From the IMG/VR virus record IMGVR_UViG_3300042938_002732, positions 31,363-95,362 of that record: a stretch of 64,000 bases of DNA. One strand, given 5' to 3'. A program made the position numbers and the translations under genes. The notes below the pieces were generated by a model, which saw only the letters and a program-made list of their open reading frames with translations, searched no databases and was not told the origin of the DNA. Below are positions 1 through 64,000 of this stretch, piece by piece; within the stretch, counting starts at the first letter, position 1, and each line of letters opens with the position of its first letter. The DNA comes from a virus.

Positions 1-1
1 G

Positions 2-2464
2 ATTTTGAAGGCAGCTTACGCTGTGGACGAGCTTAATAAGCAATTTCAGCAATCTAGCAAGGAGAGGCTGTCGGGGCTTACTGAATCCTATGTTGAAAGT
101 GAAACAGCGAGAACTCCTGAAGAGCGGGATTCGGCAGAGAAGAGTATCAAAGCGAGGATCACGCAGTCCAAGGATAGGGAAAAGGCGTTTAGCGACCAAT
201 TTGATAAAGGTGGTAAAATGCTCCAGTCTTGGAACCCATTTACAAAAATGGCTGGCGAATCGCTTATCGGGACGGCTAACCAGGGCGTAAGGCAAGAAAG
301 GGAATACCAGTTGCAGCAGCAGGATGCCCTGTCTGCTCTTTCTGAAAACCCAATGGGGGCAGACCAGGAGCTTTTAAAAATCTCTCAAGAGAGAGTGAAG
401 TTGGAGCAGCAAATCCGGGATGCTGCCAGGGATAGGATTCAGGCTTCGGCTACTCCTGAGAATGCCGCCAAGATGGCTGCAACACAAAAGGTGAAGGCTC
501 AAAACGAATTAAACTACGCTGAAAAGGCTACGGAAAACAAGTATAATGATACTAAGAATTTGAATTCGGCGTCAGTCAAATTTCAAGAATCACAGGAAAA
601 GCGGGATAAATATGTCGGCGATGTTGAAAAGGGTATTTCTGAGTCCCGTGATCTCATAAAAAAGAGCACCCCTAAAAGCATGAAATGGGAAGTAGATAAG
701 GCTCTCGAAGAAGGTAATTTTGATGATCTGAATAAGTTTGCTGACAAGGGGATAATAGATAAGGGGGCTCTTGCGCAATATCGCGAAGGGCTGGCTACAA
801 AGCGGAGTATGGGGGCAAGTCGGCCGGAGCTTGACTATGGGGCTTTCAATACGAACGCCGTATCTGACAGCGGGAAGATACAAGCCGAGATCGCTAAAAG
901 AACAGCGATGCAGGAAGAAGAGAAGACGGCTTTAAGGGACGGGGACTCGGTGGCATTGAATAGCGTTAGGGCTCAAATGGTTGGATTAAAGAATCCGCTC
1001 ACTGGCAAGTCCGAGCTTGAAGGTAATAAGGAATTTGATGACCTGAATAGTGAATTGGCTGAGGCATTAAAAACGATGGATGTGCCGAGAATTCAGGATA
1101 TTCAAGGGAAAATGGGCGAATTGTCCTCAAAGAGAATGGCTTTGAGTGATCAGCGGCTTCAGACTGATCTAAAAACAGCTTCTGACAAGGAGGATCCGAA
1201 TGCAAAAAGAACGGCGCTTGAAAATGCAACTATAGTAGATCAGCAAGCCAAAGAGGCTGTCGCGGCGGATACGGCATCCACTGCGGCTGGGCAGCGCAAG
1301 CTCAATGTGCAGATGCAGATCAATGCTCTGCAGGGTATGGAGGGGGGTGACGGCAAGGCGGCAGCGGCCGAGCTGGAGCCGGAAATCGCGCAGTTGCAGA
1401 AAAAGCAAGAGGCCATGAAGAGGTTGGTCGAAGCGGAGGCGGCTGTCGATGCGGCGGAAAAGGGTGGTGACAAGGGGAAGATCGCCGAGGCGCAGGCGAA
1501 TTACAACACTCAGCGGGTGGAAGCCATGAAAGCGGGCTATAAGGACGGGGATACCGAGGATTCAGTTAAACAAGAAGTCCAGGGTGTGAATCAAGTCTTG
1601 CAGATCCGGAAGCAACAGGCTGCGATCGAGCAGGCTGCGGCGCAGCGACGGCGGGATGATCTCATGAATGAAATGAAGATGGTCAACCAGATCAGCCAAT
1701 TACGACTACAGCGCACTAATGCCAAGATGGGGGATGATAATGATCAGGGTAAGACTGAGCGGGATGTGAAGCTCGGTGACTTGAAGCGCAAGGAGAATGA
1801 TCTGGAGAAGGCGCGGGGGGCGGCCAGTGAGCGAGATGCTGCCATAGAGGCCATGAATGGTGCGGCCACGAACGAGGAGCGTGATCGCTTGTCTGCGGTG
1901 GTGGCCGATAAAAAGAAAGAAATGGAGTCTCTGGGAGTAGATGGGAATGCGAGCGCAGGGGATGTGAGCACGAAGCTGGCTCAAAACAAGGATGAGCAGC
2001 AGAATGTGAAGGTGCAGCAGGTGCTTCAGCGCAAGGGTTATGAGGATGACGCGAAAATCGCCATAGCCCGCACGAAGGAAGACTATGGGGTAACGCGCGG
2101 TGAGCGCGAGGCGGGCCGTAATGAGCGCCGTGCGGCAGAGGATGATAAGATGAAAAAAACCTTGAAAGAAGATTACGAGAATAATCAGGGTATGAGCTCT
2201 GGCGAAGCGGAGAAGATGGCTGAGTTGGAGACCAAGAAGCAACGGCTTTTGGCCGATGATGCCGAGGCGGGCACGCCGCGTATTGATAGTCTTACTGCGG
2301 TGGGTGGAGGAGCGACAGGCTCGGTGGGGCCGGTGAAGGATATTCAGGCGGAAATCAAGAAGGTGAATGAAGAAATGAGGGGGTTGCTGGAATCGATCGT
2401 GGCGAGCACAAATGAGCAGATGTCTATAGTGCGTGGGTATCAACCGGATAGCCCGGGCATGTAG
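2..2464 (+). CDS. Coiled-coil protein, probable tail tape measure (3' part)
   Basis: The frame is open from the left edge, so the start is probably outside the window; at least 820 residues are visible. The protein is almost entirely charged and rich in Ala, Glu, Lys and Gln, with long heptad-like stretches (about residues 100-180, 400-560, 570-760) and no recognisable enzyme motif. A long helical protein directly upstream of a run of tail-tip genes fits a tape measure protein, which sets tail length and is threaded through the tail tube. A structural coiled-coil protein of another kind cannot be excluded. The last residues overlap no other gene, and the next gene follows after a short TTGAC-containing spacer. 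Confidence 0.55.
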   Translation: MLKAAYAVDELNKQFQQSSKERLSGLTESYVESETARTPEERDSAEKSIKARITQSKDREKAFSDQFDKGGKMLQSWNPFTKMAGESLIGTANQGVRQEREYQLQQQDALSALSENPMGADQELLKISQERVKLEQQIRDAARDRIQASATPENAAKMAATQKVKAQNELNYAEKATENKYNDTKNLNSASVKFQESQEKRDKYVGDVEKGISESRDLIKKSTPKSMKWEVDKALEEGNFDDLNKFADKGIIDKGALAQYREGLATKRSMGASRPELDYGAFNTNAVSDSGKIQAEIAKRTAMQEEEKTALRDGDSVALNSVRAQMVGLKNPLTGKSELEGNKEFDDLNSELAEALKTMDVPRIQDIQGKMGELSSKRMALSDQRLQTDLKTASDKEDPNAKRTALENATIVDQQAKEAVAADTASTAAGQRKLNVQMQINALQGMEGGDGKAAAAELEPEIAQLQKKQEAMKRLVEAEAAVDAAEKGGDKGKIAEAQANYNTQRVEAMKAGYKDGDTEDSVKQEVQGVNQVLQIRKQQAAIEQAAAQRRRDDLMNEMKMVNQISQLRLQRTNAKMGDDNDQGKTERDVKLGDLKRKENDLEKARGAASERDAAIEAMNGAATNEERDRLSAVVADKKKEMESLGVDGNASAGDVSTKLAQNKDEQQNVKVQQVLQRKGYEDDAKIAIARTKEDYGVTRGEREAGRNERRAAEDDKMKKTLKEDYENNQGMSSGEAEKMAELETKKQRLLADDAEAGTPRIDSLTAVGGGATGSVGPVKDIQAEIKKVNEEMRGLLESIVASTNEQMSIVRGYQPDSPGM

Positions 2465-2485
2465 TTGACTAAAGGAAAGAGGCAA

Positions 2486-3202
2486 ATGACATCGACAATG
2501 CCTATGCGCCTGGGTAATGATGCGCCTGCTTATCTCTTAAGTGATGAAGCTGATATTGACAATGGCCGCACGATCGTCTGGCGCAAGCAGAAGGTGCTGG
2601 GAGCGAATGTTAAAATCACAGCGACAGATCTGGACCCTCCTAATCCTGGGGTTCCCTGCGGTTTAGTAAGTGTCGGCGTGCAGTGTGATGGGGGGGTGGC
2701 GGATATTATCTGGACATTCCGCTCGGAGTGGGGCAAGCCTTCCTATGAACTGCAAGGCTCCACTGGGCAAGAGCCGATCACGAGCCACCAGAAATACGCT
2801 CAACTTTACGAAAAATACGCGGTCACGGAGCGCGGAGGGGAACCAATATGGATGGAGAAGGATCCCGATGGCAAGAGTCAAGGCACGGGATTGAGTAAGG
2901 ATGGAGTGGTTGTCTCCAATATAAGCCCGCTTTACGGGGTGCGGGACTACTTGGCGGCGCAGGCTGTATATCGGTATACAGAATTTTATACAGACAGGGT
3001 GAGTATCCCGCAGGACTTGGTGAGCAAGGTGGGGAAAATCGATACGCCGAAAGAACTCAAGAACCCTGGTCCTGATGGGAGGTGGCTGCGCTGCGGGGCC
3101 AGTATCCGGCAGACAGGAGACGCTTTTCAGGTCACAATCTCGTGGATGTGCAGCCAAAGTTCCAAGCCGGAGGGCCTTTGGAAGAGCGAAATTTATGGTT
3201 AA
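2486..3202 (+). CDS. Phage tail-associated protein, paralogue 1 of 3
   Basis: A 238-residue protein of unknown fold. I chose the ATG at 2486 because a purine-rich GGAAAGAGG lies just before it; an in-frame TTG at 2465 is the alternative but belongs to the TTGAC motif that recurs at several junctions in this module. The order of motifs (EWGKPSYE near residue 85, then a GVRDYLA segment and a cysteine/Trp-rich end) matches the two following genes, so the three look like products of tandem duplication. Position after the tape measure suggests a distal tail or baseplate component. Function is inferred from position only. Confidence 0.6.
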   Translation: MTSTMPMRLGNDAPAYLLSDEADIDNGRTIVWRKQKVLGANVKITATDLDPPNPGVPCGLVSVGVQCDGGVADIIWTFRSEWGKPSYELQGSTGQEPITSHQKYAQLYEKYAVTERGGEPIWMEKDPDGKSQGTGLSKDGVVVSNISPLYGVRDYLAAQAVYRYTEFYTDRVSIPQDLVSKVGKIDTPKELKNPGPDGRWLRCGASIRQTGDAFQVTISWMCSQSSKPEGLWKSEIYG

Positions 3203-3938
3203 GATTCACGGCAAGGCGGCTGAATCCGCGCGGTTGGAGAGTATCACTTGGCGCAAGCCTGCCTTGATCGAGATTACGCTCTCGCAGTATGAGGAGCCTG
3301 GCAAGGAGGCGGCGATGCCAAATTTAGCGGATTTTACAGATTTCAAGGCGACGCATGTGGGGTCGAAGCTGGAAGTTCATGAGGGGGTTCGGCGGCGGTT
3401 TTTCATTTATCGCATGGCAAAGAATATCCCGATGTCGCCCACTGAGCGGAATAGGCAAAACTACCAGGAGCAGTGGGGTGTGAACACGGTCTTGAATCAG
3501 CAAGAGATACAGCAGCATCCGAAATTCCCGCTGATTAAAAAGAAGTATAATGGCAGTGTGGTGAATGAAGTGGTGGTCTGGCCGAGATATATCCAGGACC
3601 CTGAATCGAAGGATAAAAAAGTGATCAAAAATCCGATGTTTGGCGTTAGGGGGTTTCTTGCGCCGGAGGTGGAGGTGTCTGTAGAGATAGGATATAGTGA
3701 ATTCCCGATGGATTTCACGCAGATCAACGAAGTGGGGTATATCGATCAGCCTTTGGGCTTCGGTTTTTTTGCAGTCTCGGATCCCACGGGGGGTGGGAAT
3801 GCGGATTGGATTCTGACCGACAAATCTTTTCAAGTAGCTGGAATGGATCGCATAGAGAAGAAGTCTTGGCGCAGCCAGTGGGGCGGGTGGCCCAGGGCGG
3901 TCTATAGCGGTGGAATACAGGGAGCAAATTATGCCTAA
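3195..3938 (+). CDS. Phage tail-associated protein, paralogue 2 of 3
   Basis: A 247-residue protein. The ATG at 3195 overlaps the stop of the previous gene by eight bases, which fits translational coupling; a longer reading to 3075 would run deep into that gene and is unlikely. It shares with the next gene the opening SITWRKP, a central QWGVNTVLNQQEI / HP segment, and the MFGVRGFLAPEVEVS motif. Aromatic, beta-rich composition suggests a structural tail protein. No enzyme motif is seen. Confidence 0.6.
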   Translation: MVKIHGKAAESARLESITWRKPALIEITLSQYEEPGKEAAMPNLADFTDFKATHVGSKLEVHEGVRRRFFIYRMAKNIPMSPTERNRQNYQEQWGVNTVLNQQEIQQHPKFPLIKKKYNGSVVNEVVVWPRYIQDPESKDKKVIKNPMFGVRGFLAPEVEVSVEIGYSEFPMDFTQINEVGYIDQPLGFGFFAVSDPTGGGNADWILTDKSFQVAGMDRIEKKSWRSQWGGWPRAVYSGGIQGANYA

Positions 3939-4752
3939 AGCAAGTGGAGAAATTCCGTATAAGCTGGACAGTATTTCTTGGCGCAAGCCGGGTATATTGG
4001 AGGTGGAGATATCGACTTATGTGCTTTCGGATGGTTTTACCATGCCGGCTGATCCGGATATTGCGGATTATTATGTAGCTGGGCCGGGTATCGATCCGGT
4101 GATGGAGGCGCGGCGTGCCCAGAACCAAGGCACTGCCACGCGAGTCTCGTGGGTCTTCCGGGCGGGCGAAGAGTTGCCGGACTCGCCGACTGATCGGCAG
4201 AATAGCGATACCAAGTCGCAATGGGGTATGGCGGTCTCGCTCATGCAGGTGCCGATTACCACGCATCCGAGTCTAACTCGTATTATGGAAGTGGGGGGGG
4301 GTATATTTAAGGATGGCGAGGTGGATTTTCCGAGGATTTTGAACGGGGCGAGAAATCCGTATTTTGGCCTATCGGATTTTTTGGTTCCTAGTGTAACGAT
4401 GAGCTGTGAGACTGTCGAGCCGAGTTCGCAGATGTCATTCAGCCTTATTGACGCACTGGGATACTCTAAGAAAGGTGTAGAGCAGAAGCCGACCGGAAAG
4501 GGTGGCGCGGATATCGCATTCAAGTTTGTGGACATAAGCAAAGGCTCCGGCCGTCGCCCATGGTTGCTCATTGAGCACAGCGTGCGCCGCGCTGGGCATC
4601 AGCAATACGAGGTGAAGACTTGGCGATACGGAGGGGTGTTGGGGTGGGCTGATGCGATGTATGATGATGGGTTTAATTTTTCAAGCGCGGGAGGGAGTGC
4701 CGGGGGTAGCGCTGGTGGTGGTGTATCTGGGGGGGCGCTCGGCGCGGCATGA
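3931..4752 (+). CDS. Phage tail-associated protein, paralogue 3 of 3
   Basis: A 273-residue protein. The ATG at 3931 has a GGAG six bases upstream and overlaps the stop of the preceding gene. It repeats the family motifs (SISWRKPGILEVEIS, SQWGMAVSLMQVPITTHP, PYFGLSDFLVPSVTMS). The last 25 residues are a Gly/Ser/Ala-rich low-complexity tail not found in the other two paralogues. It ends in an ATGA overlap with the next gene, so the tail genes form one tightly coupled operon. Likely a distal tail component. Confidence 0.6.
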   Translation: MPKASGEIPYKLDSISWRKPGILEVEISTYVLSDGFTMPADPDIADYYVAGPGIDPVMEARRAQNQGTATRVSWVFRAGEELPDSPTDRQNSDTKSQWGMAVSLMQVPITTHPSLTRIMEVGGGIFKDGEVDFPRILNGARNPYFGLSDFLVPSVTMSCETVEPSSQMSFSLIDALGYSKKGVEQKPTGKGGADIAFKFVDISKGSGRRPWLLIEHSVRRAGHQQYEVKTWRYGGVLGWADAMYDDGFNFSSAGGSAGGSAGGGVSGGALGAA

Positions 4753-5387
4753 TTCCTCTCCTGCTTATCCCCCGCAAGGCGAAGCGGGTGCATGTGGATG
4801 CCGGGTCTGGCATGGCGGTGCGTAAAATTTCGGGGAGGAATCTGCTCTCCCTACGGCGGCAGAGTGGGGCGAGGTTTGAGGGGTCGTGGTGGGTCACGGT
4901 GGATTCTGCTGGCCCGTCGCCGAAGATTATGGTAGATCGCGGGTATGTGAATAATATGGAGCCGACGATAGGGGGTGTGCCGATCGGCGGGGTGCTGCCG
5001 GACGGGGAGCCTGCGGCGGGCGGGCAGCCCTCGCTGGCCTACAGCGGCGGTGGTGTGGCTTGGGTGTGCTTGAAGATCACGCCCGATGCCAGTGGCAAGA
5101 TCAATGCAATGGGCGCGGAGCCGAAGCTCACGGCGGATGTAACGGTGGAGATCATGGGGGCGATCTCAGGCAAGGAGGGGGGGAAGAGTTGGTATTACCC
5201 CCTGGCCGCGCTATCCCAATACGGCAAGGTTGCGCAGATGGCGTATTTTGACCTCTCGTGCAAGGCTTACAAGAAGGGTGGCGACAAGGACTGGCGGTAT
5301 CGCTTGAGCTTGGAGGCGCTGACTTGGAGGAACTTGGAGGAAATCATTGCCGAGGATGAGGCGATACGGAAGGCGATCGCATCATGA
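4749..5387 (+). CDS. Tail-tip protein, beta-rich, paralogue A
   Basis: A 212-residue protein that starts at an ATGA overlap. It shares a layout with the next gene: a GYVNNMEPTIGGVPIGG segment near residue 60-75, a GGQP turn, and a WYYPLAALSQYGKVAQMAYF segment near residue 150. It is rich in Gly and beta-branched residues, which fits a structural protein. The C-terminal 30 residues are acidic and helical. No enzymatic motif is visible; function is inferred from the tail module. Confidence 0.55.
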   Translation: MIPLLLIPRKAKRVHVDAGSGMAVRKISGRNLLSLRRQSGARFEGSWWVTVDSAGPSPKIMVDRGYVNNMEPTIGGVPIGGVLPDGEPAAGGQPSLAYSGGGVAWVCLKITPDASGKINAMGAEPKLTADVTVEIMGAISGKEGGKSWYYPLAALSQYGKVAQMAYFDLSCKAYKKGGDKDWRYRLSLEALTWRNLEEIIAEDEAIRKAIAS

Positions 5388-5896
5388 AAAAATTTACGGG
5401 GGCTTGGGAGGTGCGCGGCGGCCTGAATGGCGTGCAGGGGTCGAACATGGTCGAGAAGGACATGGAGGGGAATCCCAAGAAAAAAGTGGGCAACGATAAG
5501 CTCATCGTCACGGTGGGGCGGGGCACGGTGAATGGCTTTGAACCGATCGTGAATGGCAGGCCGATCAGTGGCACGGGCGCCGATGGTCGCTTGATGCAGG
5601 GCGGTCAGCCGCAGATCGAGGGGCCGCTGGAGTTTGACGAGTTTTACCGCTGCTATGTGTGCATCAAAATCAAAATAAATCGATCCACAGGCAAGATGCC
5701 CACGCCTCCAGCGGAGGATGATCTCACGGTCGTGATCTCCAAGGGCACACGGCTCGGGCACTCCTACGGCAACGAATACTGGCTGCACCCGATCGCGACA
5801 TTTTCCAAGTCGGGGGTTCTCGCGCAGGTGGCCTACTTCGACTATATGCACTACGTGAGCAATGCTGGCCGCTACCACTATTTTGCCGCCATATGA
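5384..5896 (+). CDS. Tail-tip protein, beta-rich, paralogue B
   Basis: A 170-residue protein coupled by an ATGA overlap to its upstream paralogue. Shared elements include GTVNGFEPIVNGRPISG, a GGQP turn and YWLHPIATFSKSGVLAQVAY. The N-terminal segment (about residues 1-25) differs from paralogue A. Its gene in turn overlaps the next start by four bases. The unit 4749-7017 looks like repeated duplication and divergence of one beta-domain. Confidence 0.55.
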   Translation: MKKFTGAWEVRGGLNGVQGSNMVEKDMEGNPKKKVGNDKLIVTVGRGTVNGFEPIVNGRPISGTGADGRLMQGGQPQIEGPLEFDEFYRCYVCIKIKINRSTGKMPTPPAEDDLTVVISKGTRLGHSYGNEYWLHPIATFSKSGVLAQVAYFDYMHYVSNAGRYHYFAAI

Positions 5897-7017
5897 TTAT
5901 TCGCCCAAGGAAAAAGACCAAAAACACAGTGGACTCGGGCGCGGGCGTGGGCACCCGCTCGTATGGGGCCAAAAACATCTTCTACGCCCGCGACGGGGTG
6001 CAGGTGCGCGAGCGCAAACTCGGCGACCGTATCCTCTACAGCGCGGAGGCCCCGGGCAAGTGGATTCACCCATGGTTTACGACGGTGGGGTGGTTCACGG
6101 AGGAGTCGGGGGCGCTTAAAAACAACAAGGGTGTGGCGATCTCGGGATTCGCTGCTGTGGTGAAACCGGGCTTTGTGAATGGTATAGACCCGGTGTGCCC
6201 TGGTTCGCAGAAGATTAAGGTGGGCCAAAAGGAGACTTCCAGCGACCTTCTGGGCGGCGGCGACGCGCAGGATATACTGGAAGAGCCGGGGTTGATGGAC
6301 GGGCCGTTGATTCCGTTTTTTGATACTTTTGGGCTGATGAGCAGAGGTATACCGGCGGGGCTCACGGACTTGGGTGCCGTGCCTTACGTGGGATCTGAGT
6401 CTTTAAGTGGGAATGCGAGTTCTGGATATACGATCAAGCAAACTCTGCTTGGGTCGTTTGATTCGAGCGAAAGGTATGTCGCGTCGAGCGACATCTACCT
6501 GCAATGTGCGCGCCCAACGTCGCAAATGGATGTTTCGACCTATAACTATCCGTTTGAAGCGATCGAATACAATGTATCCTTCAATACGAGTGTGCTGGAT
6601 CGGCTGGGTATCAGGGCTGGCCTGCGCGTAGGCTCGATGCCTCCGAACCTGAAGCCAACGATTATGGATAAGCTCTTTGGGACGGGTTATACGGATCCTG
6701 GCATCGATTGCTTTTTGATTGCTACGGTCTATCTCCTCTCGCCCGAGAATCCCGAGATGGGCGCCATGGGGCCGATAGTCACCGAGGCGTGGGTGCCATA
6801 CGTCAAGCACCATACCTTCTGGAATCTGGAATACCGCTGGAAGCTGGTCGTGCCGGTGAACAAGCCTGCAAAAACAGACTTGTCGCTCTTGCCGATCACG
6901 GGTCGCTACACGCTGGCGGGCCAGGGAATGTTGGCGGCAGGGGGCTCTGAGTTGAATCGGCTCATGGCGGCGGTCTTTAATGCCAAAAACACAGAGGGAA
7001 AATTCTGGACGATATGA
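5893..7017 (+). CDS. Tail-tip protein, beta-rich, larger relative
   Basis: A 374-residue protein starting at an ATGA overlap. The N-terminal part contains a KPGFVNGIDPVCPGSQKI stretch that resembles the G(Y/T)VN-x-(M/F)EP motif of the two preceding proteins. The later two thirds are unrelated to them and contain many Pro/Gly turns. It is probably a distal tail structure protein; no recognised domain. Confidence 0.5.
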   Translation: MIIRPRKKTKNTVDSGAGVGTRSYGAKNIFYARDGVQVRERKLGDRILYSAEAPGKWIHPWFTTVGWFTEESGALKNNKGVAISGFAAVVKPGFVNGIDPVCPGSQKIKVGQKETSSDLLGGGDAQDILEEPGLMDGPLIPFFDTFGLMSRGIPAGLTDLGAVPYVGSESLSGNASSGYTIKQTLLGSFDSSERYVASSDIYLQCARPTSQMDVSTYNYPFEAIEYNVSFNTSVLDRLGIRAGLRVGSMPPNLKPTIMDKLFGTGYTDPGIDCFLIATVYLLSPENPEMGAMGPIVTEAWVPYVKHHTFWNLEYRWKLVVPVNKPAKTDLSLLPITGRYTLAGQGMLAAGGSELNRLMAAVFNAKNTEGKFWTI

Positions 7018-7217
7018 GTCTGAATAAAGATGCCGTATCCAAGGTGGAGTATCTCAAGAGCCTGCGTCCGGCGGCGGCGCTGGATGTTGATTTCCCGTTT
7101 TTTCATGAGTGGGCGCGGAAGACTGAAAGTTTGGGCGATGCGGGGTGGAGCGGTAAGTCTCCTTCTGGCTTCGACCCGGCGTATTATGAGGCCGAAATCT
7201 CGCTGCCTCTGCCATAG
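7014..7217 (+). CDS. Small hypothetical protein in tail operon
   Basis: A 67-residue protein that begins at an ATGA overlap with the preceding gene and ends directly before a GTTGAC junction. It has a hydrophilic start and a proline/aromatic end. I do not recognise it. Its coupling to both neighbours supports that it is real. Confidence 0.5.
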   Translation: MSLNKDAVSKVEYLKSLRPAAALDVDFPFFHEWARKTESLGDAGWSGKSPSGFDPAYYEAEISLPLP

Positions 7218-7238
7218 TTGACGTTTGGTGGGGGCAGG

Positions 7239-10200
7239 ATGGCTTCCAACGAGTATATTTACGCGAACCTCAGCACGCGCGAAGCGACGGGATCGACGGG
7301 TTCCCCGCTGACTTTTTCTTGGGTGGCGGGGCAGAGCGTGTCCTACGCGCTGCGGTTTTTGCAGCGGGATAGTGCGGGAGCGCTTGGTGAGACGGGGCTC
7401 GATATCCTGAGTCTGCGCGCAGCGATCGGGCGCGAGGGGGCTTGGCCCGAGAGCGGGTGGTATAAAATAAAGGTGGGTTTTGCGCCTTCCGACTCCGCGA
7501 ATACCACGGAGAGAATTGATTTTAATGCCGGGGCGCTCGATGTGGAGGAGGCTCTCAATGCGCTCACGGGCAAGCCTGCCGAATTCCGCTGCGATGAGGG
7601 GGCGAATACCGTCTTGATCCGCCGCGTAGATGGTGGGGAAGTGACGCTCTCTGTGGTGGGCGATGGGCTGAGGCCGACTTCTTTTGGTAAAATACTTGGC
7701 GGCAGGAGATTCCCAGAGCGAAAGGCGCGGCTGTCGCTGGGTGGTGGCAGTGGATTGACCTTCGTCAGTAGGTTGGAGGGCGAGGCGGGTAATGGGATTT
7801 CCGTGCAATATGTGGCTCCGAGCACGCTGAATGCCGCAATGTCGGTGACTGTTGCTGGCAACAAGATCACGGTGGGCCTGTCGCGGGCATCGGGGGAGCT
7901 TACGGCGACGGCGGCGACAATCAAGGCAGCGGTGGAGGCCAGTGTGGAGGCGAGTGCCTTGGTGGGGGTGGTGATCCTCGATACGGGGCTCAGTGTTGCG
8001 GCGGCGCAGGCCGAGGCATTTCTCTCGGGGGGCATGAACCCGAGTGGCTACGAATACTCACTACAGCTGGCTCAGGCACCTGTGGTCTTTACGGACTGGG
8101 CAACGCGCAATCTACCGGCCGCGCCGGTCGTAACAAGAATTCAAACTGGAGGCCGGGTAGACGCCGGTTTTGTCACTACAATCTGGAATACAATTCAGGC
8201 CCTCTCCGTGCCGACAGATTTTCGCGGGGCGTATCAATTCAAGCGCGGGCTGAAGCGCTCCTCGCTGGTGAGTAAGGATGATGGCACGGTGGCGATCGCG
8301 CGGATTCTCAACGCTCTGCTGGCTGAGGAGGGCGGCACTGTGGTGGTGACAAACCCGAACAACAATGTGGCGCATATCGAGTTTGGCGGCACTTTTGCGG
8401 GCTACGACATTGCGAATCTGGAAATTGCGGTCTACTCCACGCCTCCCCCGGACTATGTTTTCAGTCTCGACTTGGGGAGCGCGGATTTGGCGGAAATGCT
8501 GCAGGACAAGGAAAGTGTCACGCTGCCCTTTGAGGTGGAAGCCACGGTGTGGGAGGATGTGAGCGACCCGACTCTGGGCACGAAGGTCATCAAGCTTTGG
8601 AAGACCACGGCGGCGATCAAGCGTAATGTGCTCTGGGATGCGCTGGCAGTGCGCCCGCCGATTGATTGGCTGCGCAGGCCCATGCCTGTGGACTATGTGC
8701 CGTTCGCGGGCACGCAATTTCTTGTCGGCCAGCAGGCGGCTTACACGACAGTGATTGGCAACGGGAGCACAAAAGTTTTCTCGGTGGCTCACGGTTTGGG
8801 CGGCGGGCTGGAGCAGGTGGGGCAGAGCGTGATTTACAGGGACGAGGGGGTGGTCTCGGTGGATGTGAGGGAGAACAAGGCCTCGGGTCGCCAACTGCGG
8901 GATGATGAGTATGTGCTACGATTTGTCTCGGCGGGCAGTGTTTCTCTGGAGTTTGACGAGCCGCCCGATGAGGATGGCTTGGTGGTGGTCGTGCTCGGCT
9001 ACGGGCAGGAAAGCGCCTTTACGAGCCACACGCACCCCATCGACCAGATCAAGACAATCGGCTTTGACGGGGCTACTGGCGAGTCGCTGCGCGTGATTTT
9101 GGAGGACTTCCAGCGCCGTATAGCGCGCTTGGAACTATTGATTCCACGAGGCAGCATAAGCCTCGGGAGTGGGTTGGAGAAGAAAAAGACGCAGATTCCG
9201 GCGATCGGCGAGATACTGCCGGATATAGCGATGGAAGGCGGTGAGGGCGAGCCGCTCTCGCTGGCGAGCCAGATCATCGCGCCCGCGCTCAAAGGCGATG
9301 CGCCGAGGGTCGTGGCTGGCACGGAGCTGGAAGACCAGAAGAAACTTTTCGATGCCGAGTTGCTGCGGGTCAAGGCCGAGGCGGCAGCAGAGCTCAAGGC
9401 CGCGCAGGAGGCCGCCAACAAGGCGGCTGAGGAGGTGAAAGTGAAGGTGGATCAAGAGGCTGCGCAAAAGAAAACCAGCATGATCTCTCGCGTTTCGATC
9501 GCCGAATTTGCCACGCGCCTCACGGCGACTGGCACGGCATCGCTCGTCGCATTGCCCAATCTTTATCCCTCTATGCGCAACGGCAAATACGCCTGGTTGC
9601 TTCCTGCTATTCATGATGCGGTCGCGCAGGATGTGTCGGCACTGCCGACGGCTGCAGCGGGAAATGTGTATCGCAATGCGGGGTCGCTGCCACTCGTGCT
9701 GCCTGGCGGTGGCGGGCGCAAGGGGCAGAGTGTGCCTGCGGGCGGATTTTTCGGTGGCGACGGGCGCGCTCTCTATGCGCTGCGGCGGGCAGGCACGACC
9801 ACGAGCTACCACCCGATCGAGATGGAGCGCGAGCTCATTCGCTTGGTGGTGCGCGAGGGTCAGTTCCCGCTGGCCTCCGAGTTGAGCCTCGCGTGGCAAC
9901 TAAATCTTTCCTTCCTGACTGAGACGCTGGTCGCGGGGGCGGGGTATCTCATGCCGGTAGAGGTGGCTCCCCTCCCCTCGGCCAGCACACCCGCTACCAC
10001 GGGCGCAAATGTGGGTGCTGTCGGACAGGCCGTGCTCCTGGCCTCGCCGCGCATCGGATTTTCCAGAGGCGTCTCGGAGACGCGGCAATTCTCGCTCAAG
10101 CTCGCTCGCAAGCTCAACGAAAGCGGGCAGCCTGTCGGCACAAGTCAATTCACCGATTACGTCGAGTCGATCGGGCTGGAATTCCCCCAAGGGGACTTCC

Positions 10201-10313
10201 TGCTCACTGTGCGCTTGGTGCAATGGGATGTGGATGACAGCACACCTGTGCCGACTGGCCAGGTTGGCGTCTTGATGCCTGCCACTCAGATGACAGTGGA
10301 GCAAACGATATGA
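7239..10313 (+). CDS. Large tail protein, possible tail hub/fibre anchor
   Basis: A 1024-residue protein. I place the start at the ATG at 7239 after a GGGGCAGG sequence rather than the TTG at 7218. The N-terminal part (about 1-300) is beta-rich; a segment near residues 490-600 has a 'GYGQESAFTSHTHPIDQI' stretch like phage fibre proteins. A helical coiled coil lies near residues 690-745. The last 250 residues form a domain that is duplicated as the next gene (shared LLPAIHDA near its start, GG-x-FG-x-DGR and a TTSY-P-E element). This suggests a multidomain baseplate or fibre-attachment protein. Confidence 0.5.
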   Translation: MASNEYIYANLSTREATGSTGSPLTFSWVAGQSVSYALRFLQRDSAGALGETGLDILSLRAAIGREGAWPESGWYKIKVGFAPSDSANTTERIDFNAGALDVEEALNALTGKPAEFRCDEGANTVLIRRVDGGEVTLSVVGDGLRPTSFGKILGGRRFPERKARLSLGGGSGLTFVSRLEGEAGNGISVQYVAPSTLNAAMSVTVAGNKITVGLSRASGELTATAATIKAAVEASVEASALVGVVILDTGLSVAAAQAEAFLSGGMNPSGYEYSLQLAQAPVVFTDWATRNLPAAPVVTRIQTGGRVDAGFVTTIWNTIQALSVPTDFRGAYQFKRGLKRSSLVSKDDGTVAIARILNALLAEEGGTVVVTNPNNNVAHIEFGGTFAGYDIANLEIAVYSTPPPDYVFSLDLGSADLAEMLQDKESVTLPFEVEATVWEDVSDPTLGTKVIKLWKTTAAIKRNVLWDALAVRPPIDWLRRPMPVDYVPFAGTQFLVGQQAAYTTVIGNGSTKVFSVAHGLGGGLEQVGQSVIYRDEGVVSVDVRENKASGRQLRDDEYVLRFVSAGSVSLEFDEPPDEDGLVVVVLGYGQESAFTSHTHPIDQIKTIGFDGATGESLRVILEDFQRRIARLELLIPRGSISLGSGLEKKKTQIPAIGEILPDIAMEGGEGEPLSLASQIIAPALKGDAPRVVAGTELEDQKKLFDAELLRVKAEAAAELKAAQEAANKAAEEVKVKVDQEAAQKKTSMISRVSIAEFATRLTATGTASLVALPNLYPSMRNGKYAWLLPAIHDAVAQDVSALPTAAAGNVYRNAGSLPLVLPGGGGRKGQSVPAGGFFGGDGRALYALRRAGTTTSYHPIEMERELIRLVVREGQFPLASELSLAWQLNLSFLTETLVAGAGYLMPVEVAPLPSASTPATTGANVGAVGQAVLLASPRIGFSRGVSETRQFSLKLARKLNESGQPVGTSQFTDYVESIGLEFPQGDFLLTVRLVQWDVDDSTPVPTGQVGVLMPATQMTVEQTI

Positions 10314-11383
10314 TTATAAGTTCCATGAAATCGATCGAGTCGGTGCCGGTTCCTGCCTTGGGGCTGCTGCCCGCGATTCACGATGCCGAGGCAGAGGAAG
10401 TGCCGCTGGTTGATGGGTTGCCAGTCCTGCCGCTGGCTGAAGCCTGCAAGGGCCGCATTTTTCGCAACCAGACGGCCAAGGCGATCACGCTCCCGCAGAC
10501 GAGTAGGTGGCCGGCACGCAGCCTGGAGGCGGGCGGCGTCTTCGGGAGCGATGGGCGGCTCTTCTACAAGGTGCGCCAGAAGCTGGGAACGACGAGTTAC
10601 TACCCTGAGACTTTTGAGCGCACGCTCTATACTTTTGCCTTCTCGCCGCAGAGTTTCTCGGTCGGATCGGAATTTGAGCTCTCGCGGCTTTTTTATTTCC
10701 GCCTGCTGGCTAATACCTCCTCTGCGGTGTGGAGCGTGATCTTCGAGATCGGCGTGCGCGCTGCCCAGGTAACTCCTACGCTGGTGCTCACGATGCCGGG
10801 CACGCTCACCAGTGGCTCGGCGAATGTCGCGATCTCCGATCCTCAGCTTGGGAGCCTTTTTTACCGCATGGTCGTGGCGGGTGATGGTATCTCCAGCGGC
10901 CTCGATGGCACGACCTATATCAAGAGCATAGACCTCGCCACCAGCACGCTTGTGCTGAGCCGGGCGGCCACGCAGAGCGGGGTAGAGGCACTCACCTTTA
11001 CGGCTCCCCTGGGGCCAAACTTGGGTGATTTCCTTTGGCTGCCGCCTCTCATGGAGCAGGAGGTGCTCCTTACGGAGATGAAAACGGTAAATCCCATGGG
11101 CATCTGGATCAAGAACTGGGGCGACAAAAATGTGCTGGGGCCGGATGGCACCACCGCGCCCGACCAGTATCGCAATGATCTCGGCTACCAAGGCTATGCC
11201 AAGGCCTTTGACAAGGCGACTCCCGTGCCACTCGACTCCCTCCCAACCGACGGTGACTTCCTGCTGCGCGCGCGCATAGGCCAGTTTGACACCGAAAACA
11301 GCGTAGCCGACCCGAAGGGCTACGCCGCCTACATGGTGCGCGCGATCGATGATGAAGAGGATCCGGCAGCCTCGATGACTTAG
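10310..11383 (+). CDS. Tail protein, paralogue of the upstream C-terminal domain
   Basis: A 357-residue protein coupled by an ATGA overlap. It opens with LLPAIHDAEAEEVPL and continues with GGVFGSDGRLFYKVRQKLGTT, matching in order the C-terminal domain of the preceding gene (LLPAIHDAVAQDVSAL, GGFFGGDGRALYALRRAGTT). The middle part (about 150-250) is unique. The pair probably arose by duplication and may interact at the tail tip. Function unknown. Confidence 0.5.
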   Translation: MIISSMKSIESVPVPALGLLPAIHDAEAEEVPLVDGLPVLPLAEACKGRIFRNQTAKAITLPQTSRWPARSLEAGGVFGSDGRLFYKVRQKLGTTSYYPETFERTLYTFAFSPQSFSVGSEFELSRLFYFRLLANTSSAVWSVIFEIGVRAAQVTPTLVLTMPGTLTSGSANVAISDPQLGSLFYRMVVAGDGISSGLDGTTYIKSIDLATSTLVLSRAATQSGVEALTFTAPLGPNLGDFLWLPPLMEQEVLLTEMKTVNPMGIWIKNWGDKNVLGPDGTTAPDQYRNDLGYQGYAKAFDKATPVPLDSLPTDGDFLLRARIGQFDTENSVADPKGYAAYMVRAIDDEEDPAASMT

Positions 11384-11405
11384 AGTTGACTATTTGATCG
11401 AGCGT

Positions 11406-12212
11406 ATGGCTGTTCCAGTAATCAGTAAGACGGCGGGGGTGTTGGCTTACGCGGTGGGGCGGGATTTTGTGTTCCAGCTCGCAGCGGAAAATGACCCTGT
11501 GGCATGGCGGATCGGGGAAGCGCAGCAATTGCCTCCTGGGGTGTTTTTTTCGCCGGTGTCAGGCACGCTCTCGGGCGCTGGCACTTCTCCTGGCGTATGG
11601 GGACTGACTTTTGTGGCGAGCAATGCGGATGGGGACTCCTCGCCGGAGACTTTCACGGTGGGGGTCTACGATGTGGGTGGGCAAACGGAATACTCGAAAC
11701 GGGTGCTGATCAATTTGAAGACGCTGGCGGTGACATGCGATGACCCGGCGGCGGTGGACTCGGAGAGTGCGCTGGGGGCTGCGGCGGGCCAGGTGCGCTA
11801 TGGGGATGAGGTGGTTTTCCAGATGGTGTTTACCGATGGGACGATCGCGGCGGGCACGGGCGCGAGTGCGATCTACTCGGAAATCTCGCCAAATATTCGG
11901 ATGGCGCGGTTTTCGATGAAGGGGAATGAGACGGAGCCGACATTTTTTGTGACCCCGCCGCCTGCTTTCAAGCGCAGCGCGGAATATGAGGCAGGTGAAT
12001 ATCGCACGACATATTATGTTTTCGCCCATATCGCGGGATCGGCATTGCAGTCGTATCTTGGAGATTTTGAAAATGATGCGGGGACGCAGGCGAATGTGAT
12101 TTGCGAGTTTGAGATCGAGTTTGACCGCCCGGCGGGGGCGAGCGGCCCGCTGATAACCCGCGTGACAACCCAACCTTTCCTGCTTCGCGTGAGCAGGGAT
12201 TTGATCTCGTAG
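11406..12212 (+). CDS. He_PIG-like tail/fibre protein
   Basis: A 268-residue protein. The ATG at 11406 lies 20 bases after a TTGAC junction motif; an in-frame TTG at 11394 is less likely. Residues 1-90 read as one putative-Ig domain: a GRDFVFQLAAEN segment, LPPGVFF and SPVSGTLSGAGTSPG, a spacing typical of He_PIG. The rest is beta-rich and ends in RVTTQPFLLRVSRDLIS. The 3' end of this gene is duplicated at 15843-15905 before the second large fibre gene. Confidence 0.55.
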   Translation: MAVPVISKTAGVLAYAVGRDFVFQLAAENDPVAWRIGEAQQLPPGVFFSPVSGTLSGAGTSPGVWGLTFVASNADGDSSPETFTVGVYDVGGQTEYSKRVLINLKTLAVTCDDPAAVDSESALGAAAGQVRYGDEVVFQMVFTDGTIAAGTGASAIYSEISPNIRMARFSMKGNETEPTFFVTPPPAFKRSAEYEAGEYRTTYYVFAHIAGSALQSYLGDFENDAGTQANVICEFEIEFDRPAGASGPLITRVTTQPFLLRVSRDLIS

Positions 12213-12213
12213 C

Positions 12214-15200
12214 ATGGGCGTCATCACATCCGGGCAAACGCTGACTGGCAAAGTCGGCGTGGCGTTTTCTCAAACGCCTGCCTACACCGGAACGTTCTCC
12301 GCAAGCAATCCATGGGTATTGCAAACCAGTTTACCGCTTGGGCTGACGTTGAATTCATTGAGTGGGCTGATTTCCGGAACGCCGACGCAAAAAGGCAACT
12401 TTACTTCAGCGTTGCTGAGTTACATAGAAAACACTGACATCGCTTGCGGAACAGATGTAGGATTTAGGCTTTTTGGCGATAGGGTGCTGGGAGTGATTTA
12501 CCGATCCAGCAATCTCCCAGAGGCGAATATCCCTAGCACATTGCAAAGTGGCGTCACAGCTATTTCGGGGACGCATTATCATTTCCTTGCGTTAAAGAGT
12601 GATGGCACGGTTGTTTCTTGGGGGAGAGGCAATGCGGTGGTGCCGCCATTATCTAATGTTGTAGCCGTTTCAGCGGGGTATTACCAATCGATTGCGTTAA
12701 AGGCAGACGGCACTGTGATCGGATGGGGCGAGACATTTGGCACTTATGTCCCTCCTGCTGTTCCTGATGGCCTTGCAGGGGTAATTGCAATTTCGGCAGG
12801 GAGTCATAATCTTGCGCTCAAAAGCGATGGAACAGTTGTTGGGTGGGGGTATAGTGGAAGCTTTGCGGAGAATGTCCCAGCGGGATTGAGCGATGTAATA
12901 AAAATATCAGCAGGCGCGGTTCATTCGTTGGCGTTAAAAAGCAATGGTGAAGTTGTTGCATGGGGGGGGAATTCTTACGGGCAAAGTTCCGTTCCTGCTG
13001 ATGCGAAGTCGGGGGTAATTGCGATTGCGGCGGGAGCTAGGCATTCTCTTGCATTAAAAAACAATGGGCAGGTGATTAGTTGGGGGGAGCAAATCCCCAA
13101 CTCTGGCGTTCCGTCGGCCTTTAGTGGATCTCCGCCTACTCTTCCGGCGATAAAAATTGCGGCAGGCGGGTTTTCGATGGCTATTTCAGTGAATGGCACA
13201 AATCAGTTTGCGAATCCCGTATACCACTGGGGGATGTCCGCAAACACCAGCGGGAGCTCATTTCAAAATTCGCAAGAGACGGCCGCTACGACTATCGCCT
13301 TCTCGATCGCGGATGGCGTGCCAATCATTACAGCGGGGCAGACTGCATCCGGAACCGTTGGCACGGCGTTTACCAAGACATTTTCGCTCACCGACAGCGC
13401 GAACCGCCCTGTGACGAGCTGGAGTGCGACAGGGCTGCCAAGCTGGGCAACGCTGAATACGACCACGGGAGCGATCACGGGCACGCCGCAGGATAGCGGG
13501 AGTGCGACGATCACGCTGACGGCGACAGGGCCTGGGGGCTCGGATACGCAGACGGCGACAATTTCGATCGCGGTGGGGCCGCCGATTATTACGGCTGGGC
13601 AGAGCTTTACGGGCAAGGTTGGCGTGGCGTTTTCCCAAACTCCTGCTCTTGATGACGCGCTGGATCGGCCCGCGACCTCTTGGGGCGTGACGGGGCTGCC
13701 AGCAGGGCTGGCGCTCAATACGACCACGGGCGCGATCACGGGCGCGCCGACGGCCAAGGGATCATTTACAGCGAGCTTCACGGCCACGGGCGGCGGGGGC
13801 ACGGGCACCGCAACAAGTGTGAGCTTCACAATCGCCGAGGGCGTGCCGATTATCACGGCGGGGCAGACTGCTTCCGGAACCGTTGGCACGGCGTTCAGCA
13901 AGACATTTTCGCTCACCGACAGCGCGAACCGCCCTGTGACGAGCTGGAGTGCGACGGGGTTGCCGAGTTGGGCAACGCTGAATACCTCGACAGGTGCGAT
14001 CACGGGGGCGCCCCAGGATAGCGGGAGTGCGACGATCTCGCTCACGGCCACAGGTCCTGGGGGCTCGGATACGGAGACGGCGACAATTTCGATCGCGGTG
14101 GGGCCGCCGATTATTACGGCTGGGCAGAGCTTTACGGGCAAGGTGGGTGTGGCGTTTTCCCAAACTCCTGCTCTTGAAGATGCCTTGGATCGGCCTGCGA
14201 CTTCTTGGGCGCGGACGAGTGGCGCGCTCCCTACAGGGCTGGCGCTGAATACCAGCACAGGAGCGATTACCGGAACGCCGACAGCCAAGGGCTCGTTCAC
14301 GGCTACCTTCACGGCCACGGGCGGCGGCGGCACAAGTGCGGCGACGAGCTTGAGTTTCACGATTGCGGAGGGTGTGCCGTTGATTGTCTCCGGGCAGGGG
14401 TTTTCTGCTTTTCTGAATAGTTATTTCAAGCGGGATGTGGCGCTGGAAAATGAAGCGAATCGCTCGGTGACGGGGTGGAGTGTCTCGGGAGCGGTGTGGG
14501 CGCAAGTCTCGGCGTCAGGGGAGATTTTTGGAACGCCAGTGGATAGTGGGGACTTCACGCTGGTGGTGACGGCAACAGGTCCGGGCGGCACGGATACAGA
14601 AGAGGTATCTGTCTTGGTGCGGGCAGGAGGCAAGGTGGTCTTCCAAGTGCCGAAGTTTGATAGCCCGCCGGTGCCTACGAATGATATCTTGGTGCGTGGT
14701 GGGGAGTATATTTATGGCCGGTGGACGGGAAAGGGAGCGATCCCCCCTGGTATAAATTGGGTGGGCATGGAAGAGGGTCTTCGTTTCTGGGGCACGCCGA
14801 CGCGCACGGGGCAGTGGGAAGCGGAGTTCGAGGGGCCGTATCCAGCAAATTTCGAGAGTGATCTGACGCAGGGGGGCTCGGGTGTGCCGCCGCTGCGCCT
14901 GGATGCGGGGGATGTGCCGGAGGAGATCGTAGTGTCGAAATTCACATTGCAGTTTGAGGCGGTGGAGCAGACGGGATATACCTACGGGCAGGTATTGAAG
15001 GAGCTTTTCTCGAACCCGAGCGGCACGCAGACGGCGCGGCGATTGTCTTGGAGTGGGTCGCGGTGCATTGGCGCGCGGGGGTTGAGTCCGGTGGTGCTGG
15101 AGAGCGGTGTGGCGGCGGCGGTGGATTTGAGTGTAGCGACAAGCGGCAAGCCGAAGGCGGGGCTATGGCTGTATGCGGCGCCTGCAAACGCGGCGGTTCC

Positions 15201-15399
15201 CGAGGGAGCGACAGCGCGAGGGATCCAGAATGGGGACTTGAACGAGAATGATTATTCGGCGGCGGATTGGGTATTTTCGGAGGCGGTGGTGATCGATCGC
15301 TCTTATGGCGGGTGCTTGCTGACGGCGGGCGTGGGAGGCAGGAGCCTTTTGGATGGCGTGAAGCGGGCAGTGGCGGTGAATGGAGTGATCTCGATCTGA
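12214..15399 (+). CDS. Giant He_PIG/RCC1 repeat fibre-like protein 1
   Basis: A 1061-residue repeat protein. Order: one He_PIG-like domain (about 1-70); about six RCC1-type repeats (about 105-345), each with a core like AxSAGxxHSLALKSDGTVVxWG; five further He_PIG domains of about 86 residues (about 368-800) with alternating 'PIITAGQTASGTVGTAF' and 'PIITAGQSFTGKVGVAF' subtypes; then a unique C-terminal 260 residues. RCC1 repeats form beta-propellers and He_PIG domains are immunoglobulin-like, so this is probably a long receptor-binding or adhesion fibre. It is paralogous to 15909-20045. Confidence 0.7.
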   Translation: MGVITSGQTLTGKVGVAFSQTPAYTGTFSASNPWVLQTSLPLGLTLNSLSGLISGTPTQKGNFTSALLSYIENTDIACGTDVGFRLFGDRVLGVIYRSSNLPEANIPSTLQSGVTAISGTHYHFLALKSDGTVVSWGRGNAVVPPLSNVVAVSAGYYQSIALKADGTVIGWGETFGTYVPPAVPDGLAGVIAISAGSHNLALKSDGTVVGWGYSGSFAENVPAGLSDVIKISAGAVHSLALKSNGEVVAWGGNSYGQSSVPADAKSGVIAIAAGARHSLALKNNGQVISWGEQIPNSGVPSAFSGSPPTLPAIKIAAGGFSMAISVNGTNQFANPVYHWGMSANTSGSSFQNSQETAATTIAFSIADGVPIITAGQTASGTVGTAFTKTFSLTDSANRPVTSWSATGLPSWATLNTTTGAITGTPQDSGSATITLTATGPGGSDTQTATISIAVGPPIITAGQSFTGKVGVAFSQTPALDDALDRPATSWGVTGLPAGLALNTTTGAITGAPTAKGSFTASFTATGGGGTGTATSVSFTIAEGVPIITAGQTASGTVGTAFSKTFSLTDSANRPVTSWSATGLPSWATLNTSTGAITGAPQDSGSATISLTATGPGGSDTETATISIAVGPPIITAGQSFTGKVGVAFSQTPALEDALDRPATSWARTSGALPTGLALNTSTGAITGTPTAKGSFTATFTATGGGGTSAATSLSFTIAEGVPLIVSGQGFSAFLNSYFKRDVALENEANRSVTGWSVSGAVWAQVSASGEIFGTPVDSGDFTLVVTATGPGGTDTEEVSVLVRAGGKVVFQVPKFDSPPVPTNDILVRGGEYIYGRWTGKGAIPPGINWVGMEEGLRFWGTPTRTGQWEAEFEGPYPANFESDLTQGGSGVPPLRLDAGDVPEEIVVSKFTLQFEAVEQTGYTYGQVLKELFSNPSGTQTARRLSWSGSRCIGARGLSPVVLESGVAAAVDLSVATSGKPKAGLWLYAAPANAAVPEGATARGIQNGDLNENDYSAADWVFSEAVVIDRSYGGCLLTAGVGGRSLLDGVKRAVAVNGVISI
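13318..14640 (+). repeat. He_PIG-encoding DNA repeats, array 1
   Basis: Five units of about 260 bp begin near 13318, 13579, 13847, 14102 and 14372. The first four alternate between two subtypes, and units of one subtype are nearly identical at the DNA level, not only in protein. This is recent copying or homogenisation. The same subtypes recur in array 2. Confidence 0.8.
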
Positions 15400-15423
15400 G
15401 TTGACCGCGAGGCGCGGCGGTAT

Positions 15424-15822
15424 ATGAGCGCATTCTCTGACTTTCTTGAAAACAAGGTGCTGGACCACCTCATGGGCCGCACGACTTACACGGCCCCTGC
15501 GACGATTTATTTCGCTCTCTTTACGGCGTCTCCCTCGGACAGTGGGGGTGGCACGGAGGCGACCGGTGGGGCGTATGCGCGCGTGGCGGTGACAAATGAT
15601 GCGACGAACTGGCCTGCGGCGAGTAATGGCATTAAGCGCAATGCGAGTGTGATCACCTTCCCGGAGGCAACTGGAAACTGGGGCACGATCACGGCGATAG
15701 GGATCTACGATGCGGCCTCGGCGGGAAATCTCCTATTCTGGACGACGATCACGGCCCGCACAGTGGTGCAGGGCGATATTCCTCGCTTCAACGCCCAAGG
15801 CATCTCGATCTCGCTGAACTAA
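15424..15822 (+). CDS. Phage tail fibre protein, Gp80-like
   Basis: A 132-residue protein beginning SAFSDFLENKVLDHLMG, followed by TAPATIYFALFTA and a GGTEATGGAYARVAV block. This is the well-known layout of small phage tail fibre proteins of the Gp80-like family, with a beta-rich C-terminal half (TITAIGIYDAASAGN). The ATG lies 23 bases after a TTGAC junction motif. It sits between the two giant repeat-fibre genes. Confidence in the family is good; its exact place in the tail is not known. Confidence 0.8.
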   Translation: MSAFSDFLENKVLDHLMGRTTYTAPATIYFALFTASPSDSGGGTEATGGAYARVAVTNDATNWPAASNGIKRNASVITFPEATGNWGTITAIGIYDAASAGNLLFWTTITARTVVQGDIPRFNAQGISISLN

Positions 15823-15842
15823 CGCCGGGGAGCCGAAAAGGC

Positions 15843-15905
15843 ATGACAACCCGCGTGACAACCAAACCCTTCCTGCTTCGCGTGAGCAGGGATTTGATCG
15901 CTTAG
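15843..15905 (+). pseudogene. Duplicated 3' end of the He_PIG-like gene 11406-12212
   Basis: A 20-codon open stretch (ATG to TAG) encodes TRVTTKPFLLRVSRDLIA, nearly identical to the C-terminus of the gene ending at 12212. The match continues through the stop codon into the start of the following repeat-fibre gene, just as at 12160-12290. It is therefore a by-product of the duplication that made the second giant fibre gene, not a functional gene. Confidence 0.85.
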
Positions 15906-15908
15906 GAT

Positions 15909-18900
15909 ATGGGCGTAATTACTTCAGGGCAAACGCTGACGGGGAAAATCGGCGTGGCGTTTTCTCAAACGCCCGCTTACACGGGGATACTCGATTCTTG
16001 GGCCGCAACAGGGCTTCCTGCCGGGCTGGCAATCAATACGACCAGCGGGTTGATTTCGGGAACGCCGACGACGAAGGGGGGCGCGACAGCTACGGTGTCG
16101 GGAACTGCGGCTCCAACTGCGACGAAAATTGCATCGGGATACAGTCACCACCTTGCGCTGAAAAGTGACGGCACGGTTGTTGCATGGGGCGTCACCTCCG
16201 GGCTGGCGGGAGGTTTCCACGTTTCGGTCCCCGCCGGGCTTTCTGGAGTGGTAGCGATTGCGGCAGGAGGCAGTCACTCCCTTGCGCTGAAAAATGACGG
16301 CACGGTTGTCGGATGGGGTAACAACTCCAGCGGGCCACAAACAATCCCCGCCGGGCTTTCCGGAGTGGTAGCGATTGCAGCTGGGCTTAGTCACTCTCTT
16401 GCGCTGAAAAGTGACGGCACGGTTGTTGGATGGGGTAACAACGCCAACGGGCAAACAACAATCCCCGCTGGGCTTTCCGGAGTCACGGCTATTGCAGGGG
16501 GGGGTTACCACTCCCTTGCGCTGAAAAATGACGGCACGGTTGTTGGATGGGGTGGCAACGCCAACGGGCAAAGGACAATCCCCGCCGGGCTTTCCGGAGT
16601 CACGGCTATTGCAGGGGGCGATTCTCACTCCCTTGCGCTGAAAAATGACGGCACGGTTGTTGGATGGGGTGACAACGCCAACGGGCAAAGGACAATCCCC
16701 GCCGGGCTTTCCGGAGTCACGGCTATTGCAGGGGGCGATTCTCACTCCCTTGCGCTGAAAAATGACGGCACGGTTGTTGGATGGGGTAACAACTACTATG
16801 GGCAAACATCTGATTTTTATGATTTTTCCAAAGGCGATTGGGGCAGAGGAATCGTGCTTTCCGGCGTCACGGCTATTGCAGCGGGATTCACCAGCTCCAT
16901 TGCGCTTAGAAATGACGGCACACTCGCGATTGGAGGGGCATTGTCCAGTGGATACCCTTACACTTTGCCGGATGGGACAGTTGAGGCGACGGCCATTTCA
17001 TTTACGATCACCGATGGCGTGCCGATCATCGCGGCAGGGCAGACTGCATCCGGAACCGTAGGCGCGGCGTTTAGCAAGACCTTTTCGCTGACTGACACCA
17101 CTAACCGCCCGGCGACTTCATGGAGTGCGACGGGGCTTCCCGCAGGGCTTTCCATCAACGCCTCCACAGGAGCCATCACGGGCACGCCGCAGGATAGTGG
17201 CAGCGCGACGATCTCGCTTTCGGCAACCGGGCCGGGGGGAACTGGCACGGCAACGGCAACGATCTCGATCGCGGTGGGGCCACCGATCATCGTTGCTGGG
17301 CAGAGCTTTACTGGTAAGGTGGGTGAGAGTTTTTCGAATTCGATTGCCTTGGAGGATGCTTTGGATCGGCCTGCGACCTCCTGGGCGCGCACCAGCGGCA
17401 CGCTGCCTGCGGGCCTGACCCAGAATACGAGCACGGGCGCGATCACGGGCACGCCGACGACCAAGGGCTCGTTTACGGCCTCCTTCACGGCGACGGGCGG
17501 CGGGGGCACAAGCGCGGCGACGAGCATCGCCTTCACGATTACCGATGGCGTGCCGATCATCGCGGCAGGGCAGACTGCATCCGGAACCGTTGGCACGGCG
17601 TTTAGCAAGACCTTTTCGCTGACTGACACCACGAACCGCCCGGCGACTTCATGGGGCGCGACGGGGCTTCCCGCAGGGCTTTCCATCAACGCCTCCACAG
17701 GAGCCATCACGGGCACGCCGCAGGATAGTGGCAGTGCGACGATCTCGCTCACGGCGACAGGGCCTGGCGGCTCGGATACGGAGACGGCGACAATTTCGAT
17801 CGCGGCGGGGGCGCCGATTATTACGGATGGGCAGAGCTTTACGTGTAAGGTGGGCGTGGCGTTTTCCCAAGCTCCTGCGCTTAATGACGCGCTGGATCGG
17901 CCTGCGACTTCTTGGGGTGTGACGGGGCTGCCAGCAGGGCTGGCGCTCAATACGACGACAGGCGCGATCACAGGCACGCCGACAGCCAAAGGCTCGTTCA
18001 CTGCTTCGTTTACGGCTGCAAATAGTAGCGGCACAAGCGCGGCGACGAACATTTCTTTCACGATCGCCGAAGGCGTTCCAATCATCACAGCGGGGCAGAC
18101 TGCCTCGGGGGCGGTAGGCACGGCGTTTAGCAAGACCTTTTCGCTGACTGACAGCACGAACCGGCCCGTGACGAGCTGGAGTGCGACAGGGCTGCCAAGC
18201 TGGGCAACGCTGAATACTTCCACGGGAGCGATCACGGGCACGCCGCAGGATAGCGGGAGTGCGACGATCTCGCTCACGGCCACAGGTCCTGGGGGGTCGG
18301 ATACGGAGACGGCGACAATTTCGATCGCGGCGGGGGCGCCGATTATTCAGACTTCCGTTTTCCCCGACCCGAACGGCTCGTCATTAACATGGACGGGGCA
18401 GTTGCTTCACGGCACGGTGGGTGTGGCGTTTAGCCAAACTCCTGCTCTTGTTGATGCCTTGAATCGTCCTGCGACTTCTTGGTTAGTGACGAGTGGCTCG
18501 CTACCTGGAGGCCTAACGCTGAATGCCGCCACGGGGGAGATATCAGGCACTCCCACGCGGGGAGGATCACAATGGGGGAATAATGGTGGTTCGTTTATAG
18601 CCTACTTCACTGCTACGGGGCCGGGTGGAACCAGTGCGGTAGCGGCTATTCTTTTTCAATTCGGCCCTGGTGCGCCGATCATTATGGCGGGGCAGACTGC
18701 TTCCGGCAAAGTAGGCGTGGCTTTTAGCAAGACACTTTTGCTCACCGACAACAACAGCACGGACCGTCCGGTAACAGGCTTGGCGGCGACGGGGTTGCCT
18801 GCGGGGCTAGTGATCATTTTCACGGAAGCCAGGATGGGGCTTTCATCCACGGGGGCGATTACTGGGACGCCGCTGGACGGAGGGGAATATACGGCTTCGC

Positions 18901-20045
18901 TAACGGCGACAGGGCCGGGAGGGACGGATACGAAGACGGCGGTGATCTCGATCGCGGCGGGGGCGCCGATTATTACGGCTGGGCAGAGCTTTACGGGCAA
19001 GGTGGGTGTGGCGTTTTCCCAAACTCCTGCTCTTGAGGATGCGCTGGATCGCCCTGCCACTTCTTGGAGCGCGACGGGGCTCCCCGCAGGGCTGGCGCTG
19101 AATACCAGCACAGGAGCGATTACCGGAGCGCCGACAGCCAAAGGATCGTTTACGGCTACCTTCACGGCCACGGGCGGCGGCGGCACAAGCGCGGCGACGA
19201 GCTTGAGTTTCACGATTGCGGATGGCGTTCCAATCATCACGGCGGGGCAGACTGCATCCGGAACCGTTGGCACGGCGTTTACCAAGACATTTTCGCTCAC
19301 CGACAGCGCGAACCGCCCTGTGACGAGCTGGAGTGCGACAGGGCTGCCAGCAGGGCTGGCGCTCAATACGACCACAGGCGCGATCACGGGGGCGCCGCTG
19401 GACGGAGGGGAATATACGGCTTCGCTAACGGCGACAGGGCCGGGAGGGACGGATACGAAGACGGCGGTGATCTCGATCGTAAGGGACTTGAATCTGAGTG
19501 TATCGCTCTCGGCGACAGCAGTGGTGGGAACTTCGCTGGTGATCGACTACCGGGCGGCGTTGGCGGGGGTGACGGCGCTGGATGCGGGTGGGTCGTGGGA
19601 GTTATATCGGGATGTGGAGCCTATTTTCCTCGGCGAGTCGCGGTGGGGTGGTTCACCCGGGGTGCAGGAGCCGGGCTTTGTGACGATTGATTTGGTGAGG
19701 TTTGTGTGGGGAGAGTTTGATATTGTGCGGGGGTTCACGGGGCGTGTGGGGGTGTTTTGCTTCACGACGCTGGATGGCAGGATCACGCCGGAGCCATTGG
19801 TGCAGGTGGGATTGCGATTTTTGGAGGGGCGGGGCGCGGAGCGGTTGCAATACAGGTCGGCGTTCACGGGGCCTGGAAGGCCGTTTGATTATGTATCTGT
19901 GCCTGAGGGCGGTAGCGTGATCGAGGATGAGATCGTGATCACGGAGGGACGGGCCTACGGGGTCTATAATATATGGGCAACAGAGAACCTGCCGCCGGGG
20001 CAGGTGAAGGTGCATTTCTCAGTGCATCTCTATCGGGATGCGTGA
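15909..20045 (+). CDS. Giant He_PIG/RCC1 repeat fibre-like protein 2
   Basis: A 1378-residue paralogue of the protein at 12214. Order: N-terminal He_PIG domain (1-70); seven RCC1-type repeats (about 75-345), several exactly 39 residues long; nine further He_PIG domains (about 370-1195); unique C-terminal part of about 180 residues, different from that of paralogue 1. The N-termini of the two paralogues are almost identical (MGVITSGQTLTGK, GVAFSQTPAYTG). It probably forms a long beta-propeller plus Ig stalk exposed on the virion. A secreted host-surface protein is the alternative, but it is embedded in the tail operon. Confidence 0.7.
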   Translation: MGVITSGQTLTGKIGVAFSQTPAYTGILDSWAATGLPAGLAINTTSGLISGTPTTKGGATATVSGTAAPTATKIASGYSHHLALKSDGTVVAWGVTSGLAGGFHVSVPAGLSGVVAIAAGGSHSLALKNDGTVVGWGNNSSGPQTIPAGLSGVVAIAAGLSHSLALKSDGTVVGWGNNANGQTTIPAGLSGVTAIAGGGYHSLALKNDGTVVGWGGNANGQRTIPAGLSGVTAIAGGDSHSLALKNDGTVVGWGDNANGQRTIPAGLSGVTAIAGGDSHSLALKNDGTVVGWGNNYYGQTSDFYDFSKGDWGRGIVLSGVTAIAAGFTSSIALRNDGTLAIGGALSSGYPYTLPDGTVEATAISFTITDGVPIIAAGQTASGTVGAAFSKTFSLTDTTNRPATSWSATGLPAGLSINASTGAITGTPQDSGSATISLSATGPGGTGTATATISIAVGPPIIVAGQSFTGKVGESFSNSIALEDALDRPATSWARTSGTLPAGLTQNTSTGAITGTPTTKGSFTASFTATGGGGTSAATSIAFTITDGVPIIAAGQTASGTVGTAFSKTFSLTDTTNRPATSWGATGLPAGLSINASTGAITGTPQDSGSATISLTATGPGGSDTETATISIAAGAPIITDGQSFTCKVGVAFSQAPALNDALDRPATSWGVTGLPAGLALNTTTGAITGTPTAKGSFTASFTAANSSGTSAATNISFTIAEGVPIITAGQTASGAVGTAFSKTFSLTDSTNRPVTSWSATGLPSWATLNTSTGAITGTPQDSGSATISLTATGPGGSDTETATISIAAGAPIIQTSVFPDPNGSSLTWTGQLLHGTVGVAFSQTPALVDALNRPATSWLVTSGSLPGGLTLNAATGEISGTPTRGGSQWGNNGGSFIAYFTATGPGGTSAVAAILFQFGPGAPIIMAGQTASGKVGVAFSKTLLLTDNNSTDRPVTGLAATGLPAGLVIIFTEARMGLSSTGAITGTPLDGGEYTASLTATGPGGTDTKTAVISIAAGAPIITAGQSFTGKVGVAFSQTPALEDALDRPATSWSATGLPAGLALNTSTGAITGAPTAKGSFTATFTATGGGGTSAATSLSFTIADGVPIITAGQTASGTVGTAFTKTFSLTDSANRPVTSWSATGLPAGLALNTTTGAITGAPLDGGEYTASLTATGPGGTDTKTAVISIVRDLNLSVSLSATAVVGTSLVIDYRAALAGVTALDAGGSWELYRDVEPIFLGESRWGGSPGVQEPGFVTIDLVRFVWGEFDIVRGFTGRVGVFCFTTLDGRITPEPLVQVGLRFLEGRGAERLQYRSAFTGPGRPFDYVSVPEGGSVIEDEIVITEGRAYGVYNIWATENLPPGQVKVHFSVHLYRDA
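16259..16800 (+). repeat. 117-bp tandem repeats encoding RCC1 units
   Basis: The string ACAATCCCCG recurs at 16341, 16458, 16575 and 16692, exactly 117 bp apart, inside units that are nearly identical in DNA. Each unit encodes one 39-residue RCC1 blade, so gain or loss of a unit stays in frame. Confidence 0.9.
16996..19490 (+). repeat. He_PIG-encoding DNA repeats, array 2
   Basis: Nine units start near 17020, 17281, 17549, 17812, 18077, 18338, 18674, 18965 and 19226. Several are nearly identical to one another and to array 1 at the DNA level, for example the segment coding TASGTVGTAFSKTFSLTD. The sixth and seventh units are the most divergent and carry insertions. Confidence 0.8.
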
Positions 20046-20048
20046 GCT

Positions 20049-21392
20049 ATGAGCTGGATTCGCGTGAAGGAGGTGGGGTCGGTGCCTGGCGGGGGAAGTA
20101 GATTGGTGCGCTATGAATCGGGCGAGGCGGGAGGGCTGGATGCTCGTGGGGTATGGGTAGAACAGATCTTGGAGGAGAGGCCAGAAAAGATATATCTTAC
20201 TGATGAAGTGACTCTTGAGCAAGGCGATTGGGCGAGCCAGGAGATGGAGGCTCGGGAAAAGAGGGATTTCTGCCCTGAGGTGGCTCAGGAGGTGGCGGAT
20301 GCGGTGTATCATGAGGGGCTGAGCAGGCCGGTGCGGCGGGTGGCGTGGGACTTGTGCGATGATCGCCCTGATCTCTGCGGGGTGCTGCCTGCTGGGTGGG
20401 GGCCAGGATCTGAGGGCGTGCCGACTCCGACGATTTTCTTGCAGTCGAATCCTGTGATGGCTGAAAATTGCCTGCCGCTAAATAGGCTGGTGCGGGGTGT
20501 GGGGCCTGCGGCTTGGATTGCGCACTTAAAGAATCAAGGGTCTGTGGTGGCGAATTTTGCTCAAGGTAATGAGGTATTGATGTTCGTGGAATTTGATGGG
20601 GCGGGGTCGCTTGCGGGGGTTTTGCTGACGGGCTTGTGGAGTCCTGCTGATATCGCGACGGGGCTATGGCTGGATGCAGCGGATGAGGCAACGGTGACGC
20701 TGACGCTTGATGGTCTTGTATCGCAGTGGGTAGATAGGAGTGGGAATGGCGTTGTCGTGGATCAGACAAGCAATCTCTTGCGCCCGACTTACGATGGGCA
20801 AATTGGCGGGGTCAAGGCGCTAAACTTCCTTGGTAGCAATGAATTCTTGGAAGCGCGGAGTTATGTCAAGTCGCCCGGGTTTTACATTATCCTGGTCGCA
20901 AAGCATGACCTGAGCCTCCCTGACGCGCCGGTTTTTTCGTATTTTGATTCAAATAATTCCAATGAGCGTGTAAATCTGAGGTCGCGATCTGGGCGAAGTA
21001 GCATGCAGGTGATATCGAGGGGCGTGAATGAGGGGGATGGTGATACTGAGGGTTTCTTTCTCTACGATCTCCCAGGGATGGGTCAAGGTTTTGTGCTCTC
21101 GATGTCAGATACGGGAGGGGCAGGGTCATTTATCAATTATAATGCAAATCAAAAGGTGGCGAGCGGGAGTTTAGGAAGCGAAAGATTGCTGGGGCTGCGA
21201 ATCGCCAATTCAGTAGGGGCGGCTGGGTCGCTTGGCGGTGCGCTTGGCGAGTTTATTTTGCTGGACCAAGTGCCGGATGCGGACACGCAACGAAGGTTGG
21301 AAGGTTACTTGGCTCACAAGTGGGGGATAGCGGGGCAGATTCCAGAGGACCATCCTTACAAAGTAAATCCTCCGACTCCAAGGGCTGGTTGA
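20049..21392 (+). CDS. LamG/concanavalin-like fibre protein
   Basis: A 447-residue protein. The C-terminal 250 residues show the pattern of LamG-like lectin domains common in Verrucomicrobia: GLWLDAADEATVTL, SQWVDRSGNG, VKALNFLGSNEFLEA and the ending RLEGYLAHKWGIAGQIPEDHPY. The N-terminal 170 residues are unique and acidic, probably for attachment to the tail. Such domains bind carbohydrate, so a role in receptor recognition is likely. It starts three bases after the stop of the giant fibre gene. Confidence 0.7.
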   Translation: MSWIRVKEVGSVPGGGSRLVRYESGEAGGLDARGVWVEQILEERPEKIYLTDEVTLEQGDWASQEMEAREKRDFCPEVAQEVADAVYHEGLSRPVRRVAWDLCDDRPDLCGVLPAGWGPGSEGVPTPTIFLQSNPVMAENCLPLNRLVRGVGPAAWIAHLKNQGSVVANFAQGNEVLMFVEFDGAGSLAGVLLTGLWSPADIATGLWLDAADEATVTLTLDGLVSQWVDRSGNGVVVDQTSNLLRPTYDGQIGGVKALNFLGSNEFLEARSYVKSPGFYIILVAKHDLSLPDAPVFSYFDSNNSNERVNLRSRSGRSSMQVISRGVNEGDGDTEGFFLYDLPGMGQGFVLSMSDTGGAGSFINYNANQKVASGSLGSERLLGLRIANSVGAAGSLGGALGEFILLDQVPDADTQRRLEGYLAHKWGIAGQIPEDHPYKVNPPTPRAG

Positions 21393-21410
21393 CGCCTGGC
21401 ACTTCTGCAA

Positions 21411-21875
21411 ATGCGCATCTCGATAAATTTAGATACTCTTGCGGTGGGTGACTCTACGGGGAGCGCCCTGCAAACGCTCTCGACGAGGCGGAGCGATGCC
21501 TTCCCTATCCGGTTGGGATTTCTGCAAGGGGGCGTGGGCAAGGAATTACCGAGCGGCGCGGTCGGGAGGTTGGCTATAAAGAACACCCGTGACTACTCGG
21601 GCGTATTGGTGGCGGGAAGTCCGGCTTGGCGCAAGGTCGGGTATGGGTCTTCGGCATACTATGTTTTCATCTTGAATCTTGCCACGCAGCAGATGGATGA
21701 GGCTTTTTTCACCCTTAGCGGAGAGCTCGCCCAAGTGAGTTTTACGATGGAAATCGAGTGGGCCTATCGTGGCGTGCGTCAAACAAGTCGCCCTGTGGCG
21801 TTTGTGGTGGATAACGACTATACCCGCTCCGGCGATGTGCCTCCCACGCCCATAGCTGGGGCGTCGGGGAGTTGA
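21411..21875 (+). CDS. Fibre-associated protein, paralogue 1
   Basis: A 154-residue protein with a start 22 bases after a TTGAC junction motif. It begins MRISINLDTLAVGDSTGSAL and contains LPSGAVGRLAIKN and VSFTMEIEWAY, all of which recur in order in the next gene. It appears to be a single beta-domain. Probably a fibre head or adaptor; no named family recognised. Confidence 0.55.
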   Translation: MRISINLDTLAVGDSTGSALQTLSTRRSDAFPIRLGFLQGGVGKELPSGAVGRLAIKNTRDYSGVLVAGSPAWRKVGYGSSAYYVFILNLATQQMDEAFFTLSGELAQVSFTMEIEWAYRGVRQTSRPVAFVVDNDYTRSGDVPPTPIAGASGS

Positions 21876-21891
21876 CGTTTGCTGAATCTGT

Positions 21892-22485
21892 ATGCGGATA
21901 GCTATTGATCTCGACAGCAGGAGGGTTTTGACGTGGACGGGCGTCGCTGTCGAGGTGTTGGCTATGACTTGTCGGGATAAGTTCCCTGTGGATGTGAAGT
22001 TTATCAGCTTGGGGAGGTATGTAGATCTTCCGTCGGGGGCTCTGGGGGCGCTCTCTCTGAAGGTGCCTGGTTCTTGGTCGGGCGTGGTTAGGGCTACGGG
22101 AGGTCAGTGGACGAAGACGGGTGTAGGCAAGGACGCGGTGTATGGATTTTTCCTGCGGCTCGACACGGTTGAGCTTCTGGAGTTGTTTGCCGGTGAACCG
22201 AGTAGCGTGGATTTGGCGATGGAATTGGAGTGGTCGTATGGAGCTCCTTCCGTGCGCAGCACCTCTGTTCCGGTGCCTGTGGTGGTGTCCAATGATTATA
22301 TCCGTGAAAACGATGGCGTGCCGGTCGAGGCGATCGATCGCAAGGCGACTCAGGCTGAGGCCGAAGAGGGCCTTGTGAACGACAAGTGGATGACTCCGCT
22401 GCGTGTGGCGCAGGCGGCTGCGAAAATTTTAGGGGGCTCCGATGGTTCCGGCGGGATCGCTGTGATCGATGCGGGAGTCTACTAA
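21892..22485 (+). CDS. Fibre-associated protein, paralogue 2, with fibre hinge
   Basis: A 197-residue protein. Residues 1-140 match the preceding protein (MRIAIDLDSRR, LPSGALGALSLK, VDLAMELEWSY). The C-terminal extension has the phage-fibre element ATQAEAEEGLVNDKWMTPLR followed by AQAAAK, known from many tail fibres and side-tail proteins, and ends IDAGVY. The same last residues (DGGVY) end the next gene product. Its start lies 20 bases after a TTGAC junction motif. Confidence 0.65.
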   Translation: MRIAIDLDSRRVLTWTGVAVEVLAMTCRDKFPVDVKFISLGRYVDLPSGALGALSLKVPGSWSGVVRATGGQWTKTGVGKDAVYGFFLRLDTVELLELFAGEPSSVDLAMELEWSYGAPSVRSTSVPVPVVVSNDYIRENDGVPVEAIDRKATQAEAEEGLVNDKWMTPLRVAQAAAKILGGSDGSGGIAVIDAGVY

Positions 22486-22529
22486 CAACAAACAACAAAC
22501 AACAAACAAAAAACAAATAAATAAATATC
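22486..22529 (+). promoter_or_regulatory. A-rich AAC-repeat leader
   Basis: The 44-base spacer is almost free of G and built of AACAA/CAAA units, then AAATAAATAAATATC before the ATG. There is no Shine-Dalgarno sequence. An unstructured A-rich leader of this kind can promote ribosome loading by S1 or in SD-poor hosts. Confidence 0.55.
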
Positions 22530-23636
22530 ATGGCGAACCCAATCATCAAAATCTTGCGCGGCGTTACCCCTCCTCCGACTCTGGAGGCAGGACGCATCGC
22601 GATTGACCAAGCGGCTAAAAATCTTTACGTCGGCATAGACGACGGGGACGGCGGAACGATTAACGAAATCGTCGGCGGCTCAGGCACATTCGCGACCAAG
22701 GCGTTCGTTGCGGATGCGATCACCACAGCCACAGGCGATCTCGGCACGATGTCCACGCAGAATGCCGATGCGGTTGAGATTACTGGCGGCACGATTGACG
22801 GGACAGCTATCGGCGCGACTACCCCTTCGACGGGTGCATTTACTAGTGTTGCGACACCCGAACTTACATCACCTACTGGTTTCATAGAGGCTGGGTTAGT
22901 CATAATCCAAAATACATCCCTAACTAATGCGGTTCTGGAGGGTTCGGTAATTCGGAATGGGTCAGAAATAGATGATTCACCTATCGGCAGATTTACCCCT
23001 TCGACTGGTAAGTTTACCACGCTCAAGGCATCATCTGCCCCCGTTGACCCGACTGATGTTGTTCGCAAAACCGAACTCGATTCTGCCGTTTCCGCTCTCG
23101 GTTCGGTATTCCACTTCGTAGGTGATGTTAGCTCCGCATCCACTCCCCTTGACCTAAGCACTCTGAGCGATCAAACTACTGGTTCTTACTACAAAGTTGA
23201 TGTTGCTGGAACCTACACGGCAGGAGAGAATAGCTTCGCGGCCAAGGCGGGCGATGCGTTTGTAAAAACCTCAACAGGCTGGCAAAAGCTCGACAATGTG
23301 GACGTCGAAGTCCTCGGCACCGCAAACGAAATCTCCGTAACTGGCGGCGAGAATGCTGGCTACACAGTTGCCCTCGATTCTGTTTTCTCAGGACGGGTTA
23401 CGACTGCGGAAGGTGACATCGATGACCTCGAAACCAAGACGCAGAACATTACCGCCGACGCTAACATGACCACGGTCGCTGGTGCCATGCGGAGCGGAAA
23501 CGGAAGCAGTGTCGTTGATTTCGGCAACGGGGAGTTGATATTTGGCGCGGCAAATTTCGGATCGGCTTTTGTCAGCGGCGACCTTTCGGTAACAGGAGAC
23601 ATCACTGACGCCATCATCGACGGTGGAGTTTACTAA
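22530..23636 (+). CDS. Tail fibre protein
   Basis: A 368-residue protein. Residues 1-50 resemble fibre N-termini that bind the tail (MANPIIKILRGVTPPPTL, AGRIAIDQAAKNLYVG). The middle has GGTIDGTAIGATTPSTGAFTS and a second degenerate copy, a repeat frequent in phage fibres. It then has a helical/beta part and ends ITDAIIDGGVY, the same end as the preceding gene. Likely a receptor-binding fibre. It is translated from an A-rich leader without SD. Confidence 0.7.
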   Translation: MANPIIKILRGVTPPPTLEAGRIAIDQAAKNLYVGIDDGDGGTINEIVGGSGTFATKAFVADAITTATGDLGTMSTQNADAVEITGGTIDGTAIGATTPSTGAFTSVATPELTSPTGFIEAGLVIIQNTSLTNAVLEGSVIRNGSEIDDSPIGRFTPSTGKFTTLKASSAPVDPTDVVRKTELDSAVSALGSVFHFVGDVSSASTPLDLSTLSDQTTGSYYKVDVAGTYTAGENSFAAKAGDAFVKTSTGWQKLDNVDVEVLGTANEISVTGGENAGYTVALDSVFSGRVTTAEGDIDDLETKTQNITADANMTTVAGAMRSGNGSSVVDFGNGELIFGAANFGSAFVSGDLSVTGDITDAIIDGGVY

Positions 23637-23655
23637 AAATCCCTAACCCAAAAGA

Positions 23656-23682
23656 CCCTCGCGGGTTCCAATCCCGCGAGGG
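23656..23682 (+). terminator. Strong intergenic hairpin
   Basis: A perfect 10-bp stem (CCCTCGCGGG / CCCGCGAGGG) closes a 7-base loop TTCCAAT between two fibre genes. No U-run follows, so it may be a weak terminator, an mRNA end-stabiliser or a processing site. The inner part imitates a tRNA T-arm. Confidence 0.5.
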
Positions 23683-23696
23683 CAACCCATTCTATA

Positions 23697-25022
23697 ATGG
23701 CTTCTCCAAAAATAATTCCGAAGAAGAGCACTATTGCTGACAAGGTTCCTCTCCCAGAGCAACTTGAGGGGGGAGAGGTATCCGTAAACTGGGCCGATCA
23801 GGTCTGGCACGGCAAACACCCGTCCTCGAATGCCGTAGTGCCGATTGGTGCGCCTGCCTTGCACAGCCACGACGAGTTGTATTCGCTCGATAAGTCCCAG
23901 CACATTGAGTTGCAAAATAATGGCGATTTAACTTTACCCAACGGCGGCACGATTTCGGATTCTGCCGCCGATGAAGGATCGCTCACCCTCACCCCTCCAA
24001 ACGCCACTGCGGGTCAAGGGCTTGTCATTCGACCAACTGTGGGCGTCGCGCTCACAAACGATATTGGGTTTTCTGCTGGAGCAACCATAACAGTCACTCT
24101 TACTGACGCTGGTTCCCATATCTCCGACGATTGGACAGCTAATGGCGGCAAGGATGCTAACTGGGCTTACACCATCACCGGAATCACCTCTGGCAATCTC
24201 GGCTCCGCTCTGACTGGAATTTTTGCCGCTGGCGATTGGTTTATTTCTGGTGGGAATTACGTAAATCAAAAAGTATTTACCATCCCAGCAGGCAGCACGG
24301 GAACAGGATTCAGTATACGATTAGACGATCCGATCACATCCGCTTACTCAGGGTATCCAACCCCACCTAATTTGGAGCTTACTGTTGGGGCAACCTCAAT
24401 GCTCCCTGAAACGGGACATCTTCACTTAGTTACAGCAGACCCCGGCAATGTTGATCTCTACTTGGGGGATGATTACCAATTTGTAAAAATCGAGCGGAAC
24501 TCAGGCGGGATTGTTATTGGGAATAATAATAACACGAACCAATGGAGTTTTAAGACGGACGGGACTCTTGAGTTGCCTTCCGGGGGAGATATAACGCTCG
24601 GCGGAACTTCGGTTTTGGGTGGTGGCACACAAGCAAATTGGGCTTCCACATCTGGGCCTTCTGAAATTCTCAACAAGCCCACCCTCGGCACGGCGGCGGG
24701 GACCAATTCAACTGATTACGCAACTGCCGCTCACACGCACCCGCTTTCTGAGATCACTCAGTCTAATGCTATCAATGGCCAAGTAGCCACATGGGACGGG
24801 GCTGCATGGGTTCCATCAACCCCGGCGGCGGCGGGGGTATCTTCTGTGGCTGGTCGCACGGGTGCTGTCACTCTCGCTGTGGCCGATGTCGCGAACGCAG
24901 TCGGGTCGCTTACAACGGGGATCGCTAACACAACGCCGATCACAAACATGATGCAGATCACGCAAGCGGGCTACAGCGCACTAACTCCTGAGACTAACAC
25001 CCTCTACATAATCGTTGGATGA
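23697..25022 (+). CDS. Tail fibre protein with hinge-type repeats
   Basis: A 441-residue protein. The start resembles fibre anchors (KIIPKKSTIADKVPLPEQL, GGEVSVNWADQ). Residues near 60-75 have an HSHDELYS motif, and the C-terminal third has ILNKPTLGTAA, AAHTHPLSEITQS and VSSVAGRTGAVTLAVADVAN, all typical fibre elements (the HTH-P type loops often bind metal in fibres). The end is a hydrophobic LYIIVG. It overlaps the next start by four bases. Confidence 0.7.
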   Translation: MASPKIIPKKSTIADKVPLPEQLEGGEVSVNWADQVWHGKHPSSNAVVPIGAPALHSHDELYSLDKSQHIELQNNGDLTLPNGGTISDSAADEGSLTLTPPNATAGQGLVIRPTVGVALTNDIGFSAGATITVTLTDAGSHISDDWTANGGKDANWAYTITGITSGNLGSALTGIFAAGDWFISGGNYVNQKVFTIPAGSTGTGFSIRLDDPITSAYSGYPTPPNLELTVGATSMLPETGHLHLVTADPGNVDLYLGDDYQFVKIERNSGGIVIGNNNNTNQWSFKTDGTLELPSGGDITLGGTSVLGGGTQANWASTSGPSEILNKPTLGTAAGTNSTDYATAAHTHPLSEITQSNAINGQVATWDGAAWVPSTPAAAGVSSVAGRTGAVTLAVADVANAVGSLTTGIANTTPITNMMQITQAGYSALTPETNTLYIIVG

Positions 25023-25864
25023 TTTTGAACAATTCCAGTGCGGCAAAAGTAGGAACCAGCAATGTAACTGCAATTGCATCTGCAACAACATCATTTCGGC
25101 AATTCATGTGCTACTCCGCGACAACTATTTCGCATGCAATTGGCGGCACAATTGGTCTTGTAAAAAATGGAATCGGAGGTTTAACATTAACGGGAGGAGC
25201 TAACTATACTGGGCCAACAATAATTAATCAAGGGCAACTTATAATTTCATCAATCGTCACGCTCAATGGGGTTATTAGTGGAGCGGGATCGATTTTTAAA
25301 AACGGCTCTCATGCTATAACTATTGGCGGCAACAATACTTATACTGGTGGAACAATATCTGCGGGTGGGACGATAACATATTCGTCTGGCAATGCTTTTG
25401 GAACTGGATCGTTTACGGCTCAGACAGCATCGCAAATTATTACACCAAACAATGTAACTTTGCCAAATAATTTTATAATAAACGCTGGAGCTACTTTGCA
25501 ATATCGCACCACAGGCGCACCTACGATAACAGTTACAGGCAATATCACAGGTAGCGGAAACCTAAACAAAACAGCAAATGGAATTCTCATTCTGTCTGGA
25601 ACATTAACCTACACAGGGCAAACAATTATTACAGCGGGAACAATACGAGCTTCAAAAACAACTGGCTCTTCAACAGCAACGGCATCGTTTACAACAGCTA
25701 CAACTTTAAGCGTTTCGTTCAATGCCCCCCCTGATGCTGGAACTCAAGCCTTCCGCTTCTTCCAAGGTTCTACGAATAGAACATATACAGCGGTGACATT
25801 AGTAAATGCACCGGGACGAACAGCAACATACAACTCTACAACTTCAACCCTAACAGTAACATGA
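25019..25864 (+). CDS. PATR (autotransporter-type beta-strand repeat) fibre protein
   Basis: A 281-residue protein beginning at an ATGA overlap. It shows several copies of the PATR pattern: GGLTLTGGANYTGPTIINQG, TIGGNNTYTGGTISAGG and ILSGTLTYTGQTIITAG. These repeats make a right-handed beta-helix and are usual in verrucomicrobial autotransporter-like proteins. The DNA is clearly richer in A and T than the fibre genes before it, which suggests recent acquisition, probably from the host. A distal receptor-binding role is inferred. Confidence 0.7.
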   Translation: MILNNSSAAKVGTSNVTAIASATTSFRQFMCYSATTISHAIGGTIGLVKNGIGGLTLTGGANYTGPTIINQGQLIISSIVTLNGVISGAGSIFKNGSHAITIGGNNTYTGGTISAGGTITYSSGNAFGTGSFTAQTASQIITPNNVTLPNNFIINAGATLQYRTTGAPTITVTGNITGSGNLNKTANGILILSGTLTYTGQTIITAGTIRASKTTGSSTATASFTTATTLSVSFNAPPDAGTQAFRFFQGSTNRTYTAVTLVNAPGRTATYNSTTSTLTVT

Positions 25865-26070
25865 TAATTCAACCCAACGAAAACGGATGGTCATTTGACG
25901 AATCAAACTCATGGAAACTCGTCCATGATGGAGCCAATATTATTTTTTTTGAGCAAACCGACAAAGCAATATCGACACAAAGTATTTTATTTGTGGGAAC
26001 AAAAGAGGAATGTGATCCGGAAATCGAGCGTTTAGGGCTGAAATTCACACACGAAAACGACGAGCTATGA
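25861..26070 (+). CDS. Small hypothetical protein, possible fibre chaperone
   Basis: A 69-residue acidic protein coupled at both ends by ATGA overlaps. It is AT-rich in DNA like its upstream neighbour. A small acidic protein straight after a fibre tip gene would fit a fibre-assembly helper, but there is no sequence motif to support this. Confidence 0.45.
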   Translation: MIIQPNENGWSFDESNSWKLVHDGANIIFFEQTDKAISTQSILFVGTKEECDPEIERLGLKFTHENDEL

Positions 26071-26312
26071 GCATCGAAAATATAAATAAAACTCTGGACG
26101 TTGCATTGAAATTAAGCGCCCCAATCGGCGTTGCGGTAATGCTTTATCTCCAGACGCAATTTGTCACGCGCCCAGAGTTTCTAAAAGCTTATGAGCGAAC
26201 CGACGTGCGCCTAACCAAAATCGAAGAACTGCTCATTCGCATGGAGCGACATGACAAGATTTTGGCCGACCATGAAGACAGGCTTAGAATTGTTGAAAGA
26301 ACCATCAAATGA
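26067..26312 (+). CDS. Small membrane-anchored coiled-coil protein, lysis module
   Basis: An 81-residue protein with one apolar segment (about residues 16-32, APIGVAVMLYLQTQFV) followed by a charged helix (35-81). This layout, one membrane span and a coiled coil, occurs in haemolysin XhlA-like and holin-accessory proteins. It sits directly before the holin in an unbroken chain of overlapping genes, so a role in lysis is likely. Confidence 0.55.
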   Translation: MSIENINKTLDVALKLSAPIGVAVMLYLQTQFVTRPEFLKAYERTDVRLTKIEELLIRMERHDKILADHEDRLRIVERTIK

Positions 26313-26713
26313 CTTGGGATATACCGGCCACGATTAGCGCTGTAACGAATCTTGTAAACAAATTCGTCCCCGACCGGGACGCGCAGATTCAGTTGCAAGC
26401 CGAGCTTCATCGGCAGCTCATCCAAATCGAGAGTGACGGAGCAAAGGCTCAGGCGGCGATAAATCAGACGGAGGCGGCATCCAGCAACATCTTCGCTTCG
26501 TCCTGGCGTCCGGCGGTCGGCTGGGTGTGTGCGCTCGCGTTCGCCTGGCAATTTGTGGGCCAGCCGTTTTTCAGCTTTTTCTACACGCTCGCTACCAAGC
26601 AGCCCGCACCTGTGGTCGCGCTCGACTCCGAGGCTCTCAATACCGTTCTCTTTGGTCTCCTCGGGCTCGGCGGCTTCCGCACATGGGAAAAAATCAAGGG
26701 GGTCGCCAGATGA
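26309..26713 (+). CDS. Holin, 3TM gene-transfer-release family
   Basis: A 134-residue protein. The N-terminal 65 residues are amphipathic. Two or three membrane spans follow from about residue 65, with the family signature ASSWRPAVGWVCALAFAWQF and the ending LLGLGGFRTWEKIKGV. This matches the holin family of three transmembrane segments that releases phage or gene-transfer agents. It would form membrane lesions that let the downstream endolysin reach the wall. Confidence 0.85.
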   Translation: MTWDIPATISAVTNLVNKFVPDRDAQIQLQAELHRQLIQIESDGAKAQAAINQTEAASSNIFASSWRPAVGWVCALAFAWQFVGQPFFSFFYTLATKQPAPVVALDSEALNTVLFGLLGLGGFRTWEKIKGVAR

Positions 26714-26790
26714 GCGATGCCTCCAAAATCGCTCTCGCGCTCATTCTCCTGAGCTTTCTCTTCCTGAGCCTCGCCTTCCTCACACGATGA
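26710..26790 (+). CDS. 26-residue membrane peptide in lysis cassette
   Basis: A tiny gene that starts at an ATGA overlap with the holin and ends at an ATGA overlap with the endolysin. The peptide is a short polar head followed by a nearly continuous hydrophobic helix (ALALILLSFLFLSLAFLT). The double overlap argues that it is translated. It could be a holin regulator or a minimal spanin-like or antiholin peptide. Confidence 0.65.
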   Translation: MSDASKIALALILLSFLFLSLAFLTR

Positions 26791-27371
26791 CAACCGAGCA
26801 AATCCAAAAAATGCAGCGCATCATCGGCGTGAATCCCGATGGGTTCTGGGGGCCAAAGTCGCAGGCCCGATGCCGCGAGCATCTCAAGAGCCTCATGCCG
26901 ACCCCGAATCCCTGGCCTTTCTCAACGAGGGAGGGGCTGCGCGATTTCTACGGCGAGCCGGGGGATGAGGGCAACCTCGTCACCATCGAATTCCCCTACC
27001 CCATGTATTATGGCGGTCAGCGCGTGACAAAATCCCGCTGCCACAAAAAGGTCGCCGCCTCGCTCCTCCGCATCCTCACCGCCATAGGCCAGCGCGGCGC
27101 AGGCACACGCGAGATCATGGAGCCCGCCGAGGACTACGGCGGCATCTACAACTTTCGCAACAAACGCGGCGGCACGAGCCTCTCCGTCCACGCCTGGGGG
27201 GCCGCAATCGACCTCGATGCGGACGACAATTCCTTCCGCGATCCCTGGCCGCTTGTGGCCGATATGCCGCTGGCCGTCATGGAAGAATTCGCCAAAGAAG
27301 GATGGCAGTCGGCCGGGGCGTTCTGGGGGTTCGACGGGATGCATAGCGAAGCAACGCGCCCAAGAGTGTAA
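26787..27371 (+). CDS. Endolysin, M15 peptidase family
   Basis: A 194-residue protein whose ATG overlaps the preceding stop. Residues 1-40 (QIQKMQRIIGVNPDGFWGPK) look like a peptidoglycan-binding type 1 element. The catalytic part has the M15 zinc signature: SVHAWGAAIDLD (His and Asp ligands) and a C-terminal GFDGMHSEA (third His). Such enzymes cleave peptide stems of peptidoglycan. The last motif differs from the usual MHFE, so the exact subfamily is unclear. It is the last gene of the rightward late operon. Confidence 0.85.
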   Translation: MTTEQIQKMQRIIGVNPDGFWGPKSQARCREHLKSLMPTPNPWPFSTREGLRDFYGEPGDEGNLVTIEFPYPMYYGGQRVTKSRCHKKVAASLLRILTAIGQRGAGTREIMEPAEDYGGIYNFRNKRGGTSLSVHAWGAAIDLDADDNSFRDPWPLVADMPLAVMEEFAKEGWQSAGAFWGFDGMHSEATRPRV

Positions 27372-27406
27372 AAAAAATGCTTGACACCCGCAGAAGCCGA
27401 TAAAAT

Positions 27407-27565
27407 CTACTTCTCCGGTCTTTCGTGTTTAATACCGAGATCTTTTTCAACAAGATTTCGCAGGTATCCAGCAAGGCTTCGGTTTTCAATTTTAGCCTGG
27501 GCTTTGGCTCGGGCTGCGAGGCTTTTAGATGCGCGAAATCCAACAAACTTTATTTGCTTTTCCAT
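27407..27565 (-). CDS. Ribbon-helix-helix DNA-binding protein
   Basis: A 52-residue protein. KQIKFVGFRASKSLAARAKA followed by a helix-turn-helix region ENRSLAGYLRNLVEKDL is the pattern of Arc/CopG-type repressors: one beta-strand and two helices. It is transcribed away from the RHH gene at 27649, with an 80-bp divergent spacer between the starts. It ends convergently with the endolysin. Probably a transcriptional repressor of one or both divergent promoters. Confidence 0.7.
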   Translation of the reverse strand: MEKQIKFVGFRASKSLAARAKAQAKIENRSLAGYLRNLVEKDLGIKHERPEK

Positions 27566-27648
27566 AATGTAAGTTCCGTTTTTTCAAAAGGGGTTCAACA
27601 TTTTTTGCGTTTGCAAAATGAGCACGCTTTGCTAACAACAATGGCGAG

Positions 27649-27813
27649 ATGAAAAAAACGGGTGAAGTATTGGGCTTCCACTGCGAAGTGGAGCTTGCCG
27701 CTCTCATAGAGAGCCGGGCAAGGGACGAGGGGAAGACCGTCTCTGAATACATCCGAGAGGTTTTAATTCGCGGGCTGGAGGATGAGTCTCCAGCAGAGGG
27801 GCAACACTCTTAG
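27649..27813 (+). CDS. Ribbon-helix-helix DNA-binding protein
   Basis: A 54-residue protein: GEVLGFHCEVELAALIESRA as strand and first helix, then EGKTVSEYIREVLIRGL as the second helix, a clear RHH fold. It is divergent from the RHH gene at 27407-27565. The acidic end may be disordered. The arrangement recalls the divergent repressor pairs that control lysogeny. Confidence 0.7.
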   Translation: MKKTGEVLGFHCEVELAALIESRARDEGKTVSEYIREVLIRGLEDESPAEGQHS

Positions 27814-27844
27814 AGAATAATTCCATTTAGCCCCCCAGGCCCCC

Positions 27845-28051
27845 TCAGGCGCGCCGTTTCATTTCCTCCCGCACAATCGCGCGAATCTGATCCACGCCCA
27901 AAGCGGGCTCCCCGTCTGTCTGGGCGATCAGAATCTCAATGAACTGGCTCACACTCAATCCCCGTTTCTCGGCAAGGCGCGCAGCCTTCTTCTTCAGCTC
28001 CAGATCAAGCCGGAGCGTGATCTTGGGGTCGTCAAGATTTATTTTTCGCAT
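27845..28051 (-). CDS. Ribbon-helix-helix DNA-binding protein
   Basis: A 68-residue protein starting at the ATG at 28051 (an upstream in-frame ATG at 28069 is possible). PKITLRLDLELKKKAARLAE and GLSVSQFIEILIAQ give strand-helix-helix of the RHH class. A 25-residue helical tail follows (VDQIRAIVREEMKRRA). It is divergent from the RHH-like gene at 28146. Confidence 0.7.
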   Translation of the reverse strand: MRKINLDDPKITLRLDLELKKKAARLAEKRGLSVSQFIEILIAQTDGEPALGVDQIRAIVREEMKRRA

Positions 28052-28125
28052 ACGTCTAATATACGGCAAAGAGTTTTTTTCGCAAATTTATCTTTGAGCG
28101 GAAAAGAAAGTCCGATAGAAAACAT

Positions 28126-28192
28126 TCCGTCATCAAAAAGTATTCATGACCTTAAAAAATATGAAATCAGGAGATCACCCCACCAAAAAAAG
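28126..28192 (+). repeat. Duplicated leader and gene start, copy 1
   Basis: TCCGTCATCAAAAAGTAT lies just before the ATG at 28146 and recurs at 28434 before the ATG at 28454. The match continues through the first 15 codons (both contain MKSG-D/E-HP). The upstream part is non-coding, so it is either a conserved promoter/operator or a trace of recent duplication. Confidence 0.75.
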
Positions 28193-28397
28193 GCCACTCA
28201 AGATGGCAGTCCGCAAGCCTTCGGAACCCCGGCTGGCAACCGCCAAGCGGGGCCGTGCAGTGCGGCGGGACAACCCGCAAACCCTCACCCTCCACCTCGC
28301 TCTCGAATTCAAGCGCCGGGCCTTCGATCTCGCCACGGCGCGCCGCTGCTCGATCAGCCGACTGGTCGAGGATTTGATCGCGGCCTGCAGGGAGTAG
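28146..28397 (+). CDS. RHH-like protein with basic N-terminal arm, copy 1
   Basis: An 83-residue, strongly basic protein. The C-terminal 40 residues (NPQTLTLHLALEFKRRAFDL, then SISRLVEDLIAACRE) have the strand-helix-helix order of RHH proteins, preceded by a basic, probably flexible arm. It is the paralogue of the gene at 28454-28741. Confidence 0.6.
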   Translation: MTLKNMKSGDHPTKKRPLKMAVRKPSEPRLATAKRGRAVRRDNPQTLTLHLALEFKRRAFDLATARRCSISRLVEDLIAACRE

Positions 28398-28433
28398 TTT
28401 TTTTTTATAGTTGGGGAAAACCACGTCAAATAA

Positions 28434-28500
28434 TCCGTCATCAAAAAGTATACATGGCCAATAAAAACATGAAATCAGGGGAACACCCCATAACGGTAAA
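28434..28500 (+). repeat. Duplicated leader and gene start, copy 2
   Basis: Second copy of the leader described at 28126, immediately upstream of the paralogous gene. The two copies are 308 bp apart. Confidence 0.75.
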
Positions 28501-28741
28501 AACGCTGGCTTGCATGCCATCGGTGCGGGCGGCACGATCGCTCGCGTTTGCCAACTCCCCCAAGTCCGAAAGCAGTGTCGGCGCGTTCAAGCGGGGGCGC
28601 CCTCAGCGGCAGGACAACCCGCAAAAAACCACCCTCAATATCGCACCGGCAATAAAGGCGAAGGCCTTCGACCTCGCGACAGCCCGCCGATGCTCAATCG
28701 GCCGCCTGGTCGAAGACTTGATCGCCGCCTGCAAGGAGTAA
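28454..28741 (+). CDS. RHH-like protein with basic N-terminal arm, copy 2
   Basis: A 95-residue paralogue of the preceding gene. The last 40 residues are almost the same (FDLATARRCSIGRLVEDLIA), while the N-terminal arm carries an unrelated insertion of about a dozen residues. It has the same leader as copy 1. Probably DNA-binding; possible role in the lysogeny circuit. Confidence 0.6.
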   Translation: MANKNMKSGEHPITVKTLACMPSVRAARSLAFANSPKSESSVGAFKRGRPQRQDNPQKTTLNIAPAIKAKAFDLATARRCSIGRLVEDLIAACKE

Positions 28742-28745
28742 GAAT

Positions 28746-29003
28746 ATGGCGAGCTATTCTGTCATTATGGCCGAGCGGCGCGGCGCAGTCGGTGTCGAGG
28801 ACGCTGAGCGCATCGTGGGTGGGGCTCAGATGCTCTCCCTTGTGCGGCGAGCTGGATGGCTCACTCCGAAGGTGCAGGGCAACCGGCTCACCCTTTTCGA
28901 CTACGACGAGTGCCTTGGGGCTTGGAAGCGCGTGTGTCTGGAGGGTGTGGAGGCGTTGCGAGCGGCGGCGACCGGAACCCCACTTCAATCTCCGAATCAT
29001 TAG
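28746..29003 (+). CDS. Putative excisionase-like small DNA-binding protein
   Basis: An 85-residue protein. MLSLVRRAGWLTPKVQGNRL followed by TLFDYDECLGAWKRV has the winged-helix look of MerR/Xis-type proteins: a helix-turn-helix, then an arginine-containing wing. It starts five bases after the RHH copy 2 gene. Its last 116 bases overlap the 3' end of the integrase on the other strand. A recombination directionality factor would fit the place next to int, but this is inference. Confidence 0.5.
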   Translation: MASYSVIMAERRGAVGVEDAERIVGGAQMLSLVRRAGWLTPKVQGNRLTLFDYDECLGAWKRVCLEGVEALRAAATGTPLQSPNH

Positions 29004-30051
29004 GAAGAAGATGAGCGTAATGTTTTTGAACCACTTTCACATCGTCGCCCATCCACTCCGCGATCTTGAAGATCGAGCAGCCAGCGCTTGCGAGCAGGCT
29101 CGCAAAGGTGTGGCGCATGACGTGGGGCGTGACCCACGGGCATCCCTTCCCCTCCATGTATTGGGCGAAGGGTCGTTTGAAGTCGTATCTGTAGCGGCTG
29201 CGGCCCTTCTTGGTGTCGGGGGCGACGATGTAGGGCTCCTCCAGTTCGAATTCCTTCAAAAAAGCACGGAATGCCGCCGTGAGAGGGATCGTGCGCTCCT
29301 CGCTATCCTTGAAGGCGATTCCAGCGTGCTTGGTCAAGTGCAGCAGGCCCGCCTTCAGGTCGAACCACTCGGCCTTGGACTCAATAATTTCATTTTTCCT
29401 CAAACCAGCATGAAATCCACAAAGCAAAATATATTTAAGTTGTGCGTCCCTGCACTCAGCGATCAGGCGGTCGCGAAGCTCGGGGCGGCAGAATTTTTTT
29501 CTAACGCCCGTCTTCGGGGTCTTGATCTTCTGTTTGCTCCTGCGCGTCGTCAGCGGGATCACGGGGTTCGAGGCGCAGGAGCGTTTGATCTCGGTGCACC
29601 AGTTGAAAAAACTCTGAATGGTCATCAGGTTCCCGTAAGCCGTGCTCGGCTTGACGCTCTTGCAGCGCATGTCGTGGTAGGCTCGCATGTCCTCCGTCGT
29701 GACTTTGGAGGGCGGAATCCTTCCCGCCCATTTCGCCCATTGGCGCAGCACGCAACGCTTCGCCTCCAGCGACGCCTCCGTCCAGTTGCCTGTGCGCACG
29801 CAGAACGCAGCGTAATCATCGACCGCGAACTCAAGGTGGGAGCCATCGCTCAAAACCTCCGCTCCGTTAAGCGCGGCGATCTTTTTAACGGCCTCGAAGG
29901 GGTCGTTAGTCTCCAGGGACACGAAATCCCTCTTGCCGTTGAGCTGGCGGGCATACCAGTAAAAGGCCCCGCGCTTGTAGAGACCCTTCACTTTGATCGT
30001 CGGTGCGGTGCTGGCCTGGGTTTGCGGCGGTTTTCGGGGCGGTGTTCTCAT
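28888..30051 (-). CDS. int: Tyrosine-family site-specific integrase
   Basis: A 387-residue phage integrase. Residues 15-60 are an arm-binding type N-terminus, 65-160 the SAM-like core-binding domain, 185-350 the catalytic domain. Catalytic residues visible: Arg218 (GFHAGLRKNEI), Lys248 (FKDSEERTIPL region), His310-x-x-Arg313 (PHVMRHTFASLL), and the nucleophile Tyr345 (QKHYAHL). The usual His/Trp position is WMGD. The C-terminal 35 residues are Pro/Arg-rich and probably disordered. The gene is transcribed away from the attP site just upstream, the classic int-attP layout. Confidence 0.92.
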   Translation of the reverse strand: MRTPPRKPPQTQASTAPTIKVKGLYKRGAFYWYARQLNGKRDFVSLETNDPFEAVKKIAALNGAEVLSDGSHLEFAVDDYAAFCVRTGNWTEASLEAKRCVLRQWAKWAGRIPPSKVTTEDMRAYHDMRCKSVKPSTAYGNLMTIQSFFNWCTEIKRSCASNPVIPLTTRRSKQKIKTPKTGVRKKFCRPELRDRLIAECRDAQLKYILLCGFHAGLRKNEIIESKAEWFDLKAGLLHLTKHAGIAFKDSEERTIPLTAAFRAFLKEFELEEPYIVAPDTKKGRSRYRYDFKRPFAQYMEGKGCPWVTPHVMRHTFASLLASAGCSIFKIAEWMGDDVKVVQKHYAHLLPNDSEIEVGFRSPPLATPPHPPDTRASKPQGTRRSRKG

Positions 30052-30053
30052 AA

Positions 30054-30093
30054 AAGTGTTACAATTTCACTGTCACACTTTGCTGTCACACTT
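30054..30093 (+). promoter_or_regulatory. Arm-type integrase-binding repeats, left arm
   Basis: TGTCACACTT occurs at 30071-30080 and 30084-30093, and the inverted form AAGTGTTACA at 30054-30063. The same decamer (TGTAACACTT) recurs on the other side of the attP core. The left-arm copies overlap the int promoter region, so Int may also repress itself. Confidence 0.7.
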
Positions 30094-30138
30094 TCAAGTT
30101 CCGTATGGGGACGTATGGGGCTATATGGGCTTGGGGAG

Positions 30139-30188
30139 TGGTGCGCGGTACAGGGTTCGAACCTGTGGCCCCTACCGTGTCAAGATGG
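30139..30188 (-). other. attP: attP core: 3' half of tRNA-Val(GAC)
   Basis: Read on the minus strand, the stretch gives an anticodon loop TTGACAC (anticodon GAC), a 3' anticodon strand GGTAG, a five-base T-stem ACAGG/CCTGT round the loop TTCGAAC, the acceptor strand ACCGCGC, a discriminator A and CCA. The 5' half of a tRNA is missing and the 5' anticodon strand does not pair fully (CCATC against GGTAG). This is how a phage attP that restores the 3' end of a host tRNA gene looks. No complete tRNA gene is present. Confidence 0.8.
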
Positions 30189-30203
30189 GAAATCAGTAGG
30201 CAA

Positions 30204-30267
30204 TGTAACACTTCCATGTAACACCGGCTTTTTCTTCGCCTCCGGCACTACCGCAAATGTAACACTT
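30204..30267 (+). promoter_or_regulatory. Arm-type integrase-binding repeats, right arm
   Basis: TGTAACACTT at 30204-30213 and 30258-30267, with a partial copy TGTAACACC at 30217. Together with the left-arm copies they flank the tRNA-like core on both sides, as P and P' arm sites do in lambda-type integration. Confidence 0.7.
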
Positions 30268-30284
30268 TTCGGGGGGGTGGCCTT

Positions 30285-31418
30285 ATGAGCGTGGATGACG
30301 AGTATCACGCTCACAAGCGACGGGAAGAGGCGCGCTACGTTCTTGCTTTTGACGAGTTCGAGCAAAACCTCACTCCTGAGCAGCGCAGGATGCTGGGTTC
30401 GGCGGCGGTGCCGGATGTCGAGGATACGCGTTCACATGGGTCGAGGCGCGTGTCGCTGGGCGTGTTGACGGATGCGGCGGAGCGCGTGTCCGCCTCCTAC
30501 ACCCCTAATATGACGGAGGCGCTGGATGGGACATTTGATAATCCTTCGCCTGAGTTGCTGGCGGAGATGCTGGGGGTTCCTCTGAATGTGGTGGCGGAGG
30601 CTGTGCTGGAGGATTTGAAGCCAACGCCAGAACTCTTGGCTGAGAAACTGGGGGTGTCCCTGGATGTGGCGCAGAGGATTTTCGATTGGCACAACGCGGC
30701 GGCGGCACGCAATGCAGAGAGAATCAAGATGCGGGCGATCGTTCGTATCGCGGGGGTTTTCCTCGATTGCGCGAATTCCAAGCTATCTGCGGCGGGGCTC
30801 ACCTTCGCTGGCGGCTTGGCTCTACAGTATGGGATCGGCTCGATCCAAGATTACGCAGCAAGCATCGATGTGTCTCGGGCGGCCATCTACAAGAATGTGA
30901 AGTTCTGGCAAAGCGAGTTGGATTTGCCTGAGCGTTTTGCTCCAGGGCTGCGACATCCGAATCTTTCGGATCAGCATTATCTCCTCGTCCAAAAACTGGC
31001 TTTCCCGAGCGAACAAAAGCTCGCCTCGGGGGTTCGCGGGATTCTGGCTTGGCACAGGCGGGCTTCGGCGCGGAAGGCTGAGAATATCAAGGTGCGTGCG
31101 ATCGAGCGGATTGCAGGAGCGTTTCTCGATTGCGCAAATTCGAAGCTCACGGCGGCGGGTCTGGCTTATGCGGCGGACCTCGCTCTCACGGCGGGGCTCG
31201 GAACCATGCAGGATTACGCTCTCAAGATCGCGGTGTCGCGGGCGGCGATATCCAAGAATGCAAAATTCTGGCAACGCGAATTGGACCTGCCTGCGGCGTC
31301 CAATATGCGGGCTGCCGAAAAATGTCGGGCCTATAGCGAGGCTCAGAAAGCCAAACACTGGCGCAACCAAAAATTCACCTTGAGCCACGAGGCACTTAAG
31401 CGCTTCGCCGGGGTGTAA
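30285..31418 (+). CDS. DNA-binding protein with internal HTH duplication
   Basis: A 377-residue protein. Two copies of a 65-residue module lie at about 145-210 and 270-335: 'RIAG-x-FLDCANSKL-x-AAGL', then 'QDYA-x-x-I-x-VSRAA-I-x-KN-x-KFWQ-x-ELDLP'. The second part is a helix-turn-helix. A short repeat PELLAEMLGVPLNV / PELLAEKLGVSLDV lies at about 88-125 and also looks like HTH. It is the first gene of the rightward replication cluster, so an origin-binding or regulatory role is plausible. Confidence 0.6.
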   Translation: MSVDDEYHAHKRREEARYVLAFDEFEQNLTPEQRRMLGSAAVPDVEDTRSHGSRRVSLGVLTDAAERVSASYTPNMTEALDGTFDNPSPELLAEMLGVPLNVVAEAVLEDLKPTPELLAEKLGVSLDVAQRIFDWHNAAAARNAERIKMRAIVRIAGVFLDCANSKLSAAGLTFAGGLALQYGIGSIQDYAASIDVSRAAIYKNVKFWQSELDLPERFAPGLRHPNLSDQHYLLVQKLAFPSEQKLASGVRGILAWHRRASARKAENIKVRAIERIAGAFLDCANSKLTAAGLAYAADLALTAGLGTMQDYALKIAVSRAAISKNAKFWQRELDLPAASNMRAAEKCRAYSEAQKAKHWRNQKFTLSHEALKRFAGV

Positions 31419-31436
31419 CACGCAGAAATAAAAAAC

Positions 31437-32123
31437 ATGGAAAACACAAAAGAAAAAGAAATCTGGGAGTTGATGCTCTCGGTATCGGTTGATGGCAAGG
31501 AACTGGAGGACGGGGCGAAGGCCCGGTGGACTCCGATGGGGCTTGATTTGCCCGAAACGACGACGCTGGAAAACATCAAGGAAATCCTCACGGCCTTCAA
31601 GGCTTGGGATACGGCTGGCGCTGTGGCGCTGGCGGATCTTTTCACTTTCGTCCGTGCGAATGGCTGGGAGCGCGAGGTGGAGGTGTTTCTGGCTCAGATG
31701 GAATTTGACCTCGCCTTGGTTAAGCGAGCTCGGGCGGTGAGCGATGTTCCTCGCGGGCTGCGGCATTCGAGGCTGACGGCGGAGCATTATTTTGTCGTCG
31801 CTGGGCTCGAGTATGATTGGCAGGCGCATTGGCTCCATAAGGCGGTGAAGCACAAAATGACGGGGCTTGTCCTGAAGCGTTCGATCGAAGCCAAGAGGGT
31901 GTTGAGCAAGGAGCAGATTGAGATGATGAGCGGCCAGGGCAGCGGAATCCTGAACTACCACGGGGTGCTGAACCGCTGGGAGCGTTGGGAGAAGAAGGTC
32001 GGCGGCGAGGAGGGGATTCTCTCCTGGCCGACCGATACGCTGGAGCGTTGGATCGAGGATGTGGCTCCGATCGCGAAGCTCCATGACAAGGCTGTGGCCA
32101 AGGTGAAGGAGGCATTGAAATGA
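31437..32123 (+). CDS. Hypothetical protein in replication cluster
   Basis: A 228-residue mostly helical protein without recognised motif. Residues 105-125 (RGLRHSRLTAEHYFVVAGLE) resemble a segment of the preceding protein (APGLRHPNLSDQHYLLVQKL), which hints at a shared domain. It ends in an ATGA overlap with the next gene. Confidence 0.55.
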   Translation: MENTKEKEIWELMLSVSVDGKELEDGAKARWTPMGLDLPETTTLENIKEILTAFKAWDTAGAVALADLFTFVRANGWEREVEVFLAQMEFDLALVKRARAVSDVPRGLRHSRLTAEHYFVVAGLEYDWQAHWLHKAVKHKMTGLVLKRSIEAKRVLSKEQIEMMSGQGSGILNYHGVLNRWERWEKKVGGEEGILSWPTDTLERWIEDVAPIAKLHDKAVAKVKEALK

Positions 32124-32605
32124 GTTACACACCTGAGACGGATTCGATGGTTGAAGAAAGTTTTCATCGAATAAATTTCCCGACCAGTCCAGTTCCTGCC
32201 GAATTTGCTCGCCGCTTGGAGCGCGAGCGCGACGAGGCGAGAACCTTGGGCGCGGATTTGCAAGACGTGCTGTTGGAGGCGTTGGATTTTTCCTCAACAG
32301 GGCGCGAGGAGACAGCGGCGAAGGCTGCGGTGTTGACCGAGCGCGGGGCGCATGTGTCGGGCTTCGTATTGAGGCCCGACGATGGAATCTCGGATGTGGC
32401 GATCGTGTGCAACGGCTGCACGCGGCGGCTCTCGCCTGCGGAGATGCAGTGGCTCATGCACGAGTCGCACTCGCCGATCACGATGGATGTGGCTGGGCTT
32501 CTGGAAGAGAACCGGAAACTGGCTCGCAGACTGGATGACATGACTTCGGTGAACATGCTGCAGCAGGCGGTGGTGCGCGAGCTGCGGGCAAAACTTAAAA
32601 AATAA
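32120..32605 (+). CDS. Hypothetical protein with CxxC, replication cluster
   Basis: A 161-residue protein coupled by an ATGA overlap. The N- and C-terminal thirds are charged helices (likely coiled coil: EFARRLERERDEARTL and LLEENRKLARRLDDM). The middle contains CNGC with a following HESHSP, a possible half zinc site. It precedes the primase. Confidence 0.5.
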   Translation: MSYTPETDSMVEESFHRINFPTSPVPAEFARRLERERDEARTLGADLQDVLLEALDFSSTGREETAAKAAVLTERGAHVSGFVLRPDDGISDVAIVCNGCTRRLSPAEMQWLMHESHSPITMDVAGLLEENRKLARRLDDMTSVNMLQQAVVRELRAKLKK

Positions 32606-32618
32606 GGAGGCTAAATCT

Positions 32619-33965
32619 GTGGTGGATGTGAGCGAAATAAAAGCTCGGGTGACTCTGCGTGAGTTGCTGGAGCGAGATGGGGTGTCCCTGCGTCGAGCAG
32701 GGACATCTTGGGTGGCGTGCTGCCCGATACATAATGAGACGACACCTTCATTCCACCTGCATGAGAAGGCGGGTGGGGATTGGTTCAAATGCTTTGGCTG
32801 CGATGCCAAGGGGGATGTGGTGGAATACATGCAGTTGGCGCATGGCATGGATTTCATCCAGGCAAAGGATGCACTGGCGGCAATCGCGGGGTTGGGTGGT
32901 TCGGCGGATGCGATCCCGAGGCCGCTGCCGAAGCGGGAGTTACCGCAAGAGGGGGCGGTGGTGATCGAGGCTCTGGAGGGTGATGCTGCTCTGAAGTGGG
33001 AGCGTGCTTGCTCGGAGCTCTACACGGATGGGGCTGAGGTGGCGCGCTGGGCGGCGTGGAGGGGCTTGCGTCCTGCGGTGATCGAGTGGGCGGCGAGGCG
33101 AGGCCTGTGTGGACGGGTGATGATGTATGGGGAGTGGCGGGAGGCGTTTCTGATCCGTGATGTTGCGGCGGCCGCCGGATTCGAGGACTTGGGGGGCACC
33201 TGCATGAGGAACATAGGTTTCCATGTGCGATTAGCTCCACGAAAGGAGGGGGAGAAGGCGAGCTGGCGCTACTCGAATCGCTGGGTGCAAGGCGAGAGGC
33301 TGGAGTGCGAGGCTTCGCGGGGGCTGGGGGCGTGGCCTTTTGTGGTGCTGCCGGAGGGCTTTGAGCGCGAGTGGAAATATATTTTCTGCTGCGAGGGGCA
33401 GTGGGATGCTCTGGCACTGATCGATGTGATGGGTTGGGAAACGAGGTGGCCGGCGCAAGTGGCGGTTTTTGGGATGCGGGGGGCGACGAGCTGGAAGCGG
33501 ATGCTGGACTATACGATGCGGACTGATGCGACGGCTTTTCTCATGGCGGATAATGATGAAGCAGGAATGGGATGGTTTGTTGGTGAAGAAAATTTTGCAG
33601 ATACCCTGCGGAAGCGGGTGAAGGCGGTGCATGGATACTCACCCCTGGCGAAGGATCTGAATGACGATGTGCGCGGGTGGGATGAGGCGGGCCGCGAGGC
33701 TTTCCGCGCAAATCTCCGAAAGCGGATCGCGAAGCAGAAGGGCTTTGCGAAGATGAAGCCGACTTTTCTGAAGTGGCTCTCTGGCGAGAAAAAGAAGGAG
33801 CGCACGGATGGGGTGGTGGAATTTGCGAGGGTGGTGACGCGGCGTGGGGCGCAGGTGCCGAAGGGTCGGGCACGCAAAAAGGTGTGGGTGAGATTCATGC
33901 AGGCTTGGCCGGAGCATGAGGGGGCGTTTTTCAAGGCTTGGGCTGAGTGGGAGGCGATCAAGTGA
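32619..33965 (+). CDS. DNA primase, CHC2 zinc finger and Toprim
   Basis: A 448-residue primase. Start is the GTG at 32619, set by a perfect AAGGAGG at 32603-32610. The CHC2 zinc finger is at residues 33-70: ACCPIHNETTPSF, then WFKCFGCDAKGDVVEYM (Cys35, His38, Cys58, Cys61). The Toprim core is C-terminal: IFCCEGQWDALAL (catalytic Glu) and FLMADNDEAGMGW (acidic pair). It makes RNA primers for phage replication. No helicase domain is fused; an ATPase follows as separate genes. Confidence 0.9.
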   Translation: MVDVSEIKARVTLRELLERDGVSLRRAGTSWVACCPIHNETTPSFHLHEKAGGDWFKCFGCDAKGDVVEYMQLAHGMDFIQAKDALAAIAGLGGSADAIPRPLPKRELPQEGAVVIEALEGDAALKWERACSELYTDGAEVARWAAWRGLRPAVIEWAARRGLCGRVMMYGEWREAFLIRDVAAAAGFEDLGGTCMRNIGFHVRLAPRKEGEKASWRYSNRWVQGERLECEASRGLGAWPFVVLPEGFEREWKYIFCCEGQWDALALIDVMGWETRWPAQVAVFGMRGATSWKRMLDYTMRTDATAFLMADNDEAGMGWFVGEENFADTLRKRVKAVHGYSPLAKDLNDDVRGWDEAGREAFRANLRKRIAKQKGFAKMKPTFLKWLSGEKKKERTDGVVEFARVVTRRGAQVPKGRARKKVWVRFMQAWPEHEGAFFKAWAEWEAIK

Positions 33966-34465
33966 GCGCAGCGGCGAATACGGCTGTGCAGGCAAGTGCG
34001 TCTCTCGGGCTGCATGAGGTGCTGACTGGCTCGATGGCGGCTCAGTATGGAACATTGCCACTGATCCCTCTGCCTCAAGAGGAGGATTTGCTGTTGAAGT
34101 TTATTCGACAAATGGGTGCAGTATTGAGCGACAAGGGGGTATATCGAAGAGATACGGTGGTCGTGCTGGTGGATGCGGAGCTACCGAGGATGAACATCTT
34201 GGAGCCGGAGGTGTTCTGCTCTTGGGCGCAGAACTATGTGGTGAACTATAAGCTCCGCTACGACAAGAATGGTGAACCTTTTACGACATACAAGGATATG
34301 CCGACTGAGATCGCTAAGAAGACGCTGATGAGCCCGACATTTACGCCATTTGTGCCGAGAATTGATGAGCTTTTCCCAATACCGATGCCTGGGAAAGATG
34401 AGGACGGCATAATGTTAATGCCGCCGGGGTTTGATGCCGGAAAATTTATATTTGGATTTGAATGA
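33962..34465 (+). CDS. N-terminal part of a replicative ATPase, apparently split
   Basis: A 167-residue protein with a GTG start at a GTGA overlap with the primase stop. It has a beta-rich domain (RDTVVVLVDAELPRMNILEP) and ends FVPRIDELFPIPMP, LMPPGFDAGKFIFGFE. Endings of this type normally run straight on into a 'FPF' helical linker and AAA+ domain. That continuation is found 766 bp downstream, at 35231. So this gene and 35231-36478 may be halves of one ancestral helicase. Whether the halves assemble is unknown. Confidence 0.55.
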   Translation: MSAAANTAVQASASLGLHEVLTGSMAAQYGTLPLIPLPQEEDLLLKFIRQMGAVLSDKGVYRRDTVVVLVDAELPRMNILEPEVFCSWAQNYVVNYKLRYDKNGEPFTTYKDMPTEIAKKTLMSPTFTPFVPRIDELFPIPMPGKDEDGIMLMPPGFDAGKFIFGFE

Positions 34466-34468
34466 TTT

Positions 34469-34789
34469 ATGCAGTCGCAGCTTAAATTTAACCTTGATGT
34501 GCCCATCAAGCCAAAAAGTAAAACGCTAAAAAGCCGCTTGCCACGGCGCTGGTGGGCTTGCAAGTGCTGTGGCAAAGATTGTTATGCAGACAATAAAGAT
34601 TACTACATGCTGAAGGATGAAGTTTGGGAGAAAATTTTCCCCATGAATAATGGCATGCTTTGCATGAGTTGTGCGGAAAGCAGGCTGGGCAGAAAACTAC
34701 AGAAAGAGGATATTCTGGTTTGTCGTCTTACTGCGGAGGATAATTTTTATACGCGGTCTATTCTTTCCCCAGATTTGAATAATTTATGA
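34469..34789 (+). CDS. Zinc-ribbon-like small phage protein, inserted
   Basis: A 106-residue basic protein. WWACKCCGKDCYADNKDYY and later GMLCMSCAESRLGRKL give a C-x2-C ... C-x2-C pattern of a known small phage protein type with a probable structural zinc. No nuclease motif follows. The DNA is markedly AT-rich against the flanking primase and ATPase genes. With the next gene it separates the two ATPase halves. Confidence 0.6.
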   Translation: MQSQLKFNLDVPIKPKSKTLKSRLPRRWWACKCCGKDCYADNKDYYMLKDEVWEKIFPMNNGMLCMSCAESRLGRKLQKEDILVCRLTAEDNFYTRSILSPDLNNL

Positions 34790-35229
34790 AAAAAACAACA
34801 GCAGTTAAAAAAGACAAGAAATTAGGGGTAGAATTGTATGAACAGTTGAAGTCCGAGACATCCCCAATTTTAGATGAGTGGAAGATGATGTGCGAGGTGC
34901 TGAAGGCTAAATCGGTAGAGGATCGTATCTCAAGAGAGAATCTTAATAACTTTATGAAAAAAAATAAACCTAAAGGTAATCCAATAAAAGCAGAAGGAAC
35001 TCCAGTCTATGCAGTGATGAAAGTCGCTGTATTCCCGAAGGGGACGGGTCTTTATTCTGATCAATTAACAGAGGTTGAATTCATCGATGAGGGCGGTAAT
35101 GGATATATCCAGATAATTCAAGAAGATCGTTTTATAAACATAAATTTCGAAGAATGGCCAGCTTTACGCAGTGCCATAGAACTTACTTTGAATGGGGCTG
35201 ATAAGTTCTTACCTAATGATGCTTTTTGA
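34786..35229 (+). CDS. Hypothetical AT-rich protein, inserted
   Basis: A 147-residue protein coupled by ATGA overlap to the preceding gene. Residues 1-75 are Lys/Glu-rich and helical; 80-147 look like a small beta-domain (VYAVMKVAVFPKG, GNGYIQIIQEDRF). AT-rich like its partner. I see no homing endonuclease signature, so the pair may be a cargo insertion (moron). Confidence 0.5.
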   Translation: MKKTTAVKKDKKLGVELYEQLKSETSPILDEWKMMCEVLKAKSVEDRISRENLNNFMKKNKPKGNPIKAEGTPVYAVMKVAVFPKGTGLYSDQLTEVEFIDEGGNGYIQIIQEDRFININFEEWPALRSAIELTLNGADKFLPNDAF

Positions 35230-35230
35230 T

Positions 35231-36478
35231 ATGGAAATAAGAAAAACACCAGTAACAAGGGAGAACCCTTACTATGAATGGACATTGCAAGAGTCTACGG
35301 ATTATATGCGATGGTTTTTAAGGGAGTTCCCGTTTCAGGATTGGAAGACAGTGGAGGTTTCGGATACTGATGGGGGTAATGGCGAACCAATTCGTCAGAG
35401 TCGCTCGCAGGCTGTGCAGGTGGCGGCGATGTTGTCGCTTTTCTGTATGGGGATCATACCGAAGGGGTCTAACCGCATGGGATTCATTTACAATGCGAAT
35501 AGTCAGAGGTCTGGTAAGACGCTGCTGGCAAAGTTGGCAATTATGACGATCACGGGAACCTTTAAGGCGCAACCTTGGAAGGGAAATGAGGATGAGTTGA
35601 ACAAGTTGCTCGATTCCGAGATGTTGGCCGGGTCGATGTATGTGTGCTTTGACAATGTGCGGGGTTTTATGTCGAGCCAAACGCTGGAGGGGTTGATGAC
35701 ATCGCCTCAGTGGACGGGGCGCGTATTGGGGCGGACGCAGATGTTCACAGCGGAGAATCGCATGAATCTCTTCATAACGGGGAACGACTGCATTGTGTCG
35801 CCGGATATGTCGCACCGGTGCTTGATTTGCGACCTTTTCGTGGAGCAAGGTGATGTGCAGGAGCGCCAAGTGGAGAACCTGATCGATGAGCCGTGGCTGA
35901 TGGATAAGGAAAACCGGCGTAATACCCTGTCGGCCTTGTGGGGAATCGTTAGGGCTTGGGGTAAGGCAGGGGAGCCGAAGGCGGCAAGCTTTGGATATAA
36001 GCCGCGCTTGGGATTTGAGCGTTGGGGAGAGATTATTGGAGGAATTGTGGGGTTTGCCGGGTTTGGCAATCCGCTCGAAAAAGTTCAGTTGGAGCAGGCT
36101 GGTGATTCGGAGGAGCGCAATATCCGCAAGCTGATAGATCGGATGCGTGAAATGGCGTTAGGCGATAATCGTGGTGAGTTCAGCTTCCAGCAAGTCGTTG
36201 ATTTTTGCCACGATGATGGGTTGTTTGACTACATGCTGGATGGTCGAGACACACAGGATGGCTACAAACTCAACGCGTCATCATCAAGTCGGTTTAGCCT
36301 TACACTTGGTCGATACGCGCCGAAGGTGAGTGGGGGGTTCTGTGGTAAGGATAGTGATAAGTCTCGCCCCCCGCGCAAATATCGAAGAAAGACAGAAAGT
36401 AGCGAGGAAGTTGTTTATTTTGGGTGCTTTGGTGATGGAAGGGGAAGAAAGTATTTTATCGAATGGGCTGCGGCATAA
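35231..36478 (+). CDS. AAA+/D5-like replicative ATPase (C-terminal part)
   Basis: A 415-residue protein; I use the ATG at 35231, just after the preceding stop, not the in-frame ATG inside that gene. Walker A is NANSQRSGKTLLAK (Ser94-Thr97), Walker B is SMYVCFDNVRG, and a sensor-like NLFITGND follows. The last 100 residues contain a winged-helix-like part. It resembles phage/viral superfamily 3-type helicases that act beside a primase. A terminator follows at once. Confidence 0.7.
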   Translation: MEIRKTPVTRENPYYEWTLQESTDYMRWFLREFPFQDWKTVEVSDTDGGNGEPIRQSRSQAVQVAAMLSLFCMGIIPKGSNRMGFIYNANSQRSGKTLLAKLAIMTITGTFKAQPWKGNEDELNKLLDSEMLAGSMYVCFDNVRGFMSSQTLEGLMTSPQWTGRVLGRTQMFTAENRMNLFITGNDCIVSPDMSHRCLICDLFVEQGDVQERQVENLIDEPWLMDKENRRNTLSALWGIVRAWGKAGEPKAASFGYKPRLGFERWGEIIGGIVGFAGFGNPLEKVQLEQAGDSEERNIRKLIDRMREMALGDNRGEFSFQQVVDFCHDDGLFDYMLDGRDTQDGYKLNASSSSRFSLTLGRYAPKVSGGFCGKDSDKSRPPRKYRRKTESSEEVVYFGCFGDGRGRKYFIEWAAA

Positions 36479-36498
36479 ATCAAGTTACATTCAGGTTT

Positions 36499-36533
36499 GG
36501 GGTGACAGGGGCTTCCCTGTCACCCTTTTTTAT
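36499..36533 (+). terminator. Rho-independent terminator of the primase-ATPase operon
   Basis: A perfect 11-bp stem GGGTGACAGGG / CCCTGTCACCC with a four-base loop, followed by TTTTTTATTT. It lies 20 bases after the stop codon of the ATPase. Confidence 0.9.
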
Positions 36534-36648
36534 TTGTATAAACCTATGCTTATCAGCGCTTGCAAAGGTAACGCGCAGGTATGAATGGACCTGCGCGTTA
36601 TGCAATACCTTCGATGTTAGGCTTTTTCTGATATGAAATCATAGGTAG
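36534..36648. other. Non-coding stretch with hairpin
   Basis: No gene is seen. A perfect 12-bp inverted repeat TAACGCGCAGGT / ACCTGCGCGTTA (36569-36580 and 36589-36600) has an 8-base loop and no U-run. It may be a protein-binding site or the base of an origin structure. Confidence 0.55.
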
Positions 36649-36745
36649 CGTAGGTAGCACAGGTTTTTTGCACTATAAAAAAAATCAAAGAAATGTAATA
36701 AATAAATATTTTTTTATAACAGAGAAAAAACCTGTGCTACCTGCG
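36649..36745. other. AT-rich core flanked by long inverted repeat, candidate origin
   Basis: Arms of 21 bases (36649-36669 and 36725-36745) match at 20 positions as inverted repeats (core GTAGCACAGGTTTTTT). They enclose 55 bases that are almost all A and T. The direct repeat TAGGTAGC precedes the left arm. Place: between the primase/ATPase operon and the terminase. Replication origin with unwinding element, or a packaging-recognition site, are the main readings. Confidence 0.45.
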
Positions 36746-36961
36746 CGGGCTGTGCTTCTGGCATTACAAACCACGATGAATCTGATGTTTGCTCCGTGCA
36801 TAGGTTCTCTTTAGCCTATGCGTTACCTAAGCAAAATTCAACCACCACCATGGTAAAGGAATCTTTTACTACAGGAAACAGCGAGGTTTCCCGAAGGGAC
36901 ATGGCAAGTTATCTTATGCGTTGGTTACTGGTTGACAAGTTACAAGAGGGAGTGACTCCGT
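36746..36961 (+). other. Leader region of the terminase genes
   Basis: A short inverted repeat GCATAGG / CCTATGC lies at about 36799-36822. A GAGGG sequence about 11 bases before the ATG at 36962 is the probable ribosome site. An open frame from 36796 runs into the terminase gene in another frame; I do not accept it as a gene. Confidence 0.4.
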
Positions 36962-37645
36962 ATGGATCCTTCAGAACCTGTCAAAAAATCGTTAGTTTCG
37001 CAAATCGCCCAGGAATGGGGGACAACGCGAGCCTACGTTTACAAGCTGGCGAAGAAGGGATGCCCGACTGATTCGATCGAGTCGGCTACCGAGTGGAGGA
37101 GCGCGAATGCAAAGTTGGGTGTGGGGTATCGGAGTTCTGGCGGCCTGCGGCCGGACGCTGAGTTCTCGGAAGATAAAAATTCCGAAAGCGGATTAGGTGC
37201 AGGGGTCGCGAAACAAACACCAAGCTGGGGCGCGGGGTCTTATCGAAAGACGCGGATAAATGTAAATACTGTTGAGAAGTCTTTGCGGCAGGCGATACGG
37301 ATGGAAACTATCGCTGCCGAGGTTGCGGAGGCTGCGCGGTCGAATCCTGAGAAGCTGCTGACCGCACTGAATGTTTACAATAAGGCTCAGGCGAACCGTA
37401 TGGAGACGGAGAAGCGGGTTTTGGAGTATCTGCAGGCTCGCAGGGAGTTAATTACATCCGATGAGGCTAAGTCTATGATGGCTAAGGGGTGGATGCCTAT
37501 CCTGGCGAGGTTGAGAAGCGTGCCGGGGAGGGCCGCGATGAAGGCAAATCCTTCTGATGATGCGCTGGCTAAAATGGCAATCGAAGAGGAAATCGAGGCC
37601 GCTATTGCGGAGGGGCAGGCAAGTTATGCCGAAGTTGTCGCCTGA
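36962..37645 (+). CDS. Terminase small subunit
   Basis: A 227-residue protein. Residues 8-36 form a helix-turn-helix (SLVSQIAQEWGTTRAYVYKL), as in Nu1-type small subunits that bind the packaging site. The middle is polar and probably flexible, and the C-terminal 100 residues are helical (ANRMETEKRVLEYLQARREL, SVPGRAAMKANPSDD). It overlaps the large terminase gene by 20 bases. Packaging initiation is inferred from fold and neighbour. Confidence 0.75.
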   Translation: MDPSEPVKKSLVSQIAQEWGTTRAYVYKLAKKGCPTDSIESATEWRSANAKLGVGYRSSGGLRPDAEFSEDKNSESGLGAGVAKQTPSWGAGSYRKTRINVNTVEKSLRQAIRMETIAAEVAEAARSNPEKLLTALNVYNKAQANRMETEKRVLEYLQARRELITSDEAKSMMAKGWMPILARLRSVPGRAAMKANPSDDALAKMAIEEEIEAAIAEGQASYAEVVA

Positions 37646-39482
37646 ATTGAATAAGTTGTCTGCCGCGATGTTCGCGACGCTTTCGCGCCCGCCTGAAATG
37701 ACGGTTTGGGAATGGCTGGAGCAAAACGTGACGCTGACTGAGCGCGAGAGTCAGAGCGAGCCAGGGAAGTTTTCTACGCGTTCGAGGCCGTATATGCGTG
37801 AGCCGCTGGATTGTTTCCGCGATAAAAGAGTCACGGACTTAGTGCTTTGTTTCGGAACGCAGACAGGGAAGACGATGACTGTGATGGGAGGGGCTGGCTA
37901 CCGCATTGCCGTTGATCCGATGAATGCCCTCTGGGTGATGCCGAACCGTGATCTCTGCAAGAGTTTCACGCAGAATAGATGGTTTCCCTTTATTGAAAAT
38001 TGCGCGCCGTTGGCGGCAATGAAACCTGCCGGGTCTGAGAGGCATCTCTGGACTCGGTTGGAGCAATTCTTTGCACGCTCGACACTTACGTGGGTAGGGT
38101 CCAACTCTCCCGCGAATTTGGCATCAAGGCCAGCTGGGTTACTCCTTATGGATGAGACAGATAAGATGGAGCTTAAGAGCGACCGCGAAGCCGGAGCTTT
38201 GCAGAACGCCGAGGAACGCACGAAGGCATTCCCCTATCCTCTTCGCGTGAAGACAAGCACTCCGTCCACGCGGCATGGAGAGATTTGGAAAGAATTTGAA
38301 ATGGGCGACCAGCGCTTCTTCTTCCTGCCTTGCCCTCATTGCAAGGAGAGGATTCGCCTGGAGTGGGGGCAGGTTCGTTGGTGGGATCTGGAAGAAGGCG
38401 AAAGTAAAACCAATGGCGACTGGGATTTGGAGAAAGTCCGGCGCAATACCTACTACCGCTGCCAGAAGTGCGAGCAGAAGATTTACGACTCACAGAAGAC
38501 CGCCATGCTGCGCGAGGGCGTGTGGATTCCCACAGCCACAAACGGACTCCTCGGACGCCGCAGCTATCACTTGAATTCCCTCTACGCCCCGCTCAAGGAA
38601 ACGCAATGGGGCAACCTCGCTGTGAAGTGGTTAATGACCAAAGGCAGCGCGACCCGTCGCCAGGCATTCATCAACTCCACCCTCGCCGAGCCGTGGGATA
38701 ACGAGCTTCTGGTCGATGACGAGACGATCAATGTCATCACCTACTCGCCGAGTGAGCTTCCCGAGGATCGCATCCCGATAATGACCGTCGATGTGCAGGA
38801 GAACCACTTTTGGGTCATCGTCCGCTGTTGGGGAAATCCGAAGATGGAGGGCGGGCAGCAGAGCTGGTTGTTGCACGAAGGGCGCATCGAGACCATCGAG
38901 GAGGTCGAGCAACTGGCTCGACATTACAATGTCGATCCGAAGCGCGTCGCGCTCGACATGGCGCATAAGCCGAATACCGTCTGCTCCATTCTCATTCGGA
39001 ATGGCTGGCGCGGCCTGTGGGGCAGCGACAAAGGCGGGTTCCTGCATAGCGGCATCGGAGCCGATCGGGTCATCAAAGATTACTCGCCCATCCAGTATCG
39101 CGATCCGCACCTCGGCACGGTGAATCAATCCGATTCCAACCAGAAATCCATGTTCGTGTATTGGAGTAACGACCGCATCAAGGATCGCCTCGCCGTGCTG
39201 CGTGCAGGCGGGCGCTGGCATGTGAATGCCAATGTCAGCAAGGCATACATCCATCAGCTCAATGCCGAGCAGAAGGAATCCAAGCGCAGCCCAGTCACAG
39301 GGCGCATCACTTATTACTGGAAGCGCGTCCGCAAGGATAACCATATGTTCGACTGCGAAGCCATGCAGGTCGCTCTGGCTCTTGTGGGCGGAGTGCTGGA
39401 GGACGACACCGGCGCGCCCGAGGTGCCTGTCCAGGCCACGCTCGACTTGACGCCAGTGGCGGAAGCGACGCCTGACCTATGA
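37626..39482 (+). CDS. Terminase large subunit, GpA family
   Basis: A 618-residue protein. The ATG at 37626 overlaps the small subunit. VWEWLEQNVTLTERESQSEP and RSRPYMREPLDCF are typical of GpA openings. The ATPase P-loop region is LVLCFGTQTGKTMTVM (about 73-88); ASRPAGLLLMDETDKM is the Walker B/DE site. Two CPHC/CQKC pairs (about 237-282) suggest a zinc knuckle. The C-terminal nuclease part has IMTVDVQENHFWV and an acidic HMFDCEAMQVAL. It cuts and pumps phage DNA into the head. No portal or capsid gene follows. Confidence 0.9.
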   Translation: MPKLSPELNKLSAAMFATLSRPPEMTVWEWLEQNVTLTERESQSEPGKFSTRSRPYMREPLDCFRDKRVTDLVLCFGTQTGKTMTVMGGAGYRIAVDPMNALWVMPNRDLCKSFTQNRWFPFIENCAPLAAMKPAGSERHLWTRLEQFFARSTLTWVGSNSPANLASRPAGLLLMDETDKMELKSDREAGALQNAEERTKAFPYPLRVKTSTPSTRHGEIWKEFEMGDQRFFFLPCPHCKERIRLEWGQVRWWDLEEGESKTNGDWDLEKVRRNTYYRCQKCEQKIYDSQKTAMLREGVWIPTATNGLLGRRSYHLNSLYAPLKETQWGNLAVKWLMTKGSATRRQAFINSTLAEPWDNELLVDDETINVITYSPSELPEDRIPIMTVDVQENHFWVIVRCWGNPKMEGGQQSWLLHEGRIETIEEVEQLARHYNVDPKRVALDMAHKPNTVCSILIRNGWRGLWGSDKGGFLHSGIGADRVIKDYSPIQYRDPHLGTVNQSDSNQKSMFVYWSNDRIKDRLAVLRAGGRWHVNANVSKAYIHQLNAEQKESKRSPVTGRITYYWKRVRKDNHMFDCEAMQVALALVGGVLEDDTGAPEVPVQATLDLTPVAEATPDL

Positions 39483-39640
39483 TCAAAGAAATCGCCCTCT
39501 CCATCATCCTCGCACTCACGCTGGTGAGTTGCAGCCTGAGTTATCACTTTGGCACTCTGGCCGGGCGCCTCCACGAGCGCGAGATTCAGCGCAGGCTACG
39601 CGAGCGGCAGATTCGCTGGCGCGAGTTCGAGGAGGAATAA
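39479..39640 (+). CDS. Small lipoprotein, possible spanin-like
   Basis: A 53-residue protein starting at an ATGA overlap with the terminase. The N-terminus is a lipoprotein signal with lipobox LVSC (Cys16), then a strongly charged helix (HEREIQRRLRERQIRWREF). Small phage lipoproteins of this size can be outer-membrane spanins, but its position away from the lysis cassette is unusual, so this is tentative. Confidence 0.6.
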   Translation: MIKEIALSIILALTLVSCSLSYHFGTLAGRLHEREIQRRLRERQIRWREFEEE

Positions 39641-39657
39641 AAAAGGCGGATGCCTTT
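39638..39657 (-). terminator. Terminator of the long leftward operon
   Basis: A 6-bp stem AAAGGC / GCCTTT with loop ATCC and, on the minus strand, a run of T. It lies just after the stop of the last leftward gene and converges on the lipoprotein gene, so it may work for both strands. Confidence 0.6.
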
Positions 39658-39661
39658 GAAG

Positions 39662-39874
39662 TTAGACCTTGGACGTTTTGCTTTGCGGAGATTCTTCGGC
39701 CTTCTTTTTTTTAAACTCGTTGATAGTCTCCTGAATCAATGCGGAAACGGTAAACCTTGAGCCTCTGTTTTGGCTCTCTTTTTCGGCTTCGTGAATAAGC
39801 CATTTATGGACATTTGCGGGTAAGGAAACGCTGACTTTTTTGCACAAGGAGTCTGATTTCATATGAACTTTCAT
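39662..39874 (-). CDS. Ribbon-helix-helix protein
   Basis: A 70-residue protein. KKVSVSLPANVHKWLIHEAE then RFTVSALIQETINEFKKK gives strand-helix-helix of the RHH class, with a Lys/Ser-rich tail. The start may be Met1 (39874) or Met5. It overlaps the next gene by four bases and is the last gene of the leftward operon, beside a LuxR-type regulator. Confidence 0.65.
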   Translation of the reverse strand: MKVHMKSDSLCKKVSVSLPANVHKWLIHEAEKESQNRGSRFTVSALIQETINEFKKKKAEESPQSKTSKV

Positions 39875-40350
39875 TTCTCCTTTTGCGCTCTGACTTGTTC
39901 CAGTGCGCGCTCTGTGCTGTTGATGGCGTCTGTCTCAAAAAAATCTTTCAGCTTTTTGTTGTTGGGGGCTTCTTTGAAATGTTTTTCAAAGGCATCGATG
40001 TCGTTTGCGGTGAGATTGATCGTGTAGGCAATTCTGACTTTCATAATTTTTTTGATGATTCTTGGGGGAAGTAGTTTGATTGTGATTATTCCCGCCGCTA
40101 CGGCGTAGCGGGTTATGTCGGCCGTATTCCTCAGGTTGAGTTTTTGCATGGCGTTTCCGCGATGCTTTTCTACGGTTTTTATGCTGATTTGAAGAGTCTC
40201 GGCGATATCCTTGTTCGCGAGTCCGAGGGCGATTAGGCGAATGACTTCTATCTCCCTGTTGGTTTCTTCGTTTGATGCGGCTTTCTTTTCTGTCTTCGCC
40301 ATTACCGCATGAACGAAGGCTGTTGGGCCTTCGCGCTCTATTCGTTTCAT
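39871..40350 (-). CDS. LuxR-type HTH regulator with C-terminal extension
   Basis: A 159-residue protein. The GerE/LuxR HTH is at about 33-92: REIEVIRLIALGLANKDIAE, then SIKTVEKHRGNAMQKLNL. No receiver domain precedes it. Residues 100-159 form an unrelated helical extension (IAYTINLTANDIDAFEKHF), itself reminiscent of a small regulatory domain. It may control the early or late transcription of the phage. Confidence 0.8.
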   Translation of the reverse strand: MKRIEREGPTAFVHAVMAKTEKKAASNEETNREIEVIRLIALGLANKDIAETLQISIKTVEKHRGNAMQKLNLRNTADITRYAVAAGIITIKLLPPRIIKKIMKVRIAYTINLTANDIDAFEKHFKEAPNNKKLKDFFETDAINSTERALEQVRAQKEK

Positions 40351-40357
40351 GCCTTCA

Positions 40358-40699
40358 TTATGGGGTAGTTAGATTTTTTTTAAGATTTTTTTTGGTGAGG
40401 ACACTGATCTTGATTGGGGATTTGTCTTGTTCGCATAAGAGCAGGTCTCCGTCAGAGTCGATTTTTACCTGAGTGTTGTGCTCTGCGGAGAAGCACATCG
40501 CGTCGTTGTCTTGCTCGGTGTCTCCGAGTATCAAGAAATAGCTGTCGCAATCCTTTACTTGAATAATGTCCTGCCAGTCTTCCGCGAGTTGAATGTATTG
40601 AAGCGGAGTGCTAAGCCTGCCGACAGTGTTATCGTTCACAATGACTGCATCTGCCTTGTCCAGTATTTGGCAGGCTTTTTTAAGTGTGATTGTTTTCAT
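40358..40699 (-). CDS. Hypothetical acidic protein, paralogue of 49730-50041
   Basis: A 113-residue acidic protein. It opens MKTITLKKACQILDKADAVI and has a beta-rich middle. The protein at 49730-50041 opens MKTISLKGAYEILERYTTAV with the same length and Asp/Glu content, so the two are probable paralogues. It is in a chain of tightly packed small leftward genes. No function recognised. Confidence 0.55.
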   Translation of the reverse strand: MKTITLKKACQILDKADAVIVNDNTVGRLSTPLQYIQLAEDWQDIIQVKDCDSYFLILGDTEQDNDAMCFSAEHNTQVKIDSDGDLLLCEQDKSPIKISVLTKKNLKKNLTTP

Positions 40700-41007
40700 A
40701 TCTGTATCTTTCTTGGGGTTTGTCCTAAATACTCCTCGACCATCTTTTGAGCTATCTCTTCCCAGGCTTGCCGTGTTGTTAGAATCAAGGTTTCTTCATC
40801 TCCCTGATATCCGTCTCTTGCTACTTTATCGGTTATCCTTTCGACATCCTCTGGCCCTATTTCAAGGGCTTTTGCGGCGTCTTCAATGGCGGCCGCTTCG
40901 GTTGGTCCGAGGCCCATTATGTTGCCTTCACTGTCTGTGACTAAGTATGCGTGAGGGTCAGTTGTGATTTCTTTTGTATCTTTCATGTCCTTGTCGATTC
41001 GTTTCAT
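40696..41007 (-). CDS. Hypothetical small protein
   Basis: A 103-residue acidic protein coupled by four-base overlaps on both sides. A stretch AYLVTDSEGNIMGLGPTEAA may be a small alpha/beta domain. Not recognised. Confidence 0.5.
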   Translation of the reverse strand: MKRIDKDMKDTKEITTDPHAYLVTDSEGNIMGLGPTEAAAIEDAAKALEIGPEDVERITDKVARDGYQGDEETLILTTRQAWEEIAQKMVEEYLGQTPRKIQI

Positions 41008-41444
41008 GTCATTTCGTGATGATAGGTGAAGCCTGAGTCATACTCCTCTCGCGCTTCAAGGAACTCATAACGCCTTCCTGTTTCTTGGAAGTGTGACGAC
41101 ATTTGAATGTAGCAGGGGTCACTAACGCCGTGATATTTTTCCATCTCGATTTCGAGTGCATTCCGTTCGTCTTGGCTCATGGGGAATTCGCAGGCGTTGA
41201 GGTATGATGCGATTGATTCGGGCACAGTGACGCTTAGGTAGTTGTATTGTCCTCGTTCTTCTATGGGTATTTGGGACAGGTCTACAGGTCTGACTCCGGC
41301 TGCAATGAGTTTGCTCTCATTTTCGCGGACTGCTGATGCCATGCTGCGGTTTGTTTTTGGTTTTAATTCTTGCGGCAAGATCTCGCTGATCATGCTCAAG
41401 ATGTCGTCTGTTACTGCTTCTTTATTTTCTTCTTCGATATTCAT
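41004..41444 (-). CDS. Hypothetical protein
   Basis: A 146-residue acidic protein. I start it at the ATG at 41444, beside the helicase stop; a longer frame would overlap the helicase and is rejected. Residues 1-50 are helical, 60-146 mixed. It ends in a short His-containing TYHHEMT. No motif recognised. Confidence 0.5.
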   Translation of the reverse strand: MNIEEENKEAVTDDILSMISEILPQELKPKTNRSMASAVRENESKLIAAGVRPVDLSQIPIEERGQYNYLSVTVPESIASYLNACEFPMSQDERNALEIEMEKYHGVSDPCYIQMSSHFQETGRRYEFLEAREEYDSGFTYHHEMT

Positions 41445-41446
41445 GA

Positions 41447-43411
41447 TTATTTCTTCTTTCTTTTGATTCGTTCTACGGAGTCTTTGATCTGCGCGTCGGT
41501 GATCTTTATTCCCTTTTTGTTGTGCTTGCGGCAGATGTCGATGGTGAGTTGGGTGGGGCTTGGGATGGCGAGGGCTTCGAGGGCTTGCTCCACATCCTCT
41601 GGGGTTGGCGGGTTGTCTACTGCGGTGTGTTCCAGGTATTGCAGGTAGGCGTGGCGGAGTTGTCTTGCCAGTGTGACCTCCCATTGGGCCATGAGGATTT
41701 CCTCGTCCTCGGTTTTTACATCGGCCTTGAAGATGCGCATCGCCTCTTTGATGAGCCATTCCATGTCGATGTCGGCGGCGGGTTCTGTGAAGAGGCGTCC
41801 GTCGATGGCGAGGTTGGAGGCGTCGCCCTTCTCTGTGAAGATTTCGTGCAGGTTTTGATCGATCGATCCTTCCATCACGATGGGGTAGATGTTCACGGGG
41901 CCGGGGCTGGTGAGTCGCCAGATGCGGTGGATGAATTGCTCGTTCTCGTCGTAGGCGTAGGATAGGCCTGGTAGGATGAGGTGGGCGCAGTTCTCGAAGC
42001 TGTGGCCCTCGCCCATGGCTTTGAGTCCGGCGATGAGCACTGCGTGTTTGCCTTGTTTGAACTCATCGGCGAGCAGGCCGCGTTGCTCGGGCGAGGTGTC
42101 GCCATCGAGCAGCACGGAGGCGACCTCGGCCTCCAGTAGCTTGGCTTGCAGGGTTTGGCTGAAGTCGCGGAAGGGCGATCCCACGATGACCTGTTTCCCG
42201 TTTGCGAGGCACTCGCGTATGATCTGGATTGTGGTGAAGAGCTTCGGCGTCCACTCTGTCCAGGATCGCTTCGTGCCCTTCACGCCTGTCTTGGCGAGGG
42301 AGAGGTTTTCGGCGTTGGGGCATAGGGCGGCGAGGCGCAGGTTGGTGATCTGCATCCCGACTTGTGTGCGGCGGTGGGCGATTTGGGCTCCAGGCTTCTT
42401 GCCTGCGAGCGGTGCGTTTTGTAGGTGGTATTGGTATACGGCAAGCTGTGCTGTGCCGGGTTTTACGAGTATTGGGGTCACGGTTTTTTGTGCGATTTCT
42501 TCGCCGCAGTCTGCTTTTCTACGGCGGATAATAACTGGTGCAAGTGTTTTCCACAGGCGATGGATCGAGCAGATTCGAGCCGATCGCTTGGTGATAGAGC
42601 GCGCGGCTCTTTTTTTGGCCGCTTCCTCTTCTTTGGTGAGGAAGCGTTCCTTTTGGAGAAATGTGTCTGCGAATCGCTCCTTGGCGGTGTCGGTGGATTC
42701 ATAGGGCCAGCGGCCCGTATGTCCGGCTGCCCACGCGCAGAGCCAGAAGATGGATTCGAGTCGGTTTTTGATCGGTGTGCCTGTGAGCACGAGGCGGTAG
42801 CGCGGCTCCAGCGTCCGGACGCTGGCTCCTATGCGGCTCTCGGTGGCCTGCAGGCGCGTGCCTTCGTCCACCACTACGCAGTCGAAGCTGCTGTGTGTCT
42901 GCGCGATGCGAGCCATTGTAGGCTCCCACACGCAGGTTATGCCGTTGAATGTGCTCCCTACGGAATCACCGGCATTGGCATCGTAGCGCACGCGGTGCAG
43001 CTTGCACCATACCTTGCGCCGCTTCACAAGCAGCTTGTTCGGGCGTGGTTGCCCCTTGTGGCCGAAGGTTTCGCTCCACTCGTCGGCTTCATTGAGGCCG
43101 AGCGCCTGGTAGCTCGTCAGGTAGAAGCGCGGTGGCCCGTTGGCTGGGGGAGGCGAGTCGAGCTTGAGGCGGTAGAAGTCCTCCTTGTTTTTGACTTGGC
43201 GCAGGGAGACTTTGAAGAATTTCGCCGCCGAGGCCATCATTTGGTAGTGCAGCGAGCCGGGGGCTACTACGAGAGTGCGGCGGGCTTTCTTGACCAGCGG
43301 CCAAGCGATGGCTGCGAGGCTCTTGCCCATGCCTGGCTCCCAGGCTATGATTGCGCCGTCTTGCAAGGCCGCGCGGGCGAGGTCTTCGATTTGGAAGGGT
43401 TTGAGTGGCAT
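41447..43411 (-). CDS. SNF2-like superfamily 2 helicase
   Basis: A 654-residue protein. Motif I is WEPGMGKSLAAI (Gly27-Ser31), motif II is CVVVDEGTRLQ (DEGT in place of DEAH), and motif III-like LVLTGTPIKNRL follows. The C-terminal RecA domain shows KQVIVGSPFRDFSQTL, VASVLLDGDTSPEQR and the motif VI region QFIHRIWRLTSPG. Such enzymes translocate on duplex DNA to remodel bound proteins. Known phage relatives are replication or recombination helicases. Confidence 0.85.
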   Translation of the reverse strand: MPLKPFQIEDLARAALQDGAIIAWEPGMGKSLAAIAWPLVKKARRTLVVAPGSLHYQMMASAAKFFKVSLRQVKNKEDFYRLKLDSPPPANGPPRFYLTSYQALGLNEADEWSETFGHKGQPRPNKLLVKRRKVWCKLHRVRYDANAGDSVGSTFNGITCVWEPTMARIAQTHSSFDCVVVDEGTRLQATESRIGASVRTLEPRYRLVLTGTPIKNRLESIFWLCAWAAGHTGRWPYESTDTAKERFADTFLQKERFLTKEEEAAKKRAARSITKRSARICSIHRLWKTLAPVIIRRRKADCGEEIAQKTVTPILVKPGTAQLAVYQYHLQNAPLAGKKPGAQIAHRRTQVGMQITNLRLAALCPNAENLSLAKTGVKGTKRSWTEWTPKLFTTIQIIRECLANGKQVIVGSPFRDFSQTLQAKLLEAEVASVLLDGDTSPEQRGLLADEFKQGKHAVLIAGLKAMGEGHSFENCAHLILPGLSYAYDENEQFIHRIWRLTSPGPVNIYPIVMEGSIDQNLHEIFTEKGDASNLAIDGRLFTEPAADIDMEWLIKEAMRIFKADVKTEDEEILMAQWEVTLARQLRHAYLQYLEHTAVDNPPTPEDVEQALEALAIPSPTQLTIDICRKHNKKGIKITDAQIKDSVERIKRKKK

Positions 43412-43414
43412 GAT

Positions 43415-43705
43415 TTATTGCTCCCAGAGAGATTCAAGGTGGTTGAGGAGGTAGTCTTCGATTGTTAAGTAGTTTTCGGTTATCCGCTCCCGCCATTCGC
43501 GAGCAGCCTCCCAGCGGAGGCTTCCGAACTTATTGGGTAGATAATCTCGGCTGTTAAACTCGATCTTCTCAAAGGCTTCGCAGGCCGCTAAGAGTGCCTC
43601 GTAGGCTTTGCTGTAGTCATTGAGGAGTTGTGGCGCGTTCGTGCCGCCGATGTGAATTTGCGGCAGCGCACCTTCGGGCGCGCCTCGCGGTGTTACGGTT
43701 TTCAT
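43415..43705 (-). CDS. Hypothetical protein
   Basis: A 96-residue helical protein; start at the ATG at 43705, which overlaps the stop of the preceding gene in the leftward operon. An N-terminal Gly/Pro-rich part precedes helices (QLLNDYSKAYEALLAACEAF). It ends with LNHLESLWEQ just before the helicase. A short helical partner of the helicase is a possibility. Confidence 0.5.
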   Translation of the reverse strand: MKTVTPRGAPEGALPQIHIGGTNAPQLLNDYSKAYEALLAACEAFEKIEFNSRDYLPNKFGSLRWEAAREWRERITENYLTIEDYLLNHLESLWEQ

Positions 43706-44091
43706 TCGCCGAAGTAGAATTGCTGGCAGTATCGCAGCAGGGCTTGCTCCTGTTCTTCGCTCATGTCGTAGAGTGGTTCCCATGGGGTGAACCAATCTTG
43801 GTATTCCAGTCTGGCCCTGTCGGGTTCGTTGTATTGCCCGAGTTCACCATAGATCCGCACGGCGGGGCCTCCGGTGCAGAGGAGGATCGTGAATTCCTCG
43901 GGTTCCATATCTCGTTTGGAGTTGCACCAGCCTGAGCGCACTTGCACGCTCAGGGGGGATTCTTGGATGCGTTCTTGCGCCGCTTCTCGGGCCTCGTCAT
44001 CGGGGGAGTCGAGGTCGGACACCATCTCTACGATGGATTCGAGTTTTGATCTGGCTTGCTGTTCTGCGCGATTGTCTTCTTGTGTTGTCAT
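43702..44091 (-). CDS. Hypothetical acidic protein with aromatic core
   Basis: A 129-residue protein with an ATG at 44091 overlapping the stop of the previous gene (ATGA). The first 45 residues are an acidic helix (DLDSPDDEAREAAQERIQES). The rest is a compact domain with GWCNSKRDMEPEEFTILL and QDWFTPWEPLYDMS. Such domains are seen as unnamed proteins on plasmids and phages. No function claimed. Confidence 0.55.
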   Translation of the reverse strand: MTTQEDNRAEQQARSKLESIVEMVSDLDSPDDEAREAAQERIQESPLSVQVRSGWCNSKRDMEPEEFTILLCTGGPAVRIYGELGQYNEPDRARLEYQDWFTPWEPLYDMSEEQEQALLRYCQQFYFGE

Positions 44092-44300
44092 AGGTTTGTG
44101 GCCTCGGCCCATGTCCAATAAATGACTTTGCCAAGGCCGAGTGAGTCTATTTTATGGTCTTCGTCCGGCAGGTCGCGGCCATTGTCGCCTTGATCTAATT
44201 CCACTGCGACGCATTCATTGCCATACATAAATCTGCCTGAGTAAGATACCGGCGTTCTGCCGGTATCTCTGATGAGTTTGATGAGTTCTTGTGTTGTCAT
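44088..44300 (-). CDS. Hypothetical small protein
   Basis: A 70-residue acidic protein with a beta-rich middle (VSYSGRFMYGNECVAVELDQG). Four-base overlap with its downstream neighbour. Both start MTTQE-, which could reflect a shared leader. Not recognised. Confidence 0.45.
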   Translation of the reverse strand: MTTQELIKLIRDTGRTPVSYSGRFMYGNECVAVELDQGDNGRDLPDEDHKIDSLGLGKVIYWTWAEATNL

Positions 44301-44303
44301 AAT

Positions 44304-44492
44304 TTAATCTCGGGATCCCCTGTCGTCTTCTGCGAAATCCGACAGAAAATCGAAGGTGTTGATTAGTCCATCGATGGAAAGCTCATGTCCCTTCCAGTCA
44401 TGTGCGTGTATGTCCAGTTGGTTGCGGGCTTGCAAAGCTCCGATCAAGTCGGCGCAGGCGCACCGGATGGCGAGTATTTGGTCTTCGTTCAT
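44304..44492 (-). CDS. Hypothetical small protein
   Basis: A 62-residue acidic, helical protein placed two bases after the ParB-like gene. It contains two Cys near the start (CACADL). Not recognised. Confidence 0.45.
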   Translation of the reverse strand: MNEDQILAIRCACADLIGALQARNQLDIHAHDWKGHELSIDGLINTFDFLSDFAEDDRGSRD

Positions 44493-44494
44493 TA

Positions 44495-46051
44495 TTATTC
44501 AATAGGTTGGAGTGTGTGTGGATCGACCTTGCCCCAGGATTTGGGGGGCAGGACTTCGAGATCGGCGGCTGTCTTCTCCTCGTTGATGGGGAATCCGATG
44601 AGCGTGGAGATTTCGCGATAGGTTGTTTCGAACTTATCGGCATCCGAGACGCGGCTGGGTTTCGGGATGAGGCCGAGTAAGACTTTCTTCACCGAGGGCC
44701 AGAGGGCTTGTTCGCGTGTGCCGTCTTCTCCGGTGAGGCAGAATGACCAATTCTTGTAGCCGTAGGTCTCTTTCTGTGAGTCATCTCGGATTGGGAAGGC
44801 CGTGGGGTTGTGGATGTAGCCCCACAGATTCTCGTTCACGGGGGTGCTTTGCATGGACTCGGCCTTGAAGGGGAGGCCGAAGACGGCAATGAGGTGGTCG
44901 ATGGGGGTGGTGAGCTTGTCGAGCGTGGCATCCTTGAGCGCGGTTTCGAGCTTGTCGCGCACGATGACCCAGCGTTTGCCTTGGAGCATACTGGCCTTGG
45001 CCTTCTGTTTGTCTTCGGGGCTGGCAGGGGCGTCGTCTTGGTTGCGCTCCTTCTTTTCCGATAGGAGGTAGCGAAGGGTGAATTTGCTATTTTCAAAGAT
45101 GAGCACCTTCTTGGCTCCCTCTTCCGGCGCGTCGGAGAAGCGTTGGTTCCATTTCTCCCACTCGCGTTGGTAGTGAGTGCCTTGGATCGTTACGGAGTCG
45201 CGGGCTATGACCGGGAGTTGTTCGCCCTCGCAGAGTCGGGTGTATTCCGCGTCGATGTGCAGTTGGCGGCGCGCCATGAAGCAAGCGGTGTTCATGCAGC
45301 GTCCGCAGTCTTCTTTTGCCGAGAAGTCGAAGAGGGACTTCTGCTTGGAGGAGTCGCAGGCGCAGCCGGGGCCGCAACCTTCCACGAAGGTGCAGGGATC
45401 ATTGAGCCACTCGCTGTTGGCGAGCGAGGCGAGGTATGGCGAGAGGCGATCTTCCAAGTCCTTGCGCGATGTCGCGAGGCGGATGCGGTTGGGGAAGTTC
45501 TCGTCTGCGTGTGGCAGGTTCGGCAGCGAGGCGAGGAGTTCCATCATCTCCGCGCTGAAGTGGTGCAACTCTCCCTTTGGCCCCCATGCTTTCAGGAGAC
45601 TCTCTGGCAGCGTGGCGAGTTGGTAGCGGCGGGATGTCCACTTTTCCGATTTGCCAAGGGCTGCGGCGAGGTGCTTGATGCCCTTCTCTCCGCGATCGAT
45701 GAGACGCTTGAGCAGGAGTGCCTCGGCGTAGGGATCGGGGTCGAGGCGCTGCAGGTTCTCGGTGAGGATCGTCTCTTCGAAGGTGTCGTCATCGTATTCC
45801 CGCACGATGGCTTTGAGCGCCTTCATTTCCGCTGCCATAGCGGCGGTGTAGCGGCGTGCGCCAGCGGCGATTTCGTAGTGCCCTTTTTTCTCGGGGTGTG
45901 GCCGGACGAGGATCGGGGTTTTCTGTTCCGCCTTGAGGGACTTCGCGAGTTCCTTGATGGAGGGTTCCGTCGGCTTGGGTTGCCGTGTATTCTGCGTGCT
46001 GATGTGGAGTTTTGCCAGCGGGATGAGCTGGACTTGTTCTGTTGTTGTCAT
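44495..46051 (-). CDS. ParB-like protein of PRTRC type
   Basis: A 518-residue protein. The ParB N-terminal CTPase/nuclease-like domain is at 8-110: PLAKLHISTQNTRQP, the HYEIAAGARRYTAAMA box (Arg66-Arg67) and ETILTENLQRLDPDPYAEA. An HTH-like KHLAAALGKSEKWTSRRYQL follows (127-147). A cysteine cluster at Cys220, 226, 230, 232, 249, 252 and 257 suggests a zinc or Fe-S site, as in the PRTRC ParB group. The long C-terminal half is unique. With ThiF, JAMM, E2 and Ub-like genes nearby it completes the PRTRC signature. Confidence 0.8.
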   Translation of the reverse strand: MTTTEQVQLIPLAKLHISTQNTRQPKPTEPSIKELAKSLKAEQKTPILVRPHPEKKGHYEIAAGARRYTAAMAAEMKALKAIVREYDDDTFEETILTENLQRLDPDPYAEALLLKRLIDRGEKGIKHLAAALGKSEKWTSRRYQLATLPESLLKAWGPKGELHHFSAEMMELLASLPNLPHADENFPNRIRLATSRKDLEDRLSPYLASLANSEWLNDPCTFVEGCGPGCACDSSKQKSLFDFSAKEDCGRCMNTACFMARRQLHIDAEYTRLCEGEQLPVIARDSVTIQGTHYQREWEKWNQRFSDAPEEGAKKVLIFENSKFTLRYLLSEKKERNQDDAPASPEDKQKAKASMLQGKRWVIVRDKLETALKDATLDKLTTPIDHLIAVFGLPFKAESMQSTPVNENLWGYIHNPTAFPIRDDSQKETYGYKNWSFCLTGEDGTREQALWPSVKKVLLGLIPKPSRVSDADKFETTYREISTLIGFPINEEKTAADLEVLPPKSWGKVDPHTLQPIE

Positions 46052-46077
46052 TGGGTTTGTTTGGTTTTGGGTTGGTA

Positions 46078-46104
46078 TGAAAAAGCCCGCCGTGAGGCGG
46101 GCTT
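46078..46104 (-). terminator. Terminator between 46133-47026 and the ParB-like gene
   Basis: Stem AAGCCCGCC / GGCGGGCTT with a four-base loop; on the minus strand it is followed by TTTTTCAT. It lies about 30 bases before the ParB-like start, so either partial readthrough or a promoter in the remaining 27 bases must serve that gene. Confidence 0.85.
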
Positions 46105-46132
46105 CGGTGATTGGTTGTGATGGGTGGGGGTG

Positions 46133-47026
46133 TTAGTAGAACCAGTCATCAGTCGAGAGTTTCATGATCTCGATCTTGGTGGATGGGATTGTGGTTGGCT
46201 TGTCTTCCTCCAAGTCATTGTCTTGGAGAAACTTTGTTACTATGCCTCGTAGTTTTGTGGGTAGTTTGGTCATCTCTTCGCCCCAGCCCGATTCTATGTA
46301 GTATTTTGTCTTGCCATTTGTGATGGAGTAGTGGTCAAGGTTGTCTCTGTTCCAGTAGAAGCTCGCTTCGTCGTCGATGCCTTTGACATATTCATCAAAT
46401 CCCTGCCCCGTGAAGGGGAACATCATCGGGTCGCGATCCACATAGGCTTCGCTGCCCTCCACGATGCTGCCCATCTTGATGCCAGCGCACTCGGCTAGCG
46501 TTTTTGCTTCGTCTGATTCGTAGTAAACTTCACGATAAGAGGGTTCCTCAATGCGGTGTAGGGTAATACATACCTGCTTGACGCCTCGGCCCATGCCCAG
46601 TTCAGGTTGTCGCTCGGGGTGAAGTAGTAGCGTGTATAGATTTGTGGTGTCTCCGATCGTGTTGCTTACTCCATTGAGTCGGTCTTTCTTGAGAAAGTTC
46701 TCGATTGTTCGGCGATAAGCGTCGAGGGTTTTGCCAATCTTGTCCTCACGGCGGGGTGATCCGTCCGCGTGAAATCCAAGTAAGCTCAATGCTTTGGGGG
46801 CTTGTTCGTTCTCGTGGTCAAATAAGGATTCTTCAACCGAGGCGTGAAGTTTCTTGTCTTTGATACGCACTGAGACTTGCAGCGTGGTGCTGCGCTTCGG
46901 CGTTTCTTCCACAAGATACACGATCCATGGCCCGCATCCGGTAGATTTGTAGAGACCCCTGCCTGCTCTGTAGGCGTTGTCTCCGCCGACATGGGACATG
47001 AAATCTTTAAGGTTTGTGATGTTCAT
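46133..47026 (-). CDS. Hypothetical protein
   Basis: A 297-residue protein starting at the ATG at 47026; a longer reading overlaps the ligase gene and is rejected. Mixed alpha/beta, with a first domain containing GCGPWIVYLVEETPKRSTTL and a C-terminal half rich in aromatic and acidic residues. It ends before a strong terminator, so it is the last gene of a transcription unit. No family recognised. Confidence 0.55.
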   Translation of the reverse strand: MNITNLKDFMSHVGGDNAYRAGRGLYKSTGCGPWIVYLVEETPKRSTTLQVSVRIKDKKLHASVEESLFDHENEQAPKALSLLGFHADGSPRREDKIGKTLDAYRRTIENFLKKDRLNGVSNTIGDTTNLYTLLLHPERQPELGMGRGVKQVCITLHRIEEPSYREVYYESDEAKTLAECAGIKMGSIVEGSEAYVDRDPMMFPFTGQGFDEYVKGIDDEASFYWNRDNLDHYSITNGKTKYYIESGWGEEMTKLPTKLRGIVTKFLQDNDLEEDKPTTIPSTKIEIMKLSTDDWFY

Positions 47027-47037
47027 TTTGCTAAGGG

Positions 47038-47646
47038 TTAAAAATCCCACCTGTGTTTGAGCCAGTGGGGGCTTTCTTGGTTCGGTGAGCGGAGTTGGCG
47101 CGGGTATGGGGAGTCGGTGCGCTTGGCCACGAAGCCCTCGAAGACCTCGGCGCTCCAGAGTTTGTTGCACGTTTGTAGTGTCTCCCATATCTCGTTAAGG
47201 CCTTCGCTTTCGCGGTGCGAAGGTAATAGCATGAGTCGGTTGTTGGGGAGGGATGCGGATTCTGAATAACCGATTTCCCATGTTCTGCTATGCAAGCGAT
47301 TGTAAATGTTCTGGCGGCGTTCGTCGTAGGTCGCCTTGTCGGGAGCGAGGTAGTCGAGGATGACGAGGCTGCCGCGCCCGAGGGCGTGGCGGCGCTCCAG
47401 AGCTTCGCAGTCGAGCCATTCCATTTCGGGCGGCAGGTCGGCGGTGCGGATCGCTTCCAGCACAGCGGCAAACTCCTTTTCTATCGAGAGGCGCTTACCT
47501 TGCCGGTTCCACATTTCGCCTGTGGGTGCGTGGACGACGGCCCGCCAGCCATTGACTTTGGGTTCGTAGGCCCACAGGCCGCGCTTGAGGCGATCCGGTT
47601 TGAATGGGCCGCCATTGATAGGACGGAGAGGATAGGATGGGATCAT
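47038..47646 (-). CDS. ATP-dependent ligase-fold nucleotidyltransferase
   Basis: A 202-residue protein with the order of covalent nucleotidyltransferase motifs: motif I EPKVNGWRAVVH (Lys30, KxNG), motif III-like EMEWLDCEALERRH, motif IV AEVFEGFVAKR, and a motif V position SPHWLKHRW near the end. It has only the catalytic domain, with no visible OB domain, as in minimal DNA or RNA ligases. It may seal nicks in phage DNA or repair RNA; the substrate cannot be told from sequence. Confidence 0.8.
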   Translation of the reverse strand: MIPSYPLRPINGGPFKPDRLKRGLWAYEPKVNGWRAVVHAPTGEMWNRQGKRLSIEKEFAAVLEAIRTADLPPEMEWLDCEALERRHALGRGSLVILDYLAPDKATYDERRQNIYNRLHSRTWEIGYSESASLPNNRLMLLPSHRESEGLNEIWETLQTCNKLWSAEVFEGFVAKRTDSPYPRQLRSPNQESPHWLKHRWDF

Positions 47647-47654
47647 GGAGAGTT

Positions 47655-48062
47655 TTACTTAATAATCAGAGCTAAGTGCTCTATGAGTTTTTCTTTCGCT
47701 AATTCGAGGGGGACTGGACACGCTCCGAAGATGCTGCGGTTTTCAACAGACACTCTGAATGTCCCGTCTTCTTTAGCGTGGATGCCGAGACCTGTGTTTC
47801 CCCTATGCCACTGCCAGAACTCCACATGGTCAGATAAATCCTTGTTGAAATACATGGATATGTGATCTCTCACAAGGGGACGATCCCTGCCGTTGCCGTA
47901 GCTTTTTGCGGGTAAGTCCAAGACATCCTTCACTATCTCTCGGAGAGGAGTGAAGGTGCGGATGCGGGCTTCTTGATCCGCGTTCTCCTTGGCTTTATTT
48001 AAGTCCGCTTCGGCTTGGATTGCGTTCTGCTTTGCTTTGATAAGCTCTAATGTTGTATTCAT
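47655..48062 (-). CDS. Hypothetical protein
   Basis: A 135-residue protein. Residues 1-45 form an Ala/Glu/Lys helix (IKAKQNAIQAEADLNKAKEN); the rest looks compact (RPLVRDHISMYFNKDL, EFWQWHRGNTGLGIHA). Its start overlaps the preceding gene's end by 68 bases. Not recognised. Confidence 0.5.
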   Translation of the reverse strand: MNTTLELIKAKQNAIQAEADLNKAKENADQEARIRTFTPLREIVKDVLDLPAKSYGNGRDRPLVRDHISMYFNKDLSDHVEFWQWHRGNTGLGIHAKEDGTFRVSVENRSIFGACPVPLELAKEKLIEHLALIIK

Positions 48063-48258
48063 TTACTGGTTGGATGTTGTGTTTCATTTCTTTGAGGAGG
48101 GCGCGTGTCTGCTGCGCCCAAAGGTAGGTCGAATCGTTCGCCCCGAATTGGTCGCGGAGCTTTTGGAGGGTGTCGCCGTCTGTGATGAGCGTGTCGGCAT
48201 CAATCAAGAGTTCGGTGATGGACTGGAGCGTTTCGATGGGGAGTGAGAATCGAGTCAT
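47995..48258 (-). CDS. Hypothetical small helical protein
   Basis: An 87-residue protein starting at the ATG at 48258, directly after the stop of the previous gene. It is helical (ETLQSITELLIDADTLITDG). The overlap of 68 bases with the following gene is unusual for this operon and could mean an upstream start codon in the neighbour is not used. Confidence 0.45.
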   Translation of the reverse strand: MTRFSLPIETLQSITELLIDADTLITDGDTLQKLRDQFGANDSTYLWAQQTRALLKEMKHNIQPVNEYNIRAYQSKAERNPSRSGLK

Positions 48259-48259
48259 T

Positions 48260-48721
48260 TTATGCGGCTTGAGCGAGGTGTTGAGCGATGGTGAAGACTC
48301 GGTGGCGACCGCAGCCACGGCGCATGAGCGCCAGGCCGTTGTGTTTCCGGTTGAGTTGGCGCTCGCAGAGCAGGCCGAAGCGACTCATCGAGGAGTAGCT
48401 ATCGGCATTTTCTGAGGTGAGCCATGCCCGGAATAAACCAAGCTTTACAGCCACGGCCCGTATTTCCGGGCTTTGCCACTCGCGGGTGGCGTCTTGTCCG
48501 TATAGCTCTAAGAGCATGGTTCGGAAGTCGCTTGTCTCCGAGTCGATCGGGATCGGGCCTTCCATCGAGGGTTCGTTGTCGTATTGGATTTGCAGGAGAC
48601 GAATGCCATGAAATATGGCATTCGCCTTGGAGACCTTGCATTGGCCCTGCACAAGCTCGCGCAGGGTGGAGACGATGATCTCGTTGATCTCCTCAGTTGT
48701 TGATGGGTTGTCTGTATCCAT
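48260..48721 (-). CDS. Hypothetical protein
   Basis: A 153-residue mixed alpha-helical protein. The C-terminal part is basic with RRGCGRHRVFTIAQHLAQAA. No family recognised. A CTCTGTG-type short repeat lies just upstream of its start. Confidence 0.5.
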   Translation of the reverse strand: MDTDNPSTTEEINEIIVSTLRELVQGQCKVSKANAIFHGIRLLQIQYDNEPSMEGPIPIDSETSDFRTMLLELYGQDATREWQSPEIRAVAVKLGLFRAWLTSENADSYSSMSRFGLLCERQLNRKHNGLALMRRGCGRHRVFTIAQHLAQAA

Positions 48722-48727
48722 GCTGAG

Positions 48728-48764
48728 TCCTCTCCGTGCTCTCTGTGTCCTCTGTGGTTAATTT
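48728..48764 (-). repeat. CTCTGTGTCCTCTGTGG short dispersed repeat, copy 1
   Basis: The core CTCTGTGTCCTCTGTGG is shared in a 28-base identical block with copy 2 at 50521-50552, and in degenerate, inverted form with 59219-59248. This type of repeat (read as '-HRGHREHGE-') is familiar from many bacterial chromosomes. Confidence 0.7.
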
Positions 48765-49429
48765 CATTTCTCCTTCCTCCCCTTGGTCTTGACCATCGCG
48801 ATGATCGGGCAGGCGGCATCGACGGCCATGTTCTCCTCGATCGTGAGGGCGGTGTGGCGGGCGGTGTGGAAGTCGGGTGTGGGCTTGATGACCGCTTTGG
48901 CGCTGAGGGCTTCGGGGCAGTTGTGGCTGGCGAAGAGGTTTTGGATCTCGCCGATGAGTTCCTCGGCGCGGTCGGCGGGGATTTTGTCGCCGTCGATCTT
49001 GAGTTCGAAGCTCTGGCGAAAGAATTGGGCGGTGAGTTCAGGGCCGAGAGCCTCGATCAAAGGGTATTCGTCCGTGAGGGTCGAGTAGCGGGAGGAGAAG
49101 GTGACGAGCACTTTCTCATCCGGTTTCTCACCCTTGATTTCCACGGAGCTGGGGATTTCGTGCTTGCCGTGGAGGTGTTGGAAGTAAAACTCTTGCGACC
49201 TGGCTCGGAGTTCATGCTTCTTGAGCTTGAGGCTGCCTTCGATGGTTTCAAATTCGCGTGTCTCCGAGATGATCTCGGAAGCGAGTTTGGCGACATCGCC
49301 GGACGGGTCTGGCAGCAGAGGGTAGTCTGTGCCCTTCTTCTCGGTCTTGGTGGCGATGCCTCCAAGGTTGATTTTCTTGATTCCCGCTGCGGGAGCGGCG
49401 GCTGGTTTGGCTTTTGTGGCTGTTGGCAT
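48764..49429 (-). CDS. Hypothetical protein, possible ssDNA-related
   Basis: A 221-residue protein. An Ala/Pro/Lys-rich N-terminal 25 residues precede a mainly helical and beta-mixed body (ISETREFETIEGSLKLKKHE, EIKGEKPDEKVLVTFSSRYS). The size, abundance of charged residues and place among replication genes leave many options. I could not assign it to a PRTRC E or F family by eye. Confidence 0.5.
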   Translation of the reverse strand: MPTATKAKPAAAPAAGIKKINLGGIATKTEKKGTDYPLLPDPSGDVAKLASEIISETREFETIEGSLKLKKHELRARSQEFYFQHLHGKHEIPSSVEIKGEKPDEKVLVTFSSRYSTLTDEYPLIEALGPELTAQFFRQSFELKIDGDKIPADRAEELIGEIQNLFASHNCPEALSAKAVIKPTPDFHTARHTALTIEENMAVDAACPIIAMVKTKGRKEK

Positions 49430-49451
49430 GGTTTGGGTTTTTGGGTTGGGG

Positions 49452-49733
49452 TTAAAGTGAGGCGGTTTCGAGCATTTTATTTTGGGTGAGGTAGTCTAAG
49501 AGGCATTCAGCGTCCTCTTCGGTAAGGATTTTGTCCTCATACCTGGCGAGGTCTATGTTCGTGTCGGGGTAAATGAGGCCGTCAGCTTCCTCGCGGGTGA
49601 GTGTGAGGGTATCCTCATCATCCAGATGAACAGCGAGCAAAAGTCTTTCCAGCTTGCCGTTACGCCAGTCTTCTTCCGGCAGGGAGGCCATAAGGTGGGC
49701 GGCGGCGATGGTGGTGTAGGTGGTAGGTTTCAT
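49452..49733 (-). CDS. Hypothetical acidic protein
   Basis: A 93-residue acidic protein coupled by a four-base overlap to the following start. Helical, with LTREEADGLI and LTEEDAECLLDYL. Not recognised. Confidence 0.5.
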   Translation of the reverse strand: MKPTTYTTIAAAHLMASLPEEDWRNGKLERLLLAVHLDDEDTLTLTREEADGLIYPDTNIDLARYEDKILTEEDAECLLDYLTQNKMLETASL

Positions 49734-50041
49734 AAAGCGAGGTGCTCGATCAGCGTGATATCGAGTATTGTGAGTTGAGTTTGGTCTGCATCCGTTTCTG
49801 CATCATCATCATTCAAAAACATGGATGATCCTGAGACTTTCACGCTTTGGTTTTTCCCCTCGCTGAATTTTAGCGAATACTCCAGCCCTTCGTCTTCCCA
49901 GCTCAGATAAAGAAATTCATTGTCTTCGCTGTCTTTTAATTCCGAGAGTCTTGGATATACTAATACGGAATCGTCGATAACGACTGCCGTTGTGTATCTT
50001 TCAAGTATTTCGTAAGCTCCTTTAAGTGATATGGTTTTCAT
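49730..50041 (-). CDS. Hypothetical acidic protein, paralogue of 40358-40699
   Basis: A 103-residue protein; start at the ATG at 50041. Beginning MKTISLKGAYEILERYTTAV is similar to that of the gene at 40358-40699. The rest is strongly acidic and beta-rich. The presence of two copies in distant parts of the leftward region suggests a shared small-protein family with related roles. Confidence 0.5.
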   Translation of the reverse strand: MKTISLKGAYEILERYTTAVVIDDSVLVYPRLSELKDSEDNEFLYLSWEDEGLEYSLKFSEGKNQSVKVSGSSMFLNDDDAETDADQTQLTILDITLIEHLAL

Positions 50042-50091
50042 TTTTGTGGTGTAAGGCGCAGGCTTTTGATTGGGTGGGTGGACTTCGTAGA

Positions 50092-50268
50092 TCATGGATT
50101 TTGTAGGCTGACCCTCACGACATCTTGCTCGTATTTTTCGGGCACATCGAACTCATGCCCGATGTTAAATGTCTCATTTGCTTCCTCGATTGCGGCTTCT
50201 CGCGACTCGGCTTCGATGGTGAAAGTTTTTATGATTGTGGCTTTTATGGTGACTTCGTAGGCTTTCAT
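50092..50268 (-). CDS. Small hypothetical protein
   Basis: A 58-residue protein starting at the ATG at 50268. MKAYEVTIKATIIKTFTIEA is a beta-hairpin-like beginning, followed by a helix with AESREAAIEEANETF. Reminiscent of small DUF-type sensor domains seen in phage early regions. Not recognised. Confidence 0.5.
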   Translation of the reverse strand: MKAYEVTIKATIIKTFTIEAESREAAIEEANETFNIGHEFDVPEKYEQDVVRVSLQNP

Positions 50269-50270
50269 TT

Positions 50271-50510
50271 TTAGGGATTTATAATAAAGTCGCCATAGAA
50301 GATCCCGTCGTGTTCGATGAGGTCGTCTTTCCAAAAAACATCTAAGATGCACTCCGAATTGAGGTATACTATTAAATGTTGCCCATAAGTTACTTGAACT
50401 TGGTCGCACTCGATGGTCTTGTCTTCTGGTTTCCAGTCGTCGATGAAATGAGGGCTATCCTCATTCCATGCGTCTTTCGTTTTTGCTCCGTTGAATAAAC
50501 ATAGTTTCAT
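50271..50510 (-). CDS. Small hypothetical protein
   Basis: A 79-residue acidic protein with a beta-rich C-terminal half (LIVYLNSECILDVFWKDDLI). It is two bases away from the next gene. The spacer upstream holds a short CTCTGTG repeat. Not recognised. Confidence 0.45.
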   Translation of the reverse strand: MKLCLFNGAKTKDAWNEDSPHFIDDWKPEDKTIECDQVQVTYGQHLIVYLNSECILDVFWKDDLIEHDGIFYGDFIINP

Positions 50511-50520
50511 GGCGTATTCC

Positions 50521-50552
50521 TCTGTGCTCTCTGTGTCCTCTGTGGTTAATTT
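50521..50552 (-). repeat. CTCTGTGTCCTCTGTGG short dispersed repeat, copy 2
   Basis: Same 28-base block as at 48736-48763, again just downstream of one gene and upstream of the next, in the same orientation. Confidence 0.7.
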
Positions 50553-50929
50553 TCCTTCCAGCCCCGTAGTTCTTCGTGATGAATGGGTGTGAAGTAGACA
50601 TCAATCTCGATGCCGATGCTGAGGCGGCCTTTGATGTCGGAGAGTTCTTGGAGGGAGAAGCTGCCCCACTCGTTCTCGATTCCTGTCACATAGCCGAAAC
50701 AGATGTCTTGGCCGTCCCAATCCTGGATATACCAGGTGAAGCTGCCGCAGGGGTCGAAGAGTTTGACGCGGAGGAGTTGTGATTTGGTTTCGCCCTCGTC
50801 GGTGAGGTTGTCCGTAGGCACTTCCATGAGGCGGCAGGCCTGCTGCATGAGGGCGAGTTTCTGCGGGCCGTAGGTGATGCCGGATTGGTTGATGTGGTCT
50901 TGGAGGTTGGGGTATTGTGGTGTTGTCAT
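50546..50929 (-). CDS. DUF2958 domain protein
   Basis: A 127-residue protein. VKLFDPCGSFTWYIQDWDGQ, then ICFGYVTGIENEWGSFSLQE and IEIDVYFTPIHHEELRGW match the conserved layout of DUF2958: a Trp-rich beta-sandwich with a C-terminal 'FTP' motif. These proteins are common on plasmids and phages; their function is unknown. The start lies 17 bases after the first palindromic operator, so it is the first gene of this transcription unit. Confidence 0.8.
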   Translation of the reverse strand: MTTPQYPNLQDHINQSGITYGPQKLALMQQACRLMEVPTDNLTDEGETKSQLLRVKLFDPCGSFTWYIQDWDGQDICFGYVTGIENEWGSFSLQELSDIKGRLSIGIEIDVYFTPIHHEELRGWKEN

Positions 50930-50946
50930 GTTGTTTGTTCTATGAA

Positions 50947-50963
50947 AGTCTTATCATAAGACT
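50947..50963. promoter_or_regulatory. Palindromic operator copy 1
   Basis: Sequence AGTCTTATCATAAGACT, a perfect 8+1+8 palindrome. It sits between a terminator and the DUF2958 gene, where a promoter is expected. On the minus strand TATGAT can serve as a -10 box. Confidence 0.75.
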
Positions 50964-50996
50964 AAAGGCCGCAACGCTTTCGCGCTGCGACCTTTT
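50964..50996 (-). terminator. Terminator of the 51021-58838 leftward unit
   Basis: The stem AAAGGTCGCAGCGC / GCGTTGCGGCCTTT with loop GAAA (minus strand) is fully paired only when G.U pairs are allowed, and these exist only in the minus-strand RNA. That shows it works in the leftward direction. It ends right at palindrome copy 1. Confidence 0.8.
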
Positions 50997-51020
50997 GGTT
51001 TGTCCCAAATTTGGAAGTGG

Positions 51021-51623
51021 TTAGTAGGAGGCGAGCTTGAGCTTGTGAGCCTCGTAGGTTGCTGGATATATTTGTGTTATGTCTGGAGCTTCGGGGATAT
51101 GGAAATGGATGATGAGCGGGGTGAGCGCGTGGTTTGCAAAGATGCGGGGATCCTCTGGCACTTCGCCGTGGCAGAAGGTGTGGGTGCGCTCGAAGTCGTC
51201 ATCGAGGGCGACGATGAGTTCTTCTCCGGTGATGAGGACTTCCTCTGGCTTGCCTTGGAGCGACTTTCGCACGATGAGGCGTTTTATGAGAATCGTGTGC
51301 GTGCGGATCGGGTAGTCTATGCCAGCGGTGAAGCTGTCGCCCATATTGTGGCGGCAGGTCAGGTGGCTGACTTCATCGAGCCAGCCGAGGCGTTGCTCCT
51401 CGTTGAGCGGCATGAAGGGGGCCATGTGCCGAGCGCGGTGGCGCAGGGCGGCTTCTATGGATTTGCGGAGATCTTCGCAAATGGTTTGGGTGGTCAGGAG
51501 ATCGGTCAGAGCCTTGCGCGTTTCAGTCATCACGACCAATTCGTTTGGGCTTTTGCCGGTAAGGGGTGAGCGGTGCTTGCAGGATATGGTGCCGTGCTTG
51601 TTGAGCCAGTAGGTATATTGCAT
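51021..51623 (-). CDS. Hypothetical protein
   Basis: A 200-residue protein of mixed character, with many His and Thr, such as HTFCHGEVPEDPRIFANHAL and LIIHFHIPEAPDI. The N-terminus is basic. No catalytic motif is certain; three to four His-rich patches could bind metal, but the spacing does not match a known family by eye. It is the last gene of its unit, before a terminator. Confidence 0.5.
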   Translation of the reverse strand: MQYTYWLNKHGTISCKHRSPLTGKSPNELVVMTETRKALTDLLTTQTICEDLRKSIEAALRHRARHMAPFMPLNEEQRLGWLDEVSHLTCRHNMGDSFTAGIDYPIRTHTILIKRLIVRKSLQGKPEEVLITGEELIVALDDDFERTHTFCHGEVPEDPRIFANHALTPLIIHFHIPEAPDITQIYPATYEAHKLKLASY

Positions 51624-51932
51624 TTAGATAGTAAGATAGAGAAATTCCCTCGCCAGCGTCTTGAGCCGGGCCATGTGGTGGGAGTTGAGCGGGTGCAGGT
51701 TGGTTGCTGCCTCAAGGGCTGCGATGTCGCCTCCGCTGGGGCGGTGTAGATCGAGGATGCGGCGAGCGGTTTCGGCGTAGATTGCGGCCAGTTCTTCTTC
51801 TATGGCTCGCAGTTTGCGTTGAAGGATTGTGACCTGGTTTTCGTTGGCCAGCATCTCGTCGTGGAGGGCTTGATTCTCCATGATGAGGCTGCTGATCTCT
51901 GCTGCGAGGAGTGGTATTGTCATTGTTTGCAT
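51624..51932 (-). CDS. Small coiled-coil protein, probably leaderless mRNA
   Basis: A 102-residue protein. The middle (about 12-60) is a coiled coil (ALHDEMLANENQVTILQRKL). I take the start ATG at 51932, which lies directly against palindrome copy 2; the second ATG at 51923 is possible. With a -10-like TATCAT six bases before the ATG, transcription would start at or near the A of the start codon. No function recognised. Confidence 0.5.
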   Translation of the reverse strand: MQTMTIPLLAAEISSLIMENQALHDEMLANENQVTILQRKLRAIEEELAAIYAETARRILDLHRPSGGDIAALEAATNLHPLNSHHMARLKTLAREFLYLTI

Positions 51933-51949
51933 TGTCTTATGATAAGACT
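51933..51949. promoter_or_regulatory. Palindromic operator copy 2
   Basis: TGTCTTATGATAAGACT differs from a perfect palindrome only at its outer base. It touches the start codon of 51624-51932 and, on the other side, lies one base from the stop of the gene at 51950. Confidence 0.75.
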
Positions 51950-52372
51950 CTAAATTCTGAACCAACCCCACAATGCTCCGTCGTTTTTGTGCGCTCCGAA
52001 ATAGAAACCCTCTGGAGAGTGCTCGTCCAGAATGTCTTTGAGAGATTCCAGCAGCGAGTCAGCGGCCTCCGAGTGCCACCACTTCGAGGAGCGGCCTTCG
52101 TCTTGGACATAGGCAGGGATCGGGCCGAAGGATGAGGCCATAAACCCCTCGTAGTGAGCCGGAGCGAACTCCGATACGGCGTCAAGAAAGCAGGGGATGA
52201 GGTCTTGTGGGTGTGTCGTGCCGCCTATGAGCGGGCCGGTGTATGGTGGTATTTCTCTGATCTCTTTGAAGTCGATTTTTTGTCCTGTGCCTTCGCACTC
52301 GGGGCAATTGTCTCTGGCGGTTCCAAGCCTGCAATGGCAGGGTTCTCCGGTTTTAGGCTGGTATGGGTTCAT
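51950..52372 (-). CDS. Hypothetical protein with Cys cluster
   Basis: A 140-residue protein. The N-terminus has CHC and CPEC (GEPCHCRLGTARDNCPECEG), a likely zinc site. The rest is acidic with many Pro and aromatic residues and ends GALWGWFRI. It overlaps the sliding clamp end by 20 bases. Not recognised; a DnaJ-type zinc motif is a rough comparison. Confidence 0.55.
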   Translation of the reverse strand: MNPYQPKTGEPCHCRLGTARDNCPECEGTGQKIDFKEIREIPPYTGPLIGGTTHPQDLIPCFLDAVSEFAPAHYEGFMASSFGPIPAYVQDEGRSSKWWHSEAADSLLESLKDILDEHSPEGFYFGAHKNDGALWGWFRI

Positions 52373-53426
52373 GGTGTCGTAGTTGGATGATGTGTAGGTT
52401 TTTGCGGAATCCTGTTATGCGGATGGTGTAGGAATCGGCATCGCGCTGGATCGTGTCGCCTCCATTTTCGAGCGCGTCGATGAGGTAGCGTGGCTCGACG
52501 CGGAATGGCGTGGGGCGTCCAGTGGTTATGGCCTTGTCGCGGATGAGGGTGTTCTTGGTTTGCAGGGTTATCGAGTCCCCTTCGGGAATAATCGCTATAT
52601 TTTCGGGTTTTTCTGTTTTTATGAGTTTCCGCAAGGCGTTGAGTGTGGTGTCGCTGGCGATTTGCAGGCGATTTTCGGACGGCTCGGGGATGATGCCGAC
52701 CCAATTCGGGTATTTTGTGGCCAAGGCGATGGATGTGATGCGTGTTATGACATCCTCCTTGGTTGAGACGAGGTGGATATGGCTTGCATTAAAGGAAATG
52801 CTCGCCCCCTCTTCCATAAGGGCGGCAATCGGCTGGGGAATGCTGATTCCTGCTGGCTCAGGGCAGTGGGAGGAGACTTGCTCCATGTGCAGCCTTTGGC
52901 CGTCGCATCCTACGAGGGAGTTGCCTTGCCAGAACACGCCTTCTATAGCTGGACGCAGGGCTTTTTTCTCTGCCACGCATTTGAAGCAACGCTTTACGGC
53001 GCTCGCGTCGAGTTCGCAGCTATCGTGATCTGCCTGGAAGGGGATCGGGTCTGGAAATTCGAGGTCTTGCGACTCCCATGGCACATCGGAGAGGGTGTTG
53101 CCGATCTGGATTTGAATGGACTCGGCGGTGATCGTCACATTGCTGTCTTTTTCCGCGCTCACGGCGCAGTTCAGCAGGGTGGCTGCGGGGATGAGGAATG
53201 TCTCTGGCTCTATCGGTTTGGCAAGTGCCTTGGCGAGCTGGCCGATCGGTTGTGTGCGGGGAATGCCGATCTCGATCTCGGTTTCCAAGTTGGTCGCGCG
53301 CAGGCGCGTTCCCGACCAGTCCGAGGTGGCGTGAATACACGCCAGCCCGGGGTTTACTGGCTTGGATGGGATGATTTTCGCGAGCTTGCGGCAAGCGGCG
53401 AGGAGGATGGGCTGTGGGATTTGCAT
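52353..53426 (-). CDS. Sliding clamp (DNA polymerase III beta-like)
   Basis: A 357-residue protein; start at the ATG at 53426, just past the stop of the preceding gene. Beta-clamp order: an N-terminal domain with PVNPGLACIHATSDWSGTRL and RATNLETEIEIGIP, a middle domain with the clamp-typical LRPAIEGVFWQGNSLVGCDG and QRLHMEQV, and a third domain with NLHIIQLRHHEPIPA (a DnaN-type end). The clamp tethers DNA polymerase to DNA; no polymerase is in the window. It is unusual for a clamp to lie in a ubiquitin-like cassette. Confidence 0.8.
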   Translation of the reverse strand: MQIPQPILLAACRKLAKIIPSKPVNPGLACIHATSDWSGTRLRATNLETEIEIGIPRTQPIGQLAKALAKPIEPETFLIPAATLLNCAVSAEKDSNVTITAESIQIQIGNTLSDVPWESQDLEFPDPIPFQADHDSCELDASAVKRCFKCVAEKKALRPAIEGVFWQGNSLVGCDGQRLHMEQVSSHCPEPAGISIPQPIAALMEEGASISFNASHIHLVSTKEDVITRITSIALATKYPNWVGIIPEPSENRLQIASDTTLNALRKLIKTEKPENIAIIPEGDSITLQTKNTLIRDKAITTGRPTPFRVEPRYLIDALENGGDTIQRDADSYTIRITGFRKNLHIIQLRHHEPIPA

Positions 53427-53427
53427 A

Positions 53428-53634
53428 TTATCGAGGAAGTTTGGGGCCGACTCCGACAATCAACTTTTGCTCAAAGTCGAAGGCAGCGGCGGAGGGGTAG
53501 GTGGTGGGTATGTCGAAGTCTTCAAACATCAGTTCAAGCTCGGAACGAGCTTTTGCGTGTTTGTCGCTGAGGCCGATGCAATACTCGATGAGTTGGAGGA
53601 CTTCTTGGTTTGTCCAGTTGTTGCGTTTGATCAT
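53428..53634 (-). CDS. Small hypothetical protein
   Basis: A 68-residue protein with NNWTNQEVLQLIEYCIGLSD as a possible SANT/Myb-type or helical start, and an acidic second half. It starts at a four-base overlap with the upstream gene and its stop lies two bases before the clamp ATG. Not recognised. Confidence 0.5.
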   Translation of the reverse strand: MIKRNNWTNQEVLQLIEYCIGLSDKHAKARSELELMFEDFDIPTTYPSAAAFDFEQKLIVGVGPKLPR

Positions 53635-54002
53635 GTTTTTCGGGATGGTAGTGTTGTGGGCAGGTCGTGAATGTGGGCAAGCCGCCGCTCAATGTGGCGG
53701 CTAATGAATTGCCATGAGGCAATTACAGGTTCGAATGATGATTCAATATTTCCAATGTCATCATTGTAAACGCAATAAACATTGTATTTCCATGCTTTTC
53801 GGCTGCCTATTATTTTAGTTTCTTCAACTTGGATTTCAACAAACCCATCAGTTGATCGGACGATCTCATTCTCTCCGTCGTTTGTGATTTCAAAGCACAT
53901 CTCAGGTCGAAAGGCGTTGACCCAATTTTGGCCTAAGATTTTGCTGTAAGTTTCTACAAGCGCATCATAAGCAGCACTTATTGCTTCGTCGTGGGACTTC
54001 AT
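53631..54002 (-). CDS. Hypothetical protein
   Basis: A 123-residue mixed alpha/beta protein: N-terminal helix (DEAISAAYDALVETYSKILG), a beta-rich middle (FVEIQVEETKIIGSRKAWKY) and a basic C-terminal end. AT-rich compared with its neighbours. Not recognised. Confidence 0.5.
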   Translation of the reverse strand: MKSHDEAISAAYDALVETYSKILGQNWVNAFRPEMCFEITNDGENEIVRSTDGFVEIQVEETKIIGSRKAWKYNVYCVYNDDIGNIESSFEPVIASWQFISRHIERRLAHIHDLPTTLPSRKT

Positions 54003-54277
54003 TTGTTTCGAGGGAGATATTCAAAATTGCGTTCAACTCCATCTACCGCGCTACTGCGGTAGAGCGCCGCGCAAATGCCGTGTTTCTTGAGGAAATCAAG
54101 CAACCATTTAGCGTTTAATTTGTCGGAGGAAGTATCGTAGTCGAGACGGATACTTCTTAAAGGTTCGTTATCCTTTTCCCCTGACCTTGGATGCTCCGCA
54201 TAGAGATGAAGCGTTCTTTGGTTGTTGTATTTGTTGGCTTTATTTTCAAGCTCAACGAGGTGTTGAATTATGCTCAT
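53999..54277 (-). CDS. Hypothetical small protein
   Basis: A 92-residue basic protein. Helical start (HLVELENKANKYNNQRTLHL) and a C-terminal alpha/beta part (NAKWLLDFLKKHGICAALYR). Overlaps the following gene by four bases. AT-rich. Not recognised. Confidence 0.5.
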   Translation of the reverse strand: MSIIQHLVELENKANKYNNQRTLHLYAEHPRSGEKDNEPLRSIRLDYDTSSDKLNAKWLLDFLKKHGICAALYRSSAVDGVERNFEYLPRNK

Positions 54278-54287
54278 AAAAAAAGTG

Positions 54288-54512
54288 TCATTTTAGGTCG
54301 ATTGAGCAAAGTCTTACGGCAGGCAGTGTTTCACCTTCTTCCTTTGTCACCGGCAACAGGTCTTCCTTGCTGCATGAGGTGCCCCACCCCGAGTGCCACC
54401 GCACCCTTGGGTTCAGCGGGTCGTGTTTGCCTCGGTAGTGCACCACCACCCCGTGCGTGATCGCTTCGGTGGGGTGGATGGCTTTTACCCTGTCGCCGGG
54501 GGTTGTGATCAT
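54288..54512 (-). CDS. Hypothetical small beta-barrel-like protein
   Basis: A 74-residue protein with GDRVKAIHPTEAITHGVVVH and VRWHSGWGTSCSKEDLLPV, a pattern of short strands as in KOW or SH3-type barrels. Likely a nucleic-acid or protein-binding module, but not assigned. Confidence 0.5.
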   Translation of the reverse strand: MITTPGDRVKAIHPTEAITHGVVVHYRGKHDPLNPRVRWHSGWGTSCSKEDLLPVTKEEGETLPAVRLCSIDLK

Positions 54513-54697
54513 GTCTTCTTGGCCTTGCGGCGGGCGCGCTTCGGGGTCTCTGGTGTGGCGGGGAGTTCCAGAGTGCGTGGTGGGAGGGTGGATTTGAATG
54601 GCTCTGTGGCGAGTATGACTTCCACAGCGAGGTTGGCGGCACAGATTGCCGCCATGCGGAGCAGGCGCTCCTGGTCTTGTTGGTTTATGTATATCAT
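54509..54697 (-). CDS. Small hypothetical protein with basic tail
   Basis: A 62-residue protein. A helical N-terminal half (QDQERLLRMAAICAANLAVE) is followed by a Pro/Thr-rich stretch and a basic end (ETPKRARRKAKKT). Four-base overlaps on both sides link it to the JAMM gene upstream. Possible DNA-binding tail. Not recognised. Confidence 0.5.
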   Translation of the reverse strand: MIYINQQDQERLLRMAAICAANLAVEVILATEPFKSTLPPRTLELPATPETPKRARRKAKKT

Positions 54698-55773
54698 GTT
54701 AGTTGCATTAAGATTTCATCAAATCCCATTCCTGCATCATTGCAGAGGCCAAGGGTCTCTTCGGCGATGGCTGTTTCCTCTGGGGACAAGTTAGCGCCCA
54801 TGTGTGAGAGGTTTATGATGCCGGTGAGAGTGGCGATTGATATGCGCTCGCGCAGCATGAGCGCATCTATGTAGCACACGGCCATGTCCAGCTCGTGGTC
54901 TCCCATTCCGTAGTCATCTCGCTCGGGCATGGCGAGCAGGTGGGCGGGGGTGGTCTCTTTGGCGAAAGCGGTGCGGGGCACCCATTCTTTTTCGTTTTCC
55001 AAGCCGTTGTAGCCTCGGTAGTCACGAGTGGGCGTGGTAGCTACTGGCTTGATGGCCTCTTTGATGAGGTTTTCCGCCCAGCCTGGGGGGAATTGGAGTC
55101 GATCCTTGGGCACGGGCGTGCAGAGTTGGTATTTCACGATGTCCTCGCGGATACTTTCCGGCAGGGGCATAGGGAGTGGCGGTGCGTGGAACCAGTCGGA
55201 GAGCACGGCGGTGTAGTAGGCATGGCTGGCCTTGGAGGCCACGGAGCCATCTTCAGCAAGTGTGCCTGGGATCGTGAGAGAGACGCGGGCGTGGATGGTG
55301 TGGGCGGGGCTGTTGATGTTGCCGAGGGTGATGTGGATGCCCATCTCGGTCTCATCGGCGGAGTCTGTGCCGCTTTGGAAGGCTCCGGTGGAGCAGTGGT
55401 GGTGCGCTGTGCCGAACTTGATCCAGTTTCCGCCTGCCATCTGCTCGTTGAGTTGGCGCTCGTAGTCGGGGTTGTCGGAGAGTTCCTTGGCGGTCATGCC
55501 TGTGCCGTATTTCTGCGGGAAGGCGTGGGCTTTGAACTCGCCTGTGTCGGTATTAAGCATCAGTCGCACTTGGGTTTCCGACTTGGTTTCCTCGTAGCTC
55601 CATTGGAAGAAGGACACGATCTGCTGCCAGACGGCATCGGGAATCTTGGCCCCTGTCCATCGCATAGACGGCGAGGCTTCGGTGATCGTGACTTTGGACG
55701 GCACATGGCCGATAAAGCCATTGCCGAGATTGCGGAGTTCGTAGAGGGACTTGCTGTGGGATATGAGTTTCAT
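54694..55773 (-). CDS. JAMM/JAB metalloprotease, PRTRC system protein A type
   Basis: A 359-residue protein. The JAMM zinc signature is complete: His124-x-His126, seven residues, Ser134-x-x-Asp137 (HHHCSTGAFQSGTD). A Glu upstream in WSYEETKSETQVRLML is the likely general base. JAMM proteases cut ubiquitin-like tails from substrates. After the domain (about residue 170) comes a 190-residue extension, much longer than in a minimal JAB protein. It lies between the ThiF/E2/Ub-like genes and the clamp in one leftward unit. Confidence 0.8.
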   Translation of the reverse strand: MKLISHSKSLYELRNLGNGFIGHVPSKVTITEASPSMRWTGAKIPDAVWQQIVSFFQWSYEETKSETQVRLMLNTDTGEFKAHAFPQKYGTGMTAKELSDNPDYERQLNEQMAGGNWIKFGTAHHHCSTGAFQSGTDSADETEMGIHITLGNINSPAHTIHARVSLTIPGTLAEDGSVASKASHAYYTAVLSDWFHAPPLPMPLPESIREDIVKYQLCTPVPKDRLQFPPGWAENLIKEAIKPVATTPTRDYRGYNGLENEKEWVPRTAFAKETTPAHLLAMPERDDYGMGDHELDMAVCYIDALMLRERISIATLTGIINLSHMGANLSPEETAIAEETLGLCNDAGMGFDEILMQLT

Positions 55774-56015
55774 TTGTGGTGAGTGAGGTTGGGTCTGCGG
55801 TGTGGGCTTGGTGTGCGTGGCGGGGGTCTGCGGTATTGTGTGGGCGGTGTGGGTGGCGGGGTTGGCGCGCGGTCTTCGCTATCGGGCGGCGGTGGGCTGC
55901 TGCGCGATTGCCACGCAGCAACAAGCCAGATCACCCCTATGGCGAGCAGGAGCGGGGCGGCTCCTATGAAGAACGAGGCGATGAAGAAGAGGCCGAAGAC
56001 GGCGAAGTTTTTCAT
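55770..56015 (-). CDS. Small membrane protein with Pro-rich tail
   Basis: An 81-residue protein. Two membrane spans at about 4-20 (FAVFGLFFIASFFIGAA) and 22-36 (LLLAIGVIWLVAAW), then a Pro/Arg-rich tail of 45 residues. It starts and ends with ATGA overlaps. A membrane anchor in the middle of the Ub-like cassette is noteworthy; it could localise a complex to the membrane. Confidence 0.6.
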   Translation of the reverse strand: MKNFAVFGLFFIASFFIGAAPLLLAIGVIWLVAAWQSRSSPPPPDSEDRAPTPPPTPPTQYRRPPPRTPSPHRRPNLTHHK

Positions 56016-56581
56016 TCCTCGTCTTCGTCTGCTCCGTCCCGCTGGCTGATCAGCCTTTCGGCTTCTTCCATGAGGTCGTCGAGGTCGCTTTCGATGCAGA
56101 AATCCGTATCGTCTCCGCTTGTGTCGAACTCATAGTCGGAGCCATCCTCATCTTCAGTGTATTCAGAGATTTCGTTGGCAACATAGTCGCGCACCTCATC
56201 CATTCCCTGTTCCCAGATGGAGAGCGGGACTTCTATGCGGCCTTGCTTTACCCAGTCTCGGGTGTATCTGTTGTATCCTGTCTCTTTGGCATCCACTTCC
56301 ACAAACTCGCCCCGGCGGATTTCGTCTGCTTCGGGGTTGTGGGGGGGGGTCCAAGCTTTTTCCGGAGCGGGTATCGGCTTGAGGGGCTTGAGGGTCGCGA
56401 GCCAGGCTTCGATCTGCTCAAAGTTGGTCGCGCCATCCGGCACGGGGCAGTTGAACTTGATGCGCAGGAGCGCGCGGGTGTAGGGAGACATGGGCGCAAG
56501 CAGGACGAGATTTTTCAAGTCATGCGAGGGCCACTTGTAGGGTAGCGCCTCGGGGCGCAGGGTGTCGGTATTTGTTTCCAT
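56012..56581 (-). CDS. Hypothetical protein, duplicated, copy 1
   Basis: A 189-residue acidic protein, tandem paralogue of 56608-57162. The N-terminal 60 residues are almost identical (PSHDLKNLVLLAPMSPYTRA, FEQIEAWLATLKP), the middle differs, and the acidic tails (DYEFDTSGDDTDF) are alike in style. A palindromic operator lies 11 bases upstream of its ATG, between the copies. No family recognised. Confidence 0.6.
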   Translation of the reverse strand: METNTDTLRPEALPYKWPSHDLKNLVLLAPMSPYTRALLRIKFNCPVPDGATNFEQIEAWLATLKPLKPIPAPEKAWTPPHNPEADEIRRGEFVEVDAKETGYNRYTRDWVKQGRIEVPLSIWEQGMDEVRDYVANEISEYTEDEDGSDYEFDTSGDDTDFCIESDLDDLMEEAERLISQRDGADEDEE

Positions 56582-56592
56582 AAATTATTGAA

Positions 56593-56609
56593 AGTCTTAT
56601 TGTAAGACT
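56593..56609. promoter_or_regulatory. Palindromic operator copy 3
   Basis: AGTCTTATTGTAAGACT, two perfect 7-bp half-sites around TTG. It sits between the two tandem copies and its last bases cover the stop codon of copy 2. On the minus strand TACAAT makes a good -10 box. Confidence 0.75.
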
Positions 56610-57162
56610 AATCTTCCGTTTCGTCGTTGGTTCCGTCGCGTTCGGCAACCATGTCTTCGGCTTGCTCCATGAGGTCGTCGAGGTCGTCTTCGATGTCGAA
56701 GTCGTTCAAGATTGTTTCTGAGTAGTCGTAGTCGTTATAGCTATCGTCGGCATCTTGATCTCCGATTACATCTCTCACATAATCCCTGACGGCTCTCTTG
56801 CCTTGCTCGAAGACGGAAAGGGGCACTCGGATTTCGTCCCGCTTTTCGTAGGAACGATTGTAGACGCAGTATCCTGTCTCTACGCCAGTCACTAAAATGA
56901 ATTCCCCGAGGTCAACCTCGTTGCGGCGTCTCGGAGGCGCTGGCGGCAGCGGCGGTGGCGTGGGCGGCTTGAGGGTCGCGAGCCAGGCTTCGATCTGCTC
57001 AAAGTTGGTCGCGCCATCCGGCACGGGGCAGTTGAACTTGATGCGCAGGAGCGCGCGGGTGTAGGGAGACATGGGCGCAAGCAAGACGAGATTTTTCAAG
57101 TCATGCGAGGGCCAGTGGTAGGGCGGTGCCTCGGGGCGAGGGGCTTCGATGTTTGTTTCCAT
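56608..57162 (-). CDS. Hypothetical protein, duplicated, copy 2
   Basis: A 184-residue acidic protein; the ATG at 57162 (METNIEAPR) matches the start of copy 1. The first 60 residues are nearly the same as in copy 1 in protein and DNA; the DNA identity covers roughly 56400-56530 against 56980-57110. The middle contains PPTPPPLPPAPPRRRNEVD, a proline hinge absent from copy 1. It follows ThiF with four bases between. Possibly a substrate or scaffold of the cassette; this is speculation. Confidence 0.6.
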   Translation of the reverse strand: METNIEAPRPEAPPYHWPSHDLKNLVLLAPMSPYTRALLRIKFNCPVPDGATNFEQIEAWLATLKPPTPPPLPPAPPRRRNEVDLGEFILVTGVETGYCVYNRSYEKRDEIRVPLSVFEQGKRAVRDYVRDVIGDQDADDSYNDYDYSETILNDFDIEDDLDDLMEQAEDMVAERDGTNDETED

Positions 57163-57166
57163 AGGG

Positions 57167-57871
57167 TTAGGCAGCGTCGGCATAGCGGGTGGTCTCGGTG
57201 GAGGTGGCGGTGTTGGAGAAACCCAGCGGCCAGAACGGGCGGGTTATTTGCGGGTCGAGCTTGGGTTTTTCGATGAAGACGAAGTTCCACAGCAGGAGCA
57301 AGTGGGCGGATGCCATGTGGTTGGCGATAGGGGTTTGTGGCACTTCGCGCAGACGGGCCTCGGAGTTGCAGCCGCTGGCATGGACGGGCGAGCCGCTGTC
57401 GTCGGTGAGCATCTCGGGCCAGCGCACGCGCGGGTCGCGGGGCGTGCCTTTGTCGGAGGGGGAATACCACCAAGACTCTGCGCCGATTGTCGAGTTCGCG
57501 GCAGAGAGCACGGTGACTCTCGCAGCGGCATCCGCCGCATCGAGTGCGTGCAGACGGGCCAAGTGGTTATCGGCCATTATGATGATGCTGTCGCCATCCT
57601 TGACGCGGAAGGCGCTGTCGATGTAGAAGGTGGATGTCTTTAATCTCCCATACCAGGGGAACTGAGCTGCCAGCGCGGTCGCCTTGTAGGCGTCGATGTG
57701 TTCGCGGTCGAAGTTCTGCCTGCGCAGGTTGTGCTCTTCGAGTCGGTCGCCATCGTGCAGGATGACGCGGTGGCTGCGGATATCGTCGTCCTGACAATAC
57801 CGGAGCGTGCGGAGGAATGGCGGCAGGAAGTAGCTGGCTACGCCGCCGCAGCCGATGATGTGGGTCGTCAT
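57167..57871 (-). CDS. ThiF/E1-like adenylating protein of PRTRC type
   Basis: A 234-residue protein. The nucleotide-binding loop is IIGCGGVASY (residues 5-14), and the E1 signature is LHDGDRLEEHNLRRQNF (Asp40/Asp42, Asn48, Arg50, Arg51). A second conserved part SIIIMADNHLARLHAL is the adenylation floor. One Cys in HASGCNSEARLRE is a candidate catalytic thiol. E1-like enzymes adenylate the C-terminus of a ubiquitin-like protein. It lies next to E2-like and Ub-like genes. Confidence 0.85.
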   Translation of the reverse strand: MTTHIIGCGGVASYFLPPFLRTLRYCQDDDIRSHRVILHDGDRLEEHNLRRQNFDREHIDAYKATALAAQFPWYGRLKTSTFYIDSAFRVKDGDSIIIMADNHLARLHALDAADAAARVTVLSAANSTIGAESWWYSPSDKGTPRDPRVRWPEMLTDDSGSPVHASGCNSEARLREVPQTPIANHMASAHLLLLWNFVFIEKPKLDPQITRPFWPLGFSNTATSTETTRYADAA

Positions 57872-58110
57872 AGGTTTTGGATGGCTGAGAGGATTTCTTG
57901 GTTTTCGTTGTGCTTCTTTTTCATCTGCTCTTTGTGGTAGTCCCTCTTGTGGAGGTAGTCGGCAGTATCCATAAACTTCCGTAGTGCGCGCACGCTGGCC
58001 TTGTCTGTGAGGTGCGCTCGCAGGGTTTCGTGGAGAAATTTCTGGTCTGCTGAGTCCTCATCCAAGTCAGGAGTCTGCAGTTGGCATTTCAGCTTGTCGT
58101 AGAGGTTCAT
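57868..58110 (-). CDS. Small helical protein between E1-like and E2-like genes
   Basis: An 80-residue charged helical protein (KASVRALRKFMDTADYLHKR, EQMKKKHNENQEIL). It overlaps both flanking genes by four bases, so it is made together with them. It is not a PRTRC component I recognise; an adaptor within the conjugation machinery is possible. Confidence 0.6.
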   Translation of the reverse strand: MNLYDKLKCQLQTPDLDEDSADQKFLHETLRAHLTDKASVRALRKFMDTADYLHKRDYHKEQMKKKHNENQEILSAIQNL

Positions 58111-58838
58111 ATAGCGATAGATTTGAAGAATTTGTCAAAGATGTCGTTGGATACCGAACGGGCGCTGTCGCGGTAGCGGCGCTCCTCCCAGCCTTGGTAG
58201 TCGGGGGTGAGTTCCTCGCCAGGAGTCCAGAGGAGCAGCGGGATGGGGTTCGTGACTGGGTGTAGGTCGTTGTTGGAATTGGCGGATTGAATCCAATCCA
58301 CAGCGGCTTCGAAGGCTTCCAGTATCGGCAGTGTCTGGACGCGGGTGTGCTCGTCGCGCCAGGCATTGCCCATGCAGATCCGGCCATCGTCGTAGGTATT
58401 TGAGAAAGGCGGGCGGTAGATGTTTTCGCCCACGGCGTGCCAGCACATATATGGCTCCCGCTGCATGGTGAGTCGGCCATCCACATCGAGGTCGAATCTG
58501 GCGAAGAACCACATCTCGTGCCCTGGCGGCGGGGTAAAGTCGAGGCTCTGGTGGATCGACATGCTGTTGTCGTAGAAGACGGCATGCACCTTGGCCGTGC
58601 CGTCGGGAAGGGTGATGGGGGCGAAGTGTGTTTTGAGGCGCACGCTCTCCAGCTTGCGGCCAAGCACAAGCTGCTGGGATGAGATTTTGGCTGTGTATCC
58701 CAGCGAGGGGAAATCGCGGATCACCACCGGCTCGCTCCGCGCGATGTTGCGGAGCATCTCGTTGGCGTTGGCGATGGGCGTGAGGTCGGCGCGGCGGAGT
58801 TGGCCGTCTGTGGCGTCGATGAGGTAGAATGAGTTCAT
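58107..58838 (-). CDS. E2-like protein, PRTRC system protein B type
   Basis: A 243-residue protein of the prokaryotic E2 family D (PRTRC B). The E2-like core has HEMWFFARFDLDVDGR, PPFSNTYDDGRICMGN with the candidate catalytic Cys155 in the GRIC position, and a C-terminal NPIPLLLWTPGEEL. The N-terminal 70 residues form a separate small domain. Its ATG abuts palindrome copy 4, so a leaderless mRNA is likely. It would carry a ubiquitin-like protein from E1 to substrate. Confidence 0.85.
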   Translation of the reverse strand: MNSFYLIDATDGQLRRADLTPIANANEMLRNIARSEPVVIRDFPSLGYTAKISSQQLVLGRKLESVRLKTHFAPITLPDGTAKVHAVFYDNSMSIHQSLDFTPPPGHEMWFFARFDLDVDGRLTMQREPYMCWHAVGENIYRPPFSNTYDDGRICMGNAWRDEHTRVQTLPILEAFEAAVDWIQSANSNNDLHPVTNPIPLLLWTPGEELTPDYQGWEERRYRDSARSVSNDIFDKFFKSIAI

Positions 58839-58855
58839 AGTCTTATGATAAGGAT
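58839..58855. promoter_or_regulatory. Palindromic operator copy 4, imperfect
   Basis: AGTCTTATGATAAGGAT: the left half-site is perfect and the right has GGAT for GACT. It touches the ATG of the E2-like gene; TATCAT on the minus strand lies six bases before that ATG. Confidence 0.6.
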
Positions 58856-58871
58856 GAAGTAAGGTGGGACG

Positions 58872-58899
58872 AGTCGCCGCAGTGGGGGCTGCGGCGACT
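58872..58899 (-). terminator. Hairpin after the Ub-like gene
   Basis: A perfect 11-bp stem AGTCGCCGCAG / CTGCGGCGACT with a six-base loop, seven bases after the stop of the ubiquitin-like gene. There is no U-run, so it may be a partial terminator or an RNA-stability element. Confidence 0.55.
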
Positions 58900-58906
58900 T
58901 GTCGGA

Positions 58907-59131
58907 TCAGGCGGCCTTCGAGTGCGCCAGCTTCTGGATGAGGAGGGTGTCTCCTGCATACAGCGTGGTGTTCGATTCCGCCTTGGCGCCGGAGATGAGA
59001 CCTTCGACATTGCTGGTGTCGAAGTTCAGGACTGCGGCGTAGTTAGCGTTGGACAGGATTTGTCCAACCGTCGTGCCTTCCAGCACATCCACTGCGAGGG
59101 TGTTGAGACCCGATTTGAGATTTACGAGCAT
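58907..59131 (-). CDS. Ubiquitin-like protein, PRTRC system protein C type
   Basis: A 74-residue protein with a perfect AAAGGAAA ribosome site eight bases before the ATG at 59131. MLVNLKSGLNTLAVDVLEGT, TVGQILSNANYAAVLNFDTS and YAGDTLLIQKLAH give a beta-grasp, as in Prok_Ub/PRTRC C. It lacks a C-terminal Gly-Gly; it ends LAHSKAA, so conjugation by the usual chemistry would require processing (by the JAMM protein?) or it acts in another way. A longer reading upstream is rejected. Confidence 0.8.
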   Translation of the reverse strand: MLVNLKSGLNTLAVDVLEGTTVGQILSNANYAAVLNFDTSNVEGLISGAKAESNTTLYAGDTLLIQKLAHSKAA

Positions 59132-59388
59132 GGTCGTATTTCCTTTCTGTTGTTGTGCGCGTGGATAACTCGACGCGCGCGAGTGGGGCAGCGGCCCAAA
59201 GTGAAGATGGGGGGAATGACCACAGAGGTCACAGAGGACACAGAGTGGAGAGGGGGGGGGGATTGCAGATGGTGGCCTTGCCGAGTAACCTCGGTCCGAC
59301 GCTTGCGTCGCTTCCTGTTTTCCGGCGATCAACCCTTCTTGGGAGCGAACCACATCCCGTCCAAAGATTGGACGCGACTTATCTGCAA
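59132..59388. other. Non-coding region upstream of the Ub-like gene
   Basis: Apart from the SD sequence near 59140 and a degenerate CTCTGTG-type repeat in the other orientation (59219-59248), I see nothing clear. No convincing gene is found on either strand. Confidence 0.5.
59219..59248 (+). repeat. CACAGAGG-type short repeat, copy 3 (inverted, degenerate)
   Basis: A run of CACAGAGG units (ACCACAGAGGTCACAGAGG, then ACACAGAG) is the reverse complement of the type found at 48736 and 50524. Confidence 0.6.
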
Positions 59389-59405
59389 AGTCTTATCGTA
59401 AGACG
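59389..59405. promoter_or_regulatory. Palindromic operator copy 5
   Basis: AGTCTTATCGTAAGACG, right after the stop of the small gene at 59406 and 257 bases before the Ub-like gene, whose promoter it may be. Confidence 0.65.
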
Positions 59406-59561
59406 CTAATAGTCAACGCACCGGAATTTTCCGGTGAGTTGCTGCACGATCTCTTGAATCTCGCGGCGGTGATCTTCTTTTTTCACCTTGTGCGGGCGCG
59501 ATGGCGGGAGTGTCGGCTTACGAATGCTTTGAAGGCATTCGAGTTGTGTAGGAGTTTTCAT
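59406..59561 (-). CDS. Small basic protein, probably leaderless mRNA
   Basis: A 51-residue basic protein; start ATG at 59561 directly touches palindrome copy 6. Arg/Lys-rich (RKPTLPPSRPHKVKKEDHRR) and ends with QLTGKFRCVDY. It lies between two operator copies, as if it were an autonomous unit. It could be a small DNA-binding regulator. No family recognised. Confidence 0.55.
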   Translation of the reverse strand: MKTPTQLECLQSIRKPTLPPSRPHKVKKEDHRREIQEIVQQLTGKFRCVDY

Positions 59562-59578
59562 AGTCTTATTGTAAGACT
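59562..59578. promoter_or_regulatory. Palindromic operator copy 6
   Basis: AGTCTTATTGTAAGACT. Its first base is next to the start codon of 59406-59561. On the minus strand TACAAT is followed by six bases and the ATG. Confidence 0.75.
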
Positions 59579-59901
59579 TATTCGCTATCCCCTTGCCACG
59601 CATCGCGGGCTTGGCAGATGAGGTTCAGCGCTTCGCTGGCCTCTTTTGTGTCAAGGCTTTGCAGGTAGCTGCCGACATAGTTAAAGCAGTCCTCGGCGGC
59701 CTCGCGGTTTTCGTCGGCCTGGGGGCGATTGCGAAAAACGAGGGATTCCAAGTTCTCTTCGGGATCGTAAGTTTCCGCTATGTCATTGATGGATACCGAT
59801 TCCGAGTCGGAGTCGGCTTGGAAGTCCAGATGGATTTGTGAGGGGCAGTGCCCCTTCTCTTCGATATCGGCGGCTATGTTGATAATATCTTGTAGTGTCA
59901 T
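59578..59901 (-). CDS. Hypothetical acidic protein
   Basis: A 107-residue acidic protein. The first 60 residues read like a mixed alpha/beta domain (TLQDIINIAADIEEKGHCPS), the rest is a helix (DTKEASEALNLICQARDAWQ). The last base is shared with palindrome copy 6. It overlaps the small membrane gene by four bases. Not recognised. Confidence 0.55.
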   Translation of the reverse strand: MTLQDIINIAADIEEKGHCPSQIHLDFQADSDSESVSINDIAETYDPEENLESLVFRNRPQADENREAAEDCFNYVGSYLQSLDTKEASEALNLICQARDAWQGDSE

Positions 59902-60041
59902 GATTTGTATGCGTAAAGCTGGATTGCAAGGACGGCCAGAATGACCAGTAAGATGCGGAGCCGCCGGAAAAACCTCGCCTTGGCGGCGCGGTATTCCCGT
60001 TGCTCACGGTCTTCCCAAAGGAGGTTGCGATATTGATTCAT
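59898..60041 (-). CDS. 47-residue membrane protein
   Basis: A small gene with an ATGA overlap to the following gene. A basic, amphipathic N-terminal 28 residues (EDREQREYRAAKARFFRRL) are followed by one membrane span (LLVILAVLAIQLYAY) and a short tail. A single-span membrane protein with cytoplasmic basic helix. A GGAGG-like sequence is present within the coding start, not before it. Not recognised. Confidence 0.65.
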   Translation of the reverse strand: MNQYRNLLWEDREQREYRAAKARFFRRLRILLVILAVLAIQLYAYKS

Positions 60042-60235
60042 GGTGTTGGTTTGGTTGGTGTTGGCACAGAGTGGAGTGGAAAATTCGCGGCTGCTTGAAT
60101 CAGCCTGTGAGGGCGAAGCAAGCTATCGCTGGCCGACAGCGGGCGGCGGTCGCCACCCCCCTTATTACTGGAACGACCAGCTTCATCTCATCAGTGGGTT
60201 CTGATTAGGGCTCGTGAGGCCCTCGGCTCGTTTGC
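60042..60235. other. Non-coding 194-bp region
   Basis: No gene. It contains a hairpin-like GGCTG / CAGCC at about 60091 and a GGGC / GCCC hairpin close to 60210-60230. No palindromic operator. Confidence 0.45.
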
Positions 60236-60532
60236 TTATGGCAAGTTTTCTTGTCGCAGAAATTCATCCTCTGCCGGATCGTATGGCGGATTGAGGATGT
60301 CGCAGGCGGCATTTTCCTCATCAGTCAGAACGATTTGACGGATCCAGACATCCACATGGTCGAGGCCCCAGCAGGGTTCTTGGCCTGGGATGAAGAAGCC
60401 CGTCCCGCAGGGGGAGACATGAACCACATTGGTGCGGCACTCCACGATGACGAGCCACAGGGAGCCCGGCTCGGGGATAAAGGGCGGGAGTCCAGCGGCG
60501 CGCTGGTTTTGGTTGCGGATGGGTAAGTTCAT
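60236..60532 (-). CDS. Hypothetical protein
   Basis: A 98-residue protein; start ATG at 60532. Contains SLWLVIVECRTNVVHVSPCG and EPCWGLDHVDVWIRQIVL, a beta-rich core with three Cys, and an acidic Pro-rich end. It overlaps the next gene by four bases. Not recognised. Confidence 0.5.
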   Translation of the reverse strand: MNLPIRNQNQRAAGLPPFIPEPGSLWLVIVECRTNVVHVSPCGTGFFIPGQEPCWGLDHVDVWIRQIVLTDEENAACDILNPPYDPAEDEFLRQENLP

Positions 60533-60774
60533 TCGGCTTCGCAGGTCACAATCACCAGTTCCCTCATGGCGAGTTCCTCCAGTCCGTAGACTTTCGGTTG
60601 GTTGCAGGCCTCGCAGGTGTATTTGCTGGCGTCGGGTTCGACCCCATAGGCTTCTGTGCCACAGGCGAGGCACCAGCCGGTGCCTTCGTCGCTGAGGGCG
60701 CTGAGTTCCTCTTCGGTGCATTCGGGCTTGAATTGTTTCTTACCGGATTTGGTCGTGTAGGGTATGGCGTTCAT
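60529..60774 (-). CDS. Zinc-ribbon-like small protein
   Basis: An 81-residue acidic protein. Two Cys pairs (WCLAC, about residues 34-38, and CEAC, about 54-57) form a probable zinc ribbon. The rest is acidic and helical. Zinc-ribbon proteins of this size in phages may act in transcription. No assignment to a family. Confidence 0.6.
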   Translation of the reverse strand: MNAIPYTTKSGKKQFKPECTEEELSALSDEGTGWCLACGTEAYGVEPDASKYTCEACNQPKVYGLEELAMRELVIVTCEAE

Positions 60775-60815
60775 CGTTTCACCTCTATGGATTGGACGGC
60801 TAAGTTTGTGTTGAT

Positions 60816-60850
60816 AAAAAGGGAGGGAGCGGGGCTTGCGCCCCGCTCCC
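60816..60850 (-). terminator. Rho-independent terminator of 60859-61731
   Basis: Perfect 11-bp stem GGGAGCGGGGC / GCCCCGCTCCC with loop GCAA on the minus strand, followed by TCCCTTTTTATC. Confidence 0.85.
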
Positions 60851-60858
60851 TTGTGGGG

Positions 60859-61731
60859 TCAGGCTTTGATCGTCGCGAGTTCGGCGAGTTCCACGATGCG
60901 GGCTGTCACCCGATCCTGGTCGATCTCGGAGAGGCGGGTCAACCCAGCCTCTACCTCGTCGAGCAGGCGCAGGAGATCCTCCGCTGTGATCTTCGCGGCG
61001 GGCGCGGGCGGGGTGTTCGCCTTGGGAGCCTCGGGCGCAGCCTCGGGTTTCTTGGCGTCCGGCTTCTTGGCGTCCGTCTTGGCGTCGGGCTTGGCCTCGG
61101 GCGTCTTGGCCTCGGGTTCGTTGCCGGCGGCATCGAGTGCGGCCTTGCGATTGCGGAGTTCCTCCAGCTCGGCCTTTTCGGCGACGAGTTTCTCGGCGGC
61201 GATCTTCTCGGCGGCGAGCTTGGCGGCCTTGGCTTTCTCCTCGGCGGCGGTGCGTTCCTCTGCTGTCAGTCCCGTCTCGTAGAGACTGGAGAGATCATCT
61301 GCGAAGTCGGCGGAGTTGCGGATCACCGCAACCGTCTCGGCGGGCGTGAGCTGCCGCTTGCTGGTCTTGGTCTGCACTCGGCAGATTTGCCAGCAGTCGT
61401 TGAAGGCGAGGCTGTTGTATTCCTCCTCGGTGAGGTGCTCGGCTTCCACCAGGTCATAGACTTTGGCGGCATAGCTGGCGTTGCTCACAGTCCCCTTCTT
61501 GATCCCCGCATCCTGCAGGAGTCGGAAGATGGACTGTCCGGCTTCGAGATTGCGCTCGATGACGCGGAACAATTTCCCCATCGCGCTGAAAGCGCGCTGG
61601 GCGGACAACGCTTCGATGGCGAAGCGTTCGATGCGTTCGGACTGCGGAAGCGCAACGGCCTCCGCGAAGGAGAGTGCCATGAGGGCACTTGCAGATGCGC
61701 CAGACGGCGCGGTTTTTCTTTTAGCTGGCAT
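60859..61731 (-). CDS. Ala/Lys/Glu-rich protein, possible DNA-binding
   Basis: A 290-residue protein with start at the ATG at 61731. Residues 1-140 have a helical domain containing QSIFRLLQDAGIKKGTVSNA. Residues 155-200 are a coiled coil (AAEEKAKAAKLAAEKIAAEK). Residues 205-250 are a low-complexity Lys/Ala/Pro/Asp-rich hinge. The C-terminus is helical. It has its own terminator and two strong operators upstream, so it is a single-gene unit; an operator-binding regulator or nucleoid-type protein is plausible. Confidence 0.55.
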   Translation of the reverse strand: MPAKRKTAPSGASASALMALSFAEAVALPQSERIERFAIEALSAQRAFSAMGKLFRVIERNLEAGQSIFRLLQDAGIKKGTVSNASYAAKVYDLVEAEHLTEEEYNSLAFNDCWQICRVQTKTSKRQLTPAETVAVIRNSADFADDLSSLYETGLTAEERTAAEEKAKAAKLAAEKIAAEKLVAEKAELEELRNRKAALDAAGNEPEAKTPEAKPDAKTDAKKPDAKKPEAAPEAPKANTPPAPAAKITAEDLLRLLDEVEAGLTRLSEIDQDRVTARIVELAELATIKA

Positions 61732-61765
61732 ATATTTACTTTCTAACCCGCTCAATACGATTGCG

Positions 61766-61790
61766 TTTGAGTCTTATGATAAGACTCAAA
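61766..61790. promoter_or_regulatory. Palindromic operator copy 7, extended
   Basis: The core AGTCTTATGATAAGACT (61770-61786) is extended by TTTG / CAAA to a perfect 25-base palindrome. It lies about 39 bases before the start of 60859-61731 and is preceded by CGATTGCG as is copy 8. Confidence 0.8.
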
Positions 61791-61866
61791 AACGAATCGC
61801 AGGAGACACAACGCGGGCGGGTGTCGCGCTGTGCGGAAATTCAAAAATCACCAATAACCGATTGCG

Positions 61867-61891
61867 TTTGAGTCTTATGATAAGACTCAAA
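61867..61891. promoter_or_regulatory. Palindromic operator copy 8, extended
   Basis: The same perfect 25-base palindrome as copy 7, including flanking CGATTGCG and a later CGAATC, 101 bp apart. It makes a pair of strong sites upstream of 60859-61731. Confidence 0.8.
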
Positions 61892-61949
61892 TCCGAATCA
61901 CCGATTCGGGATGGACGGCTATTTAAGGGGGGGGAGGAAAAGGCGCGGG

Positions 61950-62435
61950 TTACGCGCCTTGCACTTTCTTCACGAGGCTGTCGAATTTTTCGGCAGCGGA
62001 TTCGCCGCAGGTGCGGGCAATCTTCGCGCGCATGGGGCGCAATTTTTCGCAGGATGTTTTCCTAACGATGCTGGCACTAAACACGCAAGCGGGCGGTCCG
62101 AAAAATCCCTCGGAAAGTTCGTTTAGCAGGTAGATCCTGCCGATTTTAAGCGGCATTAAAACTTCTTTTAATTCGCCTTTTTTATTCTTTTCCTTTTTAC
62201 CGGTCGGAGCAAACTTCACTTCGTAATCGGTTTCTAAAGTATGGCGATCCGTCCACCAGGCGGACGGCGCGCGGCGCGTGGATACGGGCGCGCGCTTTTG
62301 AGTCTTACGCATAAGACTGAAATCATAGACGGGCATTTCCACTTCTTTGGACGGGCGCGCAAAGTTAAGCGCGGCGTGTTCGCAGGCGGTGAGCGTGGAG
62401 GATACGGGGAATCCTCTTGGGTTCGGTGTTCTCAT
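61950..62435 (-). CDS. Hypothetical basic protein
   Basis: A 161-residue basic protein. The N-terminal part may belong to an alternative start (the second Met is at residue 34, MPVYDFSLM). A middle KKEKNKKGELKEVLMPLKIG forms a beta/charged segment. The C-terminus is Cys/Lys-rich. Base composition is transitional to the GCGC-rich part to its right. Operator-like copy 9 lies within the coding region. Not recognised. Confidence 0.5.
   Translation of the reverse strand: MRTPNPRGFPVSSTLTACEHAALNFARPSKEVEMPVYDFSLMRKTQKRAPVSTRRAPSAWWTDRHTLETDYEVKFAPTGKKEKNKKGELKEVLMPLKIGRIYLLNELSEGFFGPPACVFSASIVRKTSCEKLRPMRAKIARTCGESAAEKFDSLVKKVQGA
62301..62318. promoter_or_regulatory. Palindrome-like copy 9 inside a gene
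   Basis: AGTCTTACGCATAAGACT keeps both half-sites but with a four-base centre (18 in total), and it lies inside 61950-62435. It could be a chance or vestigial operator, or it marks a promoter for an internal start. Confidence 0.4.
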
Positions 62436-62465
62436 TTTTTATATGGACGGGTATTGTATTCTACT

Positions 62466-62506
62466 TAAAAAAAGAAGGCGCGCGCCGCTTTTCAGCGGCG
62501 CGCGCC
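62466..62506 (-). terminator. Terminator of 62514-63692
   Basis: A perfect 12-bp stem GGCGCGCGCCGC / GCGGCGCGCGCC with a six-base loop, followed on the minus strand by TTCTTTTTTT. Confidence 0.9.
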
Positions 62507-62513
62507 GCGCTTA

Positions 62514-63692
62514 TTAAAGCGCGGGAATATCGCGGAAACTTTTCAATTCTAATGATTTCCACCCCGCGCCGCTTAAAATATATTTTCTGAATACCTCGCT
62601 TGCCATTGCAAGCGCGGCCGCGCGCGCTTGCGCGTCGTTGCTTTGTGAATTTATAATATCCGCGCTTCCGGCGCGCGTTGCTATCGCGCGAATCTTAGAA
62701 AGCGCGCTTTTGAAGTTGGCTTTAAATTTACGCGCTCCATTTCCTTGCTCTTTATTCTTCGCATCAATAGCGGCGCGAATTAAAAACCGAACAAGCGCGG
62801 CGCGCTTTTTATCTTCAGTATGGCAAGCGGCCACCATTGTAGAAAAGGATTTATTTTTCTCCATTGTCACGGATTGTGCATCATATTCGCGCGATATTCC
62901 GTCCGCCCCTTTATGAGTTAAAACGAGCGGCCGAATAGCGGCGCGCGCGGCTGAATAAAGTATTTTCCACGCTTTTAGATTCGGCTTTTCTCTATTGAAA
63001 AGATGACTCTCATCATATCCCTGTTTTATTATCGCGCCGATAACATTTTGAATAACATTTTCCCTATCGGCTATTTGAAGTTTAACGAGCGATATTTTTC
63101 GCTTCGCGGCCGCGCGCGTCAATCTCGCAATTTTCTTGCGAGGGCTTCCGTATTCGATTCTGTGGGCGATTAAAGAGCCTACGCGCGCGGAGAAAAGCGC
63201 GGCGCGCCGCTCTTTAATGATTGCGGAAAAGCGCGCGCTATTAAATAGCGCGCCGCGCTTTGCGGCCGCGCTTTTCATCGCGCGCCGAATGTTCATTAAT
63301 TCTCTGAAGATCGCGCCGCGCGTGGGAAGAATAGCTTTTAACGCGTATTCTGCGCTTAATTCAACGCGCGCTTTAAAATTATCGGGTTCAATGTCTAAAA
63401 GTTTTTCGGCGTTGTATTTTCCGCGCGCCGCGCTTTCAAGGGCGCGCAATTTTTCATTTTCCGCGCGCCGGAATTTTTTAGCAACGCGCGGAATTTTTAT
63501 CGGCTTAGTCGCCTGCTTTTCAGTCGCGCGGCCGCTTGCGCGGAGCGCGGCCGCTTCGGGATTTTTAATATCCGCTTCAGGCGGTTGCGCGGCGCGCGGT
63601 GTTGCATGAAAAGCGTATTCGCGCCCGTCAATTTTAATGAGCCGATCACGCGCAATAAAGCGCGTTGTGGGATTTAATGTTAGCTTTGACAT
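62514..63692 (-). CDS. Hypothetical Ala/Arg/Lys-rich protein in GCGC-saturated DNA
   Basis: A 392-residue basic protein rich in Ala, Arg and Lys, mostly predicted helical (RALESAARGKYNAEKLLDIE, AARAAIRPLVLTHKGADGIS). No motif is recognised. The gene uses GCG and CGC for nearly all its Ala and Arg codons, so alternating GCGC strings are extremely frequent, unlike any gene to the left. It has its own terminator. Base use suggests a different origin. Confidence 0.6.
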   Translation of the reverse strand: MSKLTLNPTTRFIARDRLIKIDGREYAFHATPRAAQPPEADIKNPEAAALRASGRATEKQATKPIKIPRVAKKFRRAENEKLRALESAARGKYNAEKLLDIEPDNFKARVELSAEYALKAILPTRGAIFRELMNIRRAMKSAAAKRGALFNSARFSAIIKERRAALFSARVGSLIAHRIEYGSPRKKIARLTRAAAKRKISLVKLQIADRENVIQNVIGAIIKQGYDESHLFNREKPNLKAWKILYSAARAAIRPLVLTHKGADGISREYDAQSVTMEKNKSFSTMVAACHTEDKKRAALVRFLIRAAIDAKNKEQGNGARKFKANFKSALSKIRAIATRAGSADIINSQSNDAQARAAALAMASEVFRKYILSGAGWKSLELKSFRDIPAL

Positions 63693-63740
63693 AAGACTTT
63701 TAGGTTAAAGAAAAGCGCGCGCGATTGCAAGCGCGTTTTC

Positions 63741-64000
63741 TTTGCTTATTACTATCGCGCCGCGCGCTAAAAGATTCGCGCCGCGCGCCGCGCCGCTTGC
63801 GCGCCGCTTTGCTTATTACTATCGCGCCGCGCGCTAAAAGATTCGCGCCGCGCGCCGCGCCGCTTGCGCGCCGCTTTGCTTATTACTATCGCGCCGCGCG
63901 CTAAAAGATTCGCGCCGCGCGCCGCGCCGCTTGCGCGCCGCTTTGCTTATTACTATCGCGCCGCGCGCTAAAAGATTCGCGCCGCGCGCCGCGCCGCTTG
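63741..64000. repeat. 67-bp tandem repeat running off the window
   Basis: The block starting TTTGCTTATTACTATCG begins at 63741, 63808, 63875 and 63942, exactly 67 bp apart, with identical copies as far as can be seen; the fourth is cut by the window end. Each copy is about 70% GCGC-type sequence and includes CTAAAAGATT. It could be a real iteron/origin-like array or centromere-like site, or a contig-end artefact. Confidence 0.85.

Follow-up and report, generated by a model that had tools for sequence, protein, structure and literature searches.

The window, a stretch of 64,000 nucleotides from an IMG/VR virus record (IMGVR_UViG_3300042938_002732, positions 31,363 to 95,362), belongs to an uncultured tailed phage, as portal, major head protein, large terminase and tail proteins were recognised in the record. 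Within the window, a single leftward operon on the minus strand runs from 59131 to 54509 and encodes a ubiquitin-like (Ub-like) protein, an E2-like protein, a ThiF/E1-like protein, a JAMM protease and five small proteins (Table 1), with five ATGA start/stop overlaps between genes. A preliminary description of this DNA had named these four proteins, together with a nearby ParB-like protein, as a PRTRC-type cassette. All five are real and correspond to open frames at the positions in Table 1.

Table 1. Genes and putative regulatory elements in and around the operon.
Feature	Coordinates	Strand	Remarks
Palindrome, exact	59562..59578	.	AGTCTTA-N3-TAAGACT; upstream of g65
Palindrome, 1 mismatch	59389..59405	.	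Upstream of Ub
Ub-like protein, 74 aa	58907..59131	-	Predicted beta-grasp; C-terminus ...LAHSKAA
Stable RNA hairpin	58868..58903	-	Ub-E2 gap; -26 kcal/mol, z -7.5
Palindrome, 2 mismatches	58839..58855	.	Immediately before E2 start
E2-like protein	58107..58838	-	Candidate catalytic Cys155 in PPFSNTYDDGRICMG
g80	57868..58110	-	Small protein between E2 and E1; ATGA overlap at both ends
ThiF/E1-like adenylating protein, 234 aa	57167..57871	-	Candidate thioester Cys168
g191	56608..57162	-	First of two tandem paralogs; start probably at 57162 (57183 in the longest frame)
Palindrome, exact	56593..56609	.	Between g191 and g189
g189	56012..56581	-	Second tandem paralog; N-terminal 62 codons homogenised inside each genome
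Small protein, hydrophobic N-terminus	55770..56015	-	N-terminus conserved in sister phages; ATGA overlaps with g189 and JAMM
JAMM/JAB metalloprotease	54694..55773	-	E66, H124, H126, S134, D137
g62	54509..54697	-	Last operon gene; 63-81% identical in sister phages; ATGA overlap with JAMM
Sliding clamp, DnaN-like	52353..53426	-	Neighbour, not core; dnaN TIGR00663 6.5e-11
ParB-like	44495..46051	-	Neighbour, not core; PRTRC-ParB-type Cys cluster

A synteny comparison revealed that the nine-gene operon preserves the order Ub-E2-g80-E1-g191(-g189)-TM-JAMM-g62 across sister contigs, and because of this synteny chance is excluded. Most operon proteins are 50-95% identical in sister phages, with invariant catalytic motifs, and an ORF of g80-like size occurs at the same position. 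The g191/g189 pair is present as two copies in four loci, with one copy found in L160, and its N-terminal half is almost invariant; searches of both paralogs against Pfam, PHROGs and PADLOC, and of g191 against NCBIfam, gave nothing usable. The small protein with the hydrophobic N-terminus is probably a membrane protein. When genome contigs were searched for a host or prophage copy of the window-lineage ThiF, none was found.

The Ub-like protein is the most conserved product of the operon, with 83-95% identity in sister phages. AlphaFold2 predicted a beta-grasp fold (pLDDT 88, pTM 0.75), and Foldseek matched the model to solved ubiquitins (6fnn, E 1.5e-4, TM 0.72), with ubiquitin, NEDD8 and SUMO ranking first. 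No meaningful family match was obtained in Pfam, NCBIfam, PHROGs or PADLOC, no HMM match to PRTRC_C or Prok_Ub (hhalign against PRTRC_C gave a probability of 0.3) and no similarity in GenBank phages. Nearly all conjugated Ub-like proteins carry a terminal Gly. Here, the C-terminus is SKAA or SKAV in the window, L005, L006, L007 and L160, with no terminal Gly; Ala73 is invariant, and the last residue is variable (A74 or V74).

HMM searches with the families named in the preliminary description matched the E2, ThiF, JAMM and ParB proteins, but not the Ub-like protein. For the E2-like protein, matches to Prok-E2_D (E 3e-4) and PRTRC_B (0.014) both span the cysteine of the GRIC motif. Profile-profile comparison with PRTRC_B (E 8e-8, probability 94.5) also covered the Cys motif, and P144, N147, C155 and G157 are invariant in sister phages. 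PRTRC corresponds to class 6d of Iyer et al. 2006 (PMC1779556); no invariant His column that would represent the downstream His of this class follows C155. An AlphaFold2 model of the E2-like protein built from five sequences was discarded, having a pLDDT of 48, no confirmed UBC fold and meaningless Foldseek output with no usable match.

The ThiF/E1-like protein matched PRTRC_ThiF (7.8e-4) and ThiF (0.0042) in HMM searches and PRTRC_ThiF in a profile-profile comparison (E 1.9e-13 over 218 columns). G7xG9G10, D40, N48, R51, Q52, K63, D101 and C168 are invariant in sister phages. Because this E1 is short and a separate Cys domain was not seen, Cys168 as the thioester site is a guess. The JAMM motif, reported earlier to be intact, is so (H124-x-H126-x7-S134-x2-D137) and is invariant in sister phages as well. 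PRTRC_A was matched both by HMM (0.0018) and by profile-profile comparison (E 1.8e-6); JAB proteins of class 6d have a conserved Arg and Trp in an N-terminal domain; R38-W39 is invariant in the phages, and the profile alignment with PRTRC_A begins only at residue 52.

Each of these HMM matches is weak on its own and confirmation of the E2 fold is lacking, which would fit relics or unrelated small proteins that merely resemble a Ub cascade. However, the catalytic residues are invariant and the gene order is preserved across diverged phages, and three profile comparisons independently matched three different components of a single known cassette. We therefore regard this explanation as very improbable.

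The sequence comparisons support the view that the phage Ub/E2/E1/JAMM set is related to the PRTRC families, as a divergent cousin of the plasmid system. The label of a PRTRC-type cassette holds insofar as E1, E2 and JAMM are linked to PRTRC families by profiles, but strict membership is unsupported, because the terminal Gly and the E and F proteins are missing, the scores fall below cut-off and E1 lies outside the clade. In class 6d Ub-like proteins the C-terminal Gly is highly conserved (PMC1779556). Neither g191/g189 nor g80 matched PRTRC E and F (hhalign probability 0.6 or less). Scores with the PRTRC models were all below the curated TIGRFAM cut-offs (14.7 against 131, 17.8 against 102, 18.8 against 145 and 83.7 against 279 bits). 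In the E1 tree, the PRTRC ThiF clade (support 98/99) leaves the window clade outside, the exact placement of which is unsure because its branch is long (2.32).

The ParB-like protein matched ParB_N (2.3e-13), PRTRC_parB (TIGR03734, 1.1e-23) and generic parB (1.5e-33), and its Cys cluster aligns to that of PRTRC ParB proteins; the gene lies 8.6 kb from the cassette. Of two further neighbours in the preliminary description, the sliding clamp is real, but the nucleotidyltransferase of ligase fold is a weak match only (PF01068, E 7e-4). The neighbours of the operon, ParB and the clamp, vary between sister contigs, whereas operon order stays. The syntenic sister phage G005 (96.7 kb) and the G004 contig contain the operon and lack both genes, so neither ParB, previously counted with the cassette, nor the clamp, described as interleaved with it, is a core member.

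The clamp gene is only 1.3 kb from the JAMM gene, as might be the case if the system acted on phage replication proteins, chiefly the sliding clamp or ParB, much as PCNA is modified. Clamp genes also turn up repeatedly close to PRTRC on unrelated plasmids: dnaN is present on 12 of 20 PRTRC-type plasmids and lies 10 kb or less from thiF in seven of those 12 (P 2e-5, or 1.6e-4 after dropping one record chosen once its dnaN was seen), a statistic that is inflated by related plasmid backbones. Examples of adjacent dnaN come from the PRTRC plasmids of Sulfuricystis and Rossellomorea. Against a replication substrate, G005 and G004 have neither gene, no clamp was found within about 10 kb at any of 80 PRTRC loci in a Burkholderiales-dominated sample, and a DnaN match was absent from all six other phages that carry related cassettes. 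The 80 loci led us to reject the clamp as a general partner. The clamp link survives only as a plasmid-level lead, and we think a replication substrate unlikely.

We consider it likely that this one operon specifies a self-contained, reversible phage Ub-like protein-modification system. Consistent with conjugation, the catalytic positions of E1, E2 and JAMM align with the PRTRC_ThiF, B and A profiles; no E3 or substrate was recognised. JAMM would cut off the variable A74/V74 of the Ub-like protein and expose the invariant Ala73, probably the conjugated end. ThiF would then adenylate the Ala73 carboxylate and may hold the Ub-like protein as a thioester on Cys168 before its transfer to Cys155 of E2. 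Finally, E2 would join it to a lysine of the target, from which JAMM could take it off again. Trimming is implied by the PRTRC C proteins, in which KG is invariant and several of which extend past it as a C-terminal tail. The cGAS that type II CBASS conjugates has Gly or Ala as its last residue, and a Gly-to-Ala change lowers yet keeps conjugation whereas Gly-to-Val abolishes it (PMC10097602); by this measure Ala73 could serve as the conjugated end and Val74 would need to come off first. With a fixed N-terminal and a variable C-terminal half, g191/g189 are the best candidates for target-choosing adaptors, or may themselves be targets. JAMM may be tethered to the membrane by the small membrane protein.

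A scan of the operon for consensus promoters and terminators gave no excess over shuffles. The palindrome (17/18-bp, AGTCTTA-N3/4-TAAGACT) is almost confined to the operon module, and folding of four sister loci likewise gave a hairpin in each Ub-E2 gap (z -6.5 to -7.9). Palindrome and hairpin, the latter 3' of the Ub gene, suggest that the module is under dedicated regulation. The hairpin may lift the level of Ub above that of the enzymes, and the palindrome may mark the module as a single regulon. Tentatively, we entertain a more specific picture: a glycine-less viral ubiquitin with a one-residue JAMM trim and an Ala73 end, tandem paralogs that direct it by means of a fixed docking and a changing target half, and a phage-specific palindrome regulon. 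An Ala-ending Ub-like protein would extend the rules of conjugation.

Thiamine and molybdopterin synthesis use ThiF-type E1s and beta-grasp proteins. The Ub-like protein, without the terminal Gly typical of protein conjugation, might thus be a sulfur carrier that ThiF adenylates and thiocarboxylates for phage nucleotide or cofactor modification, with JAMM serving in maturation only. However, sulfur carriers normally end in Gly-Gly, which is also missing here; the operon has an E2-D-type protein with an invariant Cys and contains no recognised rhodanese or sulfurtransferase gene, and the top Foldseek ranks went to ubiquitin, NEDD8 and SUMO. We judge a sulfur-carrier role quite improbable.

The preliminary description had placed the PRTRC group mostly on chromosomal and plasmid elements. 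PRTRC genes, mostly as complete classical sets, are present on 41 IMG/VR contigs, with a related terminase in 32 of the 40 tested, and in one isolated phage, Burkholderia phage BgVeeders33, so phage carriage is not exceptional. A literature search for PRTRC in phages found no paper; as subscription papers and preprints were mostly outside its scope, this is weak evidence of absence. A nine-gene phage operon that is stable while its replication neighbours change narrows the range of parts that the protein-modification system can require and sets it apart from ParB and the clamp. Phages are far easier than megaplasmids to grow and edit, and with related cassettes in the cultured phages BgVeeders33, KLEB27-3, Arash, D69 and ME3, substrate and effect become directly testable.

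Like the phage operon, PRTRC combines a stand-alone Ub-like protein, E2-D, ThiF/E1 and JAB in one operon on mobile elements, with a ParB bearing the same Cys cluster nearby and, in some plasmids, a clamp gene near. The phage operon differs in its SKA-A/V end instead of KG and in the additional genes g80, g191/g189, TM and g62. BgVeeders33 (OK665841) and about 40 related IMG/VR (pro)phages are likewise tailed phages with a Ub/E2/E1/JAMM cassette, but theirs is a classical set, E-C-F-B-A-ThiF, and the ThiF of BgVeeders33 falls inside the PRTRC clade. E1 and JAB are also found on the large tailed phages Bacillus phage KLEB27-3, Vibrio phage D69, Salmonella phage Arash, Acinetobacter phage ME3 and crAss-like cr111_1, several of these cassettes including an E2-D-like protein; g191-type genes were not recognised in them. 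KLEB27-3 and D69 have tandem, polyubiquitin-like Ub-like repeats ending in GVKG or GTKG, unlike the Ub of the window.

BilABCD and type II CBASS (Cap2/Cap3) are bacterial systems of E1/E2/JAB conjugation, as proposed for the phage operon, and both are host defences. Bil pairs a two-domain Ub-like BilA with a larger E1 that contains a Cys domain, whereas the phage operon has a single 74-aa domain and a 234-aa E1. In type II CBASS, E2 and E1 are fused (Cap2) and a nucleotidyltransferase (CD-NTase) is conjugated; in the phage operon E1 and E2 are separate genes. The phage system might tag host proteins of defence or the envelope, or the virion proteins of rivals; alternatively, its JAMM might strip host Bil/CBASS conjugates. 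Its anti-phage relatives, the weak match of PADLOC E1-E2 models to E1 (4e-4) and the coupling of the membrane-protein gene to the JAMM gene speak for such a role, but PADLOC gave nothing for the other operon genes and a de-conjugase would need less than the full E1/E2/Ub set. A part in conflict, which we hold possible but doubtful, would be a use of the same chemistry rather than a separate mechanism. If phages do turn such systems on host defences or rivals, the operon would be a viral counterpart to Bil and CBASS.

Judged from its genes, the IMG/VR virus record (95,362 bases, of which the window is bases 31363-95362) comes from a tailed phage: genes for a portal and a major head protein lie in the record outside the window, and tail proteins, a primase, a helicase, and the large terminase (37557-39482) are encoded inside it. 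A search for tRNA genes found none, and no integrase was present among the proteins searched. The ubiquitin-like (Ub) protein and its putative enzymes are encoded in a leftward operon. ATGA overlaps at five junctions (E2/g80, g80/ThiF, g189/TM, TM/JAMM, and JAMM/g62), together with the short ThiF-g191 spacing, are as expected for a single translationally coupled transcript.

Genes of the leftward operon and copies of the associated palindrome (window coordinates)
Feature	Position	Strand	Remark
Ub-like	58907-59131	-	first gene of operon
E2	58107-58838	-	
g80	57868-58110	-	between E2 and ThiF/E1
ThiF/E1	57167-57871	-	
g191	56608-57162	-	few bases after ThiF
g189	56012-56581	-	tandem paralog of g191
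TM	55770-56015	-	small protein, hydrophobic N-terminus; between g189 and JAMM
JAMM	54694-55773	-	
g62	54509-54697	-	last operon gene
Palindrome	50947, 51933, 56593, 58839, 59389, 59562, 61770, 61871, 62301		AGTCTTA-N3/4-TAAGACT

IMG/VR searches placed the genes of the window lineage, i.e., the window and its sister phages, on five further contigs. In all four that were read through the operon (L004/L005, L006, L007, and L160; for L019 the Ub match alone was examined), gene order was identical, and identity to the window proteins was 83-95% for Ub, 72-93% for ThiF, 51-84% for E2, and 55-77% for JAMM. A g80-sized ORF also lies between E2 and E1 in L006, L007, and L160. No relatives of the window-lineage ThiF turned up among 11.3 million genome contigs scanned. 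The window cassette is real, conserved, and well delimited; its surprises are the compactness of the operon, a Ub that lacks the terminal glycine, the additional genes, and a dedicated palindrome.

The Ub-like protein had no meaningful match in any family library searched. One AlphaFold2 model (mean pLDDT 88, pTM 0.75) is a beta-grasp whose C-terminal tail is loose, residues 71-74 being disordered; confidence in the other four models was much lower (47-58). Foldseek matched the model to Caldiarchaeum ubiquitin (E 1.5e-4, TM 0.72), with a Bacteroides fragilis ubiquitin-like protein, human ubiquitin, NEDD8, and SUMO as further neighbours. Enzyme by enzyme, the alignment of the four phage sequences was set as a profile against an alignment of plasmid-borne proteins of PRTRC (class 6d), a Ub-like system. 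ThiF matched PRTRC ThiF (E 1.9e-13, 218 columns), E2 matched around the Cys motif (E 8e-8), and the JAMM match (E 1.8e-6) brought Glu, HxH, and SxxD into register. Single-sequence HMM matches were concordant but weak, all under curated cut-offs. Invariant catalytic candidates are G7, G9, G10, D40, N48, R51, Q52, K63, D101, and C168 in ThiF; P144, N147, C155, and G157 in E2; and E66, H124, H126, S134, and D137 in JAMM. Because the AlphaFold2 prediction for E2 has a pLDDT of 48, its fold assignment comes solely from the sequence profiles.

The operon parts predict a reversible conjugation cycle, for which the missing terminal Gly is the chief problem. Type II CBASS conjugates through a Gly or an Ala; a Gly-to-Ala change reduces yet retains conjugation, and Gly-to-Val abolishes it (PMC10097602). 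This terminal-Ala conjugation is a precedent for the Ub of the window lineage, whose final residue is A or V and whose penultimate residue is always A. Given the precedent and this pattern, we propose that JAMM would take off one C-terminal residue and that Ala73 would then be joined to the target. The tandem paralogs g191 and g189 might add a layer of specificity. Between the two window copies (56012-57162), the 62 N-terminal codons agree at 90% of third positions, and with the L006 copies at ~52%, which points to homogenisation of the N-terminal half within a genome; the C-terminal halves diverge. One copy of this type was seen in L160.

A very stable RNA hairpin lies directly behind the Ub gene, in the Ub-E2 gap, in all copies folded, those of the window (58868-58903) and of L005, L006, L007, and L160 (z -6.5 to -7.9), with sequences that differ between the two sublineages. 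Since the window copy is without a clear T-run, it is plausible that the hairpin acts as an attenuator or stabiliser, which would yield more Ub than enzyme. The window holds nine copies of the palindrome (17/18 bp; six exact copies, none in shuffles). These copies are confined to 50947-62318, the module holding the operon, and one more lies in the 31 kb preceding the window. In the sister phage genome G005, 10 of 11 copies fall at 84.7-95.5 kb, around its operon, and clustering is likewise seen in L005, L006, and L160. One exact 18-mer version was found on only four IMG/VR contigs, all of the cassette-bearing window lineage.

The preliminary description had also tied a ParB protein and a sliding clamp to the cassette. 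The ParB link has substance, since the window protein has the same Cys cluster as PRTRC ParB proteins, and the clamp gene is real. However, tblastn and HMM searches (E up to 10) found neither in G005 (96,663 bases; synteny with the window record spans structural genes to cassette) nor in the sister contig G004. Both carry the operon, and thus neither protein is required for its role. DnaN is encoded on 12 of 20 fetched PRTRC-type plasmids, and in seven of the 12 (L008, L025, L029, L030, L165, L168, and L169; Pseudomonadota, Bacillota, and Cyanobacteriota) dnaN lies within 10 kb of thiF (P 2e-5, or 1.6e-4 minus the record chosen after dnaN was noticed, values that are optimistic because plasmid backbones are related). 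Such proximity was seen in 0/80 PRTRC loci, mostly Burkholderiales, and a DnaN match in 0/6 other cassette-bearing phages. Two cyanobacterial PRTRC plasmids have holA or gamma/tau genes beside dnaN, and a gene of the phosphoadenosine phosphosulfate reductase family is found repeatedly close to PRTRC, on plasmids L013, L161, L162, L167, and L170.

Phage carriage of such cassettes is common; a phage copy by itself is not exceptional. Burkholderia phage BgVeeders33 has a complete PRTRC set, E-C-F-B-A-ThiF. A scan with PRTRC ThiF found this type on 41 IMG/VR contigs (L119-L159), where E, C, F, B, and A are each present on 38-40; 32 of 40 contigs tested encode a relative of the BgVeeders33 terminase. 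E1 and JAB also occur in Salmonella phage Arash, Vibrio phage D69, Bacillus phage KLEB27-3, Acinetobacter phage ME3, and a crAss-like phage, several of which have an E2-D-like protein as well. In KLEB27-3, a tetra-ubiquitin-like protein of four tandem 57-residue repeats, each ending GVKG (L023:2718-3425), adjoins E2-, JAB-, and E1-like genes; in D69, the gene for a single protein of three Ub-like repeats ending TGTKG (L022:6388-7179) adjoins E2- and JAB-like genes. The E2-like and ThiF-like genes of Arash (L011:1519-4539) are annotated as structural proteins. A literature search of partial coverage found no paper reporting such phage cassettes.

By the definition of Iyer et al. 2006 (PMC1779556), class 6d combines an E1 and a helical protein with a Ub-like protein whose terminal Gly is conserved, an E2 that has a His downstream, and a JAB that carries an N-terminal domain. 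The plasmid PRTRC_C sequences that we fetched have an invariant terminal Gly, mostly as KG; some continue into a tail, and long tails after GTKG are present in many of the (pro)phage copies (L119-L159). In the window lineage, Ub ends in LAHSKA plus A or V (5/5 sequences), PRTRC_C, E, and F have no match, and no His is conserved downstream of the E2 Cys. In the E1 tree, the window lineage lies outside the PRTRC clade (clade support 98/99), on a long branch whose exact place is unsure. The PRTRC-type label therefore holds for the profile relationship of E1, E2, and JAMM and not for membership by the tested criteria; yet the cassette, as predicted from its genes, would work like the PRTRC system, with which three of its four core proteins share ancestry.
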